From contig NZ_FNFZ01000002.1 of NCBI RefSeq assembly GCF_900101015.1, forward strand, positions 89,221 to 153,220: DNA of 64,000 nucleotides, written 5' to 3'. Below are positions 1 through 64,000 of this stretch, one piece after another. The first letter of the stretch is position 1. Each line of letters opens with the position of its first letter. The stretch is from Sarcina sp. DSM 11001. Lineage in GTDB: Bacteria; Bacillota; Clostridia; Lachnospirales; Lachnospiraceae. The position numbers and the translations under genes were made by a program. The notes beneath the pieces were generated by a model. The model ran no database searches and was not told the DNA's origin. It saw only the letters and a list, made by a program, of their open reading frames with translations.

Positions 1-52
1 CAGTGTGCCGTCTCAATCATAATTAGAATTAAAATCACCATCTCGGACACTG
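1..52. repeat. short repeat, copy 1 of 3
   Basis: This segment carries the core GTCTCAATCATAAT followed by AGAATTAAAA and ends in imperfect inverted termini (CAGTGTGCC and GGACACTG). A closely similar segment lies at 32757-32810, and a shorter inverted match lies at 62851-62892. The copies sit in intergenic DNA. The rest of 1-161 holds no gene; it is the 3' flank of the minus-strand transporter, and the CCCGC/GCGGG palindrome near 125-136 could help end that transcript. Confidence 0.5.
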
Positions 53-161
53 TGAAACTGTGTTGCCGCCCGCATCGTTGTTGTCAGTCGCCGATGGGCT
101 GGTGAGTCGGGCATCTGCAGTAAAACCCGCTGCGGGGAGCCGCACCTCTGTTTTCGAGGCC

Positions 162-1301
162 TTATTTTGTGTCAAATCTTGTCACGATCATGTGGACGAT
201 GTAAGGGATCAGGATGACCGGGATGGCCAGGTAGGCGATGGTACTGTAGGCGCGCTGGATCAGGGTCAGCAGGCCGAACTGGGCGATGCCGAAATCCGCC
301 AGGCAGCATACCAGGGCAATCACGATGGTCTTCAGGACAGGTTTTCCCTGATCAGTGAGCGCTTTTTCTTCGTCTGTCTCGATCGCGTTTCCAATACGCC
401 GGACCATGGCGGCGACCATGTTGACAGCGGTAGTCACTGCCCCCAGGATGATCAGTATGGAAATGAGAGGAGTCAGAACACTGGCGCCCACACCCTGCTG
501 CACCATGAACAGTGTGGGGACGGACTGTTCCGTCATTTCAGGCTTGGCGTAGACGGTCAACAGGCCCAGGACTACGACCAGCATGAGGGCGGAGTTGATC
601 ACCCAGCCAATCAGCATGCTTTTTTTGGCGTCGCCCGGTTTCTCAAAAACCTGGCCGTGCTGGACGAAGACTGCGACGTTGCACAGCTGGAAGGTACCGT
701 ACAGGAAAGCGGAATAGAGAGCCTTTCCAAAGGGGACCGGCGCAGCCTGCATGGCTGCGACGGATGCGCGGATCCCATCGGCGTTCACAATGATATTCGG
801 GACATAGACGGCAACCAGGCTTACGATGATAACGATTGACAGTACGGAGGAAACGCGCCGTACCAGGTCTGTACCAAAAATTGCCACAATGAAAATAAAG
901 ATTCCGATGAGCAGTGTACACAGCAGGTAGGGCAGGCCGGTGACCGTGCTGAGCGTTGCGCCGCCCGTCGCGAAGGCCACTGCCGGGGCTACGCACATTA
1001 CGACGATATAGAGAAATTCAAAGAGATTCGAGAAAACCGGTGCGAACCGTCCGTAAAAATGGTTGTTGTAGGAGCGGTAGTCATACACTTCATGTTTTCT
1101 GGCATACCGCAGACAGTAGCTGAAAAAGAAGGCATTATATGCCATAGCCAGCACCGGCATCAGGAGGCACCAGAGCCCGAACCGCAGATAATAGGAATAC
1201 AGCTGGGCGCCGGAGGCGAAGCCTCCTCCGAAATGCGTGGTAAACCACACGAACGCAACTCCCATGATCAGCGAGCCGGGTGTACTTCTGTTTTGTTTCA
1301 T
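162..1301 (-). CDS. YkvI-like membrane transporter (APC-type fold)
   Basis: A 379-residue polytopic membrane protein with about ten hydrophobic segments. It resembles the YkvI family of uncharacterised transporters, which are distantly related to amino acid/cation symporters. The N-terminal glycine-rich stretch GGGFASGAQ matches the unwound first helix of such transporters. I chose the ATG at 1301 because GGAGG lies just upstream; longer in-frame starts lack a ribosome binding site. It lies 200 bp downstream of a dehydrogenase gene on the same strand, and both follow a T-box leader, so an amino acid or an amino-acid-derived substrate is an inference from context. The substrate cannot be read from sequence. 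Confidence 0.75.
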   Translation of the reverse strand: MKQNRSTPGSLIMGVAFVWFTTHFGGGFASGAQLYSYYLRFGLWCLLMPVLAMAYNAFFFSYCLRYARKHEVYDYRSYNNHFYGRFAPVFSNLFEFLYIVVMCVAPAVAFATGGATLSTVTGLPYLLCTLLIGIFIFIVAIFGTDLVRRVSSVLSIVIIVSLVAVYVPNIIVNADGIRASVAAMQAAPVPFGKALYSAFLYGTFQLCNVAVFVQHGQVFEKPGDAKKSMLIGWVINSALMLVVVLGLLTVYAKPEMTEQSVPTLFMVQQGVGASVLTPLISILIILGAVTTAVNMVAAMVRRIGNAIETDEEKALTDQGKPVLKTIVIALVCCLADFGIAQFGLLTLIQRAYSTIAYLAIPVILIPYIVHMIVTRFDTK

Positions 1302-1501
1302 TTTCAACCTCCATACCTTTATAATAATTAGTTTATAGCTACATGCCCGCGCAGCCGGGCGCGGTGACAATCCTGCCGTTGCGAAGTCAGCCCCGCAACA
1401 TGTGATCGCGGTCTGACTATCTACGGCGTCATTTCGCTCGACCTTCCGGCGAGGAGGAGACATCTGGTGATAATCGTAGTGATTATCGCGATGGTTGTCG
1501 A

Positions 1502-2602
1502 TTATTTCGTGATTTTCTGCAGTTCTTCGAAGGCCTGCACCATCATATCCCTTGTGATCACATAGGGGTTGTGGTCAATATCCGGCATGGCGAGGGCCTT
1601 GTCGATGACGGCATCCTGATCTGCGGCGGACAGCCCCAGATCCTCCAGACGGGTGGGAAGACCTGTTGCGCGGCTGAAGGCCAGCATGCGGTCAAATTTT
1701 TCCCGCATGGACGGATCGACCTGAGACTCGACCAGGAGCAGGACCAGCACTCCGAAAGAGACGATCTCACCGTGCAGGTGATTGTGCTCTACCTCCGGGT
1801 AAGAAGTCAGACCATAATTGATAGCGTGCGCCAGGCCGGTGTTGTAGTCAATGATCTTGTCCTTTGTGACCAGAATGGAGGTCAGGGCGGTTGTCACGTT
1901 GATGGCCAGGACGACATTTTCAAGCGCTTCGGACGCGATGCCTGCCTCATTATCCCGGAGTGCCTGTTCACCGTACTCCAGAATCGGTCCCAGACACATG
2001 CGGCTGATCGTCACCCCCAGCCCGACATAATGGCTCAGTGATTCGCCCCGGGAGGACATGTCCGCCTCGAAAAACTTCGCGTACGTGTCACCCATCCCGG
2101 CCCACATGTAGCGAGCGGGGGCCGCGGCGATGATATCCAGATCCAGGAAGGTGTGGAGCGGCGGTCTGGTAATAAAGAAGGGCTTCAGGAAGCTCCCGTC
2201 CGTGTTGTACATAATGCTCACGCTCGTGCATCCCGCGCAGTTCGAAGTGATGGTCGGGAAGGCAAAGACAGCTTTGTTGATTTGTTCCCCGAGAGCCTTT
2301 ACCGTATCTGTGACTTTGCCGCCTCCGACTGCGAACAGAAGCTTTGCCTCCTGTACAGCCTGCTCCGCGGCCAGCCGTTCGACATTCTCATACGCGCATT
2401 CTCCGCCGTACCACAGGATGCCGGTAACAGTGATCCCCCCTTCCCGGCATGCCTGCAGAAGTTTGTCCTGCGCGGCCGCCAGTGCTTTATGCCCGCCGAT
2501 GATGACGGCGGAAGTGCCGTAGTCACAGCAGACCTTTCCGACCTTTTCATAGACGCCGTGACCGATCGTATAACAGGGAAAATACATGCTGTAGCCTTCC
2601 AT
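1502..2602 (-). CDS. iron-containing alcohol / glycerol dehydrogenase-like protein
   Basis: A 366-residue protein of the GldA-like branch of the iron-dependent alcohol dehydrogenase superfamily, the usual length for the family. The NAD-binding motif VGGGK is at about residues 91-95, followed by a conserved segment FPTITSNCAG. Metal-binding residues are expected at the Asp in GMGDTYAK, at His in GLAHAINY and at His in HNHLHGE, all present. The start at 2602 is backed by AAGGAGG. Members of this family oxidise glycerol or related polyols, but many relatives act on other hydroxy compounds. It is the first gene after the T-box leader, so it is probably induced when one aminoacyl-tRNA runs short, which is unusual for a polyol dehydrogenase. 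Confidence 0.8.
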   Translation of the reverse strand: MEGYSMYFPCYTIGHGVYEKVGKVCCDYGTSAVIIGGHKALAAAQDKLLQACREGGITVTGILWYGGECAYENVERLAAEQAVQEAKLLFAVGGGKVTDTVKALGEQINKAVFAFPTITSNCAGCTSVSIMYNTDGSFLKPFFITRPPLHTFLDLDIIAAAPARYMWAGMGDTYAKFFEADMSSRGESLSHYVGLGVTISRMCLGPILEYGEQALRDNEAGIASEALENVVLAINVTTALTSILVTKDKIIDYNTGLAHAINYGLTSYPEVEHNHLHGEIVSFGVLVLLLVESQVDPSMREKFDRMLAFSRATGLPTRLEDLGLSAADQDAVIDKALAMPDIDHNPYVITRDMMVQAFEELQKITK

Positions 2603-2761
2603 AGACTCCTCCTTGACCCTTTTAAATACTTTGTGTAAACATCCTGTTTCCTGGAACTTCCCGCACCGGAAAAGTGCGAAGCCTGTTTTACTATGGGGGA
2701 TTTTCGTTATCCGGTGACCCTTTTAAACAGCCTCCGCCAATGCAGTTTTTCTGAAAAACAA

Positions 2762-3089
2762 AAAAGCCCGCCCCTGCAAATCTTCATTTGCCGGGACAGG
2801 CTGATCATTCATCCTGCGGTGCCACCCTGCTTGGTACAATAATACTTGTACCCACTCTGTGCGTACTGACATACGCCGGCCTTTGTTCACGGAGGGCCAT
2901 CTCCGTCTCGCATACTCAAATCCCGTCCGACCGTATTCTCAGATTCAGAGAGTACAGATCCTGACACATGATTTTTTCCGCTTGCCCTCAGAAGTCCATT
3001 CAACTGCATATTGCCTGCTGCGATTCCACCATCCGCAGCTCTCTGTGAGGCCAGGGAAACAGTCTACTCACTCTTCTTCAACGGTTTGA
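2762..3089 (-). promoter_or_regulatory. T-box riboswitch leader with terminator (probable Trp specifier)
   Basis: On the minus strand the T-box core AGGGTGGCACCGC occupies 2828-2816. It is followed by a GC-rich hairpin and T6 (2804-2762) that forms the terminator. Upstream, Stem I hallmarks are visible: AGAGAGCTGCGGATGGTG and a closing CGCAG, plus a GA-type motif AGTGAGTAGA. Pairing ACTGT with GCAGT and GAAG with CTTC places TGG followed by A in the specifier loop (forward CCA at 2996-2998). That predicts sensing of uncharged tRNA-Trp. A promoter (TTGCAA at 3123-3118, TTAAAC at 3101-3096, 16-bp spacer) precedes it. The leader should control the dehydrogenase and probably the YkvI-like transporter. 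The T-box call is firm; the specifier is less certain. Confidence 0.85.
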
Positions 3090-3211
3090 AAGCAAGTTTA
3101 ACACATGATATTTTGAATTGCAACAGATACTTTAAGGGGGGTGTACAGGCCGGGAAACAGGATCCGGGAGCGTTTCTGACGCAAAAGCTCTGAGGCAAAA
3201 AGCGAAATGGA

Positions 3212-3240
3212 TTGTAGGCGGCTCTCTAATTGTATATAAT
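3212..3240 (+). promoter_or_regulatory. sigma-A-type promoter for the DAC-like gene
   Basis: TTGTAG (3212-3217) and a perfect TATAAT (3235-3240) are separated by 17 bp and lie about 95 bp before the start codon of the plus-strand gene. This region is divergent from the T-box promoter. Confidence 0.6.
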
Positions 3241-3334
3241 CATTTTGTATGCATAACTGTGACCGAGGGCATTAAGAGTGCTCCCGGGAAGGATTAAGGG
3301 TATTCCCTGAGCGGCACTTGGAGGAGAGGAGTTT

Positions 3335-4453
3335 ATGGGTGGAATAACATTTTTTGTAGATGCCATTTATGATGTTTACAACAAAGCGGTTCCTAATGTT
3401 GAAGAAGACCAGAAGCTCCCTGAAAGGGAGGTGCTGGACGAGGTGTGTCAGATTCTCCTTAATGTCGGATGCCTGCGCGAGGAAGGCCGGTTTCCTTCTT
3501 TCAGGGTTTGCTTTATCCCCCCGGAATCGAAATTTCTGGATGCTTATATCTACGCACACGTCCTTCTTTTCAATAAGCCCGTAGGTTTCAACACCAGGGA
3601 GATCCATAAGCTGGCCCCTGCACTGAACGCCGATATGAGTTACCTGATCGTGGATACCAGCAAAAGGCCCTTTATGGCAACGGGGATTCTTGCCGCTTAT
3701 ACCACCTGGGAGCGGATCATGACGAGGGAGCTCACATCCGGAAACAGGATGCCCAGGATCCCCAATATTCTTGTGAACGGTCCGGGGGAGCTGGGAGCCT
3801 GTTTCGGAGAAATTCCTTTCGTCAACTATCATGCAGGCAGCTGTGTCTTTTTCCGCACGGATACGTTTACGTCGACACTGATCGCAGACCAGCTCAGAGA
3901 AGGTACGACCGTACCTGAAAAAGAACGTCTCCGTCTCCTTTACAGGATACTCTGGCATGCGGGCAATTACGGACATGGCGGTACGGTCCTGATCGTTCCT
4001 TCCGAGGAGTCGTGCGCGGAATATATAGACATGAAATATCCTTTGCCGGGCCGGTATTTGTTCGAAAAAGAGAACCGGTCGGGGAAGCATTCGGAAATGA
4101 TGGTCGAGAAGGAGACCGTCACCTATGCCGATCTGATCGCCAAGTTTACCTCTGTAGACGGGTCGGTTGTCCTGACTAAAGATCTTGATCTTGTGGGCTT
4201 CGGAGCGGAAACTCTTGTTGACAAGATGGAAAACAAACAGCCGGACATGAGGTTTATCGGATATAACGACTCCGAAGATAGTACTAAACTGTTCAAAGAT
4301 TATGGAATGCGCCACAGGGCCGGATACAGGTTCTGTGATACTGTGGAAGGAAGTGTAGCCATTATTATTTCACAGGATGGTGTGATCCAGGCCTGCACAA
4401 AGCACGACGGTAAGGTCGTGGTTTATGATAATGTTGCGCTGCCGATGTTTTAG
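3335..4453 (+). CDS. DisA_N/DAC-like (probable nucleotide sensor or cyclase) protein
   Basis: A 372-residue soluble protein. Its C-terminal third carries the two signature blocks of diadenylate cyclase (DAC/DisA_N) domains: a DGS-VVL block near residue 274 in place of the usual DGA, and GMRHRAG near 325 in place of GTRHR. It ends in a strand pattern typical of DAC domains (AIIISQDGVIQA). The N-terminal 250 residues look like the partner region of DAC-like sensor proteins. The RHR motif is intact, so c-di-AMP synthesis is possible, but the DGA to DGS change and the architecture make a sensor or divergent cyclase equally plausible. The start has a clear ribosome binding site (GGAGAGGAG). It is a single-gene unit with its own promoter and terminator. 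Confidence 0.65.
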   Translation: MGGITFFVDAIYDVYNKAVPNVEEDQKLPEREVLDEVCQILLNVGCLREEGRFPSFRVCFIPPESKFLDAYIYAHVLLFNKPVGFNTREIHKLAPALNADMSYLIVDTSKRPFMATGILAAYTTWERIMTRELTSGNRMPRIPNILVNGPGELGACFGEIPFVNYHAGSCVFFRTDTFTSTLIADQLREGTTVPEKERLRLLYRILWHAGNYGHGGTVLIVPSEESCAEYIDMKYPLPGRYLFEKENRSGKHSEMMVEKETVTYADLIAKFTSVDGSVVLTKDLDLVGFGAETLVDKMENKQPDMRFIGYNDSEDSTKLFKDYGMRHRAGYRFCDTVEGSVAIIISQDGVIQACTKHDGKVVVYDNVALPMF

Positions 4454-4473
4454 GAGCTGCTGAAAAAACAACC

Positions 4474-4499
4474 AGGGGAGCTTTAAAGCTCCCCTGTTC
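4474..4499 (+). terminator. intrinsic terminator after the DAC-like gene
   Basis: AGGGGAGCTTT and AAAGCTCCCCT form an 11-bp perfect palindrome followed by GTTCTT. It lies between convergent genes and may serve both strands. Confidence 0.7.
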
Positions 4500-4577
4500 T
4501 TACCACTACAGTAGTTATGGATACTTGTGACAGTTAAATACTGCCGCATTTGGATTTATGCTGGTGCACATGCGGCT

Positions 4578-5522
4578 TTATCGGTTCAGTACCGTGCGGA
4601 CAGCGCCGTACATGCCGGCATCGTTTCCAAGGACAGCGAGTTTGAATTCGGTGTCACGGCAGGCGTGGAAAGCCGCAGTGCGATAGTGTTTTGTGATAGC
4701 ATCGATCAGGATCTGTCCGGCTTTGGAGACACCGCCGCCAATGACGATGACATCAGGGTCTACAACCGCGGTAATGTGGGCGAGGGCTGTACCGAGCATT
4801 TCTCCCAGGGTGTCGACCAGGCCGAGGGCGGCATCATCGCCGGCTTTGGCGGCGTCAAAGATCTCTTTGCTGGTGATTTCTTTTCCGTCCAGAAGGCTCG
4901 GCAGCTTTCGCTCTTCTTTAAGTGCGAGATGAGCCATACGGACAATACCGGTGGCAGAAGCATATTGCTCCAGGCATCCTTTTTTGCCGCAGCCGCAGAC
5001 GGCGGTCTCGTCTTTCCGCATCTGGATGTGGCCGATCTCTCCTGCCGCACCGTGGCCGCCCGCAAGGATCCTGCCTCCGACGATGATGCCGCCTCCGACT
5101 CCGGTGCCCAGAGTCACCATGACGACATTCTGATGGCCTTCACCACCGCCCTTCCACTGCTCACCAAGGGCGGCGACATTGGCATCATTAGCTGCGACGA
5201 CAGGAATACCACCCAGAAGACCGGAGAGCTCCTCAGCGACATTGAACACACCCCATCCCAGATTCACACAGCCATTGACTACTCCGTTCGCCAGAACCGG
5301 ACCGGGGACACCGATGCCGACGCCTTCCACATCTTCGGGAGAGACATTGCGCTCTGAGAGTTTTCCCTTAATGGCAGCCGCGATATCCGGAAGGATCTGC
5401 ACTCCGCCATTGTCTTTTATTGTCGGGATTTCCCATTTTTCAATTAAACTTCCATCATTTTTAAAGAAACCGCACTTGACGGTCGTTCCGCCGAGATCGA
5501 TTCCGAAAGCATAGGGTTTCAT
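4578..5522 (-). CDS. glcK: ROK family glucokinase
   Basis: A 314-residue ROK kinase, the usual length. The ATP-phosphate motif DLGGTTVKCG is at residues 8-17. A conserved EIGHIQM is followed by the zinc-binding ROK signature CGCGKKGCLEQ. The DPDVIVIGGGVS block near the C-terminus closes the fold. It phosphorylates glucose to glucose-6-phosphate in the cytosol, feeding glycolysis. The start at 5522 is chosen because AAAGGAGAG lies upstream and the family begins right before the DLGGT motif; an in-frame extension to 5579 is unlikely. It faces the DAC-like gene convergently. Substrate specificity within the ROK family is inferred. Confidence 0.9.
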   Translation of the reverse strand: MKPYAFGIDLGGTTVKCGFFKNDGSLIEKWEIPTIKDNGGVQILPDIAAAIKGKLSERNVSPEDVEGVGIGVPGPVLANGVVNGCVNLGWGVFNVAEELSGLLGGIPVVAANDANVAALGEQWKGGGEGHQNVVMVTLGTGVGGGIIVGGRILAGGHGAAGEIGHIQMRKDETAVCGCGKKGCLEQYASATGIVRMAHLALKEERKLPSLLDGKEITSKEIFDAAKAGDDAALGLVDTLGEMLGTALAHITAVVDPDVIVIGGGVSKAGQILIDAITKHYRTAAFHACRDTEFKLAVLGNDAGMYGAVRTVLNR

Positions 5523-5646
5523 CTTTGTTCTCTCCTTTCTGAAAACCTGCATCAGTGTTCTTTTGCCTGGCCTTTTCATTATACACGATTTTATCCGGAA
5601 ATTTTACGGAATAAAAGACAAAACTTTACTATCGGGTCATTACCAG

Positions 5647-6795
<1,149 letters not shown>

Positions 6796-6831
6796 ATATG
6801 GTTCTTCCGCATCTGTTTGTATTTTTTGAAA

Positions 6832-6960
6832 ACCCCGGGCTTCAAGGGAGCTGACCAGCAATAACCATGGGCTTTATTGGAATTGATCATTGATAACCCC
6901 CGGGCTTCATTGAAATTGATCATTGATAAACCCCGGGTTTCAAGGGAGCTGACTATCCTG
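6832..6960. repeat. tandem/direct repeats at the 3' end of the DNA glycosylase gene
   Basis: CTTCAAGGGAGCTGAC and its variant TTTCAAGGGAGCTGAC occur at the glycosylase stop codon and about 100 bp further on. Between them are two copies of a ~33-bp unit containing ATTGATCATTGATAA followed by CCCCGGG. The repeats fill the gap between convergent genes. Confidence 0.8.
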
Positions 6961-7494
6961 CCGCAGCGGCTGCAGGATCACGCTCCATGCTTCAGCCAGT
7001 CGGTCAAGGCTCCATGCGGCATTGGCCGGGCTTGTGGAGGGCAGGGTGATGGAGTCTGCCGGGCAGGTGAGTTCGTCTTCGTTTTGCTTCAGTACCTTTT
7101 CCTGATATTTTCGATATAATCGTCCTGCAGTTTGTCCGTTGGTGTAGATCTGCCGGATGGGGGCGGCATTCAAAATGATTCGAAGGTCATTTGGCGTCAC
7201 ATTCCGGATGCTCGAATCGGAGGAGCCGCGGATCTCGCAGGATGCAATAACATCCCAGACAGCTATGTGGCGGCGCAGAAGCAATGCCCGTCTGTCCGGG
7301 ATCGTCTCGGGGAAGGGTTCTTCGAGAAGCCTGCTCAAAACTTTCCAGAAGCGGTTCTGGGGATGCCCGTAAAAAAATGCGGTTTCTCTGGACTTGACCG
7401 AGGGGAAACTGCCCAGGATCAGGATCCTGGATTCATGATCATATAGCGGCGGGATCGGATGGACGATCAGACCGCTGTCTTCTTTTTTTATCAT
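6940..7494 (-). CDS. DNA-deoxyinosine glycosylase (uracil-DNA glycosylase superfamily, family 6-like)
   Basis: A 184-residue protein matching hypoxanthine/mismatch DNA glycosylases of the UDG superfamily. The active-site block GSFPSVKSR is at residues 28-36, followed by FFYGHPQNRFW. The C-terminal block LPSTSPAN lies near residue 151 and replaces the usual UDG HPS motif. These enzymes remove deaminated bases, mainly hypoxanthine, to start base excision repair. The start at 7494 has AAGGA upstream. Its 3' end overlaps a repeat array that duplicates the last bases of the gene. Confidence 0.85.
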   Translation of the reverse strand: MIKKEDSGLIVHPIPPLYDHESRILILGSFPSVKSRETAFFYGHPQNRFWKVLSRLLEEPFPETIPDRRALLLRRHIAVWDVIASCEIRGSSDSSIRNVTPNDLRIILNAAPIRQIYTNGQTAGRLYRKYQEKVLKQNEDELTCPADSITLPSTSPANAAWSLDRLAEAWSVILQPLRQDSQLP

Positions 7495-7659
7495 AAGATG
7501 ATTCCTTAGTGATCAGTGAGTATTAACTGGAATTTTGCGATATTGCGATAAGGAAAATCCGCTGTTTTCTCTCTATATAATCTTATGATATAATCAAAAT
7601 TGTTCCGGCACAAGGAGCGGTTTTTCTGAGAAACGAGACGGAAAACGGTTGGAAGACAG

Positions 7660-9024
7660 ATGGGAATGGAAAAAAAGAGCGGAATTCATTATTACGAATC
7701 GAATGATTCTTTGAATATAGATCGCAGAGCGGGGACTGCAGCCGGAGATGAGCTGACAGCTGGTGATAGTTCTGGCTCTGATGCCGGTCATCGGGTCCGT
7801 ATGGATAATAACGGACGGGAAGATCTTGATGTCCTTTTTCCTGCTTATGGAGAGAGACGGAATCAGGCTGTGAACAGAGCGCAGAGACAGGCAGGGGCGG
7901 GAACGGTTTCTCTTGGATATAGAAGAGCTGGTGCCGCGGCTTATGGCAGTGCGCCGAGGGGAAGGATTTCTTCTGCCGGTTCTTCTGCCGGCACTGCAGA
8001 TCCGATTGATGCGGGAGCAGGGAGGCGTACCCGGAGCAGCAATACAGGACGCTCTGCCCGCGGCTATTCTTATGAAAGCAGAGATCCTTCCGGGGAAACG
8101 GTGATCAGGAGGCGTGCGCAGAGCAGCAATACAGGACGCCCTGGCCGCGGTTATTCTTATGAAAGTGGAGATCCTTCCGGGGAAACGGTGACCAGGAGGC
8201 GTGCGCAGAGCAGCAATACAGGACGTGCCGCCCGCGGTTTTTCTTCTGAAAATAGAGATCTTTCCGGAAATGCATATTCGTCCGGGAGCGCAGTGACAAG
8301 GAGACGTGCGCAGAATCGGAATGCAGAACGTACTGCCCGCAGTTATTCTTATGAAAATACGGATCTTCCTGAAGATGCAGAAGAGCAGATGCGAGCCCGC
8401 CGCCGTCGCCAGAGGGAGAAGCTGAGGCAGCAGCGCGCCAGAGAAGTCAGGAGAGTGAGGTTCCGGATCGCGATTGGGGCGGTTTTGGCGATTTTTATTA
8501 TTTTTATGGGCTCAAAACTCATTAACAGGGCATGGGCTCAGAGCAAGCTCTCTGACTCTGTGCTCAGTTACAGATCTACCGTGGAGCATTATGCGCAGCA
8601 GGAAGGCGTCGAAGATTATGTGGACACTCTGCTTGCGATCATGATGGTGGAATCGGAAGGTCAGGGCAAGGACGTCATGCAGTCCAGTGAATCAAAGGGA
8701 CTTGCGCGCAATTCACTCAAACCGGAGGAGTCCATTGAGCAGGCATGTATTTACTATGCAGCGCTGATCGAAATTTCCGAAGATCTGGGGATCGATGATG
8801 ATAAAGCCCTTATTCAGGCTTACAATTTTGGCCCCGGGTACCTGAACTATCTCGCCGAGCATGGGGGAAAACACCGGCAGAAATACGCGATCGAATATGC
8901 CAAGGAGCTTTCGGGTGGAGAAAAGATCCGGTACCTGCACCTGTATGCGATCCGTAAGAACGGAGGATGGATCTATAAGTTCGGAAATATGTTTTATGAT
9001 GCTCTTGTGGAACAGTATCTGTAG
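7660..9024 (+). CDS. membrane-anchored lysozyme / transglycosylase with Arg/Ser-rich cytosolic repeats
   Basis: A 454-residue protein. Residues 1-265 are disordered and rich in R, S, G and Y, with about four copies of a 29-residue unit (core RRRAQSSNTGR, then YSYES and DPSGET). One transmembrane helix spans about 268-289. Residues 300-450 form an extracellular lysozyme-like domain of the CwlT/phage-type muramidase family, with the catalytic Glu probably in MMVESEG. It should cleave peptidoglycan glycan strands at the cell surface. CwlT-like proteins usually have a short cytosolic tail, so the long basic repeat domain is unusual. Two TATAAT-like boxes lie 60-90 bp upstream. The ribosome binding site is GGAAG. 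Confidence 0.75.
   Translation: MGMEKKSGIHYYESNDSLNIDRRAGTAAGDELTAGDSSGSDAGHRVRMDNNGREDLDVLFPAYGERRNQAVNRAQRQAGAGTVSLGYRRAGAAAYGSAPRGRISSAGSSAGTADPIDAGAGRRTRSSNTGRSARGYSYESRDPSGETVIRRRAQSSNTGRPGRGYSYESGDPSGETVTRRRAQSSNTGRAARGFSSENRDLSGNAYSSGSAVTRRRAQNRNAERTARSYSYENTDLPEDAEEQMRARRRRQREKLRQQRAREVRRVRFRIAIGAVLAIFIIFMGSKLINRAWAQSKLSDSVLSYRSTVEHYAQQEGVEDYVDTLLAIMMVESEGQGKDVMQSSESKGLARNSLKPEESIEQACIYYAALIEISEDLGIDDDKALIQAYNFGPGYLNYLAEHGGKHRQKYAIEYAKELSGGEKIRYLHLYAIRKNGGWIYKFGNMFYDALVEQYL
8028..8370 (+). repeat. 87-bp in-frame tandem repeat in the lysozyme gene
   Basis: The core AATACAGGACG recurs at 8041, 8128 and 8215, exactly 87 bp apart. A diverged fourth copy follows at about 8320. Each unit encodes 29 residues of the cytosolic domain. 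Confidence 0.85.
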
Positions 9025-9135
9025 ATCTGCAGGATGAACGAACTGGTAATATAGCAATGGTAATATAGCAATGTTGATCGGTACGTTAACCGGACTGCAG
9101 CAGTCAGGCAGTCTCATCAAAAAAGGAGAGAAAGA

Positions 9136-10521
9136 ATGGCGGCTGTTCTGTCTAAGATTAATGATACTCTGTACACATGGCTTTTGATTTATCTGCTTGC
9201 GGGAAGCGGGATCTATTTTTCAATCCGGACCCGCTTCGTCCAGATGCGGCGGTTTAGAGATGCCCTGCGCTGTATGATGGAGAAAAAGGAAGGGGACAAG
9301 GGTGTCTCTTCCTTTCAGGCACTGATGATCGCCACGGCTTCCCGCGTCGGCACGGGAAACATGGCGGGTGTGGCGACCGCGATCATCATGGGAGGCCCCG
9401 GCGCGGCTTTCTGGATGTGGCTTATGGCGATTCTGGGTTCCTCGTCGGCGTTTGTAGAGAGTACGCTGGCGCAGATTTATAAGAAGAAAGAGGGAGATTC
9501 CTTTAAGGGAGGCCCGGCTTACTATATTGAGAGGGCGCTGCACGCCCGCTGGCTGGGCATTATTTTTGCCATTTCCCTGATCGCGACCTTTGCCTTTGGC
9601 TTTAACGGGCTGCAGTCCTATAATATCGTATCCGCCTTTGGCGTCTATGTGGAGGATCTCGAACACAGCATCCTGCCCACGGCGATCGGTCTGATTCTGG
9701 CCGTTTGCGCTCTGATCATTTTCTTTGCAGGAGACATTATCGGAAAGATCTCCTCGGTACTTGTCCCTCTGATGGCTGGTCTGTATATCCTGATCGGAAT
9801 CTTTGTGATCCTGACCAACATCACGCGCATTCCGGGCGTGATGGCTGTCGTGCTGGCCAATGCATTTGATTTCAGGTCTATTTTCGGCGGCTTTGTAGGT
9901 TCCTGCATGGTGATGGGCATCAAGCGGGGACTGTTTTCCAATGAGGCGGGCATGGGCTCCGCCCCGAACGCCAGCGCATCCGCGACAGTTTCACACCCTG
10001 CCAAGCAGGGCCTGGCGCAGATCATTTCTGTTTACATTGATACCCTGCTGATCTGCTCCACGACAGTCTTCCTGATCCTGCTCACTGGTGACTGGTCGGA
10101 TACCGGTTATTCGGGAATCCCGCTCCTGCAGCAGTGCGTAGCCCGGGTCATCGGACCCATCGGGATCCATTTTGTGACGGTCATCGTCTGCCTGTTTGCT
10201 TTTACCTCCATTATCGGTAATTATTTCTATGCGGAGGCAAACATCCTTTTTATCACAAAAAACAAAACAGCCATGACTGTTTTCAGGATCGCGGCGGCTG
10301 TCATGGTCTTTATCGGTGCACGCAACAGCCTGAGTGTCGCCTGGGATCTTGCGGATATTACCATGGGTCTCGAAGCGGTCGTCAACATCATCGCGATCCT
10401 GCTCCTGGGCCGCATCGCTTTTGCCGCACTGGATGACTATGAAAAACAGAAGGCGCAGGGCCTCGACCCCGTCTTTCACGAATCCAATATCGGCCTGAGC
10501 GACACGGATGTGTGGAAATAA
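9136..10521 (+). CDS. sodium:alanine symporter (AGCS family)
   Basis: A 461-residue inner-membrane symporter, typical AGCS length, with about eleven membrane helices. Signature blocks include RTRFVQMRRF near residue 30, a GTGNMAGVATAI helix break near 73, and GLFSNEAGMGSAPNASA near 268. These are the classic motifs of the alanine or glycine:cation symporter family. It imports alanine or glycine with Na+. The start is preceded by AAAAGGAGAG. The last codons are duplicated twice downstream in a 61-bp tandem array. No partner genes are in the same transcript. Confidence 0.92.
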   Translation: MAAVLSKINDTLYTWLLIYLLAGSGIYFSIRTRFVQMRRFRDALRCMMEKKEGDKGVSSFQALMIATASRVGTGNMAGVATAIIMGGPGAAFWMWLMAILGSSSAFVESTLAQIYKKKEGDSFKGGPAYYIERALHARWLGIIFAISLIATFAFGFNGLQSYNIVSAFGVYVEDLEHSILPTAIGLILAVCALIIFFAGDIIGKISSVLVPLMAGLYILIGIFVILTNITRIPGVMAVVLANAFDFRSIFGGFVGSCMVMGIKRGLFSNEAGMGSAPNASASATVSHPAKQGLAQIISVYIDTLLICSTTVFLILLTGDWSDTGYSGIPLLQQCVARVIGPIGIHFVTVIVCLFAFTSIIGNYFYAEANILFITKNKTAMTVFRIAAAVMVFIGARNSLSVAWDLADITMGLEAVVNIIAILLLGRIAFAALDDYEKQKAQGLDPVFHESNIGLSDTDVWK

Positions 10522-10645
10522 GTTATTGTGTCCGGATAGAGACAGGTTATGCATACTGAGCGACACGGATGTATGGAAATAAGTAAATGTGTCCGGATAG
10601 CGACAGGTTATGCATACTGAGCGGCACGGATGTGTGGGAATAAGG
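10495..10645 (+). repeat. 61-bp tandem repeat across the symporter stop codon
   Basis: Units start at 10495, 10556 and 10617 (the last partial), each beginning CTGAGCGRCACGGATG. The first unit contains the final codons and TAA of the symporter; the others lie beyond it. The period is not a multiple of three, so the copies are not coding. Confidence 0.95.
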
Positions 10646-10649
10646 GATG

Positions 10650-11447
10650 TCAGCCTTCCAGATAAAGCTCCCGGAGCTTTTCGCGTTCGTCCTGTGTGAT
10701 CCCCAGGCCTTCGGACAGATAGGTGTCCATATTCGAATATTTTTGTTCAACTGTATTGTAGAAAGTCAGAATATATTCCTCTTCCGCGCTGAAAAGGTAG
10801 CGGAGGGATTCATCAGCGAGGGGACTGTCCGTCCCCTCTTGTTTTTTATACATTGCGGACAGACGGAGGATATCTTCAGCGAGGCATTCGCGAGTGTAGA
10901 GATAGTCTGCGATGATCTCTTCCCGGGAGACCCCAAGGAGCTCCAGAACGATCACTGTCGCGACCCCGGCCCTGTCTTTGCCTGCGGTGCAGTGCCACAG
11001 CACGGCTTTGTCCCGGGGGACTGTCAGCAGCCGGATAAATTTCGCATACTGGGAGAGGGCGTACTTACCCATGGCAAAGGAACTGTACATATCGCACATA
11101 TACTCCTTTGCTTCTTTCGGTTTGTGCAGCAGGAGGGCGACGGCGCCCTTGTCGGATTCCTCCTCCCTGGTGATACCCGCTGTGAGAGAGTCCACTACGG
11201 GAATATGGTGGTATTCCACACCGGGGATCTCCTGGTCAGGCTGCTTGTTTCTCTCCTGGTTTGTGCGGAAGTCTACGACTGTACTGAGCATCTGTGAGAG
11301 CAGGAACCGGTCATCATCCGACAGATTAGCCAGGTGGCCGCAGCGGATCAGACGGCCCCTCCGGATCCGGCGGCCGTCCCCGGTCTGTATTCCGCCCAGA
11401 TCCCGGATGTTGTGCAGATTATCAAATTTTAGCAGTGTACTAGGCAT
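10650..11447 (-). CDS. tyrosine-protein phosphatase (Y_phosphatase3 / LipA-like)
   Basis: A 265-residue cytosolic protein of the bacterial tyrosine/dual-specificity phosphatase family. The family opening motif NIRDLGG is at about residues 13-19. The P-loop HCTAGKDRAG (Cys-X5-Arg) lies near residue 152. The AGKDR variant is typical of the LipA/PTP-like group, which dephosphorylates phosphotyrosine and often phosphoinositides. AAAGGAAA precedes the start. It stands alone between the symporter repeats and the ncRNA region, convergent with the symporter. Confidence 0.85.
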   Translation of the reverse strand: MPSTLLKFDNLHNIRDLGGIQTGDGRRIRRGRLIRCGHLANLSDDDRFLLSQMLSTVVDFRTNQERNKQPDQEIPGVEYHHIPVVDSLTAGITREEESDKGAVALLLHKPKEAKEYMCDMYSSFAMGKYALSQYAKFIRLLTVPRDKAVLWHCTAGKDRAGVATVIVLELLGVSREEIIADYLYTRECLAEDILRLSAMYKKQEGTDSPLADESLRYLFSAEEEYILTFYNTVEQKYSNMDTYLSEGLGITQDEREKLRELYLEG

Positions 11448-11631
11448 TTCTGATATTTCCTTTCATTTTCACTTCCATATTCATTTGTATCATTATCTCA
11501 CGGAGCAGACAAAACAACAATCACCGGATTCTCCGGATAAAGCTGACGAAAGGAAGATTATGCTGAAAATTACCATAATTGTCTAAATTATCTGAATAAA
11601 CAAATAATTTTAAAAAATATAGATATTTTTA

Positions 11632-11659
11632 TTGACAATTCAGGCCTAAATGATATAAT
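11632..11659 (+). promoter_or_regulatory. strong sigma-A promoter for the ncRNA
   Basis: A perfect TTGACA (11632-11637) and a perfect TATAAT (11654-11659) are 16 bp apart. The predicted transcription start is near 11666. This is the best consensus promoter in the window. Confidence 0.85.
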
Positions 11660-11665
11660 AAACAC

Positions 11666-12335
11666 ATCAAAACGATAGACGTTACCCGGGTAAAACATAT
11701 ACGATCGTCGATTGAAACTGTTGTTTAGCAAAACATTAAAAAGCAGTTCATTGTAAACGTCTTGAAGTATTTTATTTAAAATAGATTAGATTCATGATAT
11801 GAAAAATAATCTGTTTGCCGTAACATTGGAATCTGGGTAAAGGAGGTACGGTCCGAAGAAATACTAAAGTTTCACCATCATTTTAACCAGACCAGTTTTT
11901 GTTTTCAGCAAAGATCAACCAGTTTGTAACCGTCGGAATCCAGGAGAGGAAGGTACGGACCAATTATCTAAGAATCTTTTTTCTCAAAACAATTCGAAAA
12001 TCACCGATATTGTGAAGCGAGTTCGTTAAGGGGCAGGTTTGATAGATAATATATTAAGATGAAACAGGATCATCTACAAATATCGGTTGATTTGCGAAGA
12101 TGAACTGCAGCACTATCGATATATAAGAGAACCAGTACATCCCATATGAGTGATGAAAAGAGTTCCGGGTACCATCTGCAGACGAGAAATGCAGGCGGGA
12201 AATAAGATCGATCATCCTGCAGTGAATCAAAAAAATTTAATACAGGAGGTACAAACCATTGGACAAGAATTCCTGAGAAGGGATGTTGATCGCAGGCAGA
12301 GTGGACAGCCGCACAACATCCCTTCTCTTTTTTTT
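11666..12335 (+). ncRNA. candidate large structured non-coding RNA (~670 nt)
   Basis: A consensus promoter and a 14-bp terminator bound about 670 bp that contain no credible gene and are clearly more AT-rich than the flanks. Long-range complementarity is visible: AGACGTT (11677-11683) with AACGTCT (11756-11762) enclosing AACTG/CAGTT, and ACCGATATT (12003-12011) with AATATCGGT (12079-12087). A motif ending in AGGAGGTAC or AGGAAGGTAC then (G)G-CC occurs three times (11828-11854, 11935-11961, 12234-12257) without open frames behind it. Size and context fit the class of large ornate RNAs such as ROOL or GOLLD, but I cannot assign a family from memory. RNase P RNA and tmRNA are excluded by missing signatures. 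The rest of 11448-12578 shows no gene. Confidence 0.65.
12275..12335 (+). terminator. intrinsic terminator of the ncRNA
   Basis: GAGAAGGGATGTTG (12275-12288) pairs perfectly with CAACATCCCTTCTC (12314-12327), followed by eight T residues. Confidence 0.95.
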
Positions 12336-12578
12336 GTGTCTTTTTTGGATATTCAAAGTTTTGGATATTCAAAGTTCTTTAGGGTTTGCCAAAGTTTTTT
12401 GTGTTTTTTTGTGTGGAGACTTTGTGGTGAATTTATTGTGGAAATGTGGAAATCTTTTTGAGAATAATGGATTAATCCCACATCCGCCTTGAAATCCCTG
12501 ATGAATATGATAATGTAAGAAGCCAGAGAAAAAATGGACGGAAATGGACGAATTATCTATCTTTAAGAGGTGATTTCG

Positions 12579-14648
12579 ATGTGTGGAATTTGCGGATTTA
12601 CCGGTCAGAATGTTGACCGGGGGCAGGTGCTGACCGATATGATGAACCGGATCATTCACCGGGGACCGGACGGTGCAGGGCAATATATGGACGATGAGAT
12701 CGCGATGGGCTTCAGACGCCTGTCGATCATTGATCTTGAGGGCGGGGATCAGCCTATGCGTACTGAAGACGGCAGGCTGGTCATCACTTTTAACGGGGAA
12801 ATTTATAACTATCGTGAACTGCGGGAGGAGCTCAAGGGCAGAGGACACAGCTTCCGGACCAGGTCGGATACGGAGGTCCTGCTGCACGGGTACAGTGAGT
12901 ACGGTGTGAAGATCCTTGACCGGCTGCGCGGAATGTTTGCCTTTGTGATCTGGGATACCCGGAAAAAGGAGCTTTTCGGTGCCCGCGATATGTTTGGCAT
13001 CAAGCCTTTTTATTATGCGCAGGCAGAAGGAAGCTTTATTTATGGCTCCGAGATCAAGAGCATTCTGGAATATCCCGGATACGAGCGCGAAGTGAATCTG
13101 GAGGCACTGGAGCAGTACATGTCCTTCCAGTACTCGGTGCTCCCGGAGACTTTTTTCAAGGGGATCTTCAGGCTTCCGGCGGGACATTATATGATATGGA
13201 AGGATGGAAAACTGCGGACACGCCGGTATTTCGATCCCATGCTGACACCTGTGAAGGCAAAGGACAGGGAGAAAGAAGAAGGCAGGAAAACAGTCGGAGA
13301 GAAGGCTGTCGGGGAGAAAGCTGCCGGGGAAAAAGCTGCCGGGGAGAAAGCAGACAGTCATAATTGTATTGATGGATCTGGAGCCGGGCAGAGCGCGCAC
13401 GACCGTCTCGTCGATGAGATCGACCGCGCTGTGCAGGAGTCGGTTCGCTACCACATGGTGAGCGATGTGGAGGTTGCCTCCCTCCTTTCCAGCGGAGTGG
13501 ACTCCTCTTATGTCGCCGCGACCTTTAAGGGAGCCAAGACCTTTACGGTGGGCTTTGACTACGAGACCTACAATGAGATTCCTTATGCCGAGGCGCTTTC
13601 CGGCGAGGTCGGGATCAGGAATTACAGCAAGATCATTTCCACCCGGGAGTACTGGAAGGAATTTCCGAAGATCCAGTATTATATGGACGAGCCTCTGGCA
13701 GACGCGTCGGCGGCGGCGCTCTATTTTGTGGACCGCGAGGCGTCCAGGCATGTCAAAGTCATTCTTTCCGGGGAGGGGGCCGATGAGTTGTTCGGCGGTT
13801 ATGTGATCTACCATGAGCCCTTTTCTCTCAATGCTTATCAGAAGATTCCGGCCGGAGTGCGCCGCGCCGCGGCCGCAGCTGTTTCCGTGTTGCCGGGACA
13901 TCCCAAGGGGAAAGGCTTTATCATGCGGGGCGCGAAACCGGTCGAGGAAAGGTTTATAGGTAATGCCAATGTCTATACTGTAAAGCTGCGGAACAGGGTC
14001 CTCAGGCACACGACAAAGAATTTCGACCCGAAAAATCTGACCGCACCTTATTACAGACGGGCACGCCATCTGTCGGACACGGAAAAAATGCAGTACATCG
14101 ACCTCAATTTCTGGCTCCAGGGGGATATCCTGCTCAAGGCGGACAAAATGAGCATGGCCCATGGGCTCGAGAGCCGGGTCCCCTTCCTGGACCGCGGTGT
14201 CTTCACGACGGCGAAAAACATCCCCCTTGAAGAAAAGATCAGCAGGACCAATACCAAAACAGCTTTCCGCGAGGCGGCGCGCAGATATATCCCTGAAGCG
14301 GCTGCCCAGAAAAAGAAACTGGGCTTCCCGGTCCCGATCCGCATCTGGCTCCGCCAGGACAAATATTACGGTATTGTCAAAAAGGCGTTCCTGAGCAAAG
14401 AAGCACAGCTGTTTTTCCATACAGAGGAGCTTATGAAGCTTCTGGACGCACACCGGGCCGGTCGGGAGGACTACAGCAGACAGATCTGGACCGTGTATAC
14501 CTTCCTGGTCTGGTACCGCCAGTACTTTGTCCCCGGAGCCTGCTCCGTCACGATAGAAGATGAACTTGCCATGGAGCACATGCACGAGGAAAAAAACCGC
14601 GAAGCTCTGGAAGAAAGCGGAGCAGCAGCCCCTGCCCTGGCCCGGTGA
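12579..14648 (+). CDS. asnB: asparagine synthase (glutamine-hydrolysing)
   Basis: A 689-residue AsnB. The class II amidotransferase domain begins directly with MCGICGF, so Cys2 becomes the N-terminal nucleophile, fixing the start at 12579; AAGAGGTG precedes it. RGPDG and the FNGEIYN block are present. The synthetase domain has the pyrophosphate-binding motif SSGVDSSY near residue 306 and a conserved GEGADELFGGY block near 397. It converts aspartate, glutamine and ATP to asparagine. Between the domains, near residues 230-255, is an inserted charged repeat (VGEKA, AAGEKA units) that lengthens the protein beyond the usual ~620 residues. Confidence 0.92.
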   Translation: MCGICGFTGQNVDRGQVLTDMMNRIIHRGPDGAGQYMDDEIAMGFRRLSIIDLEGGDQPMRTEDGRLVITFNGEIYNYRELREELKGRGHSFRTRSDTEVLLHGYSEYGVKILDRLRGMFAFVIWDTRKKELFGARDMFGIKPFYYAQAEGSFIYGSEIKSILEYPGYEREVNLEALEQYMSFQYSVLPETFFKGIFRLPAGHYMIWKDGKLRTRRYFDPMLTPVKAKDREKEEGRKTVGEKAVGEKAAGEKAAGEKADSHNCIDGSGAGQSAHDRLVDEIDRAVQESVRYHMVSDVEVASLLSSGVDSSYVAATFKGAKTFTVGFDYETYNEIPYAEALSGEVGIRNYSKIISTREYWKEFPKIQYYMDEPLADASAAALYFVDREASRHVKVILSGEGADELFGGYVIYHEPFSLNAYQKIPAGVRRAAAAAVSVLPGHPKGKGFIMRGAKPVEERFIGNANVYTVKLRNRVLRHTTKNFDPKNLTAPYYRRARHLSDTEKMQYIDLNFWLQGDILLKADKMSMAHGLESRVPFLDRGVFTTAKNIPLEEKISRTNTKTAFREAARRYIPEAAAQKKKLGFPVPIRIWLRQDKYYGIVKKAFLSKEAQLFFHTEELMKLLDAHRAGREDYSRQIWTVYTFLVWYRQYFVPGACSVTIEDELAMEHMHEEKNREALEESGAAAPALAR

Positions 14649-14769
14649 TTCCTCTTTGTTTGTGACGAGGAACAGAGAACAGGCTGGACTGACGTATGTA
14701 AGTCAGACAGACAATAAATAGATTAAGATGGGTGAACACCGCTAAAAAAACACTTAGCAGAACCAGGAA

Positions 14770-14802
14770 GGGGACGGTTCTTAGTCTCTGTCCCCTGTCT
14801 CT
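14770..14802 (+). terminator. probable terminator after asnB
   Basis: GGGGAC (14770-14775) and GTCCCC (14790-14795) form a short GC stem, followed by TGTCTCTTTT. The GGGGACGGTTCTT phrase is also used in the hairpin at 21996-22055. Confidence 0.5.
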
Positions 14803-14940
14803 TTTCAGGCAGGTCTGTAACAGCAGCAGGGAACTGGTCTTTGTTCTGTAAAAAGAAGATTGCTATTTTTATCTTTCTGTGGGAAAATATTGGAAACGCG
14901 AAAGCAAGAAATAATGGAAATACAGGAGGCGGACTCAGTT

Positions 14941-15069
14941 ATGGAACTTGGTGTTGTAGTAGGGATTGCGGCGATCAGCATTATGACCCTGATCGCAGTA
15001 CTCATGGGCATTGTTGCGGCAGTTTCCACGGTCTCGGGAATTGACACACGGGACAATGAGGGAGACTGA
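14941..15069 (+). CDS. small single-pass membrane protein (42 aa)
   Basis: A 42-residue peptide with one long hydrophobic helix (residues 3-33, rich in V, I, A and G) and a short acidic tail ending DTRDNEGD. AGGAGG lies upstream of the ATG at 14941. Its hydrophobic profile and short polar tail look like a genuine small membrane protein. There is no recognisable family and no partner gene nearby, so the function is unknown. Confidence 0.5.
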   Translation: MELGVVVGIAAISIMTLIAVLMGIVAAVSTVSGIDTRDNEGD

Positions 15070-15403
15070 CTGAACGGCCTTGTTCAATAGAATCTCTGCC
15101 TGAGAATCTCTGCATGCCGTGAAGGATAAAGACTTATGTCCGAAGAATTTATGGACCACTCGTGATCAAGGGAATGATGATCAGGAAATTTATGATCATG
15201 GGATTTATGAGCAGCAGATGATAATAGTATGCCCCGGCGCAGGACCTGAAAGAGGAATCCAGCCGGGGTATTGTTGTGCAGGAATTTTCATTTCAGTTTT
15301 TACAGAGTCTCATAACGGCAGATATACACCATCAGAACAGCAGATATACACCAGACAATCAGCAGGTATGCGGCAGATAGCGATTTGACAGGAAGAAATA
15401 GTT
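15070..15403. other. intergenic gap without a convincing gene
   Basis: The 334 bp hold only a low-quality open frame of mixed composition. Short direct repeats (GATATACACCA at 15319 and 15345; AATCTCTGC at 15091 and 15105) are visible. No promoter or terminator stands out. Confidence 0.5.
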
Positions 15404-16237
15404 ATGCTCAGAGGCAATTTTCACACACACACTACGTTTTGCGACGGGAAGAACAGTGCTCAGGAAATGGTTGACCGGGCTCTGTACCTCGGCTTTACCC
15501 ATCTGGGCTTTTCCGGGCATATGGATCCCGATATCAGGATGGATCTGGAGGCTTATGATAATGAGATCCGGCGCCTTCAGAATCAATACCGGGGGAAACT
15601 GGATATCCTCCGGGGCGTCGAGCTGGATCTGCTTTACAGCCCTCAGAACAGGCAGGAGCAAGAACTTCTGGAGGGGATGGAGTATCTGATCGGATCGGTG
15701 CATTTTCTGGAGATGGACGGAAGGGCGGCTTTTGCGGTCGATGATACAGCCGGGCGGCTGGATGCGGGCTGCAGAGAGTTTTTCGGCGGGGATTATTACC
15801 GCATGGCAAAGGCCTATTATGAGCAGGAGGCGCAGATCTTTGACCGGCTGCACTGCACATTTGCAGGGCATTTTGATCTCATCACCCGCTTTAATGACGA
15901 CCGCCATGATCTGGATGAAAGCGACCGCAGGTATTATATGCCCGCACTTGAGGCGATGGAGTACCTGGTATCGAAAGAAATTCCTTTTGAGATCAACTGC
16001 GGGGCGGTCAACAGAGGCAGAAAGGCCGAACTTTATCCCAACCGCTTTTTACTCGGAAATCTGCGGAAAATGGGAGGACAGATCCTGATCAATTCGGATG
16101 CCCACCAGAAAGAGCTTCTGAACGGAGGATTTGATATTGCAGTGCGCACAGCTGTCGAGTGCGGATTCACCCATACCCTCTTTCTGGAACATGCCGGGGA
16201 CGGCAGTGTGCGTTTCTGTCAGATTCCTCTGGATTGA
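15404..16237 (+). CDS. PHP-domain phosphatase, histidinol-phosphatase-like
   Basis: A 277-residue PHP-superfamily hydrolase. The N-terminal metal motif HTHTTFCDG is at residues 7-15. GHMD (39-42), GVELD (72-76), SVHF (about 102), GHFD (about 153) and SDAH (about 226) supply the usual His/Asp/Glu ligands of the trinuclear centre. HisJ-type enzymes remove phosphate from L-histidinol phosphate in histidine synthesis. No other his genes are near, so a different phosphoester substrate is possible. The start has AGGAAG upstream. Confidence 0.8.
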   Translation: MLRGNFHTHTTFCDGKNSAQEMVDRALYLGFTHLGFSGHMDPDIRMDLEAYDNEIRRLQNQYRGKLDILRGVELDLLYSPQNRQEQELLEGMEYLIGSVHFLEMDGRAAFAVDDTAGRLDAGCREFFGGDYYRMAKAYYEQEAQIFDRLHCTFAGHFDLITRFNDDRHDLDESDRRYYMPALEAMEYLVSKEIPFEINCGAVNRGRKAELYPNRFLLGNLRKMGGQILINSDAHQKELLNGGFDIAVRTAVECGFTHTLFLEHAGDGSVRFCQIPLD

Positions 16238-16340
16238 AGTGCTGGGCGGAAATGCTGGACTGAAGTGCTGAACTGAAATACTGGGTTGAAGTGCTGGGCT
16301 GAAGTGCTGGAATGAAGTGCTGGGCGGAAGTATTTGAAGT
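16232..16340 (+). repeat. ~15-bp degenerate tandem repeat spanning the PHP gene stop
   Basis: Six to seven units of the type TGAAGTGCTGGGC run from the stop codon of the PHP gene into the intergenic region. The rest of the 290-bp gap to the next gene shows a short duplicated ATACTACGGT (16383-16405). Confidence 0.85.
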
Positions 16341-16527
16341 TTCGGCGGGCTGGGGCTGCTGACGGAGCAGATTTGCCGGTTCATACTACGGTCCATACTA
16401 CGGTTTATACTATATGTAACGGGTCAGGGAGAAATCCGTCTTATTTTGCAGTGAATCGCCAACTGACAATTGCCCGCTGCCCGGGCGTACAGCTCCAGAA
16501 ACGAGAGGACAGGAGGAACATAATAAG

Positions 16528-17736
16528 ATGAAGAGGAAGAATGTAATGCTTTTGAAAAAGGCTGCACTTTGTTTTCTGATGCTGAGTCTGATGCTCGGAG
16601 GCTGCGGCGGCTCTGCAAAGAACAGCGCTTCAGAGTCGCGGGATTATTCCGCGGAGAACAGCTTCCCGGGAGAACCGTCGGCTGTGTATGAGGCAGACGA
16701 GGATATGGAGGAAGAGTATACAGAGGAGGAGTATACAGAGGGGTACGACCCCGATGATTCCGCCCTGGCAATGGGGGATTATTCGCAAACCGTTGCCTCT
16801 GCGGCTCCAAAAGACACGGGAGGGACTGCGGCTCCGGAAAACGGAGGAGAAGGGAGCACAGAGCTTCCTTCTTCAAACCGCAAGATCGTCTACACCGGCA
16901 ATATTTCGCTCCAGACACTGGAATATGATAAATCCTCTCAAAGTATCCACGATAAGATCAACAAATACGGCGGGTTCGTAGAAAACGAGGATACTTTTAA
17001 TGAAGATCCTTACTGGTATTACAAAAACCGCACCGGCGCGGCGGCAAACCGCACAAAACGGAACCTGAACATCACGGCGCGGATCCCGGCTGAAAAGTTT
17101 AACGCCTTTATGAAGGATCTGGAAGAGGACGGGCAGGTCATCAATACCTCGGTTAATGCCAGGAACATCAGCGTGCAGTATGCGACTCATGATGCCTCCA
17201 GGAAAGCACTCGAGATCGAGCAGGGCCGTCTCCTGGAAATGATGGAAAAGGCAGAAACTGTCGAGGAGATGATCGCTGTCGAAGAACGTCTGACGGAGGT
17301 GGAGCGGGAGCTCAATGATGAAAAGACCCAGCTCTCGGCCATGGACAGGGATGTGGGCTTTTCCACGATTTATATCAGCCTTCAGGAGGTATTTGAGTAT
17401 TCAGAAACCGTTGTGGAAGTCAGTTACGGAGAGCAGCTCAAACGGGCATTTGGCAGGGCATGCGAAGGGTTTGTCACTTTCTGGAAGGATCTGATCCTGT
17501 TTATCGTGGAGACATTCCCCTTCCTGATCATGCTCGGAGTGATCATCACTGTGATCGTAAAGCTGATCCGCCGCGGCCGCAGGCGCAGACTTGAAAAAAG
17601 AGTCCGGATGGAGGAACAGCGCAGGGCTGCTATGCAGGCCGGAGCCGGTCTGACCGCAGACAGCGGCCTGACAGGAGACGCTGGTCCGAAAACAGATGAT
17701 AGTTCGGAAGCAGACGAAAAAAGGCGGAAACGTTAG
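16528..17736 (+). CDS. DUF4349 lipoprotein
   Basis: A 402-residue predicted lipoprotein. A basic N-terminus and hydrophobic stretch end in the lipobox LMLGGC, so Cys near residue 28 should be lipidated. An acidic, low-complexity linker follows. Residues 115-330 match the DUF4349 domain, including a coiled-coil block (EIEQGRLLEMMEKAETVEEM) and a conserved MDRDVGFSTIYISLQE. One transmembrane helix (about 330-352) and a basic cytosolic tail end the protein. DUF4349 proteins are cell-envelope proteins of unknown role. RBS AGGAGG is 12 nt upstream. Confidence 0.85.
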   Translation: MKRKNVMLLKKAALCFLMLSLMLGGCGGSAKNSASESRDYSAENSFPGEPSAVYEADEDMEEEYTEEEYTEGYDPDDSALAMGDYSQTVASAAPKDTGGTAAPENGGEGSTELPSSNRKIVYTGNISLQTLEYDKSSQSIHDKINKYGGFVENEDTFNEDPYWYYKNRTGAAANRTKRNLNITARIPAEKFNAFMKDLEEDGQVINTSVNARNISVQYATHDASRKALEIEQGRLLEMMEKAETVEEMIAVEERLTEVERELNDEKTQLSAMDRDVGFSTIYISLQEVFEYSETVVEVSYGEQLKRAFGRACEGFVTFWKDLILFIVETFPFLIMLGVIITVIVKLIRRGRRRRLEKRVRMEEQRRAAMQAGAGLTADSGLTGDAGPKTDDSSEADEKRRKR

Positions 17737-17801
17737 AGGATGAATGCTCGGGAAAATCATGCTATAATAAGTTTTATCGGAAGCAGGGGAGATGCCTCTG
17801 T

Positions 17802-17861
17802 ATGGAGAATCTTTTGTTTAAGAAGATCATCAGAATCATTATAATCACAATATTTGCTTAA
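17802..17861 (+). CDS. possible 19-residue hydrophobic leader peptide
   Basis: This small open frame has AGGGGAG about 11 nt before its ATG and a TATAAT (17763-17768) placed to start transcription just ahead. It encodes a short hydrophobic Ile-rich peptide (MENLLFKKIIRIIIITIFA). Its stop overlaps a TTG and lies 4 nt before the ATG of the next gene, which lacks its own ribosome binding site. Translational coupling is an inference. Confidence 0.4.
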   Translation: MENLLFKKIIRIIIITIFA

Positions 17862-17865
17862 ATAC

Positions 17866-20157
17866 ATGAATCTTAAAATACCTCGTTTAAATACTAAAGA
17901 AAAAAAGAATAGGCGCACAGATCCGGCCGGGAACCCCGCCTCAGATGCTGCTCCGGATGATTTTTCGAGCGGCAGTTATAATCCCGAAGAGGCTGAGGGG
18001 GCGGAGCATTCCCGCGATGCGGAGGCCGGAACTCCTGAAAGACGTGTGGACACATCAGTGGGTACTCTGCTCAGGGGATATGCGGTCTGGGCGGTTCTGG
18101 TCCTTGCAGTCTGTATCCTTCTGGAGCTGGTCATTTTCAATTATGATCACTGGGGGTCTCCCCGCGGGAGGGAACTCACGGCAGGTTTTTATGAACCGGC
18201 AGCCGAAGACGGACATGAGGTAAAAGGAGACTTCCTCGCGGTTCTGGGACCGGGGCTTGAACTGACCGAATACGGGACTTTTGAGATCACGGACAACGAA
18301 AAAGCCTATATTGAGCTTCAGGAGATCCATGCAGAGGTGGAGAATATCTACCTGCATGTCATCGATCCCGCGTCCGCGGTGGTCTATTATTCTGTCCAGT
18401 ATACAGACAGCGCCAATGCCAGTCTTCGTGAGCTGGGGGAGAGACCGCTTGTCAGCACAGTGCCGGAGAGCCGCTATATCAGGCTCCATCTGACCGGTAT
18501 GACGAGAAATATGAGGATCTGTTTCCATGCGGAAAACGGGGAGGAGCTCCATATCCGCCAGATCCGGCTCAATGTCCATGAGCCTCTCTTTATCCATCCG
18601 GGCAGGGTAGCCTTTCTGTGGCTGATTGGGATCCTGCTCGTCATCTTCGGACCGCGCTCCTGGATCTACACGACCCGTCTGAATCTGCGCCAGGGACGTC
18701 AGCGCTTCCTGGTCGCGGCTGTCCTTGTGATCAATATCATCGCCACTTCCTGGGCGGGACGGGCTGCTGACCCGTCTGTCTGGCGCGAGATGCGCGATGA
18801 GCGCGACTATCAGGAAAAGGAGTACGAGCTCTATGCGGATGCCCTTCTCAAGGGGCACACGTATCTGGACATTCGTCCTCCGAGATATCTGACAAAGCTG
18901 CGCAATCCCTATGACAGGCTTCAGAGGGATTCGGTTGCCCACCAGTATGATGAAAAGGTCCTCTGGGACGCGGCCTATTACAACGGCAGGTACTATGTCT
19001 ATTTCGGCATTGTACCCGCTCTCCTGAGTTTTGTGCCCTACAGGCTGGTGACAGGATCTCCCCTGCCGACCTGGCGGGCGGTGCTCATGATGGCAGACCT
19101 GATGTGGATCCTGTCCTTCTGGTTTGTTTATATCCTGATCAGGAAATATTTTTCAAGGACAAGCTTTGGAATCTACCTGCTGCTGGCGGGGGCCTTTGTC
19201 CCGGCGGCGGGAGTCATCTATCTGGCGGCTTTCCCGGTGGTCTACAGCGTTCCCTTCATCTACGGTCTCGTATTTACGATGGCCGGGCTGTGTCTCTGGA
19301 TGAGGGGCTTTGACAGAAAAGGCCATGTCCACCGGATCCGGCTGGCAGTCGGATCACTGTGTATCGCCCTGACCCTGGGCTGCAGACCGACCATGATCCT
19401 GTCCGTGATCCTGGCCTTCCCGATCTTCTGGGAGGAGATCCGGAAGGGGCGGTTTTTCCTCCCGAAAAAGAACAGTCTGCTCAACACAGCCGCTGTGATC
19501 CTGCCCTTTATCCCGGTCGGCCTGCTGCAGATGCAGCTCAATAAGGCGCGGTTCGGTAGTCCCTTTGACTTCGGCGCGGACTACAACCTGACCGTCAGCG
19601 ACCTGACTAAAAAGACATTTTCCATCGCGAAAAATGTCCCGGCGCTTTTCCAGGAGCTGTTGCAGCCGCTGCATATCCAGCCGCAGTTTCCTTTTATTTC
19701 GGAAATAGAGGTCGCTACCGGATACCAGGGCTATATGTTCACCGACAAAATGATCGGAGGCTTTTTCGTCCTGAACCTGCTCGCCCTCTTCTGCTTCTGG
19801 ATCTTCCGGATCCGGAAAAAGATGTCCGCGCAGAAGGTATTCGGCCTGGCGGCGGTCTCTTTTGCCCTCGCAGTCCTGCTCATTGAACTGGACGTACAGA
19901 TCGGAGGGATTTCTCAGAGATATATGATCGATTACGGCTGGCTTTTGATGCTGACCTCTATCCTGGCCATCCTCACGATCCTGGAGAATACGGATGCCCA
20001 CGGCTACTATGCATATCTCAAAGTGATCCTCGTGATGGCGGCGCTCTGTATCGGGATCAATTACATGAGCGTTTTCAGCGACGGACAGGCGATTTCAGTG
20101 AGAAATTATCATCCGGAGCTTTTTTACAGGATCCAGTATCTGTTCACTCCGGGGTAA
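17866..20157 (+). CDS. polytopic membrane protein, possible GT-C type glycosyltransferase
   Basis: A 763-residue membrane protein. Residues 1-65 are cytosolic and polar. One helix (about 67-88) leads into an extracytoplasmic beta-rich region, and about ten more helices follow from residue 245 onward. The region around RPPRYLTKLRNPYDR and the YNGRYYVYFG block resembles uncharacterised GT-C-fold membrane proteins that move lipid-linked sugars, but no catalytic motif is certain. The start is ambiguous: TTG at 17854 or ATG at 17866, neither with a ribosome binding site, both coupled to the small upstream peptide. The next gene encodes a UDP-galactopyranose-mutase-like flavoprotein, which fits a cell-wall glycan role. 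Confidence 0.6.
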   Translation: MNLKIPRLNTKEKKNRRTDPAGNPASDAAPDDFSSGSYNPEEAEGAEHSRDAEAGTPERRVDTSVGTLLRGYAVWAVLVLAVCILLELVIFNYDHWGSPRGRELTAGFYEPAAEDGHEVKGDFLAVLGPGLELTEYGTFEITDNEKAYIELQEIHAEVENIYLHVIDPASAVVYYSVQYTDSANASLRELGERPLVSTVPESRYIRLHLTGMTRNMRICFHAENGEELHIRQIRLNVHEPLFIHPGRVAFLWLIGILLVIFGPRSWIYTTRLNLRQGRQRFLVAAVLVINIIATSWAGRAADPSVWREMRDERDYQEKEYELYADALLKGHTYLDIRPPRYLTKLRNPYDRLQRDSVAHQYDEKVLWDAAYYNGRYYVYFGIVPALLSFVPYRLVTGSPLPTWRAVLMMADLMWILSFWFVYILIRKYFSRTSFGIYLLLAGAFVPAAGVIYLAAFPVVYSVPFIYGLVFTMAGLCLWMRGFDRKGHVHRIRLAVGSLCIALTLGCRPTMILSVILAFPIFWEEIRKGRFFLPKKNSLLNTAAVILPFIPVGLLQMQLNKARFGSPFDFGADYNLTVSDLTKKTFSIAKNVPALFQELLQPLHIQPQFPFISEIEVATGYQGYMFTDKMIGGFFVLNLLALFCFWIFRIRKKMSAQKVFGLAAVSFALAVLLIELDVQIGGISQRYMIDYGWLLMLTSILAILTILENTDAHGYYAYLKVILVMAALCIGINYMSVFSDGQAISVRNYHPELFYRIQYLFTPG

Positions 20158-20285
20158 ACCGGGAGCACTGACCGGGAACCCTAACCGGGAGCATAAAACG
20201 GTTGTGTTATCAGGAGCATAAACGGGGAGTGTAAACCGGGAACATAAACCGGGGGCATAAACCGGGAACATTAACCGGGAACAGC
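20148..20285 (+). repeat. ~15-bp degenerate tandem repeat after the membrane protein gene
   Basis: About eight units of the type AACCGGGAACATA start at the stop codon of the membrane protein gene and fill most of the intergenic space. Confidence 0.85.
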
Positions 20286-20369
20286 AGAGCCGGAACTCGC
20301 CGGCGGGCAGCAGGTATACAGTATTTCGGGTAAACTGAGCAGACTAAACGAAAGGATTTTCGGCATAAA

Positions 20370-21944
20370 ATGAAGAAAAAAGTCATTATTATAGGCGGAG
20401 GACCCGCCGGCCTGACAGCGGCCTATGAACTGCTTCGCACGCCGGACGAATATGAAGTTGTGCTCTTTGAAGAGGGCAGCCAGGTCGGCGGCATCGCAAA
20501 GACTGTGAATTATAAGGGCAACCGGATGGATATGGGAGGCCACCGCTTTTTCTCCAAGATGCCGGAGGTGAATGCGTGGTGGAACGAGATGCTGCCTGTG
20601 CAGGGAGCGCCGTCTTATGACGACAAGGTACTTTTCCGTGACTGCACGCTGGAGGAGGGAGGACCGGATCCCGAGAAGGAGGACCGGGTCATGCTGCGCC
20701 GGAACAGGATCTCGCGCATTTTTTTCAACAATCGGTTTTTTGACTATCCTATTTCCCTCAAACCGGAGACCTTTACCAATATGGGGCTGGGGACGACGAT
20801 GAGCGCCGGATTCAGCTACATGAAGAGCATGGTGCACAAGCGCAAAGAGGTCTCGCTGGAGGATTTTTATATCAACCGTTTCGGCAAAAAGCTGTATTCC
20901 ATGTTTTTTGAGCACTATACGGAAAATGTGTGGGGCCGCCATCCTTCGCAGATGACGGCGGAGTGGGGTGCCCAGCGCGTCAAGGGCGTTTCGATCACAG
21001 CAGTCCTCAGGGATGCTGTCGGCAAGGCTGTCCATCTCAAGGGGAAAAAGGGCGGCGAGATCGAGACCTCTCTCATCGAGGAATTCAGCTATCCCAAATT
21101 CGGGCCCGGGCAGCTGTGGGAGATCACAGCCCGGGAGATCGAAAAGAAGGGCGGCCGCATTGAACTGAATGCGCGGGTGACGGCCATTCACAAGATCAAA
21201 AACAAAGAAAAAGGCCGCCTGCTCACAGGCATCATCTGGGAGCGCGGCGGACAGACCTTTGAAGAGAAGGGTGATATTTTTATTTCATCAATGCCGTTAA
21301 AGGACCTCGTGGGCGGCATGAACAATGTCCCCGAGGTGCCCGCGAAGATCGCGGCGGGCCTTCCCTACCGCGATTACATGACTGTCGGCGTGCTCGTCCC
21401 GAAGCTGAAGCTCAAAAACAAGACACATATTCCGACCATTGGCAACATCGTGCCCGACGACTGGGTCTATGTCCATGACCGGAATGTGAAGATGGGCCGT
21501 TTCCAGATCTTTAATAACTGGTCGCCCTATATGGTGGCGGACATCGAGCACACTGTCTGGGTGGGGCTTGAATACTTCTGCAACGAAGGCGATGAGATGT
21601 GGTCCATGGCAGATGAGGACTTCGCCAGGATGGGTATTACCGAGATGGTAAAGATCGGCATGATCGAGAGTGAGGACGAAGTCATCGACTCCCACGTCGA
21701 GCGCGTCAAAAAAGCCTATCCCGCTTACTTTGACACCTACAGTGACATCGACCGCCTGCGCCGTTACCTCGATCTGATCGGCAACCTCTACTGTGTCGGC
21801 CGCAACGGCCAGCACCGCTACAACAACCTCGACCACTCCATGATGACTTCCTTTGAGGCCGTTAAAAACATCCGCAGCGGCAATACCGACCGGTCCAATA
21901 TCTGGAATGTCAACACGGAACAGGTTTATCACGAGAAGAAATAG
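20370..21944 (+). CDS. FAD-dependent oxidoreductase, UDP-galactopyranose mutase / amine oxidase-like
   Basis: A 524-residue flavoprotein. The dinucleotide-binding motif [12 protein letters not shown] is at residues 8-19, followed by an acidic strand end (LFEEG) and GG...[10 protein letters not shown], typical of the UGM/amine oxidase group. The C-terminal FAD-contacting block [15 protein letters not shown] is intact. Such proteins are found next to glycosyltransferases in polysaccharide loci and are often annotated as protoporphyrinogen-oxidase-like. Its place behind a GT-C-like membrane protein supports a role in glycan or lipid-linked sugar modification. A distant AAAGGA precedes the start. 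Confidence 0.8.
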
Positions 21945-21995
21945 GGCGTTTTACATTCGTTTATTTTTCCCGGAGCGGGAGCGTGATAAAAATAT

Positions 21996-22062
21996 GACGG
22001 AGGGACGGTTCTTTTGCCATCTTTCAAAGAATGGCGAAAGAACCGTCCCTCTGTCTTTTTTT
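21996..22062 (+). terminator. long terminator hairpin after the FAD oxidoreductase
   Basis: A stem of about 24 bp (GACGGAGGGACGGTTCTTT paired with the complementary 3' arm at 22031-22055) is followed by seven T residues. Confidence 0.9.
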
Positions 22063-22124
22063 CTGTCTTTTTTCCCTGTATTCAAATCATTTAGCTGCCA
22101 AAGCAGATAAGCTGCCGCTGCTCT

Positions 22125-23507
22125 TTATTTCAGCCGTTTTTCATTATGCCCGGCTTCATTGAGTTCGGGGATCACGACGAGGAGCATGGTGACAAAGCAT
22201 GCCATGCCGCCGAGGACATTGGAGACGGGCTCCGCCGCGAAGACTCCGTTTGTCCCCATGTGGAAGACATAGGGCAGCAGGTAGGTCAGCGGGACGACGA
22301 TAAAGGCCTTGCGCAGCAGGGAAAAGAAGATGGCATAGTTCTTTTTGCCCAGCGATTTGAAGACCATCTGGCCGGAGTGCTGGAAGACCATGAAAATAAA
22401 GGTCGAAAAATACAGGTGGAAGGCGGGGAGGGCCGTCTCCAGGATGGACTTGTCGGAGCTGAAAATACCGATGAAAAACTGCGGGAAGAGGCAGAGGAGG
22501 ATCCATATTGAACCGGCATAGCCCAGGCCGAGCAGGACCATGATCCGGATGGCGTTCTTGACGTCCTTGTACCTTCCGGCTCCGTAGTTATAGCTCATGA
22601 TCGGGGAAGTGCCCTCGGTGACCGCGAGCAGGGGTGTCTCAAGCATCTGGCGGGCGGAGTTGATGATCGTCATGATGGAGACGTAGAGGTCTCCTCCGAC
22701 GTGGGCGAGCACGCTGTTGCAGCTGATCGAGACGACGCTGTTGGTGAGCTGCATGATGAAGGCGGCCATGCCCAGACCGATGATCCTGCGGGCCCGGGAG
22801 AGGCATTCGGGAATCTCGTTCAGGCGCAGCAGATGCAGGCGGTATTCGACCTTGTTTCCGAAGAGGAAGCGCAGGACAAAGAGGGCGGACAGCGCCTGGG
22901 AGAGTATGGTGGCGATGGCGGCGCCCCGGACGCCCATGCCGCAGACAAAGATGAGGATAGGATCCAGGATAATGTTGGCGACAGCACCGATGATGACAGT
23001 TGTCATACCTACGGTGGAGTATCCCTGGGCATTGATAAAGGGGTTCATGCCCGTCGCGATCATGGAAAAAACGGTTCCGATCAGATAGATCCGCAGGTAG
23101 GGAAGCGCGTGGACCAGCGCCTGTTCAGAGGCTCCGAAAGCGATCAGGACAGGGCGGCCGACGATCTCGCCGATGATGGTCAGTACTATAGCTGTGGAGA
23201 TCTCAAGGAAAAAGGCCGTATTCTGGATCCTGTGCGCTTCTTCCCGGTTTCCTGCCCCGCGGGCGATTGAGAACAGGGGAGCGCCGCCGCTGCCGTACAT
23301 GTTGGTGAAGGCTGTGATCAGGATCACGATCGGAAAGCACAGGCCGACTGCGCCCAGGGCCGCCGTCCCGATCTCAGGAATACGGGCGATGTAGATCCGG
23401 TCCACGATGTTGTACAAGAGGTTCAGGGCCTGCGCCACGAACATGGGCAGAGCCGTCGCCAGTATGTTAGTCAGAGTTTTTCCATTTCCAAAATCTACTC
23501 TTTTCAT
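22125..23507 (-). CDS. MATE family efflux transporter
   Basis: A 460-residue membrane protein with twelve predicted helices, the standard MATE length. The N-terminal block ALPMFVAQALNLLYNIVDRIYIA and the middle GMNPFINAQGYS segment are typical of NorM/DinF-type exporters. These export cationic drugs or metabolites in exchange for Na+ or H+. The ribosome binding site is weak (GGT). It converges with the FAD oxidoreductase, separated by a strong hairpin. No regulator lies next to it. The 259-bp gap behind it (23508-23766) has a GC-rich double hairpin (CAAGACTC/GAGTCTTG then CGCCCCGCGTGCGGG). Confidence 0.9.
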   Translation of the reverse strand: MKRVDFGNGKTLTNILATALPMFVAQALNLLYNIVDRIYIARIPEIGTAALGAVGLCFPIVILITAFTNMYGSGGAPLFSIARGAGNREEAHRIQNTAFFLEISTAIVLTIIGEIVGRPVLIAFGASEQALVHALPYLRIYLIGTVFSMIATGMNPFINAQGYSTVGMTTVIIGAVANIILDPILIFVCGMGVRGAAIATILSQALSALFVLRFLFGNKVEYRLHLLRLNEIPECLSRARRIIGLGMAAFIMQLTNSVVSISCNSVLAHVGGDLYVSIMTIINSARQMLETPLLAVTEGTSPIMSYNYGAGRYKDVKNAIRIMVLLGLGYAGSIWILLCLFPQFFIGIFSSDKSILETALPAFHLYFSTFIFMVFQHSGQMVFKSLGKKNYAIFFSLLRKAFIVVPLTYLLPYVFHMGTNGVFAAEPVSNVLGGMACFVTMLLVVIPELNEAGHNEKRLK

Positions 23508-23766
23508 TTTTTAAAGACCTTTAATGTTTCTGAAAGCCTTTTTTCGTTCAAGACTCACACGCGAGTCTTGCGCCCCGCGTGCGGGTTTTCCTTTTACGCT
23601 TGTATCCCATGTCTGAGACAAGGGTATTACGCGATGAAGAATAAAGCCTCTTTTCTGAACAGCCTTTCCTGCGTTTGATCCGTACAGATGATGGGGCAGA
23701 ATGCTGCGGGCCTGCTTCTCATTCAGCCGACGGAGATGATTCTCACTAAGCCAGCCGGGGCAGTTC

Positions 23767-24897
23767 TCATTGACTCAATATCCCTGTTCCGTCAAAAACC
23801 GGAATATAGGAAGGTGAAACAGTGCCGCTTTCCTGGATGAACCCGTTTTGTATGCCGAGGTCAATGGCGTAGTCGACCAGGGCGTCGTATTCCTCATCCG
23901 TAAGATGGCGGCAGAGGTTCGGATCTGATATGGTTTTTTCTCCTCTCTTTCCGTCAAACACCTGGGGCATGGGCGTGTACTGGTTCATGATACTGATGAA
24001 GATCCTGTCTCCGTAGGTTTCGTGGAGATAGCGAAGTACTGCCCGTGAGTCTTGCCCGCAGCCCGGCAGGGCCAGGTGGCGGACCAGAACACCGCGGATC
24101 ATGAGCGGGTCATCGGCGTCGTCCGGGCAGTCGATCGTATGGCTTCCGTCTGAGAAGACCGGTTCGGGGCATTGGCGCACCATTTCGGCAATGGCGGCGG
24201 AGGCGCAGGAAAAATAATCCGCGGCTCCCGTATGACGGGCGGACAGGATGGAGGAGACGTACTTGAGATCCGGGAGCCAGACGTCCACGAGGCCTTCCAG
24301 GGCTTTGACTGCCTCCACCTTCTCATAGCTGCCGGTGTTATAGACGACCGGTATGGTGAGCCCCTGCCTTTTGGCCCTGTCCAGGGCAGGAACCAGGAGA
24401 GGAACGAAGTGCTCCGGAGTCACCAGGTTGATATTGTGGGCCCCCTCTGCCTCCAGTTCAAAAAAGATCTCCGAAAGACGCTCCGGGGAGAGCTCGATCA
24501 GCCGGGGAAGCCGGGGTTCTCCAGCTGTTTTTTTACCATTTTCATTTCCGGATTCATCGGGAAAACCAGGTGTTCCACCGAAAAAAACAGGTGCTGCAGC
24601 CGGAAGGTCCCTGCCGGGCCGGGAGATCTGCCGGTTCTGGCAGTAGATGCAGCCCAGATTGCAGCCGGAAAAGAAAACAGTCCCGCTGCCGTTCCTTCCG
24701 GAGATCACGGGCTCTTCCGTGTAGTAAAGAGCGGCGCGTGCCGCCCGGAGCACACCGCTTTCGCCGCAGAAGCCGCGCTGTCCCTGCAGCCGGTTCACAT
24801 GACAGTCCCTGGGACACAGGGCGCAGTCAGAGAGAACGCGGACGGGGTCTGACAGGGACAGGCTTGCAGCTGCAGGAGTATTTTTATTCTGATTCAT
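23767..24897 (-). CDS. radical SAM protein, PflX / AmmeMemoRadiSam-like
   Basis: A 376-residue protein. The cluster-binding motif is in SGCNLGCIYCQN (Cys-X3-Cys-X2-Cys) near residues 78-86. An N-terminal Cys group (CALCPRDCHVNR, 26-37) may bind zinc or a second cluster, as in PflX-like proteins. A low-complexity insertion of about 30 residues follows the motif. The barrel segments HNINLVTPEHF and DVWLPDLKY are conserved in this group. Relatives are putative glycyl-radical-enzyme activases of unknown target, and no glycyl radical enzyme is in the window. No clear ribosome binding site is seen. Confidence 0.8.
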   Translation of the reverse strand: MNQNKNTPAAASLSLSDPVRVLSDCALCPRDCHVNRLQGQRGFCGESGVLRAARAALYYTEEPVISGRNGSGTVFFSGCNLGCIYCQNRQISRPGRDLPAAAPVFFGGTPGFPDESGNENGKKTAGEPRLPRLIELSPERLSEIFFELEAEGAHNINLVTPEHFVPLLVPALDRAKRQGLTIPVVYNTGSYEKVEAVKALEGLVDVWLPDLKYVSSILSARHTGAADYFSCASAAIAEMVRQCPEPVFSDGSHTIDCPDDADDPLMIRGVLVRHLALPGCGQDSRAVLRYLHETYGDRIFISIMNQYTPMPQVFDGKRGEKTISDPNLCRHLTDEEYDALVDYAIDLGIQNGFIQESGTVSPSYIPVFDGTGILSQ

Positions 24898-25029
24898 TTG
24901 CTGGCTGATTACGATTCATTTGAAGGAAATTATTTCATCATTTTTTTGGCGGGTTTTGTAAATAAAGCAGTCATGATGGAGAACATGACTGTAAAACACT
25001 GATTTAAAATCACTAATCCCAAAACAGGA

Positions 25030-25223
25030 AATCCCCGCCGGGATGAAGCGCTGAAAGCTGCCTGCCGGCCACAGAGCCAGGCACCCTCGCGGCACATGAA
25101 AGATCCCGCTTAGTGCTGCTATGTTCCCATCCTGACACGGTTCACAGGTTTCCATTGCGCGAGACCCGAACCCATGCGTGCAGACAGGCAGCTTTCAAAA
25201 CTCCATCCCCCGGCGGGGATGCT
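25030..25223 (-). ncRNA. ffs: signal recognition particle RNA, large Firmicutes type
   Basis: On the minus strand the conserved domain IV core GTGTCAGGATGGGAACATAG then CAGCACTAAG is present. The Alu-domain segments (GGTTCGGGTCTCGCGCAATGG) and a 5'/3' closing helix of GC-rich arms (CATCCCCGCC with GGCGGGGAT) are also visible. A good promoter lies directly upstream. The RNA joins Ffh to target membrane proteins. Ends are estimated from the promoter and the closing helix; the 3' end may lie further toward 24960. Confidence 0.9.
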
Positions 25224-25229
25224 TTGTAT

Positions 25230-25258
25230 ACTATAGTCAAAAGATTCCGGAATGTCAA
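25230..25258 (-). promoter_or_regulatory. promoter of the SRP RNA
   Basis: On the minus strand TTGACA (25258-25253) and TATAGT (25235-25230) are 17 bp apart. The -35 half is inside a 39-bp sequence that is repeated at 26215-26253. Confidence 0.85.
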
Positions 25259-25287
25259 GTGCCGGCGGATGAACCGGAGTGGACGGA
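25249..25287. repeat. 39-bp direct repeat, SRP-promoter copy
   Basis: Identical over 39 bp to 26215-26253 (begins GGAATGTCAAGTGCCGGCGG). The two copies bracket the DUF4160/DUF2442 cassette and include the SRP RNA -35 box. Confidence 0.9.
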
Positions 25288-25331
25288 ATGGCCTGAGGAA
25301 ACGTTTCCTGGTCCACCTGATTCAGGGCAGG

Positions 25332-25772
25332 TTAAACAGCTGCTTTAGGTTCTCCGTATTCTCGCTTCATGGCATCGGATGAAATAACCCACTGCTTGCC
25401 AAACTTGCAAACGTCGATACCGTTAATTAGTTTTCCATATGCTATTGCTTTCCGCAAGGTGCTTTCATTGAGACCCCAAAGCTGCGTGGCATCGCTGAAA
25501 GCAATCAGTCCGTCAAAAGGCGTTTGAATAGTTTTACCATTATAGAAGAGTTCGTCACAGGTAATATCAATATCATCGTTCCAGATGATACCGTAGCCTC
25601 CGACATCTACTTCAACGGAGGTGAATAGCCCGGGATGATCCTTCAAAGGGAGAAACATCGTATATTTGTCAAACAATGGATTCATATCGTACTGTTTGGT
25701 AACGCCTTCAGAGAACTGGACAAGGAGCCTGTAATCAGGCGATGGTGTTACACTCTTGATTTTATGGAACAT
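25332..25772 (-). CDS. DUF2442 protein with C-terminal helix-turn-helix
   Basis: A 146-residue protein. Residues 1-80 match the DUF2442 fold (YRLLVQFSEGVTKQYDM, then the GGYGIIWNDDIDIT block). Residues 90-140 form a helix-turn-helix resembling an excisionase (FSDATQLWGLNESTLRKAI). DUF2442 commonly pairs with DUF4160 in small operons thought to be toxin-antitoxin-like; the DNA-binding end suggests the regulatory partner. AAGGAGG precedes the ATG. It lies 11 bp after the broken DUF4160 gene. Confidence 0.75.
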   Translation of the reverse strand: MFHKIKSVTPSPDYRLLVQFSEGVTKQYDMNPLFDKYTMFLPLKDHPGLFTSVEVDVGGYGIIWNDDIDITCDELFYNGKTIQTPFDGLIAFSDATQLWGLNESTLRKAIAYGKLINGIDVCKFGKQWVISSDAMKREYGEPKAAV

Positions 25773-25783
25773 AAAGCACCTCC

Positions 25784-26038
25784 TTATTCAAGTGGATCAA
25801 TAGAACGAAATTCCTGAGTTTTCCAGATGGAAAGAAGATCTTCCTTGTGAAGTTCGATTCATTCCCGGACCATTGACAATGCCTTAGGCGGCAGATTCCC
25901 TTCAAGTAACTCGCCTGTGCGGAGAGCAATCGCAGCTGCTTCTTCACCATAAATGGCGTGGATATGCGGTGGGTTGTGTTCGGCCTGAATGAAGTACATA
26001 AGGATAATGATTCCGTAGAAGCGTGACAATACCGGCAT
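25784..26038 (-). pseudogene. DUF4160 gene interrupted by an in-frame TGA
   Basis: Translation from 26038 gives a DUF4160 protein (MPVLSRFYGIIILMYF, then EHNPPHIHA) that stops at TGA (25861-25859) after VRE. Reading on in the same frame continues the family C-terminus (IELHKEDLLSIWKTQEF) to a proper TAA at 25786-25784. The family normally has Trp at that point, so TGG to TGA is the simplest change. A truncated 59-residue product is still possible. DUF4160/DUF2442 pairs are toxin-antitoxin-like by association. Confidence 0.75.
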
Positions 26039-26214
26039 AAAAACATTTTCTCCCTGCAGCAGATTTTACTGTAAATGCCCGACATACTGGTGTTTCGCCG
26101 GCATCATACTGTTGATTCTTCTTGATAGAGAATTTATCACGGTATCGTGATATCGTCAAGGGGAGGAATAGGCGAAACCGGGGGTGGACTGGGGAAACTG
26201 TCCCCCGGTCCGGT

Positions 26215-26253
26215 GGAATGTCAAGTGCCGGCGGATGAACCGGAGTGGACGGA
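26215..26253. repeat. 39-bp direct repeat, tadA-side copy
   Basis: Identical to 25249-25287. It lies just after the tadA stop codon, where the SRP RNA promoter would normally be expected; this copy has the -35 box but no -10 box. Confidence 0.9.
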
Positions 26254-26286
26254 GGAAGTGGCTGAGGAAGTGGCTGAAGAAGTGTT

Positions 26287-26856
26287 CTATGGTTCACTTG
26301 CTGCGTTCGCGGAAGCGGCTTCCTGCATCCGCAGCATCTTTTTCCGCTCCTTGTTGCGCCGGCGCAGGTCCTTGAAAAAACGCTGGAGGATCTCAGTGCA
26401 TTCCTCGCGCATGACATCGTACAGGACCTCGGCCTGGTGGTTGAAGTCGGGATTCTGGAGGATATTGAGAAGTGTGCCGCCGCAGCCGGATTTGGGGCTG
26501 GTGGTGCCGATCACGACCCGGTCGATGCGGGACTGGATGATGGCGCCGGCGCACATCTGGCAGGGCTCGAGGGTGCAGTAGAGGGTACAGCCCTCGAGCC
26601 TCCAGTCGCCGATCTTTTTGCAGGCCTTCCGGATGCAGGTGATCTCGGCGTGCGCCAGGGTCGTCTTATCGGTGTTGCGGCGGTTATAGCCGCGGGCGAT
26701 GATCTTTCCTTCATAGACGATCACAGCGCCGATGGGGACTTCGCCGATGGCGATGGCTTTTTCCGCCTGTTTCAGGGCGGCCTTCATATATTTGATGTCT
26801 TCGCGGGAGGGGGCTGGTACAGCCTGAGTGGTTTCATTCATAATTATTGGTTTCAT
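26287..26856 (-). CDS. tadA: tRNA-specific adenosine deaminase
   Basis: A 189-residue zinc deaminase. The catalytic HAEITCI motif supplies the zinc His and general-base Glu, and PCQMCAGAI supplies the two zinc cysteines. GEVPIGAV is the usual family opening. It converts adenosine 34 to inosine in tRNA-Arg. The C-terminus is about 20-30 residues longer than usual and basic. The start is unclear: ATG at 26856 or 26841, in a local duplication (ATGAA(T)GAAACC) without a clear ribosome binding site. In Firmicutes tadA is often followed by the SRP RNA, as here, apart from the inserted cassette. Confidence 0.9.
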   Translation of the reverse strand: MKPIIMNETTQAVPAPSREDIKYMKAALKQAEKAIAIGEVPIGAVIVYEGKIIARGYNRRNTDKTTLAHAEITCIRKACKKIGDWRLEGCTLYCTLEPCQMCAGAIIQSRIDRVVIGTTSPKSGCGGTLLNILQNPDFNHQAEVLYDVMREECTEILQRFFKDLRRRNKERKKMLRMQEAASANAASEP

Positions 26857-26937
26857 TCATAATAATTTCAGCATAATTTCAGCTTTTCAGGTCTTCTGTT
26901 TGTCTTTTTTGTCCAGTACCCGTCTGCCCGGCTTTTG

Positions 26938-27079
26938 CTTCACGTCACCACAGTTTTTGAAGCCTTTCATGGCGGCATCTCAGCATCCTGTTTCGTTTGC
27001 GCAATTCTTCACGTCACCACAGTTTTTTGAAGCCTTCCGTGACTGCGCCCCAGCTTCCCGTTCCGTTTGCATAGGCTTC
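26938..27079. repeat. ~70-bp duplication of the 3' end of the kinase-SBP gene
   Basis: CACGTCACCACAGTTTT with the following ~50 bp occurs at 26941 and again, diverged, at 27010. The right-hand copy is the coding end of the kinase gene; the left one lies beyond its stop codon. Confidence 0.85.
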
Positions 27080-30000
27080 CAGAGCGTTGTTGATGGCATT
27101 GATCCAGGAATCATAGTTTCCGTTTTTGTAGTACTGGATGACCGGGGGTCTTCCTTCCTCTTCTTCTTCGAGGAGTTTACGGAGGAAGAGGTTGTCGGGA
27201 GCGGACGCGCCCTTGTAGGGAATGAGAAAATCCATGTCTGACGCCATTGTCTGGCGGCCGTCGTCCGAGGTGACCAGCCACTGGAGAAACTGCAGGGCTG
27301 CCTCGATATCATCAGCAGAGGCATATTTGTTGACGCACCAGAAATAGGAGGTTGTACTGCACTGTCCATGATCTTCCTCTCCCGGGATTCCCATGTAGAG
27401 GGGAAGTACGTCAAGGTTATTTTGCATCGAATCTTTCAGCATCCTGTAATCCCAGGAGCCGTCCTGATGGAAAACGGCTTTTTGCTGTATGAATTCCTGC
27501 TGGGCGTCCTCCAGGGTTCTTGAGGTCGCCTGTTTGGGAGAAACACAGGAGTTGTTCAGGCAGAGGTCTATGTAGTCTTTGAAATAGCCCATGTAGTCGC
27601 CGTGCAGCGTCATGCCGGTGTTAAAGTCGTTATCCCTCAGCTCATAGTAGAGGGGCACGGCCGGCGCGTGTTCCGCATACCGGTAATAACCGTGGGCGGA
27701 GGGGCCGATGGAGGGAGAGGTAAAAGCGGAAAATCCGAGGGACTTTTTCCGCGAAGTGATGTCCTCTGTTATCCTTTTCAGGTCCCGGAAAGACTGGATG
27801 TCCGAGATGCTGTAACCGGCCTTTTCGAGCAGGTCCGTGTTGACAAGAAGGCCGTAGGACTCCACGATGCAGGCGAGGCCGTAAGTCCTGCCGTTTGTGC
27901 CGTGCAGGGCGTAGTCCTCACTCAACAGTTCTTTCGCGGCGGCGCAGTCCGTCAGGTCCAGACACTGTGAGCCATATTTCTCAAAATCCCTTGTTCCGCT
28001 GAGTATAAAGATCGTGGGATCGCTGCGGCTCCCCGTCAGGTTTTCGGCGAGAGTTGAAGTATATTTACCTGTTTTGGGAGATTCCACGGAAGTGTCTATC
28101 CCGCTTTCTCTGGCAAAACGAGCCGCCAGAATATCAAATTCTGCCCTTTCTGTATATTTTTTGTTCAGGATCCGGAGATGGCCCTCCGTGTTGTAGACAA
28201 TGGCCGGTTCGCTTTCGGACGATTCTTCCAGTTCGGATTCTTCCTGCACCGGCTCTTCCCGGGATGTGGGAACCTCTTTATAGATGAATACCACAGTGTT
28301 GTCCTGTGCGTTGTCGGAGAGAACAAGGGTCTGCCTGTCGTTATCCAGGGTATATCCTTCCAGCTCAGGGGCAGTGACCTCGATTTCTTCTCCCGCTTCA
28401 CCTGTCCCGGAATCATTATCCAGAACCGGACTGCCGTCTGAATCCATGTACATGACGAGATAGCTGACAGAAGAGGATGGATCAGCGGATTCATTATTGT
28501 CTGGATCATGCTGAGCGGAACCGCTGTCTGCATCATTTTGTCCGGCTCCGTTGTCTCCGGCGGCAATGGGGGTATGACCGCTTTTCCCGGAGGTGTCCTG
28601 CTGATTTCCGTTTCTGTTAAAAAGGAAAAAAACGGCCAGGAGGATCAGGATGCCCGCTGCCGCTCCGATAAGGGCAGGAACCGGAAATTTGTTACCGGGT
28701 GGGTGAACAGGTGTGCCCGGTATTTGTCTGCCGCCGGATGAGGATCCCCTGCTTTCAGACTGTGAAGTCATGGAGAAAGATCTGCTGCCGGAGGCGGAAG
28801 CATTTTCTCCATTGGAAATAGATATTGAAAAAGGGCTTCCTCCGCTGCTGGGGGCAGCTCCGTCCTGATAAGCCTGCAGGGCGCTGCTAAAGGCCGCGGC
28901 GCTCTGGAATCGGCGGTCGGGATCGGGGTCGCAGGCCATGCAGAGGATGGAGGCGAGGTTTCGGTCGGCACGGGAGGGAGGCGGGAGAGGTTCCCCGCGC
29001 AGACGGCGCATGTTCGCGCTGTGGATCTCCGCGTGAGCGGGCCGGCGGGCACCATAAACCGGGATCAGGGATCCGTTATTCGGAGATGCGGTGCTGCCGG
29101 GACCATAATCGGAGCTCTGGCCGCGGGAGACATTGCCGGTATCACAGAAGGGGGGAATGCCCTCGTTCATGAGCAGGTAGAGGACCATGCCCAGGGAGTA
29201 GATGTCGGCCGTGTGGTTATAGCGCTTTCCCAGATAGATCTCGGGGGCCATGTACTGGATGGTGCCTGCGCTGGTCATGGACATCCGTTCATGGATGGAG
29301 TCCATTGTCCTGGAGATCCCGAAATCCCCGAGCTTGTATCCCGCCCTTTCGCTGTAGTAGATATTGCTTGTTTTGATGTCGCGGTGCAGGATGCTGCATT
29401 TTTCACAGGAGTCCAGCGCCGAGCAGATATCCATGCCCATCCGCAGGATTTCTCCCAGTGCCATACCGCCTGACCATTTCAGGCGGACGTCCAGACTTTC
29501 CAGCAGCTCCATGCGGATCAGTATCGTGCGCTGCCCCTTTTTGCGGAGGACAGCATAGTCCTCGATGGCTACGATATGGGGGTCGCCCTTGAGCTTCATC
29601 ATCAGGTCGATCTCATTGCTGATGCTGCGGACAAAATCCTCGAGGGCATCTTCTCCGTCCTGCGGGGAGAAGCGGTCAGAGCGGTAACCGGTCTGATCAT
29701 AAGCCTGGCTGAGCCCGGAATCTCTGGTCCCGGGTACCTCTCTAAAGCCCTGCTCTGTAATGCCGGTACCGGATCTGTCCTCTGAACCTGAATAGCCATG
29801 CCCGGTGTTTAAGGGAGTTCCGCCGGATTCATCCAGGCGGCCGGAGGCTGTGTCATAGACTGTATGGCCGATGCGGACTGTCCGGTCTTCTTCTGCACTG
29901 CGGAGCAGGCCTGCACAGGAATCCTCTGCGTCTTCGTCTTCCATCTGGAGGACCTTGAGGGCGCAGCGGTAGCCGGTGCCCAGGTCATCCCGGAGGATCT

Positions 30001-30103
30001 CATAGACGGAACCGTAGGTGCCTTTTCCGAGCTTCCGGGTTATCCTCCACTCCGGCCAGACGGAGGAGAGCTGCTTCTGCATATAATCGAGTTCACTGTT
30101 CAT
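27014..30103 (-). CDS. transmembrane Ser/Thr kinase fused to an extracellular solute-binding domain
   Basis: A 1029-residue receptor kinase. The cytosolic kinase has GKGTYG (26-31), Lys50 in CALK, NEID (163-166), HRD (240-242), DFG (260-262) and APE (286-288), so it should be active. About 95 disordered residues sit between the Lys strand and helix C. One membrane helix spans 475-496. Outside lie a MucBP-like domain (about 545-610) and a domain of about 390 residues resembling family 1 ABC sugar-binding proteins (GLLVNTDLLEKAGY; QEFIQQKAVFHQDGSW). I infer ligand sensing that controls phosphorylation. It starts 15 bp after another kinase in the same operon. Confidence 0.85.
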   Translation of the reverse strand: MNSELDYMQKQLSSVWPEWRITRKLGKGTYGSVYEILRDDLGTGYRCALKVLQMEDEDAEDSCAGLLRSAEEDRTVRIGHTVYDTASGRLDESGGTPLNTGHGYSGSEDRSGTGITEQGFREVPGTRDSGLSQAYDQTGYRSDRFSPQDGEDALEDFVRSISNEIDLMMKLKGDPHIVAIEDYAVLRKKGQRTILIRMELLESLDVRLKWSGGMALGEILRMGMDICSALDSCEKCSILHRDIKTSNIYYSERAGYKLGDFGISRTMDSIHERMSMTSAGTIQYMAPEIYLGKRYNHTADIYSLGMVLYLLMNEGIPPFCDTGNVSRGQSSDYGPGSTASPNNGSLIPVYGARRPAHAEIHSANMRRLRGEPLPPPSRADRNLASILCMACDPDPDRRFQSAAAFSSALQAYQDGAAPSSGGSPFSISISNGENASASGSRSFSMTSQSESRGSSSGGRQIPGTPVHPPGNKFPVPALIGAAAGILILLAVFFLFNRNGNQQDTSGKSGHTPIAAGDNGAGQNDADSGSAQHDPDNNESADPSSSVSYLVMYMDSDGSPVLDNDSGTGEAGEEIEVTAPELEGYTLDNDRQTLVLSDNAQDNTVVFIYKEVPTSREEPVQEESELEESSESEPAIVYNTEGHLRILNKKYTERAEFDILAARFARESGIDTSVESPKTGKYTSTLAENLTGSRSDPTIFILSGTRDFEKYGSQCLDLTDCAAAKELLSEDYALHGTNGRTYGLACIVESYGLLVNTDLLEKAGYSISDIQSFRDLKRITEDITSRKKSLGFSAFTSPSIGPSAHGYYRYAEHAPAVPLYYELRDNDFNTGMTLHGDYMGYFKDYIDLCLNNSCVSPKQATSRTLEDAQQEFIQQKAVFHQDGSWDYRMLKDSMQNNLDVLPLYMGIPGEEDHGQCSTTSYFWCVNKYASADDIEAALQFLQWLVTSDDGRQTMASDMDFLIPYKGASAPDNLFLRKLLEEEEEGRPPVIQYYKNGNYDSWINAINNALEAYANGTGSWGAVTEGFKKLW

Positions 30104-30118
30104 TTTTCTTCTCCAGTA

Positions 30119-32335
30119 TCATCTCCAGCCCCTGCTGCTTTCATAGGCCAGGATTTTTTCCAGATTACGCCGTTCGTATTCGTTCAGGACAGAATAATCA
30201 AAGGACGAGGGATCTGAGGAGCTGTCAGGTTTGTACCAGGTCCTGATTGTAAAGAAATCCTGAAGTCCCCTGTCAGAAAAAACATAGCCGTGTCTGGCAT
30301 AGATCTCACTGCGGATCAGGATGAGTTCTATCCGCGTCAGAGAGGAGAGCTGCTTGTCTGTAATGACGGCGGTGTCGGTGGGAAACAGGTATCTGCCGGT
30401 TGAGAGTTCATCGGGAGAGATTTTTTTGGCATAATCGCTCCTTGCATAACCCCAGACTCCCGGTTGTACCATGACATGGTACCAGGTATGTTCTTTGTGG
30501 TCGGAACCCTCTCCGCGTCCGGTTTCACCAAAGAAATACAGGGCTGTGTTCTCATCCGTGGAAATGACCAGATCGCTCTCGTGCTTTGGCTCACTGCGCA
30601 GGTTGATCTTGTTGGGGGCGATACCGCTGACATAGAAATCGATGGCGATCCTGTCGTCCGGCAGCGGAAGGGAAGCACTTTCCAGGCTTGAATCCTCAAA
30701 ATTGTTTCCCGTTTGGGAAGCTTCTGACTGAGATATTTCTGTCTGAGGATTATCTGTCTGAGGATTTTCTGCCTGAGAAATTTCTGTTTGAGGATTTTCT
30801 GCCTGAGAAATCTCTTCCTGAAGATTTTCTGTCTGGAGAGCTTCCGCCGGTTCCTCCTCGTATAGAAAGACAACGACGTTCTCAACGGGATTTTTCTGCA
30901 GGACGATAGTCTCTGTCTCCTGCTGTGCTCTGTATCCGGGAATATCTTTTGCAGGGAGTGTGATCTCTTCGCCGATATTACCTGAGGCGGTCTCATTGCT
31001 GCTCAGTGATTTCCCGACTGCACTGTCCTTGTAGATGACAGTATATCCAACAGATCCCTTCGGGATCCTGTCCTGCGCGGTGAAGATCCTGACAATGACC
31101 ACGACAATAAGAAGAGCCGCTGCGGCCAGAACGAGGTAAGGGGCTTTTGAAGGCTTTTCCGGAGGTTCAGGGGGCACTGGCTGGCGGCCGGCCTGACCAG
31201 TGTGTGCTGTGCTCTTTTTACCTGTCTTAAGATCACCGGATACCTCTTGCCCGTAAATGGGATCCGGATTGGAAATCAAATCCGGATCCATGCATTCAGA
31301 AAGTGCAATTTTAAATGCGGAAGCAGATCTGAACCGCCGGTCCGGATCAGGGGAACAGGCACTGCGGATCACTTCTGCCAGAAGCATGTCAGCGTTGGAA
31401 GGCGGCGGCAGGGGTTCGCCCCTGAGCCGTCTCATATTTGCGCTGTGGAGGGCGGCTCTGTCCATTGTCGCGCCGGGAGAGGTAAGCGTCCTGTCGTAGA
31501 AAGGCGGATAATTGTCATTGAGCAGCTCGTAGAGTGTCAGACCCAGGGAGTAGATGTCAGCAGTATTGTCATACTGCCTTCCGAAGTAGACCTCCGGTGC
31601 CATGTAACGCGGAGATCCGACTCCGCTCATGGACATTTTTTCCCGGACGGAAGCCATTGTCCGGGAGATTCCGAAGTCACCCAGTTTGAAGCCTGCCCTG
31701 TCGATATAAAAAATGTTGCCGGGCTTGATGTCTCTGTGAAGGATGTTTTTCTGGTGGCAGTATTCCAGAGCAGAGCAGATGTCCATACCCAGTCGGATCA
31801 CTTCAGAGCGGTCCCTGCACCTGCCGCGGCTGAGCATACTGGAAATGCTCTCGAGCTTTTCCATGCGGATCAGGATCGTGCGTTCGCCGTACTTTCTGAG
31901 GACAGCATAATCTTCGATAGAGACAATATGCGGAGCACCCTTAAGCCGGATCATCAGGTCGATTTCATTGCAGACGTCCCGCACAAAGTCCTCAAGTTCG
32001 CCTTCGCTGTGCCCTGACAGACCGGCGGCCGGATAGATCAAAGGTCTGTTTTCCTGCATGATCTTCACCGTGCCTGAGGGGCGGGACGTTTGAGACCGGG
32101 GACCCTGCAGGTGTCCGAGGCCTACGGTACGGGTAATGGATTCTGTCGGTTCCGGGTCGGAAATGTCCGCATGCATCTGCAGAACTTTGAGGGCGCACCG
32201 GTAGCCTGTGCCCAGATCATCCCGGAGGATCTCGTAGACGGCTCCATAGCTGCCCTTCCCGAGCCGCCTGGTGACCTTCCATTCCGGCCAGACGGAATTG
32301 AGCAGGGATTGAATATAGGTGAATTCGTCAAACAT
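30119..32335 (-). CDS. transmembrane Ser/Thr kinase with SH3 and YARHG outer domains
   Basis: A 738-residue receptor kinase and first gene of a two-kinase operon. Catalytic motifs are intact: GKGSYG (26-31), CALK Lys50, NEID, HRD (200-202), DFG (220-222) and APE (246-248). A membrane helix spans 399-418. Outside are a MucBP-like domain (about 428-493), a repeat linker of QTEISQAENP units (500-545), an SH3-like domain (about 565-640) and a YARHG domain with SEIYARHGYVF (676-686). SH3 and YARHG modules are typical of cell-wall-associated proteins, so peptidoglycan sensing is a reasonable inference. A good promoter lies 110 bp upstream. Confidence 0.85.
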   Translation of the reverse strand: MFDEFTYIQSLLNSVWPEWKVTRRLGKGSYGAVYEILRDDLGTGYRCALKVLQMHADISDPEPTESITRTVGLGHLQGPRSQTSRPSGTVKIMQENRPLIYPAAGLSGHSEGELEDFVRDVCNEIDLMIRLKGAPHIVSIEDYAVLRKYGERTILIRMEKLESISSMLSRGRCRDRSEVIRLGMDICSALEYCHQKNILHRDIKPGNIFYIDRAGFKLGDFGISRTMASVREKMSMSGVGSPRYMAPEVYFGRQYDNTADIYSLGLTLYELLNDNYPPFYDRTLTSPGATMDRAALHSANMRRLRGEPLPPPSNADMLLAEVIRSACSPDPDRRFRSASAFKIALSECMDPDLISNPDPIYGQEVSGDLKTGKKSTAHTGQAGRQPVPPEPPEKPSKAPYLVLAAAALLIVVVIVRIFTAQDRIPKGSVGYTVIYKDSAVGKSLSSNETASGNIGEEITLPAKDIPGYRAQQETETIVLQKNPVENVVVFLYEEEPAEALQTENLQEEISQAENPQTEISQAENPQTDNPQTEISQSEASQTGNNFEDSSLESASLPLPDDRIAIDFYVSGIAPNKINLRSEPKHESDLVISTDENTALYFFGETGRGEGSDHKEHTWYHVMVQPGVWGYARSDYAKKISPDELSTGRYLFPTDTAVITDKQLSSLTRIELILIRSEIYARHGYVFSDRGLQDFFTIRTWYKPDSSSDPSSFDYSVLNEYERRNLEKILAYESSRGWR

Positions 32336-32445
32336 GTTTTTCGTCCTGTGATCTGCCTGTTAAAAGGCACACTGATCTGTACCCTGATTGATAAACAGGG
32401 CTGTTCCGATTCGTACGTTTTATGAAGGATATTCCATAATTTTAT

Positions 32446-32474
32446 AGTATAGGGGGACAGATGGAAAAAGGCAA
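32446..32474 (-). promoter_or_regulatory. promoter of the two-kinase operon
   Basis: On the minus strand TTGCCT (32474-32469) and TATACT (32451-32446) are separated by 17 bp. The predicted leader is about 105 nt. Confidence 0.6.
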
Positions 32475-32498
32475 ATGCCGGATAAAGAATGTGGACAG

Positions 32499-32668
32499 CC
32501 AGCTCCGTTACTGTCCACGCCCCCTCGAAGGGCGTGGACATGTAACGCTTGCGCGCGGCGATTCCAATACGCTTCGCTTGCGCCGCGCGCCGTTGCACTC
32601 GGGTTTTTCGCGAAAAAGCCGCGAAAAACGCCTCGAGTTTCGAGCCGGTCTGTACTGTAACCCAGCTG
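32499..32668. repeat. ~170-bp palindromic intergenic element, copy B
   Basis: Bounded by imperfect inverted ends (CAGCTCCGTTAC and GTAACCCAGCTG). It opens with a hairpin (TGTCCACGCCC/GGGCGTGGACA). The second half (TTTTCGCGAAAAAGCCGCG, then CTCGAGTTTCGAG) matches the element at 5647-5820. It sits between the divergent kinase operon and the T7SS core. Confidence 0.65.
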
Positions 32669-32756
32669 CCCCGGGAAGCATCCGCCCCGTCCATTATGTC
32701 GTACACTTTTTTTACAGGATGTGTTAGAATTTAAAACAAATCGTCTGCTTAATACC

Positions 32757-32810
32757 GGGTGTGACGTCTCAATCATAATAAGAATTAAAAATGATGGAAA
32801 CGGCACACTG
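32757..32810. repeat. short repeat, copy 2 of 3
   Basis: Shares the core GTCTCAATCATAAT and AGAATTAAAA with positions 1-52, with inverted ends GTGTGACG and CGGCACAC. It lies 43 bp before the start of the first T7SS core gene. Confidence 0.6.
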
Positions 32811-32852
32811 GCATCTTTACTATATCTGGAAAGTAAGAGGACGGCGGCCTTG

Positions 32853-33704
32853 ATGATCGAATCTTTTCAAAATCTGATTTCCGGGCACTGGCAGGAGATC
32901 CTCCTGGTGCTGATCCCAATTCTTCTGATCAGACTGGTCAGATATTATCTCCATAAAAGAAAAATGAATAAAAAGCTCCGGGAGGAGAAGGAGCTGGCGG
33001 CGCGGCTGATGCAGGATGAAGCCCTCAATGACGAGATCCTCAATCCTGCCAGGCGGGAAGGGGATGTCGAGGAGAAGAAATATCCCTATAAGGTCAGCTA
33101 TGCCGAAAACGGGAGAGCCCGTAGAAGAGGAAAGGGCAGGGTTTTACAGGAAACCGCAGAAACGGAGGAAGACGTTCTATTCAGCCGCGGAAAGACTTCC
33201 CGCGATGAAGACTTCCCCGGGAAAAACTACTCAGGGGGAAACTATTCTGAAAATCCCTCTCCTGAAAAAAACTTATATGGGAGGCCTTTTTATGGAAAAG
33301 CTTCTCTGGACGAACCCTTTCCTGAAGAGTCCGGCCTGGATGGTTCCGGCCGGGGAACGCAGGGCGGGAGACCTGATCAGGAGCATGCGGGTGTGTTCCT
33401 GAAAGTGGAGGAGCACAGCGGTTTTTCTGTAAAGTCCTACATGTACAGGCAGCAGGAGGTCATGAGGGTCGGAAACCGGTACGGGAAGACGGATATCATA
33501 GCCGGGGACACGGGCGGATGCACGCTCTACTTCGAGATTTTCTGCAGGGACGGTGTTTTCTGTGTACATTCATTCGGAAATGCCGGGGTGACGATCCAGA
33601 GAGGAAAGCAGCGGAAATCTCTCGGGGCGGCAGCCGTGGTGCTGCGGAGCGATGACCGCATCAAAGTAGAGGACCGGGTCTACGTCGTCAGTTTTGTGCG
33701 ATGA
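32853..33704 (+). CDS. membrane protein with degenerate FHA-like C-terminal domain, T7SS-linked
   Basis: A 283-residue protein. One membrane helix spans about 15-33, followed by a charged region with an Arg-rich stretch and a Gly/Tyr/Asn-rich linker (115-175). The C-terminal ~100 residues (MRVGNRYGKTDIIAG; then VTIQRGKQRK; VLRSDDRIKVEDRVYVV) have the strand pattern of an FHA-like fold but lack the usual SxxH/N motif. I see no match to EssA, EssB or EsaA. It lies 73 bp before essC and may be its membrane partner, which is an inference from context. The start at 32853 is favoured by AGAGGA upstream; the frame is open further back. Confidence 0.55.
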   Translation: MIESFQNLISGHWQEILLVLIPILLIRLVRYYLHKRKMNKKLREEKELAARLMQDEALNDEILNPARREGDVEEKKYPYKVSYAENGRARRRGKGRVLQETAETEEDVLFSRGKTSRDEDFPGKNYSGGNYSENPSPEKNLYGRPFYGKASLDEPFPEESGLDGSGRGTQGGRPDQEHAGVFLKVEEHSGFSVKSYMYRQQEVMRVGNRYGKTDIIAGDTGGCTLYFEIFCRDGVFCVHSFGNAGVTIQRGKQRKSLGAAAVVLRSDDRIKVEDRVYVVSFVR

Positions 33705-33777
33705 AGAATAGATGAAGAATAAAAGGGGAAACGGATCGATCAGGCAGAGAGCCTGGAAAAAGCAGAGAGGGGACCTT

Positions 33778-36700
33778 ATGAGTGTTGTTCTGATGATCTA
33801 CAGCCGGAGCGCATGCAGGGAGTTCGTGCTTCCCGCACTGCACAATGAAGAATACAGCATCAAAATTGACAGCGAGATCTTTGAGCTGTACCAGGATGTT
33901 TCGCTCCATCTGGAGGAAAACCGGGGAGAATGGTTTTTCCTCGCGGACGAACAGTATATTGTCTACGGGGCAGCTGGAAATGTCGGCGCGGGATCCGGCC
34001 GGAAGCATTCGGGCAGGGATGCCCATATCCGCCTGCTGAACGGCGCAAACTATACGCTGGATCTGGGGAGGGAGAGGCTGGCTGTCATCGTGCGATTCAA
34101 GGAGACCTCCTTTGTCAGCTACCGGAAATACGTGCCGGAAAATGTGGCGGAGATCACCATCGGCCGGGCGTCGGGCAACATGATCCGCTATTCCTACAGC
34201 TATGAGGGAAATCAGTATATCGGCCGCAATATGGCGGAGATCCGCTTTTCCAACGACGGCGCCCTCCTGGTCGACAACCAGAGCAAGAACGGGCTCTATG
34301 TCAACGACCGCCGGGTCAACGGCAGCCGGCTCCTCGCTTTCGGAGACCACATCCATATTTGGGGTCTGGACATGGTCTATCTGGGACAGGTCCTGGCGAT
34401 CCGCGAGGAAGAAGACCTGCAGGTGGATACTTCCTATTTGAAACTGTTTGTTCCTGAAAAGAAAGAAGAGACTGCCGCCATGGAATCCGGGACCGCAGAG
34501 CCCGGGAGTGCAGAATCCGGGACCGTGGAGACCGAACCCTACAGGAGGACGCTTTACCACAGAGCGCCCCGCAGTCTGGAGGCAATCGACAGGGAATCTG
34601 TGGAGATCGAGCAGCCTCCTGCCAGAAAAGAGATCCCTGATCCCAATCTCATGCTCACGCTGGGACCTTCCCTCACGATGGCGATCCCCATGGCCATGGG
34701 CAGCGGCCTCGCTATCTTCGGGACCAGGCTTTCGGGCGGTAACGCGAGCCTCTTTATGTATACCGGTATCATCACGGCAGTGGGGGCGGCGACGATCGGA
34801 GCTTTCTGGGCCCTGATGAACCTCAATTACAATCAGAAGAGGGCCAGGCAGGAGGAGACCCACAGGTTTGAGGCCTACAGTGAATACCTGATCCGGTCCT
34901 CAGACAAGATCAAACACAGTTATGTCAATAATGCGGAGGCGCTGCGCAGGATGTATCCGGCCGCGTCATTTTGTGTGACGCCTGAGATGGAGACGCAGAA
35001 CCTCTTGTGGGGCAGGAACAGCACCCACGCTGATTTCCTGGCCCACAGAGTCGGCATGGGGGATATCCCCTTCCAGGTTCAGATCAACGTGCCCAAAGAG
35101 CGCTTTACCCTGCTGGATGATTCCCTCAATGAAAAGCCGCGCATGATCCGCGACAGCTACCGGACGCTCCATGATGTCCCGATCTGCATCGACCTGCTGC
35201 AGGAGAATATCATCGGTATCGTCGGAGGTCCGCAGAAGATTGGAGCCTATGAGGTCTTTTACGATCTGGTCGCCCAGATCGCGGCGCAGAACAGCTACAC
35301 AGATGTAAAAATGGCCTTTCTTCTCTCAGGGGAGGGCGATCACGAGAGCCGCCGGAAAAAATGGGATTTTCTGCGCTGGCTGCCCCATACCTGGTCCCAG
35401 GACAGGAGGATGCGGTATTTTGCCTGCGGTCCCAGTGAGATCACGGACGTACTGTATTCACTTTCCAGGATCCTCAGGGACAGGAGCGAGCAGCAAAAGA
35501 GTGTTTCGGTGACCAATGAAAAACATATTTACAAGCCTCATTATGTCCTGTTCGCGGAGGACGGCGCCCTGCTTGAAGGGGAAATGATCAACACCTGGCT
35601 GACGGACAGGGATGCCGACCTGGGTGTCACGCTTGTCCTCCTGGCGGAGAACTATGAGGAACTCCCCAATACCTGCGAGTGCATCATCGGAAACGAGGAG
35701 AGCTTCCGGGGCCTGTACCGTGTCCGGGAAGGCACGCGTGAAAACATTGTCTTTGACAAGGTGGATCCGGCGATGCTGGGCAGCTTTGCCCGTCATCTCT
35801 CCAATCTGGAAGTCAGCGAGGTCGAGGTCGGCGGAGATATTCCGGCGGCGATCACCTTTTTTGAAATGTATGGCGTGACCAGGATGGATGAGCTGGGAGT
35901 CGTGGACAGGTGGCGCAAAAACAGGACCTATATCTCCATGCGCGCCCTGGTCGGCCATATGGCGGGCGGAGCTCCCTGCTATCTGGATGTCCATGAAAAA
36001 TACCACGGCCCGCACGGCCTGGTCGCCGGCACAACAGGTTCCGGCAAATCGGAGACCCTGCAGACCTATATTCTGTCCCTGGCCATTAATTTCAGCCCCG
36101 ACGATGTGGGCTTTTTCCTGATCGATTACAAGGGCGGCGGCATGGCGAACCTGTTTGAGGACCTGCCTCATGTGATGGGGACCATTTCCAACCTCTCAGG
36201 CAACCAGGTGACCAGGGCCATGGTCTCCATCAAGAGTGAGAACCGCCGCAGGCAGCGCCTGTTTAATGAGAGTGGTGTCAACAACATCAATGCCTATACA
36301 CAGCTGTACAAAAACGGAGAGGCCAGGATCCCCGTCCCTCACCTTTTCATCATCATTGATGAGTTCGCGGAGCTCAAGAGAGAACAGCCCGATTTCATGA
36401 AGGAGCTGATCAGCGTCGCCCAGGTCGGCCGAAGCCTCGGTGTGCACCTGATCCTGGCGACCCAGAAGCCGGCCGGGACTGTGGACGACAATATCTGGTC
36501 CAACTCCAAGTTCCGCCTCTGCCTGCGGGTCCAGGACAAGCAGGACAGTATGGATATGCTCCACAAGCCGGACGCGGCCTATCTGACCCAGGCCGGGCGC
36601 TGCTATCTGCAGGTCGGCAACGACGAGCTGTACGAACTGTTCCAGTCCGGCTGGAGCGGGGCAGTCTATGACGAAGAGGACGCCAATGCCCACAGGACAC

Positions 36701-38907
36701 TGGCCACCATGCTCACCGGGACCGGCAAGGCCGCCCTGATGGGCAGTTATGTCAAGCGGCGGCAGAAGGAGAACCAGAAGGAAAAATGGATCGCCTCTCT
36801 GGTAGAGGTGCTGGAAAAATCCAATCCCGGCGCGGAGGGATCCGCAGTTTCTCCGGAGGCCTCCGACACCCTTATGGACCGGTTCTTTGCTCTTTTGCAC
36901 GAGGAGGGCATCGATTATACAGATAATGATTTTAACCGCAGGGCGGCAGGCTTTTTCATCCACATGGTCAGGCAGGCCGGAAAGCAGGTCCCTGACTGGA
37001 CCAGGCTGTCTTCCATGGAGAAGGCGCGGATCCTCCTGAATGCCGAGGGAGGGATGGACGGAAGGCTTCCCGAGCAGAAGGACAGGACCCAGCTCGATGC
37101 CGTCATCGCTTATCTGGCCCAGGTCGCGGAGACGGAAGGCTACAGGAAGCCGCAGAAGCTCTGGCTTCCCGTCCTGCCTCCGGTGCTGCCGCTTGACGCT
37201 GTGGAGGCGGCAGCCGGCGCTTCGGATGTCGGAGGCGGAGCCGGAGCCGGCGTTGCAGCCGGTTTTGACGGGGAAAAATGGTCCGAATTTCCTAAGAAGT
37301 GGTCGCTCAGTGCCCGGATCGGTATGTACGACGATCCCGCCAACCAGGCCCAGGAGCCGCTGGAGATCAGCTTTACGGAATCCGGAAACATTGCTGTCTG
37401 CGGCATGCAGGAATCTGGCAGGAGCACAGCCCTGCAGACCATCCTCTACAGCTTTTCGCGGAAATATTCCCCTCAGTATCTGGGCCTGTATGTGATGGAT
37501 TTTTCCAGCCGGATGCTGGCCTGTTTTGAGAAGGATCCCCACTGCGGAGGCGTCCTTTATGAGGATGATATCGAGACTGTCGCCAAGTTCTTTAATATGC
37601 TGCGCGCGGAACTGAAGCGGCGCAGAGAGCTTTTCAGCGGCGGCAACTACTACCAGTATGTCATGAAAAACGGCGTGGACCTGCCGGCCATCATTGTCGC
37701 CATCGATAATTACGGCGGCTTCAGGGAGAAGACGGGCGGAGTCTACGATGACATGATGATGCAGATCATGAAAGAATGTAACGCCTGCGGCGTGTATTTC
37801 CTCCTCAGCGCGGCGGGCTATAACAAGGACGAGATCCCCAACCGTCTGCATGACAACATCCACTACACGCTCGCTCTGGAGATGATGGATCAGTTTGCCT
37901 ATGGAGATGCCCTGGGCGTCATGCGCGTGCCGCTCATGCCCGAGAGCGGGATCCCCGGCCGCGGTCTGGCCGCTGTCAGCGGGGCGATCCTAGAGTTCCA
38001 GATGTGCGTCGCCTCGTCGGCGGGCGATGACTACCAGAGAGGTGAGATCCTCGAAGAGCAGTGCCGGCAGTGGGCCGAAGTCTGGACGGGCGATACCATC
38101 CGCAGGATCCCCCGTATCCCCGCAAAGCCCCTCTGGGAGATCTTTGCCGGGACCAGGGAGGTCGCGGAGATGGCGAAGGACGGCATCCACCTGCCCCTCG
38201 GCTATCTCGAGACGACAGCAGAGATCTACGGGATCGACCTCAGAGGCACCTATACCTGGCTTGTGCAGGGCAAAAACCGCAAGGAGCGGACCAATGTCCT
38301 GCAGGTCCTGGCTAAGAGCGCAAAGCTCAGGGGAGGCCTGGTCACAGTCATCGAGCCGGAGGGGACGCAGTGGCGGAGCTTTGCCGCCTCCGAGGGCTTT
38401 GAATATCTCAGCGGCTTCGAGGACTACCAGACTTTCTTCGGGACCAGCTTTGTCCCCGACTTTGTGAGCCGCAATCAGAAAAAGAAGGCACTTCTGGCAA
38501 AGGATATGCCGGAAGAGGAGATCTATCACAGGATGAGGGAGGACCGGACCAGGTATCTGATCATCACCGACCTGTGCCGCTTCGCCAAAATGCTGCACAC
38601 GGAAGACAGAAAGCTTCTCGAAGCCCAGATGACAAACCTGCTGGACAAGGGCTTCCTCCACAACATTTATGCCTTTGCCGGGATGAATCCCGATGACCGC
38701 ACAGAAGTGCTGGACAACACGATCTTCAGGACCTTTACGGCGCCGAAAGCCGGCATCCACCTGGGAGGAAGGATCCCCGAGCAGAGGATTTTTGACTTCT
38801 CCACGATGCCTTTCTCCGAGCAGAATGCTCCGGAAAAGGCAGGCCGGGGTGTGACGGCCCCCACAGAGGCAGAGGAGTGGCACAGGATCGTGCTCCCGAT
38901 CGCGTAA
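33778..38907 (+). CDS. essC: type VII secretion ATPase EssC with N-terminal FHA domains
   Basis: A 1709-residue motor of the T7SSb type (Bacillus and Staphylococcus homologues are about 1480-1500). Two N-terminal FHA-like domains occupy about residues 1-230, the second with IGRNMAEI and NQSKNGLYVN. Two membrane helices lie near 298-315 and 326-347. The first FtsK/SpoIIIE domain has a canonical Walker A GTTGSGKS (about 751) and Walker B IIIDEF (about 857). The second (GMQESGRST, about 1208) and third (GKNRKERT, about 1497) P-loops are degenerate. It powers export of WXG100 proteins. The start at 33778 is set by GAGGGGA; an upstream ATG at 33712 lacks a site. Confidence 0.95.
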   Translation: MSVVLMIYSRSACREFVLPALHNEEYSIKIDSEIFELYQDVSLHLEENRGEWFFLADEQYIVYGAAGNVGAGSGRKHSGRDAHIRLLNGANYTLDLGRERLAVIVRFKETSFVSYRKYVPENVAEITIGRASGNMIRYSYSYEGNQYIGRNMAEIRFSNDGALLVDNQSKNGLYVNDRRVNGSRLLAFGDHIHIWGLDMVYLGQVLAIREEEDLQVDTSYLKLFVPEKKEETAAMESGTAEPGSAESGTVETEPYRRTLYHRAPRSLEAIDRESVEIEQPPARKEIPDPNLMLTLGPSLTMAIPMAMGSGLAIFGTRLSGGNASLFMYTGIITAVGAATIGAFWALMNLNYNQKRARQEETHRFEAYSEYLIRSSDKIKHSYVNNAEALRRMYPAASFCVTPEMETQNLLWGRNSTHADFLAHRVGMGDIPFQVQINVPKERFTLLDDSLNEKPRMIRDSYRTLHDVPICIDLLQENIIGIVGGPQKIGAYEVFYDLVAQIAAQNSYTDVKMAFLLSGEGDHESRRKKWDFLRWLPHTWSQDRRMRYFACGPSEITDVLYSLSRILRDRSEQQKSVSVTNEKHIYKPHYVLFAEDGALLEGEMINTWLTDRDADLGVTLVLLAENYEELPNTCECIIGNEESFRGLYRVREGTRENIVFDKVDPAMLGSFARHLSNLEVSEVEVGGDIPAAITFFEMYGVTRMDELGVVDRWRKNRTYISMRALVGHMAGGAPCYLDVHEKYHGPHGLVAGTTGSGKSETLQTYILSLAINFSPDDVGFFLIDYKGGGMANLFEDLPHVMGTISNLSGNQVTRAMVSIKSENRRRQRLFNESGVNNINAYTQLYKNGEARIPVPHLFIIIDEFAELKREQPDFMKELISVAQVGRSLGVHLILATQKPAGTVDDNIWSNSKFRLCLRVQDKQDSMDMLHKPDAAYLTQAGRCYLQVGNDELYELFQSGWSGAVYDEEDANAHRTLATMLTGTGKAALMGSYVKRRQKENQKEKWIASLVEVLEKSNPGAEGSAVSPEASDTLMDRFFALLHEEGIDYTDNDFNRRAAGFFIHMVRQAGKQVPDWTRLSSMEKARILLNAEGGMDGRLPEQKDRTQLDAVIAYLAQVAETEGYRKPQKLWLPVLPPVLPLDAVEAAAGASDVGGGAGAGVAAGFDGEKWSEFPKKWSLSARIGMYDDPANQAQEPLEISFTESGNIAVCGMQESGRSTALQTILYSFSRKYSPQYLGLYVMDFSSRMLACFEKDPHCGGVLYEDDIETVAKFFNMLRAELKRRRELFSGGNYYQYVMKNGVDLPAIIVAIDNYGGFREKTGGVYDDMMMQIMKECNACGVYFLLSAAGYNKDEIPNRLHDNIHYTLALEMMDQFAYGDALGVMRVPLMPESGIPGRGLAAVSGAILEFQMCVASSAGDDYQRGEILEEQCRQWAEVWTGDTIRRIPRIPAKPLWEIFAGTREVAEMAKDGIHLPLGYLETTAEIYGIDLRGTYTWLVQGKNRKERTNVLQVLAKSAKLRGGLVTVIEPEGTQWRSFAASEGFEYLSGFEDYQTFFGTSFVPDFVSRNQKKKALLAKDMPEEEIYHRMREDRTRYLIITDLCRFAKMLHTEDRKLLEAQMTNLLDKGFLHNIYAFAGMNPDDRTEVLDNTIFRTFTAPKAGIHLGGRIPEQRIFDFSTMPFSEQNAPEKAGRGVTAPTEAEEWHRIVLPIA

Positions 38908-39024
38908 ACTGTATTATTCCTAACCCGCATAAAGCGGAACAGCGCTTATCGGAATCTGGCCATTTTGCGCAAAAATTATCTGTAAGCGCCTGAACTGTTG
39001 TTTTTCAGGGAGAGACTCACGAAA

Positions 39025-39744
39025 ATGATCACCGTACTATCTTATCTGGAAAAATTGAACAATATTCCGGTCCTGCAGGAGGAATTTCACTCCCAGGCAG
39101 CCTTCCATTCCGAGGAGGACTGGAGGTATTTCCTGTACACAAAGCTGGAGGAGCTGCGCAAGGCCCTGAAGGCGGAGCCCGTGCTGGACATTCTCTGCTG
39201 GAATGTCTCAGGAAAGCAGGCTCTTGCGGAGCTCGAACAGACCAGGAAAAAATATATGGAGGCCTTCCTGCTGCTCATCGCGGACAGCAGCATCTCTCCC
39301 ATGGAATATCTGCGTCCTTCGATCCTGCCGACGGCCCTGCTGCTGAGCCCTTTTGACAGGCTCCAGTGCAGTCAGGTCCTGGGAGAGCTGATCAGCAGCT
39401 ACTGCAGCCAGTTCAAGAACAAGGAGGACGAGGACACCTTCCTGATCGAGACGAGGGAGGGGCGCCAGCGGGTTCCCCTGTCCCAGATCTCCTTTGTGGA
39501 GGCCAGGGACAAAAAGATCTACATCTGTACCCGCAGCGAGTCCTTCGGCTTCTATGAGACCATTGACCATATGTCGGAGCTTCTGCCCGCGCACTTCCTC
39601 AGGTGCCACAGGAGCTTTATCGTCAATATGGAAAAAGTAAAAAAACTCAATCTTTCAGAAGGAATGATCGAACTGGACAACGGAGAGACAGTCCCGCTGT
39701 CCAGAAGCTACAGAAAGGCGGTCAGGGCATATGGGAGTACTTGA
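39025..39744 (+). CDS. LytTR-domain regulator with an atypical N-terminal domain
   Basis: A 239-residue protein. Residues 140-235 form a LytTR DNA-binding domain (IETREGRQRVPLSQISFVEA, then LPAHFLRCHRSFIVNM and VPLSRSYRKAV). The N-terminal 130 residues resemble a receiver domain in length and pattern but lack the usual acidic pair and phosphoacceptor context. It probably does not take part in a classic phosphorelay. Lying directly behind essC, it is the best local candidate for the transcription factor of the locus. AGGGAGA precedes the ATG at 39025. The end overlaps the next gene by 14 bp. Confidence 0.75.
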   Translation: MITVLSYLEKLNNIPVLQEEFHSQAAFHSEEDWRYFLYTKLEELRKALKAEPVLDILCWNVSGKQALAELEQTRKKYMEAFLLLIADSSISPMEYLRPSILPTALLLSPFDRLQCSQVLGELISSYCSQFKNKEDEDTFLIETREGRQRVPLSQISFVEARDKKIYICTRSESFGFYETIDHMSELLPAHFLRCHRSFIVNMEKVKKLNLSEGMIELDNGETVPLSRSYRKAVRAYGST

Positions 39745-40540
39745 ATTAATCAGCGGCGCTGAAACAGATTACGAATTTACCCTTCTGCAGCTTATCCTGC
39801 TCATGGAACTGGCGGACGCGGAATCCGTATTCACTTACCCGCTGCCGGAGGATGGGGAATTTACGGATGAGGACTATATCCTGGCAATGCACGACCTGAT
39901 CGGCAGGGGCTTCGTGGAGGTCACGGAAGAGGCTGACGGGGAAAAAAGGGAAGGCCTGGCAGGACCTGTCTTCAACCTCAGCAAAAAAGCCGCTGACCTG
40001 TTTGGAAATATATTCTGTGCCGGCCATGTTCTGGAAGCCGTTTCCGCCTGGGAAGGAATCCTGCCATCCCTGATCTACAGGGGGCCATCTTCCTGTACGG
40101 TGACCCAGTGGGATCTGCAGAACGGATATATCAATGTCAGCAGTGTAGAAGCTTCCGGACTCGGCTCATGGCTGGAGGAGGCCGGTTTTCTCCCCGGTCA
40201 TCCCTTTGAGACTGAGCGCGAGGGCGGGAAGGCTCTTCGCTATGATGCCCAGACCCTGGCGTCGCTTGACAGGATCAGGAGCCGCCTTGTCTGCACACCG
40301 GATGTGCCGGCTCCTCTGTGGGCTCTGCAGGAGGATGCCAGATGCGTCCTTCGCACAGCGGAGAAAACAAAGGACGATCCCGGGAAGCTTGTGGTCTTTT
40401 TTGAAACAGATATGGAGTCCTGGATCCTGATCAGCGGTACGGGATCCGGAGAGAACGCTCCCGGAACAGGAAATGATGAGTGGGAGATCGTCCCTGACTC
40501 GCGTGAGCGAAGGGACAGGCTCTGGAGGGAAATAATATGA
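39731..40540 (+). CDS. uncharacterised T7SS-locus protein
   Basis: A 269-residue soluble protein without a recognised family. The first 60 residues read like a winged-helix-type fold (LLQLILLMELADAESVF, then MHDLIGRGFVEV). A second helical region and a C-terminal strand pair (KLVVFFETDMESWILISG) follow. The gene overlaps the LytTR gene by 14 bp and the yukD-like gene by 4 bp, so it is translationally coupled into the T7SS core operon. It could be a secretion chaperone or regulator; I cannot choose between these from sequence. Confidence 0.7.
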   Translation: MGVLELISGAETDYEFTLLQLILLMELADAESVFTYPLPEDGEFTDEDYILAMHDLIGRGFVEVTEEADGEKREGLAGPVFNLSKKAADLFGNIFCAGHVLEAVSAWEGILPSLIYRGPSSCTVTQWDLQNGYINVSSVEASGLGSWLEEAGFLPGHPFETEREGGKALRYDAQTLASLDRIRSRLVCTPDVPAPLWALQEDARCVLRTAEKTKDDPGKLVVFFETDMESWILISGTGSGENAPGTGNDEWEIVPDSRERRDRLWREII

Positions 40541-40785
40541 TCATGGCAGATGTTTATGTACCTTCTATCGGACGGCAGTATGATTTCAGCCTGGACGAGC
40601 AGGCGGTGATAGCGCAGCTGATCCCGGAGATCGCCGAGGTCATCTGCCAGAAGGAGAACTGCACTCTGGGCGGAGATCCTGAGGATCTGATGCTGTGCCT
40701 CCTGGATGACCGTCAGATCCTGGACAGCAGCAGGTCTCTGGGCAGTTACCACATTGGCAACGGCTCCAGCCTTATCCTGGTGTGA
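40537..40785 (+). CDS. esaB: YukD/EsaB-like ubiquitin-fold protein
   Basis: An 82-residue protein of the YukD/EsaB family: a small beta-grasp fold that accompanies T7SSb. It starts ADVYVPSIGRQYDFSL and ends GSYHIGNGSSLILV, the usual family ends. EsaB is a cytosolic component needed for secretion in staphylococci. The start overlaps the previous stop (ATGA). The following 250 bp to the next gene hold no clear gene. Confidence 0.85.
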   Translation: MIMADVYVPSIGRQYDFSLDEQAVIAQLIPEIAEVICQKENCTLGGDPEDLMLCLLDDRQILDSSRSLGSYHIGNGSSLILV

Positions 40786-41055
40786 ACAGGGCCGGGGTGA
40801 TCGACAGCGGGCGGCGGAACCGGTCATTTTATCAGGAATACCTGCATTTCGTCAGCTTCCGGCAGATCGGGGAAGCGTTCATGATATGGTAGCAGTGTCA
40901 GAAAGACAGATGCAGAAACAAGTGACAGATGCAGAAATTAGTGAAGTGAGAAGATTAACAAGAGGCAGAAGAGACTCCTGAAACCGGCGCGCAGGCACGT
41001 AAACGGCAGGACCGGGAAGGCAGTCTCATGAACAGATACAGAGAGGACAGTGAGG

Positions 41056-41871
41056 ATGATGTTCAGATTTGAATCCCGGGCTTTTCAGCAGACCGCGGAA
41101 ACGCTGCAGAATGCCTGCAGCGACCTGGACCAGTACGAGGAAGTGCTCCGCGGGATCTCCCGTGCATGGAGCCGCGATCCCGACAGGCCTGCCCCCAGGG
41201 AGAGGCTCCGCAGGGAGCTCGACCGTCTGGAGGAAAGAGAGACCGCCCTTAATATGATGAAGAGAAAGCTGGAATCCGCGGCCAGGCTCTATGAAGCGGC
41301 CGAAAACAGGATCCTGGATTCAGCGGAAGAGACAGAGGGAACCGGCGATTTATCAGGTGATCCTTTTTATCAGGACATCCGTTACGGAGAGGACAGCTCT
41401 CAGAAGGAACCGAAGACAGATGCCCGTTTAGATTTTGACCTCTCTAAGCTGGCAGACCTTCTGCTGAGACATCTGAAAAGAAGGCGGGGCGGGTACCTCC
41501 CGTTCAGACCGCTGATCTACATCCTCCTGCCCGGCCGGTTCCATCCGCATTTACGGCCTTTTTATCCCTGGAGGTACAGACCGCATCCTATGCCGGGGCC
41601 GCATCCCATGCCGGGGAGGGAACCTTTTATCCCGGATCCTTACGTCTTCCATCCGCGCAGACACTGGCCGTCCTGGCGGAGAAGAATACTCCTCCGGCCA
41701 TTCAGGCCGGTGAGACCTCCGGTTTATCTGCCCCCTGCTGTATTATTCGAAGCAGTCACCGCCTGGAGAGACGAGGGCAGCACCCGGACATTGCAGCCTG
41801 TCGGAATAGATTCGGCTCAGCGGCAGGCCGAAAGAGCAAGGATATCAAAGCTCTTCGGGAGACTCCCATGA
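41056..41871 (+). CDS. T7SS-linked protein with WXG/LXG-like helical N-terminus and Pro/Arg-rich tail
   Basis: A 271-residue protein. Residues 1-90 form two long helices (FESRAFQQTAETLQNACSDL; later LESAARLYEAAENRIL) that resemble the N-terminal modules of the proteins at 44492-46051 and 51902-53464. The central part is acidic. Residues 135-240 are rich in Pro, Arg, His and Trp with PHPMPG repeats. No enzyme domain is recognisable. GAGAGGA precedes the ATG at 41056; an upstream GTG at 41050 is less likely. I infer a secreted protein or substrate adaptor. Confidence 0.6.
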   Translation: MMFRFESRAFQQTAETLQNACSDLDQYEEVLRGISRAWSRDPDRPAPRERLRRELDRLEERETALNMMKRKLESAARLYEAAENRILDSAEETEGTGDLSGDPFYQDIRYGEDSSQKEPKTDARLDFDLSKLADLLLRHLKRRRGGYLPFRPLIYILLPGRFHPHLRPFYPWRYRPHPMPGPHPMPGREPFIPDPYVFHPRRHWPSWRRRILLRPFRPVRPPVYLPPAVLFEAVTAWRDEGSTRTLQPVGIDSAQRQAERARISKLFGRLP

Positions 41872-41980
41872 GGACATACAGGAGATCGTGATCGCTTTTT
41901 ATAAGATTAGATAACACAGAATAATAGAGGCTGGAGGTCGCCAACCCAGCCGGAATCAGGGCGCAGCGGAGGGGAGAGAT

Positions 41981-42286
41981 ATGGCTATTAAGGAAATAGA
42001 ACAGAACACGGACCGGCTTTCGGATGATATCATCCGGCTGGAAGAGGAAAAGGCAGTCCTCGAAAAGTCGATCGATGCCATGTTTGACGCAGTCAAAAAT
42101 CTGGATACCATGTGGGACGGACCGGCAAACGAGGCCTTCCGGGCCCAGTTCCAGACCGATTATCAGACCTGCCTGGAGATGAACAAAACTCTTGGGATCC
42201 TGATCGAGAAGCTCAGGAAGGCAAGGGAGGAATATGATAAATGTGAGTCGGAAGTGGAGAACCTTGTCCGCGCGATCAGGATCTGA
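41981..42286 (+). CDS. WXG100 protein
   Basis: A 101-residue helical-hairpin protein of the WXG100 family, with WDG at the turn near residue 46 and coiled-coil helices on both sides. Family members are exported as dimers by EssC. GGAGGGGAGAG lies before the ATG. It differs strongly from the other WXG100 proteins of the locus. A TATAAG box and an inverted repeat (GGCTGG/CCAGCC) lie in the 110-bp gap upstream. Confidence 0.88.
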   Translation: MAIKEIEQNTDRLSDDIIRLEEEKAVLEKSIDAMFDAVKNLDTMWDGPANEAFRAQFQTDYQTCLEMNKTLGILIEKLRKAREEYDKCESEVENLVRAIRI

Positions 42287-42404
42287 ACCGTATACATCCG
42301 CATACATTCTGGAAGGATAAATGTTCGGATCCAGTGTGACCGAAGCAAAGGATTTTCACAAAAGCGGCTCACAGCATAAAGGGACGCCGGGAAGGAGAAA
42401 CAAC

Positions 42405-42731
42405 ATGGCTATTCAGGGAAATGTTGAGATAAAGGTAAAGGACGATGCGCTGCTGTCGGCAGCGTCGACCCTCAAGGACAGGATCAGCGATATGCGGTCC
42501 TCTTATGACAAGGTGATGGAGATCGTCCAGAAGACAGGCGGATACTGGATCGGCCTGGCGGGAGACGCCCACAGGAGCGCCTTCCTGGAACAGCAGGACG
42601 ACATTGACCAGATCGTCAGGCGCCTGTCCGAACATCCGGATGACCTGCTTAAGATCGCCAACCTCTATGTGGAGAAGGAGAGGGAGGTAGCGGAGATCTC
42701 GGCAAGCCTCGGCGCAGATCTGATCAGCTGA
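42405..42731 (+). CDS. WXG100-like protein
   Basis: A 108-residue helical protein with the turn motif WIG in GGYWIGLAGDAH near residue 48. It has the usual WXG100 length and ends in LGADLIS, similar to the LIS ends of the proteins at 43528 and 54773. The ATG at 42405 follows AAGGAGA, which rules out the 28-residue extension to 42321. It is the last gene before a promoter region. Confidence 0.85.
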   Translation: MAIQGNVEIKVKDDALLSAASTLKDRISDMRSSYDKVMEIVQKTGGYWIGLAGDAHRSAFLEQQDDIDQIVRRLSEHPDDLLKIANLYVEKEREVAEISASLGADLIS

Positions 42732-42787
42732 TCAGGGAAGTCAGGAGAAGGCAGGAATGCTGCTTTTTGCAGGCAGACTGAATTTAG

Positions 42788-42862
42788 ACTGCATTTCATC
42801 GGAAAAAAATACCGTCTGTCAGAAAAGCACCTGTCTTTTACGAAAACAGTTTATCCTATAAT
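42788..42862 (+). promoter_or_regulatory. T7SS promoter with conserved upstream element, site A
   Basis: GACTGCATTTCATCGGAAAA and the following TACCGTCTGTC start 66 bp before a TATAAT (42857-42862) that is followed by CACAG. The same element and spacing occur at 54063-54137, and a close version at 51517-51587. It should drive the WXG100 gene at 42988. Confidence 0.65.
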
Positions 42863-42987
42863 CACAGACAGATGAAGCGCAAAAACGCTTCACTAACATA
42901 ATTAAACACGATTCAAAATACACCTCCGCAAGGAGAAAAAAGCATTTACACAGACCCCGGCAGATCCGGAGCGGAAAGGAAGGAATC

Positions 42988-43287
42988 ATGGCAGCAAATT
43001 TCAGAGTATCACCGGCACAGCTCATCCAGCAGGCCCAGGAGCTTCAGTCACTGAACGAGAGGTTTAAGACGGAAGTGGCAGCGATGACAGAAAAGGAAGA
43101 AGCCCTGTCCGGCATGTGGGAGGGCGAAGCGAGAAACGCTTTCCATAACGCCTATGCGACAGACGCTGAGAAGTTCGCGAATTTCTATAATGGGATCGCC
43201 CGTTTCGTCGAGGCCCTCACGGAAGTGGCTCAGACCTACGCGAAGGCAGAGAGCGAAGCAGCAGCGCGGGCAACGACAAGGGCATAA
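42988..43287 (+). CDS. WXG100 protein (paralogue of 54259-54558)
   Basis: A 99-residue WXG100 protein with WEG near residue 44. About 80 of 99 residues are identical to the protein at 54259-54558. GGAAAGGAAGG precedes the ATG. It is first in a set of three WXG100 genes and one larger protein, behind the promoter at 42788-42862. Confidence 0.93.
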   Translation: MAANFRVSPAQLIQQAQELQSLNERFKTEVAAMTEKEEALSGMWEGEARNAFHNAYATDAEKFANFYNGIARFVEALTEVAQTYAKAESEAAARATTRA

Positions 43288-43527
43288 AAGGGTTGTTCTC
43301 TGATCCGGGAAAGGAATCCTGGAAGGGGATTCGGGAAGGGAATCCCGGAACAGAGCATGAACGAAATATAAACCGCAGTACAAATTAAAACTGCTACAGG
43401 AACAGACAGATGAGATCAGCTTATCCGGCGGAGAACGAACAGGTCCTGCCTGTAGATTCAAAAGACCAGTCAGGACAGCTGGACAGTACGATTGAATATA
43501 TCGGATATTTCATAGAAAGGATTTGAC

Positions 43528-43842
43528 ATGGAAGGAATTATTAAAGTATCGGCGCAGGAACTGATGAATGCATCCAGTGAATTTCAGGCGAGGAATACCT
43601 CGATCAACGATATCACAGCCCAGATGCTTTCCCTGGCGAGAAATCTGAACAGCCAGTGGGAGGGTGAAGCGGCCAGCGCCTATATCAATAAATTCAATGA
43701 ACTGGAAGACGATATGCAGATGATCAATAAGAAGATCACGGAGCATGTCAATGATCTGCAGGAAATGGCACAGCAGTATGAGTCGGCTGAAAAACAGGCC
43801 CAGGAGCTCAGCGCAGGTGTGAACGCTAACCTGATCAGCTGA
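43528..43842 (+). CDS. WXG100 protein (paralogue of 54773-55087)
   Basis: A 104-residue WXG100 protein with WEG near residue 44 in QWEGEAASAYI, and strongly similar to the protein at 54773-55087. The gene follows the previous WXG100 gene by 240 bp that hold short tandem repeats (GGGAAGGGAATCC). AAAGGA lies before the start. A tandem CATCGACAGGGA repeat follows the stop. Confidence 0.93.
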   Translation: MEGIIKVSAQELMNASSEFQARNTSINDITAQMLSLARNLNSQWEGEAASAYINKFNELEDDMQMINKKITEHVNDLQEMAQQYESAEKQAQELSAGVNANLIS

Positions 43843-44005
43843 TCATCGACAGGGACATCATCGACAGGGACATCATTGACAGAGACAGATCTTGAGCAGG
43901 GGCAGAAGCGGGATACAGATACCGCATTCTGTCCCTGTAGAAACGGGAAGCAGACAGGCACGGGAAACAGCATCAGACGGTCTATGAAGGTGAGGGAGAG
44001 GACAG

Positions 44006-44317
44006 ATGAAAACAGCAGGACAGATCAGTATGAATTACCGCGAGGCGATTCAGCAGGCCAGGGACCTCGATACGCTGGCGGATAAGGTCCGGTCTACGGC
44101 CAACGACAAGGTGGAGCAGTCCATGCAGGTGCTCTCCTCCGGATGGAAGGGTAATAATGCCACCGAATTTCTGAGAAAATACGGACAGTTGAAACAGCAG
44201 ATCCTCGACAGCGCAAAGGAACTCAATGCCATCGCGGACGATATCCGCAGGACGGCAAAGATCGTCTATGATGCGGAGATGGCGGCCCTGAGGATCGCCC
44301 AGACCCGCAAGGCATGA
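44006..44317 (+). CDS. WXG100 protein
   Basis: A 103-residue WXG100 protein with WKG near residue 47 (SGWKGNNATEFL). It has no close paralogue in cassette B. GAGGGAGAGG precedes the ATG. It is likely co-transcribed with the following larger protein and may be its export partner. Confidence 0.9.
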   Translation: MKTAGQISMNYREAIQQARDLDTLADKVRSTANDKVEQSMQVLSSGWKGNNATEFLRKYGQLKQQILDSAKELNAIADDIRRTAKIVYDAEMAALRIAQTRKA

Positions 44318-44491
44318 CAGAAAACCAGATTCTCCCGGATCCAGGATCCACAAGGGGATATCGGATATATCAGACTGCGCAGTACTGCGAGGGCGGTGAA
44401 AAACCTGAATATACAGAGACTTAAAACAGCAGCAGACGGATCGTACAGAAGAGACAGCACAATAGGCATGTGACGGTTGGAGGACACCGGA

Positions 44492-46051
44492 ATGAATGGA
44501 TTTTTAGTCAGATTTTCGAATACAGAAAGCGCGCTGGATCACATGCAGCAGGTGGAATCTGAGATTCATTCTGAAGAGGAAGAGGTCTCCAGGATCCGGA
44601 GGGGGTTCAGGCACGAATTCGGAGGAAAGGAGAGAATCCTGCAGAATCTGAAAGCCCAGATAGACAAAATGGCTGCGCTTGGCGATCATGTTCAGACCTT
44701 GCAGACTACTCTTTCTTCGATCATGGAACTGTATGCGGCTGTTGAGGAAAAACTCGTGGGCAGTATCGAGATTCCGGATACACAGTCACAAGCACCCTCC
44801 GCCTCCGCCCGGCCGGATGGAGCGAAGGCCCGGGAGGACGGTGAGAGCCGGAAACCTGCGTCTGTGTTTGATACCATCCACGAAGCTTTAAAAATGGATG
44901 AAAGTAAGGGGGTTATCGTCGGAGGAAGCCTGGTTGGCGCAGCTGTCCTGGGATCTGCTGCAAAGGGAGCTGTTCTGGAGGGGGATCCTTCCGCAAGGCT
45001 TCAGGCGGAAGGATTTATTTCAGGAACTGAGGGGGAAAACCTGCCCGGGCAGATGGAGACCGGGCAGGAAGGAACTGCAGCAGTGTGCGCGGATATGGAT
45101 TCTCTCACCTCGGCTGTTCCCGAGTTTTCCGGAAATTTTTTGAAGAAGCTCTCCGAAGTCTCCAGCTGGGATGAATTTCTGGCTCTTTTTCCGACAGATA
45201 CGGTCGATCAGCTGCCGGAGGCCGCAAAGAACTATCTGCAGCAGTTGTTTGAGCGGTTTAATACCGGACATTTCCCTGTGGGGGATGTGGTTTTCCCGGA
45301 AATGCCGGAGCTTCTGACCTGCGGTGTATGGGGAACTTTTTTTACTGCCGTCATGTGGTATTTTTATCTGAATGGAAATGAAGAGGCGGCGGGAGCTCTA
45401 CCGAATGAACAGCAGCAGGAAGCAGAACTTCCCTCCGAAACGGGAAAGGAAGTTGAACTTCCTGACGGCAGGATCCGGACTGCGGGCAAGGGTCAGATAA
45501 AACCCCTGTCCGGCGAAAACCCGAAAGATGGTGCGAGCGCGGCCGGGGACAGCAAATCAGGCGGCAGCAAGAGTTCAGGCGGCGGAGGAGGCGGCCATAA
45601 GGGCTCGGGAGGCGGAGGAGGCGGCTCCACAGGTTCTTCCATGCCGGAATACCATTCTTCCATCCAGGATGACCCGTCCTCCGGAACTTCGGGATCTTCG
45701 GCAGATCTGTCCGAAGGTATGGTTACAGGAGCTCCCGAATATACAGCGGAAGTAAATACGGATGCCACCGGTGATTACCTGCGCACTCTTCTGGGCGATG
45801 GAAACATCGTTACAGACGGTCTCAAGAGCTGGACAAAATCCAATATGACCAGCTGGGGAGCCCGGGCGGCACAGAAACTTCAGAACGGCAGTGCCTCCTT
45901 TTCCGGGACAAGTCCGGCCGGCAAAGTCGCCGGATCCGTGGTCCGCGCGGCTGTTGTGAACGCCGGAATCGAAATTGCCGCACACGGAGCGGGCGCAGTG
46001 AGCGCGGCCGCAGGCGGCGGAAGCAAGGACATCTTCGAAGAAATAGAATAA
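44492..46051 (+). CDS. large T7SS substrate candidate with helical N-terminus and Gly-rich linker
   Basis: A 519-residue protein. Residues 1-95 form a helical module (FSNTESALDHMQQVESEI; ELYAAVEEKLVGSIEI) similar in plan to the N-terminus of the protein at 51902. A helical middle region follows. A flexible linker of Gly, Ser and Lys (SSGGGGGGHKGSGGGGGG) lies near 375-395. The C-terminal ~100 residues (TDATGDYLRTLLGDGN; then SFSGTSPAGKVAGSVVRAA) match no toxin fold that I recognise. GGAGGA fixes the ATG at 44492. The next gene encodes a DUF4176 protein, as in cassette B. The stop region is repeated (GAAATAGAATAA). Confidence 0.7.
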   Translation: MNGFLVRFSNTESALDHMQQVESEIHSEEEEVSRIRRGFRHEFGGKERILQNLKAQIDKMAALGDHVQTLQTTLSSIMELYAAVEEKLVGSIEIPDTQSQAPSASARPDGAKAREDGESRKPASVFDTIHEALKMDESKGVIVGGSLVGAAVLGSAAKGAVLEGDPSARLQAEGFISGTEGENLPGQMETGQEGTAAVCADMDSLTSAVPEFSGNFLKKLSEVSSWDEFLALFPTDTVDQLPEAAKNYLQQLFERFNTGHFPVGDVVFPEMPELLTCGVWGTFFTAVMWYFYLNGNEEAAGALPNEQQQEAELPSETGKEVELPDGRIRTAGKGQIKPLSGENPKDGASAAGDSKSGGSKSSGGGGGGHKGSGGGGGGSTGSSMPEYHSSIQDDPSSGTSGSSADLSEGMVTGAPEYTAEVNTDATGDYLRTLLGDGNIVTDGLKSWTKSNMTSWGARAAQKLQNGSASFSGTSPAGKVAGSVVRAAVVNAGIEIAAHGAGAVSAAAGGGSKDIFEEIE

Positions 46052-46136
46052 GTCATTTCTACGAAATAGAATAAGGTATTTTTTAAAAAATGGAATATAT
46101 TATTCGAAGAAATGAAATAAACCAGGGGTGAATACA

Positions 46137-46445
46137 TTGAAAGAATTATTACCTGTCGGGAGTATCGTGTTGCTGAAGGGCGCTGTAAAAAAAGCAGCGA
46201 TCATGGGTTATCTGCAGAAGGTCTCTGCCGAAGACAAGGAGGCTGCTCAGACGGACCCCTCCCTTGTCTACGATTACATGGCGGTCCCTTATCCGGAGGG
46301 ATTTCTCGGTAAGGGAAGCATTTTTCTGTTCAATGAAGAAAACATCAGTGAAGTCTGCTTCCGCGGCTATGACAGCGAGGAGAGCAAGGGATTTACCCAG
46401 CTGATCGGCATGGTTTTTGATGCGGCGCAGCAAGGACTGAAATGA
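46137..46445 (+). CDS. DUF4176 protein (paralogue of 53571-53906)
   Basis: A 102-residue DUF4176 protein. The opening LLPVGSIVLLKGAVKKAAIMG aligns with the paralogue at 53571, which fixes the start at TTG 46137 behind AGGGGTG; a GTG at 46128 would add three residues. The middle has VPYPEGFLGKGSIFLFNEENI. DUF4176 proteins recur in T7SSb gene clusters next to LXG-type substrates and may assist them; the role is not established. Confidence 0.85.
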   Translation: MKELLPVGSIVLLKGAVKKAAIMGYLQKVSAEDKEAAQTDPSLVYDYMAVPYPEGFLGKGSIFLFNEENISEVCFRGYDSEESKGFTQLIGMVFDAAQQGLK

Positions 46446-46566
46446 GGGAAGAGCACGTATGAAGATGAATGTTCTTCTTTTTTGCTAATTTTTATTTTTT
46501 AAACCCGGCTGCAGCGAAACAGATGCTAAACGGGGAAAATAAAATCAAAATCTGAAAAGAGAGTAG

Positions 46567-46655
46567 TATAATGGGGCAGGATGGCATTTGATGTCATTTC
46601 GCCCCATTATATGATGTAGGAAGCAGGTCAAATAAGTGACCTGACTTTTGAGGAC
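46567..46655 (+). promoter_or_regulatory. promoter and double-hairpin leader of the LRR kinase gene
   Basis: A TATAAT (46567-46572) overlaps a perfect 10-bp inverted repeat ATAATGGGGC/GCCCCATTAT. A second hairpin CAGGTCA/TGACCTG follows, then the start region of the kinase. No strong -35 box is visible. The inverted repeat could be an operator. Confidence 0.45.
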
Positions 46656-46665
46656 TCTGTGTTAT

Positions 46666-48912
46666 ATGTTTTTAGGAAGAGACTATATTCAAGAACAACT
46701 GGACCGTGTATTGCCGGGATGGGTGATCACAGGAAGGCTCGGAGCCGGAACATATGGTTCTGTCTATGAGATCTGCCGCAAGGATTTTCTGACAGAACAG
46801 GGAGGCAGGCCGCTGGTGTGCGCCCTGAAGGTCCTTTATATGGAAATGCCCGTGCGGGAGGAAAAGCCTGTTCAGGTATCTGATCGGGATGAGGGAGACG
46901 TCGTGCCTCTGACTTCCCGGATACTCGAATGGCGGGAACGGAAGACGGAAGCGGGTTTCCTGAACGAAAGATTAACAGGAAGCACCTCATCTCTCTTTAT
47001 GAATGGCGATCAGGCGGGAGGAGGAGATTCCACTACCCTCAATAAGGATCAACTGATCTACCATCGGGTCTCTGGCACTATGATGGATGATTTTATCCGG
47101 GATGTCAGCAACGAGGTCAACACGATGATCGATCTCAAGGGACACCCCCACATTGTTTCCATCGAGGATTTCAACATCAGCAGGGACGACCAATCCTGCA
47201 TGATCATGATCAGGATGGAGAAGTTGGCCTGCCTGGCGGGAGCCATTCGGGAAGGCCGACAGATCATGAGCAGGGAGAACGTGATCCGGCTGGGCATTGA
47301 TATCTGCAAGGCGCTGGAATTGTGCGAACAGAAAAACGTGATCCACAGAGACATTAAGCCCAGTAATCTTTTTTTCAGCGACATTACCGGTTTCAAGCTT
47401 GGGGATTTCGGCATCTCGAGGACAATGGAGTCCATTTATGACAGTGCTTCCATGAGCGGAGTCGGGACTCCGGATTATATGGCGCCGGAAATATTCTATG
47501 GGCGAAGATACAATAATACTGCGGATCTTTATTCGCTAGGGATCGTGTTGTATCAGTTGGCGAATGATTCGTATCTTCCCTTTATAAGAGAAAATCTGGA
47601 AACGGCAGGGGAACGGCGGAGCCGGGAAGCCTTTATGCGGCGTATGAGCGGGGAAAAGCTTCCGGCACCCGCCCAGGCGGATCAGCAGCTGGCTTCTCTG
47701 ATTCTGAAAGCATGTTCCTATGCCCCTGAAGGGCGTTTTTCCACGGCGGCAGAAATGCGGGCTGCTCTGGAGAAGTGTCTTGACAGTCCGGTACCCGGCG
47801 GGAGCTCCGGGAACAAATCCTTCTGGTTAAAAACCGGCGCCGGGGTCCTGGCTGTGCTTTTGATCCTTGCGGCAGGCCTGGTCTGGCATTCTCTGTCAGG
47901 CAGAACAAACAGCAGTGCCGCAGATTCTGATCCTCAGACAGATGTGTCCACAGCGGACGGAGGGGTGCCGGCGGAGGTAGACGTGAGCATCGGGAAGGGT
48001 GATGAACCCGGCACCGATGAGCGCCCGGATAAAGAAACTGCCCTTTTGACAGACTCGTCAGCAGATCCGGAAGAAGAGGGGCTTTCGACTGCCTCTTCAG
48101 CGGCTTTGGAAGAGGCAGAGTTTTCAACAGACCCGATAACGGCCTTAGAAGAAATAGAAGACCAGGAGCTTGCCTTCGCGGATCCTGCCCTGGAAAAGGC
48201 GGTCAGGACAAGCCTGCTGCAGTCAGGCTTTCAGATAGAGGAAGACGAGCCCCTTACAAGGAAGATTGCACTTCAAGTCAGAGAACTGGACCTTGGAGGA
48301 GGGGGCAAGGAGGAGAAAGACAGAATCTCGGATTTGACCGGGCTTTCCGCCTTTGAAAATCTAGAAGACCTTGACCTGCAAAAAAACAAACTCTCTGATA
48401 TAGGGGAACTCGCGGCAATGAAAAACCTGAAGAAGCTCAAGCTTGAGAGCAATCAGGTCAGCAGTCTCGTGCCGCTGAGCGGGCTTAAGGATCTGAAGAC
48501 CCTGGAGGCGGCCTACAATGAAATCTCTGATCTTACACCGATCTATTCACTAAAAAATCTCGGCCTGCTTGAGGTGATCGGAAACCGGATCGCCAGCATC
48601 AAGGGAATAGGAAGCCTGAACAAACTGCACACGCTGCGGATCGGGGACAATCAGCTAAAGGATATCAGCCCTGTCGGGGAATTAAACGATCTGACTTATC
48701 TGGGCTTTGGCTATAACGATGTCGAGGATATCAGCGTTTTGTATTCTCTGCCCATGCTGCATTATCTGACGATGAGCGGCAACCGGATCCGTGATATAAG
48801 TCCTGTTCTGGAAATGAAGGAACTTAAATGGCTGGAAGTGACAGGCAACCCGATCGAAGATGAGTCAGTATTTGATAATCTCCCGGAAAGCGTAAAGCAC
48901 CTGGAGAAATAA
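46666..48912 (+). CDS. transmembrane Ser/Thr kinase with extracellular leucine-rich repeats
   Basis: A 748-residue receptor kinase. Motifs: GAGTYG (26-31), Lys55 in CALK, HRD (227-229), DFG (247-249) and APE (273-275), all intact. About 80 variable residues separate the Lys strand from helix C (DDFIRDVSNEVN). A membrane helix spans about 388-408. An acidic linker follows, then about eight internalin-type leucine-rich repeats (554-735) of about 22 residues with ISDLTxLxxLxNLxxLxL pattern. It lacks the MucBP domain of the other kinases. The ATG at 46666 aligns with the paralogues; the frame is open further upstream. Protein-ligand sensing by the LRR is an inference. Confidence 0.88.
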   Translation: MFLGRDYIQEQLDRVLPGWVITGRLGAGTYGSVYEICRKDFLTEQGGRPLVCALKVLYMEMPVREEKPVQVSDRDEGDVVPLTSRILEWRERKTEAGFLNERLTGSTSSLFMNGDQAGGGDSTTLNKDQLIYHRVSGTMMDDFIRDVSNEVNTMIDLKGHPHIVSIEDFNISRDDQSCMIMIRMEKLACLAGAIREGRQIMSRENVIRLGIDICKALELCEQKNVIHRDIKPSNLFFSDITGFKLGDFGISRTMESIYDSASMSGVGTPDYMAPEIFYGRRYNNTADLYSLGIVLYQLANDSYLPFIRENLETAGERRSREAFMRRMSGEKLPAPAQADQQLASLILKACSYAPEGRFSTAAEMRAALEKCLDSPVPGGSSGNKSFWLKTGAGVLAVLLILAAGLVWHSLSGRTNSSAADSDPQTDVSTADGGVPAEVDVSIGKGDEPGTDERPDKETALLTDSSADPEEEGLSTASSAALEEAEFSTDPITALEEIEDQELAFADPALEKAVRTSLLQSGFQIEEDEPLTRKIALQVRELDLGGGGKEEKDRISDLTGLSAFENLEDLDLQKNKLSDIGELAAMKNLKKLKLESNQVSSLVPLSGLKDLKTLEAAYNEISDLTPIYSLKNLGLLEVIGNRIASIKGIGSLNKLHTLRIGDNQLKDISPVGELNDLTYLGFGYNDVEDISVLYSLPMLHYLTMSGNRIRDISPVLEMKELKWLEVTGNPIEDESVFDNLPESVKHLEK

Positions 48913-49005
48913 GTCCTCTCTGCGCGACAGATCCTGACACAGGTTCTTTAAAAACATCTGAAAAAACCGCTGCCCGTGGTAAACCAGGGCATTGCAGTCA
49001 GGGCT

Positions 49006-51303
49006 TTATTGCTTGATCTTGACATTTTTGGGCAGTTTGTTCAACGGAGTTTTGTCAGCGATCGGATTACCGTTGACTTCCAGCCAGTAGAGGAGCGGGA
49101 ACCTGGTGACCACGCTGATATCCTTGATTTTGTTGTTAGGGACAGCAAGGACGGCGATTTTCTGGAGATCTTTCAGCATGCTGATGTCTTCGATTTCATT
49201 GTCTCCCAGGCTCAGGTAGTCCAGGTCATAAAGCTCTTTCAGCTGGGAAATATCCCGGATATGGTTTTTGCCAAGGTATAATTGCTTCAGCTTTGTCAGG
49301 CTTTTGATGCCGTCGACTGTGCTGATGTTATTATCCCTGAGATCCAGCATGGTCAGGTTTGTGAGACGCATCGCAGGGGAGGCGTCTTCGATGTTGTTGA
49401 GATACAGATCCAGGTGGGTCATTTTTCTCAGGTTTTTCAGGGGAGTGATGTCTTTGATCCGGTTCTTCTCCAGACACAGCCACTCCAGATCCGTCAGATT
49501 TTCAAGTTCGGAGACGTCAGCGACAAGATTGTCGCCGAGATCGAGCTTTTTCAGGCCGGTGAAGGCAGAGAGTCCTGTGAGGTCCTTGATCATACCGTAA
49601 TTGTTTTCCAGCGCTCCGGAAAGATTCAGTTCCCCGACCGACTTTGCTTCTGCGAAGGAGATTCCCCGGCTGCTGCTGGTGAGGTTCATGGAACGGCGGA
49701 CTGCATATTCCAGAGCGGGATCATTAAAGGTGAGGTAGATCTTCTCATAGGTAAAAACGATCTGATTGCTGTCTGCGTCTTCGGAGAGAGTGAGGGTACA
49801 GGAATCCTGTTCTTCTTCCTGCAGGATATACTCGTCAAGATCAGGAGCAGAAGCAGTAAAGGTCTCTCCCGCGAGTCCGTCCACGGTATGGCTGTCGAGA
49901 ATATTTCCTTCAGTATCCTTGCACAGGACCGTACAGGTCGTGGGCAGGGATTCTTTGTCATATACGAAAATGACAAGGTTGTTGTCTTCTTTACGGGATA
50001 CGATGAAAGATTTTTCCTCCTCCTGAGGGATATAGCCGTCAATGGGGGGACTGGAGACAGACAGCTCCTGTCCGGCCTTTTCAGAGGATTCTTTTTCCAG
50101 AAGGACTGCCCCTTCCGTGTCCACGCATCGTACCGTATAGGAGACGGAGGTCTGCGGTTTCAGGATCAGAAAGACGGCTGTCAAGAGTATAATAATGACA
50201 GCGGCCGTGATCCCGGCGATGAGGGCGGGCCTGGAAGGGACGGGAGGATGCGGAGAGCCAGGAGGGTCGGGAGTCGGATCGGTTCCGGGGCCGGGAGCCT
50301 CTTTGTCAGCAATAAGGCACTCTTCCAGAGCGTCATGGAACTGCTTGGCGGTCTGGTAGCGTCGGGACGGGTCGGAAGAGCAGGCTTTGCAGATCGCGTC
50401 GGCAAGCTTTTGGTCTGCCCCGGCGGGAGGAGGGAGCATTTCTCCATTCAGACGCCGCATATTTGCGCTGTGGATCTCAGCCCTGTCCGGCACTGGCATT
50501 CTGCCGGAATGAAGAGGATTTGCCTCGCACAGTGGAGGGATATTTCCGTTGAGAAGTGTATAAAGAGTTATCCCGAGAGAATAAATGTCGACAGTATTGT
50601 TGTATTTGTGTCCGAAATAGACCTCAGGTGCCATATACTGGATCGTCCCGATCCCGCTCATGGACCTGCTTTCGTAGATGAAGTCCATGGTCCGGGAGAT
50701 CCCAAAATCGCCCAGCTTATAACCGGCTCTTTCCCTGTAAAAAATGTTGCTCGGCTTGATATCTCTGTGGAGGATCCCAAGCTGCTCGCAGCAGCTGAGG
50801 GCATTACAAATATCCATGCCCAACCGGATGACCTCTTCACGGGAGAGATTTCCATCAGCCTGGATCAGATATTGCTCCAAAGTCACCAGCTCTTCCATCC
50901 GGATCAGAATGGTGCAGATCTCTTTGCTGCGGAGAATGGCATAATCCTCAATGGTGACGATATTGGGTGCTCCTTTGAGCTGCATCATGGCATCGATCTC
51001 TGCACTCACTCCGCGGACGAAGTCTTCCAGAGCATCATTCTGACGGCTTTCGCCGGGAATGTGCGCATCGAAAATATTCCTGCTGGTCATAAGCCGCATG
51101 GTGGCGGCGTCTCCGGAATCGTCCGCCTCCATCTGGAGCACTTTCAACGCACATCTGTAACCGGAACCGGTGCCGAGATCATCCCTGAGGATTTCATAGA
51201 CTTTTCCATAGGAGCCTTTTCCCAGTATTTTAGTGATCTTCCAGTTTGGCCATACTGAGGAGAGGAGCTCCTGAACATAAGAGATTTCCAGAGTCAGGTT
51301 CAT
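49006..51303 (-). CDS. transmembrane Ser/Thr kinase with MucBP and leucine-rich repeat outer domains
   Basis: A 765-residue receptor kinase. Motifs: GKGSYG (28-33), Lys54 in CALK, AEID, HRD (180-182), DFG (198-200) and APE (225-227). The insertion before helix C is the shortest of the four kinases (about 35 residues). A membrane helix spans about 360-382. Two MucBP-like domains (387-448 and 456-522) and about nine leucine-rich repeats (558-755) face outward. It converges with the LRR kinase gene at 46666, and their LRR tails are related. A promoter lies 96-124 bp upstream and CGGAGA precedes the ATG. Confidence 0.88.
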   Translation of the reverse strand: MNLTLEISYVQELLSSVWPNWKITKILGKGSYGKVYEILRDDLGTGSGYRCALKVLQMEADDSGDAATMRLMTSRNIFDAHIPGESRQNDALEDFVRGVSAEIDAMMQLKGAPNIVTIEDYAILRSKEICTILIRMEELVTLEQYLIQADGNLSREEVIRLGMDICNALSCCEQLGILHRDIKPSNIFYRERAGYKLGDFGISRTMDFIYESRSMSGIGTIQYMAPEVYFGHKYNNTVDIYSLGITLYTLLNGNIPPLCEANPLHSGRMPVPDRAEIHSANMRRLNGEMLPPPAGADQKLADAICKACSSDPSRRYQTAKQFHDALEECLIADKEAPGPGTDPTPDPPGSPHPPVPSRPALIAGITAAVIIILLTAVFLILKPQTSVSYTVRCVDTEGAVLLEKESSEKAGQELSVSSPPIDGYIPQEEEKSFIVSRKEDNNLVIFVYDKESLPTTCTVLCKDTEGNILDSHTVDGLAGETFTASAPDLDEYILQEEEQDSCTLTLSEDADSNQIVFTYEKIYLTFNDPALEYAVRRSMNLTSSSRGISFAEAKSVGELNLSGALENNYGMIKDLTGLSAFTGLKKLDLGDNLVADVSELENLTDLEWLCLEKNRIKDITPLKNLRKMTHLDLYLNNIEDASPAMRLTNLTMLDLRDNNISTVDGIKSLTKLKQLYLGKNHIRDISQLKELYDLDYLSLGDNEIEDISMLKDLQKIAVLAVPNNKIKDISVVTRFPLLYWLEVNGNPIADKTPLNKLPKNVKIKQ

Positions 51304-51398
51304 TTTTTAGTATCTCCGTATTAGAAACGTATTAGAAAAATGAGGAATCCCGGAGGACAGAGCGCAGTGCTTTTGTACCGGGAATCGCTTTACGCCTT

Positions 51399-51427
51399 AT
51401 TTTACAGGGGCGGGAAATAGTTTTCAA
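51399..51427 (-). promoter_or_regulatory. promoter of the MucBP-LRR kinase gene
   Basis: On the minus strand TTGAAA (51427-51422) and TAAAAT (51404-51399) are exactly 17 bp apart. Confidence 0.65.
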
Positions 51428-51516
51428 CAGGCTGTTCAGGATTCAATATCTTGAAACCCGTCCGAAGTGTGACCAGAAAGGCTCGATCATAAATGTGGAA
51501 CTTCTGCGTAAACAGA

Positions 51517-51587
51517 GATTGCATTTCGTCAGGAAAATCTGCCGTTCATCAATGATCTGCATTTGGAATATAAGAATCTGCTACTAT
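51517..51587 (+). promoter_or_regulatory. T7SS promoter with conserved upstream element, site B
   Basis: GATTGCATTTCGTCAGGAAA with a following CTGCCGTTCATC starts 61 bp before a weaker -10 box TACTAT (51582-51587) followed by GACACAG. It matches sites A and C and should drive the large protein gene at 51902. Confidence 0.55.
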
Positions 51588-51654
51588 GTAGACACAGCAG
51601 GAAACAGACTGGTGGATATTTTCAGATCCTGCTGAATACTATTCAGAACGGCGC

Positions 51655-51805
51655 GCGGATCCGTACGGCAGGCAGCACAGGACTATAGGACGGAACACAA
51701 ATCCGTACGGAAAACAAGACAGGACGGAAAACAAGGCAGGACGGAAGACAAGGCAGGACGGAAGACAAAACAGGACGGAAGACAAGATTGGACGGAAGAC
51801 TTAGT
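51655..51805 (+). repeat. 18-bp tandem repeat
   Basis: About seven units of the type GGACGGAAGACAAGGCA lie in the leader of the cassette B operon. There are no spacers of constant length, so this is not a CRISPR array. The remainder of the 598-bp gap 51304-51901 holds the two promoters listed here. Confidence 0.9.
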
Positions 51806-51901
51806 GCGGATATTCCTGTACCCTGAAGGGGCAGGAATATCTGCATGTAAGATTCTTACACTAAGATCCTCAATTGTATGTCCGGAAGGAGAAATACAGC
51901 G

Positions 51902-53464
51902 ATGGGAAGAGAGTTTATAGTAAAGACAAAAGACATGACTACTGCAGGAAATGGTATCCGGGAGGCTTCCGGAGATCTGCAGAATGCCTGCTCTGGACTA
52001 AGCTCTGTTAAAAACTCCCTGTCTTTTCAGATCAGCTCCCGGACCAGGATCCAGAAAAGACTGGAAGATCAGATCGCCAGATTAGAAAAAGAGAGCAGGG
52101 CGGCGGGTAATATCAGTTCACAGCTGGATGCGATCCTGATGGCCTACATCGGTACAGAGAGCAGGCTGGCGGGTGCGGCGGGAGACAGGAGTGCTGCAGT
52201 ACCTCCCGAAAACGTGTATGAGCAGCTTCGCGAGATCCTGGACAAAATCGACCGCCAAAGCCCCGCTTCTTTTACGCTTCATCTGGTAAGAGAAATACTG
52301 AAAAAGCTTGCGGACCTGGCACGGCTCCACCCGAACAAAGAGCTGCGGCATCTGCTCGTGATGATGTCGACAGGTGCTTTGGTATTTGCGGATTTTTCCG
52401 CACATGGCGGCCGGGACGGGAAGAAGGGCACAGCAGAATCCGGAGAAGAGGAGCCTTCCTACCACACAGGGTGGGAATTCACCAAGAGCATGACGTCTTT
52501 CCTCGGCAAATATCTGAAAGAAGTAAAAGAAAAGAAAGGGGCGGGCAATATCCTGGGTCTGGGAGGCAAAGGACTTGGCTACGCGGAGGATGTGTACAAT
52601 TTCCTGAAAGGTGACAAAAAAGGCCTTTCCGGGGCATCAGATCTTTGCAGCCTCGGGGATTCCAGCTGTGAAGTCTGGAATGGTTTTTATAAAGTTATTG
52701 AGAATAAGTATAAGGATGCTTTCAAGAAGGCCGGTGACATTCCGACTCCATATGGGACCCGGATGGCCAATATCAGCGGCAGTGTCAGTGTGATCGGAGA
52801 TTTGTTCGGACTGGGCGGGGACCTTTTTGATGCCATGGATTCCGGCAAGAATCCTACAGGGGCAGATAAAAATGCGGCTTTTATCAAAAGTACGACTCAC
52901 GTTGTAGATATGGGTACGGATATTTATGACTGGGTGAGCAAGGCTGACACGAAAGGCATGTATACGCCTGCGGGCATTTACGGGACGATTGCCAGTTCTT
53001 ATATTGAGTCCGGGAGTGTTGCCTACAAGGATATCATGAAGATGAAGGCTGACGGACAGTGGACTATAGATGACACGGCTCAGACTATGCTTGATTCCAG
53101 TACGGCGGGTCTGTACAAGATGATCGATAAACTGTCTTTCGGCCTGATCTCGGAGAAGACGACGAATGTATCCGCTCAGCAAATTTCCGATGCCCTAAAG
53201 AACGGAGCGGTAAAGTGGGGGACAGATGCAGGTATGCGCGTTGTCAATGACCCGGCTTTGAAGCGCATATATGATAACGGAAATGAGTTCGTCAAGGGTT
53301 GTGTGACGGTCTATTCGATCGCAGAGACAGGGAAGGATTATATACGGCAGGGAGCTGAAAAAGCTGGGAAGGCAATTGTGAATACGGCAGAATCTGCGTG
53401 GGAACATGCAAAAACAGCCGGCGAAAAGATCGACAGCTTCATGCCCTGGAGATGGAGCTGGTAA
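51902..53464 (+). CDS. large T7SS substrate candidate with LXG-like helical N-terminus
   Basis: A 520-residue protein. Residues 1-95 form a helical module (FIVKTKDMTTAGNGIREAS; LDAILMAYIGTESRLAG) with the same plan as the protein at 44492. The middle has a Gly-rich turn (NILGLGGKGLGYAEDVYNFL) and hydrophobic glycine-rich helices (SVIGDLFGLGGDLFDAM). The C-terminus is helical and ends MPWRWSW. No toxin family is recognised. GGAAGGAG fixes the ATG at 51902. The next gene encodes a DUF4176 protein. Confidence 0.7.
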   Translation: MGREFIVKTKDMTTAGNGIREASGDLQNACSGLSSVKNSLSFQISSRTRIQKRLEDQIARLEKESRAAGNISSQLDAILMAYIGTESRLAGAAGDRSAAVPPENVYEQLREILDKIDRQSPASFTLHLVREILKKLADLARLHPNKELRHLLVMMSTGALVFADFSAHGGRDGKKGTAESGEEEPSYHTGWEFTKSMTSFLGKYLKEVKEKKGAGNILGLGGKGLGYAEDVYNFLKGDKKGLSGASDLCSLGDSSCEVWNGFYKVIENKYKDAFKKAGDIPTPYGTRMANISGSVSVIGDLFGLGGDLFDAMDSGKNPTGADKNAAFIKSTTHVVDMGTDIYDWVSKADTKGMYTPAGIYGTIASSYIESGSVAYKDIMKMKADGQWTIDDTAQTMLDSSTAGLYKMIDKLSFGLISEKTTNVSAQQISDALKNGAVKWGTDAGMRVVNDPALKRIYDNGNEFVKGCVTVYSIAETGKDYIRQGAEKAGKAIVNTAESAWEHAKTAGEKIDSFMPWRWSW

Positions 53465-53570
53465 AGGATGCGATGGCTTCCGCAGATAAAACAGAGAAAA
53501 AACCTATTGAAAAAAACGGATTGAGAAAAAAACGGATTGAGAAAAGCGGTTCGAGAAAAGGAGAAAAACC

Positions 53571-53906
53571 ATGAAGTCACTTATTCCCGCGGGCAGTATA
53601 GTTTTGCTGAAAAATGCAGTGAAGAGGCTGATGGTGATCGGCGTTCTGCAGCAGAAACATTCAGAGACGGCAAATGGAATTCCGGCAGTATATGACTATA
53701 TAGGTGTTCCTTATCCGGAGGGTTATATCGGGGCGGACAGTGCCTTTTTATTTAACCACGAGGATATAAAGGATATCGTCTTTACAGGCTTTGAAGATGA
53801 GGAGCGTGAAGGCTTTCTGGAGATTCTCTCGACTGTCTATGACTCCGCGCGGGAAACTGCCGAAAAGGAAGCCGATGAAACGAAGGAAGCTGATGAAACC
53901 AAGTGA
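53571..53906 (+). CDS. DUF4176 protein (paralogue of 46137-46445)
   Basis: A 111-residue DUF4176 protein starting MKSLIPAGSIVLLKNAVKR with the conserved VPYPEGYIGADSAFLFN. The tail ends in a short acidic repeat (EADETK twice). AAAAGGAG precedes the ATG. The 107-bp gap before it carries a tandem AAAAAACGGATTGAG repeat. Confidence 0.87.
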   Translation: MKSLIPAGSIVLLKNAVKRLMVIGVLQQKHSETANGIPAVYDYIGVPYPEGYIGADSAFLFNHEDIKDIVFTGFEDEEREGFLEILSTVYDSARETAEKEADETKEADETK

Positions 53907-53943
53907 ATTGATATGGATATGATGATGTGTCCAGTACCTTGCG

Positions 53944-53988
53944 AAGATCCCATTCCGACAATGTGAATCGTTGTTGGAATGGGATCTT
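53944..53988 (+). terminator. long inverted repeat after the DUF4176 gene
   Basis: AAGATCCCATTCCGACAA pairs with TTGTTGGAATGGGATCTT (17 of 18 positions). Only TTTG follows, so it may act as a terminator or as a processing or stability hairpin. The rest of the 350-bp gap 53907-54258 holds promoter site C. Confidence 0.6.
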
Positions 53989-54062
53989 TGACGTACTGCC
54001 GGGATCCCTGATCTGACCGGGAGGAAATCTGCCCCATTTATCAGGATGGAACTGGTGGCGGG

Positions 54063-54137
54063 ACCGCATTTCGTCAGGAAAATATGCAGTCTGTCGGACT
54101 TTGCCCTCCCGCTGGAGTACAGATGTTAATATACAAT
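54063..54137 (+). promoter_or_regulatory. T7SS promoter with conserved upstream element, site C
   Basis: GACCGCATTTCGTCAGGAAA with the following TATGCAGTCTGTC starts 66 bp before a -10 box TACAAT (54132-54137) followed by CACAG. Spacing to the -10 box is identical to site A. The WXG100 start codon lies 193 bp after GCATTTC (197 bp at site A). Confidence 0.65.
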
Positions 54138-54258
54138 CACAGCAAGGGAAACACAAAAAAGAACAAAACAAAGAACAAAACGAAGAAGAAACACAGAAAC
54201 AAAGAAGAGAAGATCACAACCGAAAAGGATTTTAAAAAGAAAGGAAGGATAATCAATT

Positions 54259-54558
54259 ATGGCAGCAACATTCAGAGTATCAACAGCACGGCTCATTCAG
54301 CAGGCACAGGAACTGCAGACACTCAACGAGAGATTCAAGGCTGAGGTCACTGCAATGACCGAGAAAGAGGAGGCACTTTCCTCTATGTGGGAGGGCGAAG
54401 CGAGAAATGCCTTCCACAACGCCTACGCGACAGACGCAGAAAAATTCGCGAATTTCTATAACGGAATCGTCCGCTTCATTCAGGCACTGAGTGATGTAGC
54501 TCAGAATTACCAGAAAGCAGAGGCACAGGCGGCAGCGATAGCAACGACCCGGGCATAA
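54259..54558 (+). CDS. WXG100 protein (paralogue of 42988-43287)
   Basis: A 99-residue WXG100 protein with WEG near residue 44. It is about 80 percent identical to the cassette A paralogue, including the whole stretch around EGEARNAFHNAYATDAEKF. AAAGGAAGGA precedes the start. It follows promoter site C. Confidence 0.93.
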   Translation: MAATFRVSTARLIQQAQELQTLNERFKAEVTAMTEKEEALSSMWEGEARNAFHNAYATDAEKFANFYNGIVRFIQALSDVAQNYQKAEAQAAAIATTRA

Positions 54559-54617
54559 GAATAATCCGGTCAAAAGCCTGAACGCAGATCATAAGAAAAA
54601 AATGTTACGGCCTGAGA

Positions 54618-54720
54618 CATCGGACAACAGAACAGGCTGCAGCAGAACAGATCGCGGCAGAACAGGTTACAGCAGAATTGTTCACAACAGAACAGACTAC
54701 AATAAACAGACCCCAGAAGA
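54618..54720 (+). repeat. degenerate ~18-bp tandem repeat between WXG100 genes
   Basis: Repeated CAGCAGAACAG and ACAACAGAACAG units fill the space between the two WXG100 genes of cassette B. Confidence 0.75.
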
Positions 54721-54772
54721 ATAAACTCAATAGAAAAGATCGGATCCGCAGAAGCGGAAGAAAGGAAAGGAC

Positions 54773-55087
54773 ATGGAAGGACAGATCAAAGTAACAGCGC
54801 AGGAGCTTCTCAATGCATCCAGCGATTTCGAGGCAAGGAACTCTTCAGTCAATGATATCACGGCACAGATGCTCAGCCTGGCAAGAAATCTCTCCAGCCA
54901 GTGGGAGGGCGAAGCCGCTACAGCATACATCAACAAATTCAACGAGCTCGAGGACGATATGCAGCTGATCAGCAAAAAGATCACCGAGCATGTCACAGAC
55001 CTGCAGGAAATGGCATCCATTTATGAGAATGCAGAGAAACTTGCACAGGAGAGCGGAAGCGGACTAAACGCACAGCTGATCAGCTGA
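54773..55087 (+). CDS. WXG100 protein (paralogue of 43528-43842)
   Basis: A 104-residue WXG100 protein with WEG near residue 44, about 80 percent identical to the cassette A paralogue. AAAGGAAAGG precedes the start. It is the last gene of cassette B before a strong hairpin. There is no cassette B counterpart of the WKG-type protein at 44006. Confidence 0.93.
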   Translation: MEGQIKVTAQELLNASSDFEARNSSVNDITAQMLSLARNLSSQWEGEAATAYINKFNELEDDMQLISKKITEHVTDLQEMASIYENAEKLAQESGSGLNAQLIS

Positions 55088-55173
55088 CGGGTAAAAGGAG
55101 ACCGCAGAAGACAGGGCATTGCCTTATGCATCAGAAAGAAAGCATTAGCAAAATCAAAACAGAGATCACAGGA

Positions 55174-55210
55174 ACCGCCCGGGACAGAAAAAGTCCCGGG
55201 CGGTATTTCG
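55174..55210 (+). terminator. terminator hairpin of cassette B
   Basis: ACCGCCCGGGAC (55174-55185) pairs perfectly with GTCCCGGGCGGT (55193-55204), followed by ATTTCG. The T run is weak but the stem is very stable. Confidence 0.7.
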
Positions 55211-55520
55211 TGTTCCAGTGTAAAGTCGATACAGTGTGGCTCTGTTTTGGTGTAAAAAACAATACACAGATTTGGTGACACTTATTAAATGTCATTGTCT
55301 TATTACAGATTTCTATAATTTTATTAGGCTTTATGGTTTTTAAGATCAAAAGCTTTTTGATCAAAAGAATCTTGATCAAGGCTTTCCTGATTAAGGATAT
55401 TCCTGATCAGAGACTTTCCTGATCAAAGAATATCTTGATTTAAAGAATCCGGATGAATTTAAAGAATCCGGATGAAAACAGAGTACGCAGAAACAGTCAG
55501 GTTTCGGGAGCGGGGAATTT
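55211..55520. other. AT-rich intergenic gap with short repeats
   Basis: No gene is seen. From 55340 to 55475 the sequence is a degenerate array of TTCCTGATCAAAGAATATC-like units, and TTTAAAGAATCCGGATGAA occurs twice (55439 and 55457). Confidence 0.6.
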
Positions 55521-55790
55521 ATGGACGGCAGGGATGACAGATTTTTTAAAAACCAGGAGAAAATAATCTCCGGCGCTGGGGAAACGATCGGAGGCAACGT
55601 AAGGCGGCTCAGGGAATCAAGAAGGATCGGCCAGACGGAAATGGTGGCAAAGCTGCAGCTCAGGCAGGTCCCGATCACACGGGAAACCCTTGTGAAGATC
55701 GAAGGGGGAAGGCAGCACATAAAGCTGGCGCAGCTCAGGGGGATCAGGGATGTGCTGGGTGTTTCCTACGAGGACATTCTGGACAATTGA
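55521..55790 (+). CDS. XRE-family helix-turn-helix regulator
   Basis: An 89-residue DNA-binding protein. Residues 22-85 form a Cro/C1-type domain: IGGNVRRLRESRRIGQTEMV, then ITRETLVKIEGGRQHIKLAQL and LGVSYEDIL. The first 20 residues are polar. It converges with the muramidase gene and shares a bidirectional terminator. Single-domain XRE proteins usually act as repressors; the target is unknown, although its place in the T7SS locus makes local control possible. Confidence 0.85.
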   Translation: MDGRDDRFFKNQEKIISGAGETIGGNVRRLRESRRIGQTEMVAKLQLRQVPITRETLVKIEGGRQHIKLAQLRGIRDVLGVSYEDILDN

Positions 55791-55794
55791 AAAA

Positions 55795-55830
55795 AGAGAG
55801 GAAAAGTGACCGGAATCACTTTTCCTCTCT
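55795..55830. terminator. bidirectional terminator between XRE and muramidase genes
   Basis: AGAGAGGAAAAGTGA (55795-55809) pairs perfectly with TCACTTTTCCTCTCT (55816-55830). A runs and T runs on either side allow termination in both directions. The stem includes the muramidase stop codon. Confidence 0.85.
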
Positions 55831-57831
55831 TTCTACGAACCAGACATTGAGGTCTGTCATCCCCTCCGGGATCCCCTCGACCCAGCCGGTGTTGCTGTAC
55901 TGCCAGAAGGTAAAGCGGTAAGGCGATTCCGGGATAATGCCGTAATCGGCATACCAGATCACAGCATTGTCCAGGCGGGACATATCCAGAATGTCTGTCT
56001 CAGTGGAACAGTTTGTGTAGATGGCGGGAGTAAAGCCCGCCTTTTCGATTTTTTTACAAAAAGCGACAGCGTTGTCTGTGAACTGCTCGCCGCTGATATA
56101 GTTGATGCGGGCGATGTATTCGGTCTGGATCTCCGGGTCAAAGACGACAGGAAGGGTGATTTCGACGCCGCTCTTTTTGATGATATCCAGGCAGAGCTGG
56201 GCTTCTTCCCGGGCTTCCGATTCGGAGACGGCCTGTGAAAAGACGTAGACACCTACATCAAGGCCGGCCTTTTTTGCCTGCCGCATATTTTTTACTGCGC
56301 GCGAGTCTGTAATGAGATCTCCGCTTTCAAACATACGGTGGCCGGCTCGGACAAAAACGAAATCATACCCGGCTTTTTTGACCTCGTCCCAGTCGATCTC
56401 TCCCTGAAATTCAGACACATCGATCCCCCGGCGGATCTTGTATTTTTTGTCCCCTTTGTAATAAAGATTCCACATCTCATCGTATTCCAGATAATCCCAG
56501 TTATAGTCATGCAGGGTCGTCTGCATCGGGAAATCATATCCGTGGAGTTCCTCCCAGTCCCGGACATATTCTTTCTGTTTTTTTGTCAGAGAAGCCTTGG
56601 AATCAGAATCCCCTTTGTCATTTTTGGAGTTTTTATTGTTGGCATTCTGCTCTTTATTTCCGCTGTCTTCGTCCCCTTTGTCCTCTTTGTTACCTTTGTC
56701 TTCTTTATTCTCCTTACCCTTTTCTTTATCATTTTTTCCGGAGGATTTTTCCGCGTCTGTTTTGTCCTCTTTATTATCGGATTTGCCATCGGACTTCTCA
56801 TCAGTTTTTTTATCTGCTTCGGGCTTTTTCCCGTCTTTTGCACTGTCTTTTTCAGGAGCTGCTTTATCGGAGGCCGTTTTCTCAGGGGCTGCTTTTTCAG
56901 TAGCTGCTTTCTCAGAGGCTGCTTTTTCAGAAGCTGCTTTAACAGTGCTGTCAGCGGAAGCGTCTTTGTTTTTCCCTGCGGCAGTTTTCCCGGTATTTTG
57001 ATCAGCGGCAGCCATTTCCATTCGGGTGCCAGCGGCAGCGGCGGAGGCATCTGCGCGTGTTGAGGCTGCAGCTGATTCCGGAGATGCTGCCCTGGCCGGG
57101 GAATCCGCCGTTGAGACCGGGTCTGCGGAGAGAGAATTGCTCTCTGCAGTGTTCTCTTCTTCCACAGCAGAGGATACAAATGAAAAAGAAGAAACAGGGG
57201 CCTCACCGGCTGGAGAGGCGGAAAGCGCAGGAACGGCAGAGGAGTCCTCTGCGCTGGAAAGAGCCTGAGATTCGGAGGGTTGAGAGATTTCAGCGGGTTC
57301 CGGGGACAGAATCTCCAGGACTGTGTCTACTCCGAGCCAGGACCGGAGACTTTCGGGAGAAGCGCTGTCCGACGAAGTACGGCGGGAAGAAGCACTGCCC
57401 GGCGAAGTATTACCCGGAGAAGTACTATCCGGGGAAGCACTATCCGGGGAAGCACTGCCTGGAGAAGCACTGTCTGCAGAAGAATTCAGCGTACTGCTGT
57501 GTCCGGCGGGATCCTGGATCCCGGGCTCGAAAACAGACCTGCTCCGGGACAGCACAAGGGAACTGCCTGCAAGGAACAGGAGGACCGCTAAAGCGGCGGA
57601 GAGTACCGGAATGAAAAATGAAGGGCCGTGGACGCCTTTTTTTTCTGGAGACGAAGAAACGGCTTTGCCTGATTTGCGGACGGCTTTGCCTGATATGCCC
57701 CCGCCGGCTTTGTTCTGGCCGGTTTTAATCCTGCCGATTGTTTTTTGGCCGGCTTTATTTATGGCAGTGTTATTCTGGCTGGTTTCCTCTTTATGATTTT
57801 GTTCAGAATTGATCTTTTTGAAAGAAGGCAT
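55816..57831 (-). CDS. membrane-anchored GH25 muramidase with long low-complexity stalk
   Basis: A 671-residue protein. A basic cytosolic tail of about 75 residues precedes a membrane helix (FFIPVLSAALAVLLFLAG). About 330 residues of stalk follow: Ser/Ala/Pro-rich with SADSASPGS-type repeats, then KAASEKAA repeats, then a Lys/Asp/Glu/Asn-rich block. The C-terminal ~210 residues form a GH25 domain starting RRGIDVSEFQGEIDW, with DFVFVRAG and PVVFDPEIQ supplying catalytic acids. It should cut peptidoglycan outside the cell. T7SS loci often need local wall opening, so a link is plausible but unproven. The ATG at 57831 (after AGGA) is preferred over an upstream TTG. Confidence 0.85.
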   Translation of the reverse strand: MPSFKKINSEQNHKEETSQNNTAINKAGQKTIGRIKTGQNKAGGGISGKAVRKSGKAVSSSPEKKGVHGPSFFIPVLSAALAVLLFLAGSSLVLSRSRSVFEPGIQDPAGHSSTLNSSADSASPGSASPDSASPDSTSPGNTSPGSASSRRTSSDSASPESLRSWLGVDTVLEILSPEPAEISQPSESQALSSAEDSSAVPALSASPAGEAPVSSFSFVSSAVEEENTAESNSLSADPVSTADSPARAASPESAAASTRADASAAAAGTRMEMAAADQNTGKTAAGKNKDASADSTVKAASEKAASEKAATEKAAPEKTASDKAAPEKDSAKDGKKPEADKKTDEKSDGKSDNKEDKTDAEKSSGKNDKEKGKENKEDKGNKEDKGDEDSGNKEQNANNKNSKNDKGDSDSKASLTKKQKEYVRDWEELHGYDFPMQTTLHDYNWDYLEYDEMWNLYYKGDKKYKIRRGIDVSEFQGEIDWDEVKKAGYDFVFVRAGHRMFESGDLITDSRAVKNMRQAKKAGLDVGVYVFSQAVSESEAREEAQLCLDIIKKSGVEITLPVVFDPEIQTEYIARINYISGEQFTDNAVAFCKKIEKAGFTPAIYTNCSTETDILDMSRLDNAVIWYADYGIIPESPYRFTFWQYSNTGWVEGIPEGMTDLNVWFVEREEK

Positions 57832-58150
57832 AGGGTATCCTGTCTGGTATGGCTGGCCGGGTGAAAGCAACGGAATATTATTATAACTGGTTTTTTACAC
57901 AGACTGCAAGCATAAGGGGAGGAAACAGCGAAACACTGAAACAGCAGGAAGCGAAACAGCAGGACCAGCAGGAAACAGCGGAACAGTGTAACGCGGAACA
58001 AAACGGAGCTGAATCAAACCAGAAACAAAAACCAAACCGCCGAACCACAGGAAGTCAGTGATTACGTTCCTTGGGACGGCGGCTGAAGACAGCGCATGCG
58101 CATGGAAATTTTTGCTGGTGTTTTCCCTGGAGTTATTTTTGGACAGTTTC
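57832..58150. other. intergenic gap with ~15-bp repeats
   Basis: No gene is seen. Positions 57920-58000 carry degenerate GAAACAGCAGGA units. The muramidase promoter should lie here on the minus strand but no clear boxes were found. Confidence 0.5.
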
Positions 58151-59749
58151 TTACTTTTGCAGGCGTTCGATCCTGCAGGTGTGTCTGCGATTTCCGGCCT
58201 TTGCATTTTTGTCGTAGTTGATGCCGACGAGCAGGATTTCGCCTGTATATTCCCGGATCGATTCGGGGTACTGCTTTCGGCGGATTTGATCGATGGCGCT
58301 CTCCGCGGAGCGGTTCCACTTGAGTTCTACTACCAGCGCCGGCCAGCCTGAGCTATTTTTGGGGAAATAGACAATATCCGCGTACCCGATTCCCGCAGGC
58401 AGTTCCTCCCACTGCAGATAATGATCGCGGTACGTATAATATGCCAGTTTCAGCACACTGCGCAGACTCTGTTCATCGTTGTAATGAAGAGGAGACGTCT
58501 CCTCCATATGAACCTTTTCTATCTGAGTGGCGACAGCCTCTTCGTCCAGACGGATCGTGCTGTCAAACAGCCTGCTGCTCTCAAGAAGCCGTTTCTGTGT
58601 GGCTGCATGTTCTGTGGTACGAATGGATTTTGAAAACTCTCTCCGTATTTCCTCGTTGGGGATTCGTGCTTTTTTGTTTTCTGAATCATAGGACAGATAT
58701 CCGAGGTGGATGAGCAGAGTCAGGACATCATCTTTTCCTCTGAATGTCGTCAGGTCATTCGCAAATCCCACAGTGTCGACCGGAACATCGATTCCGCCGA
58801 CCAGTTCCGCTATAGTCCTTGACAATCCACTGTAGTCTTTACAGATATATTCGAGAAGCCCCTCTGCCGCAGAGGTCTCTGTCCAGTATGAATCAAAAGC
58901 GTCATAGCGGATCGCCTTCATGACCGAATTCGGATTATATACGGATCCGACATTTCTGACCCGGTATCCGTCATACCATTGCCGCATGCGCGAGAAATCG
59001 GCGTGTTTTTCTTCGCACAGACCTGCAACCTCCTCTTCGGTAAATCCGATGTATTTCCCGTAAGGTCCGGGCTGAAGCATATTGTATTCTTCAAAGTCAG
59101 AGATTGCAGACTGGGTTCCATCCTTTTTGATCGGCAGGATGCCGGTCATATATGCCCCCGCCACGGCAAAAGGCGTAAAATTACCGTTTTTGAACCATTC
59201 CCGAAGCAGGTTGAGGTATGCTTCCTGGGCGTCCTGATCATTCCTTGCCTCCCTGATCATGGCGTCCCATTCATCAATAATAAAATAAAACTTTCTTCCG
59301 TCCCGTTTCACATATTCCACCAGGCACTCCGTGAGTTCCTTTTCCGGGGACAATTCCGGACAGACCGCCAATAATTCTTCTTTTACAGCATGATTTATTT
59401 TTGCCGGGACATTCAGCAGACTTCCTTTATTTTTTTTGATTTCAGAGATGAAACCGGTGATATCCAGATAGATCACATTGAATTGATTGATCCGCATCTC
59501 ATAATCAGGAAGCTGTGAAACCATCAGTCCGTCAAACAGAGCATGCGAATCACAGGATCTGTCGTAATACGCACTGAGCATCTGGGCTGCAAAAGACTTG
59601 CCGAAGCGTCTTGGTCTGCTGACACAGACCAGTTTCTGCTTCGTCCCAATCGTGCGATTGGTAAGGCCGATCAGCCCTGTCTTGTCCACATATTCCGTAC
59701 GCAATACCTCTTCAAATCCTTCACTGCCGGGATTCAGGTACAGACTCAT
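58151..59749 (-). CDS. AAA-ATPase-like / PD-(D/E)XK nuclease superfamily protein
   Basis: A 532-residue protein of the large AAA-ATPase_like family found in many copies in gut Clostridia and Bacteroidetes. The N-terminal domain has the variant P-loop SRPRRFGKSF and a Walker B-like FIIDEWDA. The C-terminal domain has the nuclease-like core (YADIVYFP, then PALVVELKWNRS). Roles are unknown; some relatives are thought to be mobile or regulatory. GGAAGGAGG fixes the start at 59749. It separates the muramidase from the AAA+ gene, and may be an insertion into the locus. Confidence 0.85.
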   Translation of the reverse strand: MSLYLNPGSEGFEEVLRTEYVDKTGLIGLTNRTIGTKQKLVCVSRPRRFGKSFAAQMLSAYYDRSCDSHALFDGLMVSQLPDYEMRINQFNVIYLDITGFISEIKKNKGSLLNVPAKINHAVKEELLAVCPELSPEKELTECLVEYVKRDGRKFYFIIDEWDAMIREARNDQDAQEAYLNLLREWFKNGNFTPFAVAGAYMTGILPIKKDGTQSAISDFEEYNMLQPGPYGKYIGFTEEEVAGLCEEKHADFSRMRQWYDGYRVRNVGSVYNPNSVMKAIRYDAFDSYWTETSAAEGLLEYICKDYSGLSRTIAELVGGIDVPVDTVGFANDLTTFRGKDDVLTLLIHLGYLSYDSENKKARIPNEEIRREFSKSIRTTEHAATQKRLLESSRLFDSTIRLDEEAVATQIEKVHMEETSPLHYNDEQSLRSVLKLAYYTYRDHYLQWEELPAGIGYADIVYFPKNSSGWPALVVELKWNRSAESAIDQIRRKQYPESIREYTGEILLVGINYDKNAKAGNRRHTCRIERLQK

Positions 59750-59899
59750 TTGAACAGCCTCCTTCCAGACGGCGGATCCCGCCACTTCAGTGATTCCGCC
59801 ACTTTATTGTCTCATTGTACAGATTTGCGAAAGCACTTGTCAATCCGGTGTATACTATGCTTTTTTAACGTGTTTGTCCTATGGCACACCAGAAGTTCA

Positions 59900-59929
59900 T
59901 TGCAGAAAGGGCATACGAAATTGTATAAT
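59900..59929 (+). promoter_or_regulatory. promoter of the EccA-like AAA+ gene
   Basis: TTGCAG (59900-59905) and TATAAT (59924-59929) are 18 bp apart, with transcription predicted near 59936 and the start codon at 59975. Confidence 0.6.
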
Positions 59930-59974
59930 AAAACAGAGTCCGGAGATACCGGGCGTGAGAGGAGATCGGGGATA

Positions 59975-61534
59975 ATGAGTTCTGAGAAAAAGAGTTCGGA
60001 AAAAAAGCTTGCTCAGGAAAGGGAAAGACAGCGTCTGGAGGCGCTTCAGAATACGGAGAAGAAGTTTCTCAAGGGAATGTACGGAGACTTTTTCGGGGAG
60101 TCAGGATCCTCGCAGTCCGCAGGGAGCAGGATCGATGCGCTTGCGGAAAAGGAAAAAGAGGTTACTTCCGGGTTTTCGTCGCGGGCGGATGAGCTTCTGG
60201 GGAGGCAGAAAGAGATCTCCACACAGTTGGGAGAGCGTACAGATGCCCTGAAGCGTGCCAATGATGCGCTCAAAGAGGTGCAGTCTCTTTTGAACAATCC
60301 CCTTTACAATGGAATGCCGGATCTGACCGGGGAAGGGGCTGCCTGGTCCGGCGGCGGTAAGCCTGCCGGCGGGTTGGAAGGAGCTGGAGCGCAGGATTCC
60401 GGAGAGGGATCCTTCCCTAAAACAGGACTCTCTTCTGAAACGGGATACTCTCCTGCAGCAGGCCTTTCCTCCGAAGCAGCGGCGGATATACGGCCGGAAG
60501 CCATGGCTGTGCAGACATCATCGCAGCCGTCTCCTCAGGCGGAAGTAAAACCCGGGGAGCCGGAGACGGATCCCATGGAAGATCTGGATAAGCTGATCGG
60601 ACTTAAAAAGATCAAGCACGATGTGAAGGAACTCACGGACTTTGTCAAGATCCAGAAGCTCCGCAGGGACGGCGGCCTCAAATCCGTGCCGGTGTCGCTC
60701 CACCTTGTGTTTACCGGGAATCCCGGGACGGGCAAGACGACAGTAGCCCGCATACTGGCGCGGCTTTATAAGCAGATCGGAGTTCTGTCAAAGGGACAGC
60801 TTGTCGAGGTGGACCGCTCAGGCCTCGTGGCTGGCTATGTCGGGCAGACCGCCCTCAAGACCGCCAAAAAGATCGAGGAAGCCAAGGGCGGCGTCCTCTT
60901 TATCGATGAGGCGTATGCCCTTGCGAGGAAAGACGACACCTTCGGGCAGGAGGCGATCGATACGATCCTCAAGGCGATGGAAGACAGCAGAGAGGATTTT
61001 GTCGTGATCGTCGCCGGCTACACAAAGCCTATGGAGGATTTTATCAACAGCAATCCGGGCCTGAAATCCCGTTTTAATAAATACATTGAGTTTCCGGATT
61101 ATACCATCGATGAGCTGATGGGAATCTTTGAAATGAATTGTAAAAAGTACGATTATGAAGCTGAGGAGGATGTCCTGTCACAGATCCGGGCTATGATCGT
61201 ACAGCGGAAGCTCGGATCCCTCGAAAACTTTGCCAACGCCAGAGAGGTGCGCAATCTTTTTGAGGAGATCATTACAAACCAGGCGCGCAGAGTGGCCGCC
61301 ATGGAATCTCCCTCGCATGAGGATATGAAAAAGATCCTGATCGAAGACCTGGTGGAGACCGCCGAGGAGGACGCGGAGAAAACCGCCCGGAAGACCGCCG
61401 GGACAGAAACAGAAGGGAATGGACCGGAATCTGGAGAGGCTGAAGAGCCTGCAGATACGGAAGAGATCACGGAACCCGCTGAGATCACGGAACCTGTCCA
61501 GAAGGCAGAAACGGAAGAAAAGGCGGAAGCTTAA
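59975..61534 (+). CDS. EccA/CbxX-like AAA+ ATPase
   Basis: A 519-residue protein. The first 210 residues are coiled-coil and low-complexity (AQERERQRLEALQNTEKKFL; later Gly/Ser/Pro-rich). The AAA+ domain has Walker A GNPGTGKTT, Walker B LFIDEAYAL, a pore-loop region AGYVGQTA and a sensor/arginine-finger region NPGLKSRFNKYIEF. This is the CbxX/CfxQ group that includes EccA of actinobacterial ESX systems and SpoVK. It ends in an acidic Glu/Thr/Ala tail. EccA-like proteins are not standard in T7SSb, so its presence next to this locus is notable. AGAGGAG lies upstream. Confidence 0.85.
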   Translation: MSSEKKSSEKKLAQERERQRLEALQNTEKKFLKGMYGDFFGESGSSQSAGSRIDALAEKEKEVTSGFSSRADELLGRQKEISTQLGERTDALKRANDALKEVQSLLNNPLYNGMPDLTGEGAAWSGGGKPAGGLEGAGAQDSGEGSFPKTGLSSETGYSPAAGLSSEAAADIRPEAMAVQTSSQPSPQAEVKPGEPETDPMEDLDKLIGLKKIKHDVKELTDFVKIQKLRRDGGLKSVPVSLHLVFTGNPGTGKTTVARILARLYKQIGVLSKGQLVEVDRSGLVAGYVGQTALKTAKKIEEAKGGVLFIDEAYALARKDDTFGQEAIDTILKAMEDSREDFVVIVAGYTKPMEDFINSNPGLKSRFNKYIEFPDYTIDELMGIFEMNCKKYDYEAEEDVLSQIRAMIVQRKLGSLENFANAREVRNLFEEIITNQARRVAAMESPSHEDMKKILIEDLVETAEEDAEKTARKTAGTETEGNGPESGEAEEPADTEEITEPAEITEPVQKAETEEKAEA

Positions 61535-61755
61535 GAGAATCTTCCGTGTCCACAGTTATGGGTACGGTATAAGGCAGAAACTCAAGAGAACACAGAGCCT
61601 GCAGAGAACACATGACACTGCCCCCGGGATCGTTTTGGGATTTGTCAGGATCAAATGGGGTTTGGTTGGGAATTTGCCGGAATTTTGTCTGGACTTTTCA
61701 TGGGATTTTTACAGAGTTCGCGGTTATAATATTTATGGAGTGGATGGATCGTTTT

Positions 61756-62757
61756 ATGAATACTAACCTTATGGGAAAAGCCACACCCTGGCTCAGACAA
61801 CTTGGAATGGGCAGTAAAAAGCTGAGTGAAACGGCAGCAGCGGCGGCCCGTTATTGCGCGGAGGGTGCGGAAAATGCTTTTCGGGATGCCCTTGCGAAAG
61901 CAAAGGCTGCCGCAGCGGAAACCGGGTCACAGGCCGGCGCAGCGGTGTCGGGCAAAAAGAATTATGCCCTGATTACAGGTGCCAGTTCAGGGATCGGTAT
62001 GGAGTTTGCCCGCCGCCTGTCGCTGGAAGGATATCCGCTTATCCTCATCGCGCGAAGGCGTGACCGGCTTGAGGCTCTGCGCGCCGAACTGGGCACGGAG
62101 TGCCTCCTGCTGCCGGCAGATCTGGCCAGACGGGAAGACCTGATCCGCCTCTGCGAGGATCTCGTCGGGAGAAGGATCGATATTTTTATCAACAATGCGG
62201 GCTTTGGAGTCAGCGGCCCCTTCCTTGGGACTGATCTGATGAGGGAAGTCAATATGGTGGATGTCAACGTGGTCGCCCAGCATGTCCTCTTCAAGTATGT
62301 CCTCCACAGGATGGAGGCGGAAGGCGGCGGCGCCATCCTCAATGTGGCTTCCTCCGCCGGGCTCTTTCCCGGAGGGCCCTTTATGTCGGGATACTACGCG
62401 ACCAAGGCTTACATGACAAGCCTCACCCGGGGCGTCGCCGAGGAACTGCGGCAGTCGGGGTCTCCCGTCTATGTCGGCTGTCTCTGCCCCGGTCCCGTGA
62501 ACACGGAATTCAACGCGGTGGCGGATGTCGTTTTTGCCCTGCCCGGTATTTCCGTGGAGGAGTGCGTGGATTCCGCTCTTCGCATGATGAAAAAAAGAAA
62601 GACGGTCATCATTCCTGAAAAGGAGCTCAGGGCAGCTGTCATCGGACAGAGATTTCTGCCCGATGCCCTGACAGTGCGGATCACTGCTGCCCAGCAGAAA
62701 AAGAAGATGCAGGAGCCGGAGCATAAGACCGTGAAGGAGACGGCCTGCCCATCCTGA
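61756..62757 (+). CDS. short-chain dehydrogenase/reductase
   Basis: A 333-residue SDR. The cofactor motif TGASSGIG is near residue 70, NNAGFG near 146, the catalytic Ser in VASSAG and the pair Tyr-X3-Lys in GYYATKAY. The N-terminal ~60 residues are an added helical, Ala-rich segment. The pattern fits classical SDRs of the DltE/YqjQ type; the substrate is unknown. A TATAAT at 61725-61730 would start transcription near 61737, which favours the ATG at 61756 over the ATG at 61735. The last 20 codons are duplicated beyond the stop. Confidence 0.85.
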   Translation: MNTNLMGKATPWLRQLGMGSKKLSETAAAAARYCAEGAENAFRDALAKAKAAAAETGSQAGAAVSGKKNYALITGASSGIGMEFARRLSLEGYPLILIARRRDRLEALRAELGTECLLLPADLARREDLIRLCEDLVGRRIDIFINNAGFGVSGPFLGTDLMREVNMVDVNVVAQHVLFKYVLHRMEAEGGGAILNVASSAGLFPGGPFMSGYYATKAYMTSLTRGVAEELRQSGSPVYVGCLCPGPVNTEFNAVADVVFALPGISVEECVDSALRMMKKRKTVIIPEKELRAAVIGQRFLPDALTVRITAAQQKKKMQEPEHKTVKETACPS

Positions 62758-62832
62758 CAGAAGAAGATGCAGAAAAAAGGTGCAGGAAACGGAGCAAAAG
62801 ACCGTGAAAGAGACGGGTTGCCCTTCCTGACA
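62701..62832 (+). repeat. tandem duplication of the SDR 3' end
   Basis: 62701-62760 (start AAGAAGATGCAG, end CCTGACAG including the TGA) recurs at 62761-62832 with a 12-bp insertion and some changes. Confidence 0.9.
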
Positions 62833-62850
62833 GAAAAGTGTATAGTATAA

Positions 62851-62892
62851 AGACGTGTCGGCTGGGATAATGATTGAGACGGCATGTTAGTC
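62851..62892. repeat. short repeat, copy 3 of 3 (inverted, partial)
   Basis: ATAATGATTGAGACGGCATG is the reverse complement of the core found at 1-52 and 32757-32810. It lies just before the first ATP synthase operon gene. Confidence 0.45.
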
Positions 62893-62924
62893 TGAATCCG
62901 AAACCTGGAGGAGGCGGCAGCTAT

Positions 62925-63188
62925 ATGAAATGGAATGAGATACTGGCGCAGCTGACTCTGCTGGGACAGCTCGGGCTGTCGCTTGCAATGCCGATCCTGA
63001 TGTGCCTCGGAGCCTGCTACCTGTTATGTACGCGTCTGAATGCTCCGCTGTGGATCTATCTTCCGGGTATGATCCTCGGGATAGGAGCTTCCTTTATGAC
63101 TGCTTACAAAGTCTATCTGGCAGTCACGCGGAAGGAAAAGAGAGATCCCCGGGATCCGGATGAACGCTCCTACAACAGACATATGTAA
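62925..63188 (+). CDS. atpZ: AtpZ/AtpI-like small membrane protein
   Basis: An 87-residue protein with two membrane helices (about 12-35 and 44-64) and a charged C-terminus. Length, topology and place before an atpI-like gene and atpB match AtpZ-type proteins of ATP synthase operons, which are thought to help ion or Mg2+ handling or assembly. GGAGGAGG precedes the ATG at 62925, so the frame-open extension upstream is not used. Confidence 0.7.
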   Translation: MKWNEILAQLTLLGQLGLSLAMPILMCLGACYLLCTRLNAPLWIYLPGMILGIGASFMTAYKVYLAVTRKEKRDPRDPDERSYNRHM

Positions 63189-63245
63189 ATGACTGCGATG
63201 CGGAGCCGCACATAAATCCTTAGAATAAGAGAATACGAAACGAGA

Positions 63246-63854
63246 ATGATGAAACTACAAAAAGCTGTAAAGCAGGAGACAGTCTCCGTCGCTGTGGGCA
63301 CGGGGATTGGATGCATCGGCGTCATGGCTCTGTTCCTGATCCTGCATCTGATCTTTCCTGAATCCACTGTAAAATTTGATTACCGTGTGGTTCTGGGAGC
63401 TCTCTGCGGCGGGGCGGTCGCAGTTGCCAATTTCTTTCTCATGGCGTTGACAGTCCAGAGCGTCGTAAATGTGGAGAACAAGGATGATGCCCTGCGCATG
63501 ATGCGTGTGAGTTACCGCAACAGGATGCTGATGCGGGGGCTCTGGGTCATCATTGCGATCGTTGCGCCCTGTTTCAACTATGCGGCCGGCATCATACCGC
63601 TTTTTATTCCGGGGTTCGTGATCAAGATCCGGGGGATCCGGATGGGGATCACGCAGAAGAAGCCTGCGGCCGGAAATACTTCCGGGACGGGACATGCAGA
63701 CGCTTCCACAGAAACAGGCTCAAAAACAGAATCAGAGACAGATTCTCAGGCCCTGCCGGAAGAGGCAGAAGCTTCAGAAAAAACGGAAACTTCTGTGGAA
63801 ACTGATTCTCAGGCCCTGCCGGAAGAGGCAGACACGTCAGAGAAAACAGAATAG
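63246..63854 (+). CDS. atpI: ATP synthase subunit I-like protein with repetitive tail
   Basis: A 202-residue protein. Residues 1-130 have four membrane helices arranged as in ATP synthase subunit I (RMLMRGLWVIIAIVAPCFN between helices). This assembly factor helps build the c-ring. The C-terminal ~70 residues are acidic and contain an in-frame duplication of TDSQALPEEA with SEKTE, an unusual extension. It lies 57 bp after atpZ and 84 bp before atpB. The start is ATG 63246 or the next ATG; the ribosome binding site is weak. Confidence 0.75.
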   Translation: MMKLQKAVKQETVSVAVGTGIGCIGVMALFLILHLIFPESTVKFDYRVVLGALCGGAVAVANFFLMALTVQSVVNVENKDDALRMMRVSYRNRMLMRGLWVIIAIVAPCFNYAAGIIPLFIPGFVIKIRGIRMGITQKKPAAGNTSGTGHADASTETGSKTESETDSQALPEEAEASEKTETSVETDSQALPEEADTSEKTE

Positions 63855-63938
63855 TCGGAAACATCAACATCAGTCTGTTGCAGCACATACTATTCTTTAT
63901 AATGTGGGAAAACACGAAGGAGGAGGTGAGTTTATTTA

Positions 63939-64000
63939 ATGGAATTTGACATTTCCGGTGCGAAGATATTCGCGAGAATTCCGACCGGGATTCCCGTCCT
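63939..64000 (+). CDS. atpB: ATP synthase subunit a, N-terminal fragment
   Basis: The last 62 bases encode MEFDISGAKIFARIPTGIPV, which resembles the start of subunit a (AtpB) in clostridial ATP synthase operons. AAGGAGGAGGTGAG precedes the ATG. The gene runs off the window. Subunit a forms the proton or sodium half-channels of Fo. Confidence 0.65.
   Translation, partial: MEFDISGAKIFARIPTGIPV

Follow-up and report, generated by a model that had tools for sequence, protein, structure and literature searches.

The 64-kb window (the whole stretch of DNA analysed) contains a type VII secretion system (T7SS) that probably forms an island in a variable, kinase-bearing chromosomal site, with the kinases reporting to the cell generally and the FHA domains of the machine serving phosphorylation-independent docking. 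Control of the machine by the kinases at this locus is possible, and the sequence argues for it only weakly because sister species without the machine also have kinases at the site. The following gene content was observed:

25027..25249 (-): gene for the large SRP RNA, marking where the shared chromosomal site ends on the left (Rfam RF01854, 108.9 bits)
26287..26856 (-): deaminase-family gene, site resident (Pfam PF14437/PF00383)
27014..30103 (-): transmembrane (TM) Ser/Thr kinase, outer MucBP and solute-binding protein (Pfam Pkinase 111 bits, SBP_bac_8 84, MucBP 32)
30119..32335 (-): TM Ser/Thr kinase, outer MucBP, SH3-like (below cut-off) and YARHG (Pkinase 134 bits, YARHG 67.5)
32853..33704 (+): FHA-TM protein with a single TM helix and, C-terminally, a degenerate FHA (family alignment, AlphaFold, Foldseek FHA matches)
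33712..38907 (+): EssC ATPase, tandem N-terminal FHA (TIGR03928 1040 bits, cut-off 778)
38998..39744 (+): LytTR DNA-binding regulator (PF04397 85 bits)
39731..40540 (+): T7SS-locus protein of unknown function, subclade-conserved (39-45% identity in L218, L229, L231)
40537..40785 (+): EsaB/YukD (PF08817 36.2 bits, cut-off 27)
41050..41871 (+): protein of unknown function, subclade conservation only partial
41981..44317 (+): five WXG100 genes (41981, 42321, 42988, 43528, 44006; PF06013 over cut-off)
44477..46051 (+): LXG-like candidate substrate, 524 aa (by position; 39% identical protein in L229)
46128..46445 (+): DUF4176 protein (PF13780 79 bits)
46666..48912 (+): TM Ser/Thr kinase, outer LRR (ORF listed from TTG 46648; Pkinase 126 bits, LRR_4 84)
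49006..51303 (-): TM Ser/Thr kinase, outer 2xMucBP and LRR (Pkinase 123 bits, LRR_4 89, MucBP 44)
51878..53464 (+): LXG-like candidate substrate, 528 aa (homologue adjoins DUF4176 in L073)
53571..53906 (+): DUF4176 protein (PF13780 88 bits)
54259..55087 (+): two WXG100 genes (PF06013 over cut-off)
55816..57870 (-): one-TM GH25 lysozyme-like protein, site resident (PF01183 99 bits)
59960..61534 (+): SpoVK/EccA-like AAA+, site resident (query part; ORF listed from 59543; profile scores, orthologues)

The presence of both the EssC ATPase (1040 bits) and WXG100 genes assigned the locus to the T7SS. The FHA-bearing EssC, EsaB, the DUF4176 proteins (two) and the LytTR regulator were all recovered as the original prediction had named them, while its six WXG100 proteins became seven over cut-off; the pair at 54259..55087 is 76-78% identical at the DNA level to that at 42984 and 43514. 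The LytTR gene was found at the equivalent position in 58 of 70 relatives, and the 524-aa candidate substrate gave no Pfam LXG match. For the FHA-TM protein, the ORF listing gives a GTG start at 32721, and the Met at 32853 fitted the family better. GC content along the window ranged from 0.47 to 0.59, without a sharp step marking an island. Contig C54 carries a second EssC locus, which has no kinases of the window design.

EssB/YukC (PF10140) gave no match in the whole genome, with the B. subtilis control genome matched, so a cryptic EssB was discarded; five sub-cut-off matches in the family (18-23 bits; G002, G015, G082, G096, G147) were not scored as EssB. The window contained no PP2C by a local PP2C HMM, and the single match in the genome (PF13672) lies on contig C55 beside PknB. 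No VWA-FHA gene was present at the locus, nor a DUF6382-FHA (TseJ) gene; a DUF6382 and FHA protein is encoded on contig C37, near neither EssC locus.

The observed collinearity with sister genomes defines the site. Two of them (G176, locus L223; G201, L225) share with the window the order radical-SAM gene, SRP RNA, deaminase, two kinases, GH25, AAA+ and SDR-like gene, and between these markers neither has a T7SS gene. Here GH25 and both kinases are co-directional with gaps of 30-195 bp, the kinases following directly after GH25; in the window, three minus-strand kinases and GH25 likewise run one way and the T7SS genes the opposite way. In G160 the equivalent arrangement is split over two contig pieces (L230, L239), G163 combines GH25 with a pair of kinases (L238) and encodes its EssC on a different contig, and G204 carries T7SS and a kinase at the equivalent place. 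The SRP RNA gene was also matched in seven loci (L218, L223, L225, L230, L240, L248, L254), and deaminase-family counterparts 89-97% identical occupy the same position in L223, L225 and L240. An AAA+ orthologue adjoins GH25 in L223, L225, L238, L239, L240, L244, L248 and L254. The predicted EccA-like AAA+ is thus present but a gene of the site rather than of the T7SS: it scored 222 bits for EccA and 296 bits for SpoVK, both below cut-offs, and stands beside GH25 in T7SS-free sisters. Congeners differ at the site, which is empty in some, carries kinases only in others, and in others again carries both kinases and T7SS. Neither WXG100 (PF06013, 0 matches) nor EssC (>450 bits) was found in G176, G201, G160, G159 or G202, and G176, G201 and G160 retain 10, 5 and 4 kinases of the window design, two at the window's site, with the caveat that genomes of the sisters are incomplete (82, 90, 75%). 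This comparison may reflect gain or loss of the T7SS alike.

The four kinases were confirmed as TM Ser/Thr kinases of common cytosolic design, with Pkinase scores (111-134 bits) far above cut-off and 44-49% identity to the first. Each has one predicted TM segment (simple hydropathy scan), and the catalytic Lys, HRD, DFG and APE were present in 4/4 (alignment read by eye); judged by this conserved active site, they look active. Outer modules are present as proposed but are not four wholly different ones, because LRR occurs in two and MucBP in three; nor do all kinases flank the T7SS, since those at 46,648 and 49,006 sit between two T7SS gene blocks. The observed phylogeny spoke against local duplication at the T7SS, and this reading was dropped: the window kinases do not form a single clade (constrained tree 25 log units worse, p-AU 0.028). 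Kinase 27014 clustered with G176/G201/G160 kinases (96/88) and kinase 46648 with G176/G201 kinases (100/98), so that two of the four lineages are present in T7SS-free sister genomes. Elsewhere, four kinases of this design around one EssC in G190 form a clade of their own, and three occur in L171. In the kinase family, outer sensor modules have been swapped between related genes, and those of the sisters include a C-type lectin.

The EssC N-terminus was modelled by AlphaFold as a tandem FHA, with 9qks, 5fwh and 1wv3, all T7SS entries, as best Foldseek matches. Its eight FHA sites read G,R,G,R,M,S,N,G in the window, G163, G204 and G158; the phosphothreonine contacts are lost (Ser to Gly, His to Met), and both were missing in 4/4 subclade species seen. 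Among 127 EssC rows, 119 of them EssB-less and some loci entered twice (e.g., L135 and L229), the motif Ser occurred in 90 and the His in 97. The predicted second FHA-like membrane protein held up in its C-terminal FHA fold (AlphaFold, Foldseek), but this domain is degenerate and its own sequence lacks a Pfam FHA match, which 16/22 members of its family have. Even a degenerate FHA may yet recognise a phosphosite.

We therefore consider it probable that an EssB-less, FHA-bearing T7SS island lies between the SRP RNA gene and the GH25/AAA pair. The same site also houses TM sensor kinases from a family that is expanded in Lachnospiraceae; these occur there and elsewhere without T7SS. As to what the kinases sense and phosphorylate, we infer that they most likely signal outer ligands to the cell generally, through a sugar/peptide-binding protein, LRR and YARHG (in sisters, a C-type lectin). 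The FHA domains of EssC and FHA-TM would most likely work by phosphorylation-independent docking, as when the YukB FHA binds the YukC pseudokinase without phosphorylation (PMC9600267). Points counting against this explanation are the enrichment near EssC above chance, the separate kinase gatherings in G190 and L171, the G204 kinase and the incompleteness of the sisters.

The original prediction had outside signals setting the kinases and kinase output controlling secretion; in the fuller version weighed here, T7SS parts would be phosphorylated, FHA domains would read this mark, and the system would thereby be assembled or fired, by analogy to PpkA/PppA/Fha of the T6SS. We regard this as doubtful for the window, where the FHA readers are degenerate, the locus has neither a PP2C nor a VWA-FHA gene, kinase lineages persist in T7SS-free genomes, and 2/4 subclade EssC loci (L135/L229, L231) are kinase-free in 18-20 kb. 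At class level, the predicted kinase enrichment near EssC was found. Across Lachnospiraceae, 10/33 kinases of the design lie <=15 kb from EssC, against 0.32 expected, and in the genus 12/67 lie near EssC, against 0.6 expected (both Poisson, uniform placement). A T7SS marker was found <=10 kb from 14/33, or from 17/33 if three resting solely on a broadened FHA model are included; with FHA-only matches scored as negative, 19/33 have no marker so near. The expected co-occurrence was thus only partial, and the finding named beforehand as speaking against gating, kinases away from T7SS genes, was largely obtained, because 19/33 are unlinked and T7SS-free sisters retain such kinases. EssB-less EssC loci contained a kinase in 16/28, PP2C in 10/28 and an FHA protein other than EssC in 20/28, versus 0/8 for each at EssB-bearing loci, as scored partly with local HMMs that were trained on EssB-less loci and may favour them. 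These 28 are part of 36 EssB-less EssC loci (>=450 bits) in 31 family genomes (left out: G070:C17, G129:C52, G076, G143, G029, G095 twice, G092), and the 16/28 is biased upward because several frames (G099, G107, G102, G088, G142, G002) were placed with the kinase already known there; once design kinases were excluded, 8/28 had a kinase (L065, L066, L069, L073, L074, L079, L080, L081). For 7/8 YukC matches, EssC was on the same contig (exception G060). Among the best 80 of 568 named relatives, picked by similarity to the window EssC and not by kinases, 45 had >=8 kb either side; a kinase was found in 30/45, and a kinase, PP2C or extra FHA in 43/45. A PP2C beside a kinase was dropped as a T7SS sign because 21/33 design kinases have one <=4 kb away and housekeeping PknB genes also have PP2C near. 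Gating further gains from the common motif Ser and His in EssB-less EssC and from a published proposal for T7SSc-T7SSj (PMC11217815).

We give least credence to a pure genomic hotspot, in which T7SS islands and kinase arrays enter the same variable sites with no functional tie. The three site states of the congeners and the 19/33 unlinked kinases fit it, but the enrichment is repeated across numerous lineages and sites, where PP2C and FHA partners accompany it. Replacement of EssB by the kinases appears very unlikely. Their kinase domain would dock on the FHA of EssC or FHA-TM as the EssB pseudokinase does, the outer module being an envelope part; the genome lacks EssB, the topology is equal, degenerate FHA domains suit docking of the kind described in PMC9600267, and a matching likeness was remarked for TscD (PMC11217815), but no such kinase adjoins EssC in L135/L229, L231 or the second EssC locus, and they are abundant without EssC. 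A further reading, also unlikely if a little less so, makes a separate T7SS subtype of the Lachnospiraceae EssC lineage that has FHA-TM upstream and LytTR downstream. Its usual control would be a circuit of kinase, PP2C and VWA-FHA; that circuit would have been lost in the window branch, where shuffled site kinases took over, docking on phospho-blind FHA like the EssB pseudokinase.

Contrary to the expectation that no such system had been described, kinases, phosphatases and FHA proteins were reported for T7SS variants in 2024, when Garrett, Higginson and Palmer presented T7SSc-T7SSj, proposed control by threonine phosphorylation and remarked on the likeness of TscD to the EssB pseudokinase (PMC11217815). 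The window shares with these variants an EssB-less EssC with FHA, EsaB, WXG100 and membrane kinases with outer domains; its relatives add PP2C and separate FHA genes, and T7SSi a LytR-like regulator, TsiN, called unique to it in that paper. Compared by the main text, no described set equals LytTR, FHA-TM, several WXG100, DUF4176 and four kinases, and the window locus lacks the PP2C, TseI-like and DUF6382-FHA genes described there. With T7SSe as presented in that paper it shares a TM kinase with conserved active site, but PP2C TseF, DUF6382-FHA TseJ and the conserved EssC FHA phosphothreonine motif are all missing; with T7SSi, the two traits compared, an FHA-bearing EssC with poor pThr motif and a LytR-like regulator, are both shared. 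T7SSb (B. subtilis Yuk, S. aureus Ess) is similar in an EssC with two FHA domains without phosphothreonine contacts and in EsaB, WXG100, LXG-like and DUF4176 genes, and differs in that the window genome has no EssB match and active-looking kinases nearby. The T6SS threonine-phosphorylation pathway PpkA/PppA/Fha (PMC3953482) has its likeness in the TM kinase, PP2C and FHA trio of relatives of the locus, whereas the window has no PP2C and its FHA domains are degenerate. Like PknB/PrkC, the window kinases are Hanks-type with one TM and an outer sensor domain; unlike them, they carry an insert before the C-helix region of the kinase core and no PASTA, the outside parts in this family being MucBP, LRR, SBP, YARHG or C-type lectin.

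The site comparison is a warning that kinases adjoining a secretion locus may not belong to it. The swapping of outer modules in the kinase family represents a receptor-like pattern in bacteria that is worth study in itself. If true, the class-level link would be a Gram-positive T7SS counterpart of the post-translational control of the T6SS, testable in non-pathogenic relatives that are in culture.

The window (G000:C36:89,221-153,220; G, C and L handles denote genomes, contigs and fetched DNA stretches) belongs to a 4.15 Mb genome of a Lachnospiraceae-type genus that is 98.6% complete. The nearest named EssC is encoded by the rumen MAG RUG710 (80% identity to the window EssC in the best segment). 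The original prediction described membrane-spanning Ser/Thr kinases around an FHA-bearing EssC, and this gene content proved sound in outline: genes were assigned by profile matches, and the tandem FHA domains at the EssC N-terminus by a predicted model and fold search. Six of the 12 PF00069 matches in the genome share the cytosolic design of the window kinases (at least 349 bits against A1, the profile for such design kinases). Four are those of the window, named by their starts (27014, 30119, 46648 and 49006); one on C33 carries DUF6273 as outer domain, and one on C32 has an LRR as its outer part, with its catalytic motif broken (both read by eye). A second EssC locus, on C54 (G000:C54:115,000-132,000; L024, L025), contains genes for VWA-FHA, FHA-TM (a one-TM protein with a C-terminal FHA fold), DUF4176, WXG100 and two LXG-like proteins. 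No design kinase was found in 19.9 kb either side of this EssC, and the nearest kinase, about 23 kb off, was of another type.

Kinase and EssC were associated across the family (149 genomes besides that of the window; cut-offs of at least 450 bits for EssC and more than 165 bits for design kinases, with the next match at 127 bits). EssC was detected in 38 genomes and design kinases (33 in total) in 23, with both in 14 (Fisher p = 9e-5), and 10 of the 33 kinases lay within 15 kb of EssC (0.32 expected under uniform placement). The 60 other genomes of the genus gave EssC in 11, design kinases in 19 and both in 8 (p = 0.0026); here, 12/67 design kinases lay within 15 kb of EssC, with 0.6 expected under uniform placement. 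A T7SS marker within 10 kb accompanied 14/33 family design kinases versus 0/14 other kinases (mostly PknB; 13 control stretches). One EssC (L212, G190:C45) was surrounded by four design kinases of a single clade, an independent gathering like that of the window. YukC/EssB exceeded the cut-off at 8 places in 7 of 150 profile-searched genomes; design kinases were absent from all seven. Stretches from EssB-less EssC loci (28, taken from 36 loci) contained a kinase in 16 cases, a count favoured by the framing of several stretches around already known kinases; without design kinases, 8/28 still had one. PP2C was present in 10/28 and a non-EssC FHA gene in 20/28, while all three were absent from the EssB-bearing stretches (0/8 each); the local profiles used were derived from EssB-less loci and may favour these.

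Among the best 80 of 568 named relatives by similarity to the window EssC, the usual order was kinase, FHA-TM, EssC, LytTR, an unknown gene, EsaB, about five WXG100, VWA-FHA and PP2C. LytTR directly followed EssC at its 3′ side in 58 of the 70 relatives with room for it. The 45 relatives with 8 kb on both sides all encoded EsaB (45/45), with FHA-TM in 35, a kinase in 30 (absent in 15), PP2C in 22 and VWA-FHA in 16. Directly upstream of EssC in G088, a 1651-aa protein (L075:10210-15165) with a WXG/LXG-like start followed by an Rhs-like part (by eye) is a candidate T7SS substrate. The main text of PMC11217815 describes variants T7SSc-j, whose loci often contain kinases, PPM phosphatases and FHA proteins, reports that the phosphothreonine motif is intact in some EssC, and notes a TscD-EssB likeness and a T6SS parallel; neither Lachnospiraceae nor LytTR nor DUF4176 is mentioned there. 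In the literature searched, the names T7SSc, d, e, i and j were found only in that paper, and searches for T7SS together with phosphatase and FHA, or for FHA with kinase and Clostridia, gave it along with reviews or T7SSb papers.

Of the eight motif sites in the EssC FHA, those for Ser and His hold Gly and Met, respectively, in the window and likewise in G163, G204 and G158; among 127 aligned EssC rows, Ser is kept in 90 and His in 97. The full R/K-S/T-N set occurred in 50/119 EssB-less versus 0/8 EssB-bearing rows (some loci entered twice, e.g., L135 and L229). The window FHA-TM, encoded upstream of EssC, was modelled with a single long helix at the N-terminus and an FHA fold at the C-terminus (pLDDT mostly 77-97 there); its fold search yielded 37 matches in the PDB with E-values of 0.001 or less, the best all FHA domains, despite the lack of a Pfam FHA match. 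Some members of this family retain the full motif (e.g., L150, L185), whereas the window protein is degenerate. Only one FHA protein encoded in the genome is clearly canonical: a DUF6382+FHA protein with intact motif (G000:C37:30,466; L232), which resembles TsfJ/TseJ and lies away from both EssC loci. In G. thermodenitrificans and S. aureus, the FHA domains of EssC lack the motif (PMC4925161), and the YukB FHA binds the YukC pseudokinase without phosphorylation (PMC9600267).

A tree built from 83 kinase domains placed 27014 with the site kinases of G176, G201 and G160 (the site being the chromosomal place between the SRP RNA gene and a GH25/AAA+ pair), 46648 with G176 and G201 kinases encoded elsewhere, and 30119 with G163 and G204 kinases; 49006 stood alone. 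The outer modules (solute-binding, C-type lectin, YARHG, LRR) were discordant with this tree (window 27014-32335; L218, L223, L225, L228, L230): relatives of 27014 bear C-type lectin domains and those of 30119 solute-binding domains, and the solute-binding part of 27014 shares 49% identity over 544 aa with that of G204. This mismatch points to an exchange of outer modules between neighbouring kinase genes.

The site was compared in nine congeners (G158 included), eight of which gave a readable arrangement. G176 and G201 (single stretches each) and G160 (in two pieces) showed SRP RNA, deaminase, two kinases, GH25 and AAA+, and no T7SS. G163 has two kinases with GH25, and its EssC on a different contig; G159, G157 and G186 have neither kinase nor T7SS between SRP RNA and GH25, and G204 resembles the window in having both kinase and T7SS. 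PF06013 matched 12 times in the window's genome but nowhere in G176, G201, G160, G159 and G202 (completeness 82, 90, 75, 84 and 98%). Such content shows that kinases, GH25 and AAA+ belong to the site and that the T7SS is its variable part. G176 (L220-L224, L249) holds ten design kinases without a full EssC or WXG100 match. Between GH25 and AAA+, the window also encodes an AAA-ATPase-like protein whose C-terminus is of PD-(D/E)XK type (58151-59785); no such gene was observed at this place in either L223 or L225. The direction of the minus-strand window kinases matches the GH25-kinase-kinase run of sister genomes, suggesting that the T7SS may have split such a run.

The original prediction further held that outer signals set kinase activity and that kinase output controls secretion through FHA readers. 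Because the window locus is a branch with worn-down phospho-reading parts, and because window-type kinases demonstrably live without a T7SS, such gating is poorly supported at this locus, whereas kinase control of the T7SS holds as a class-level idea, one already in print.
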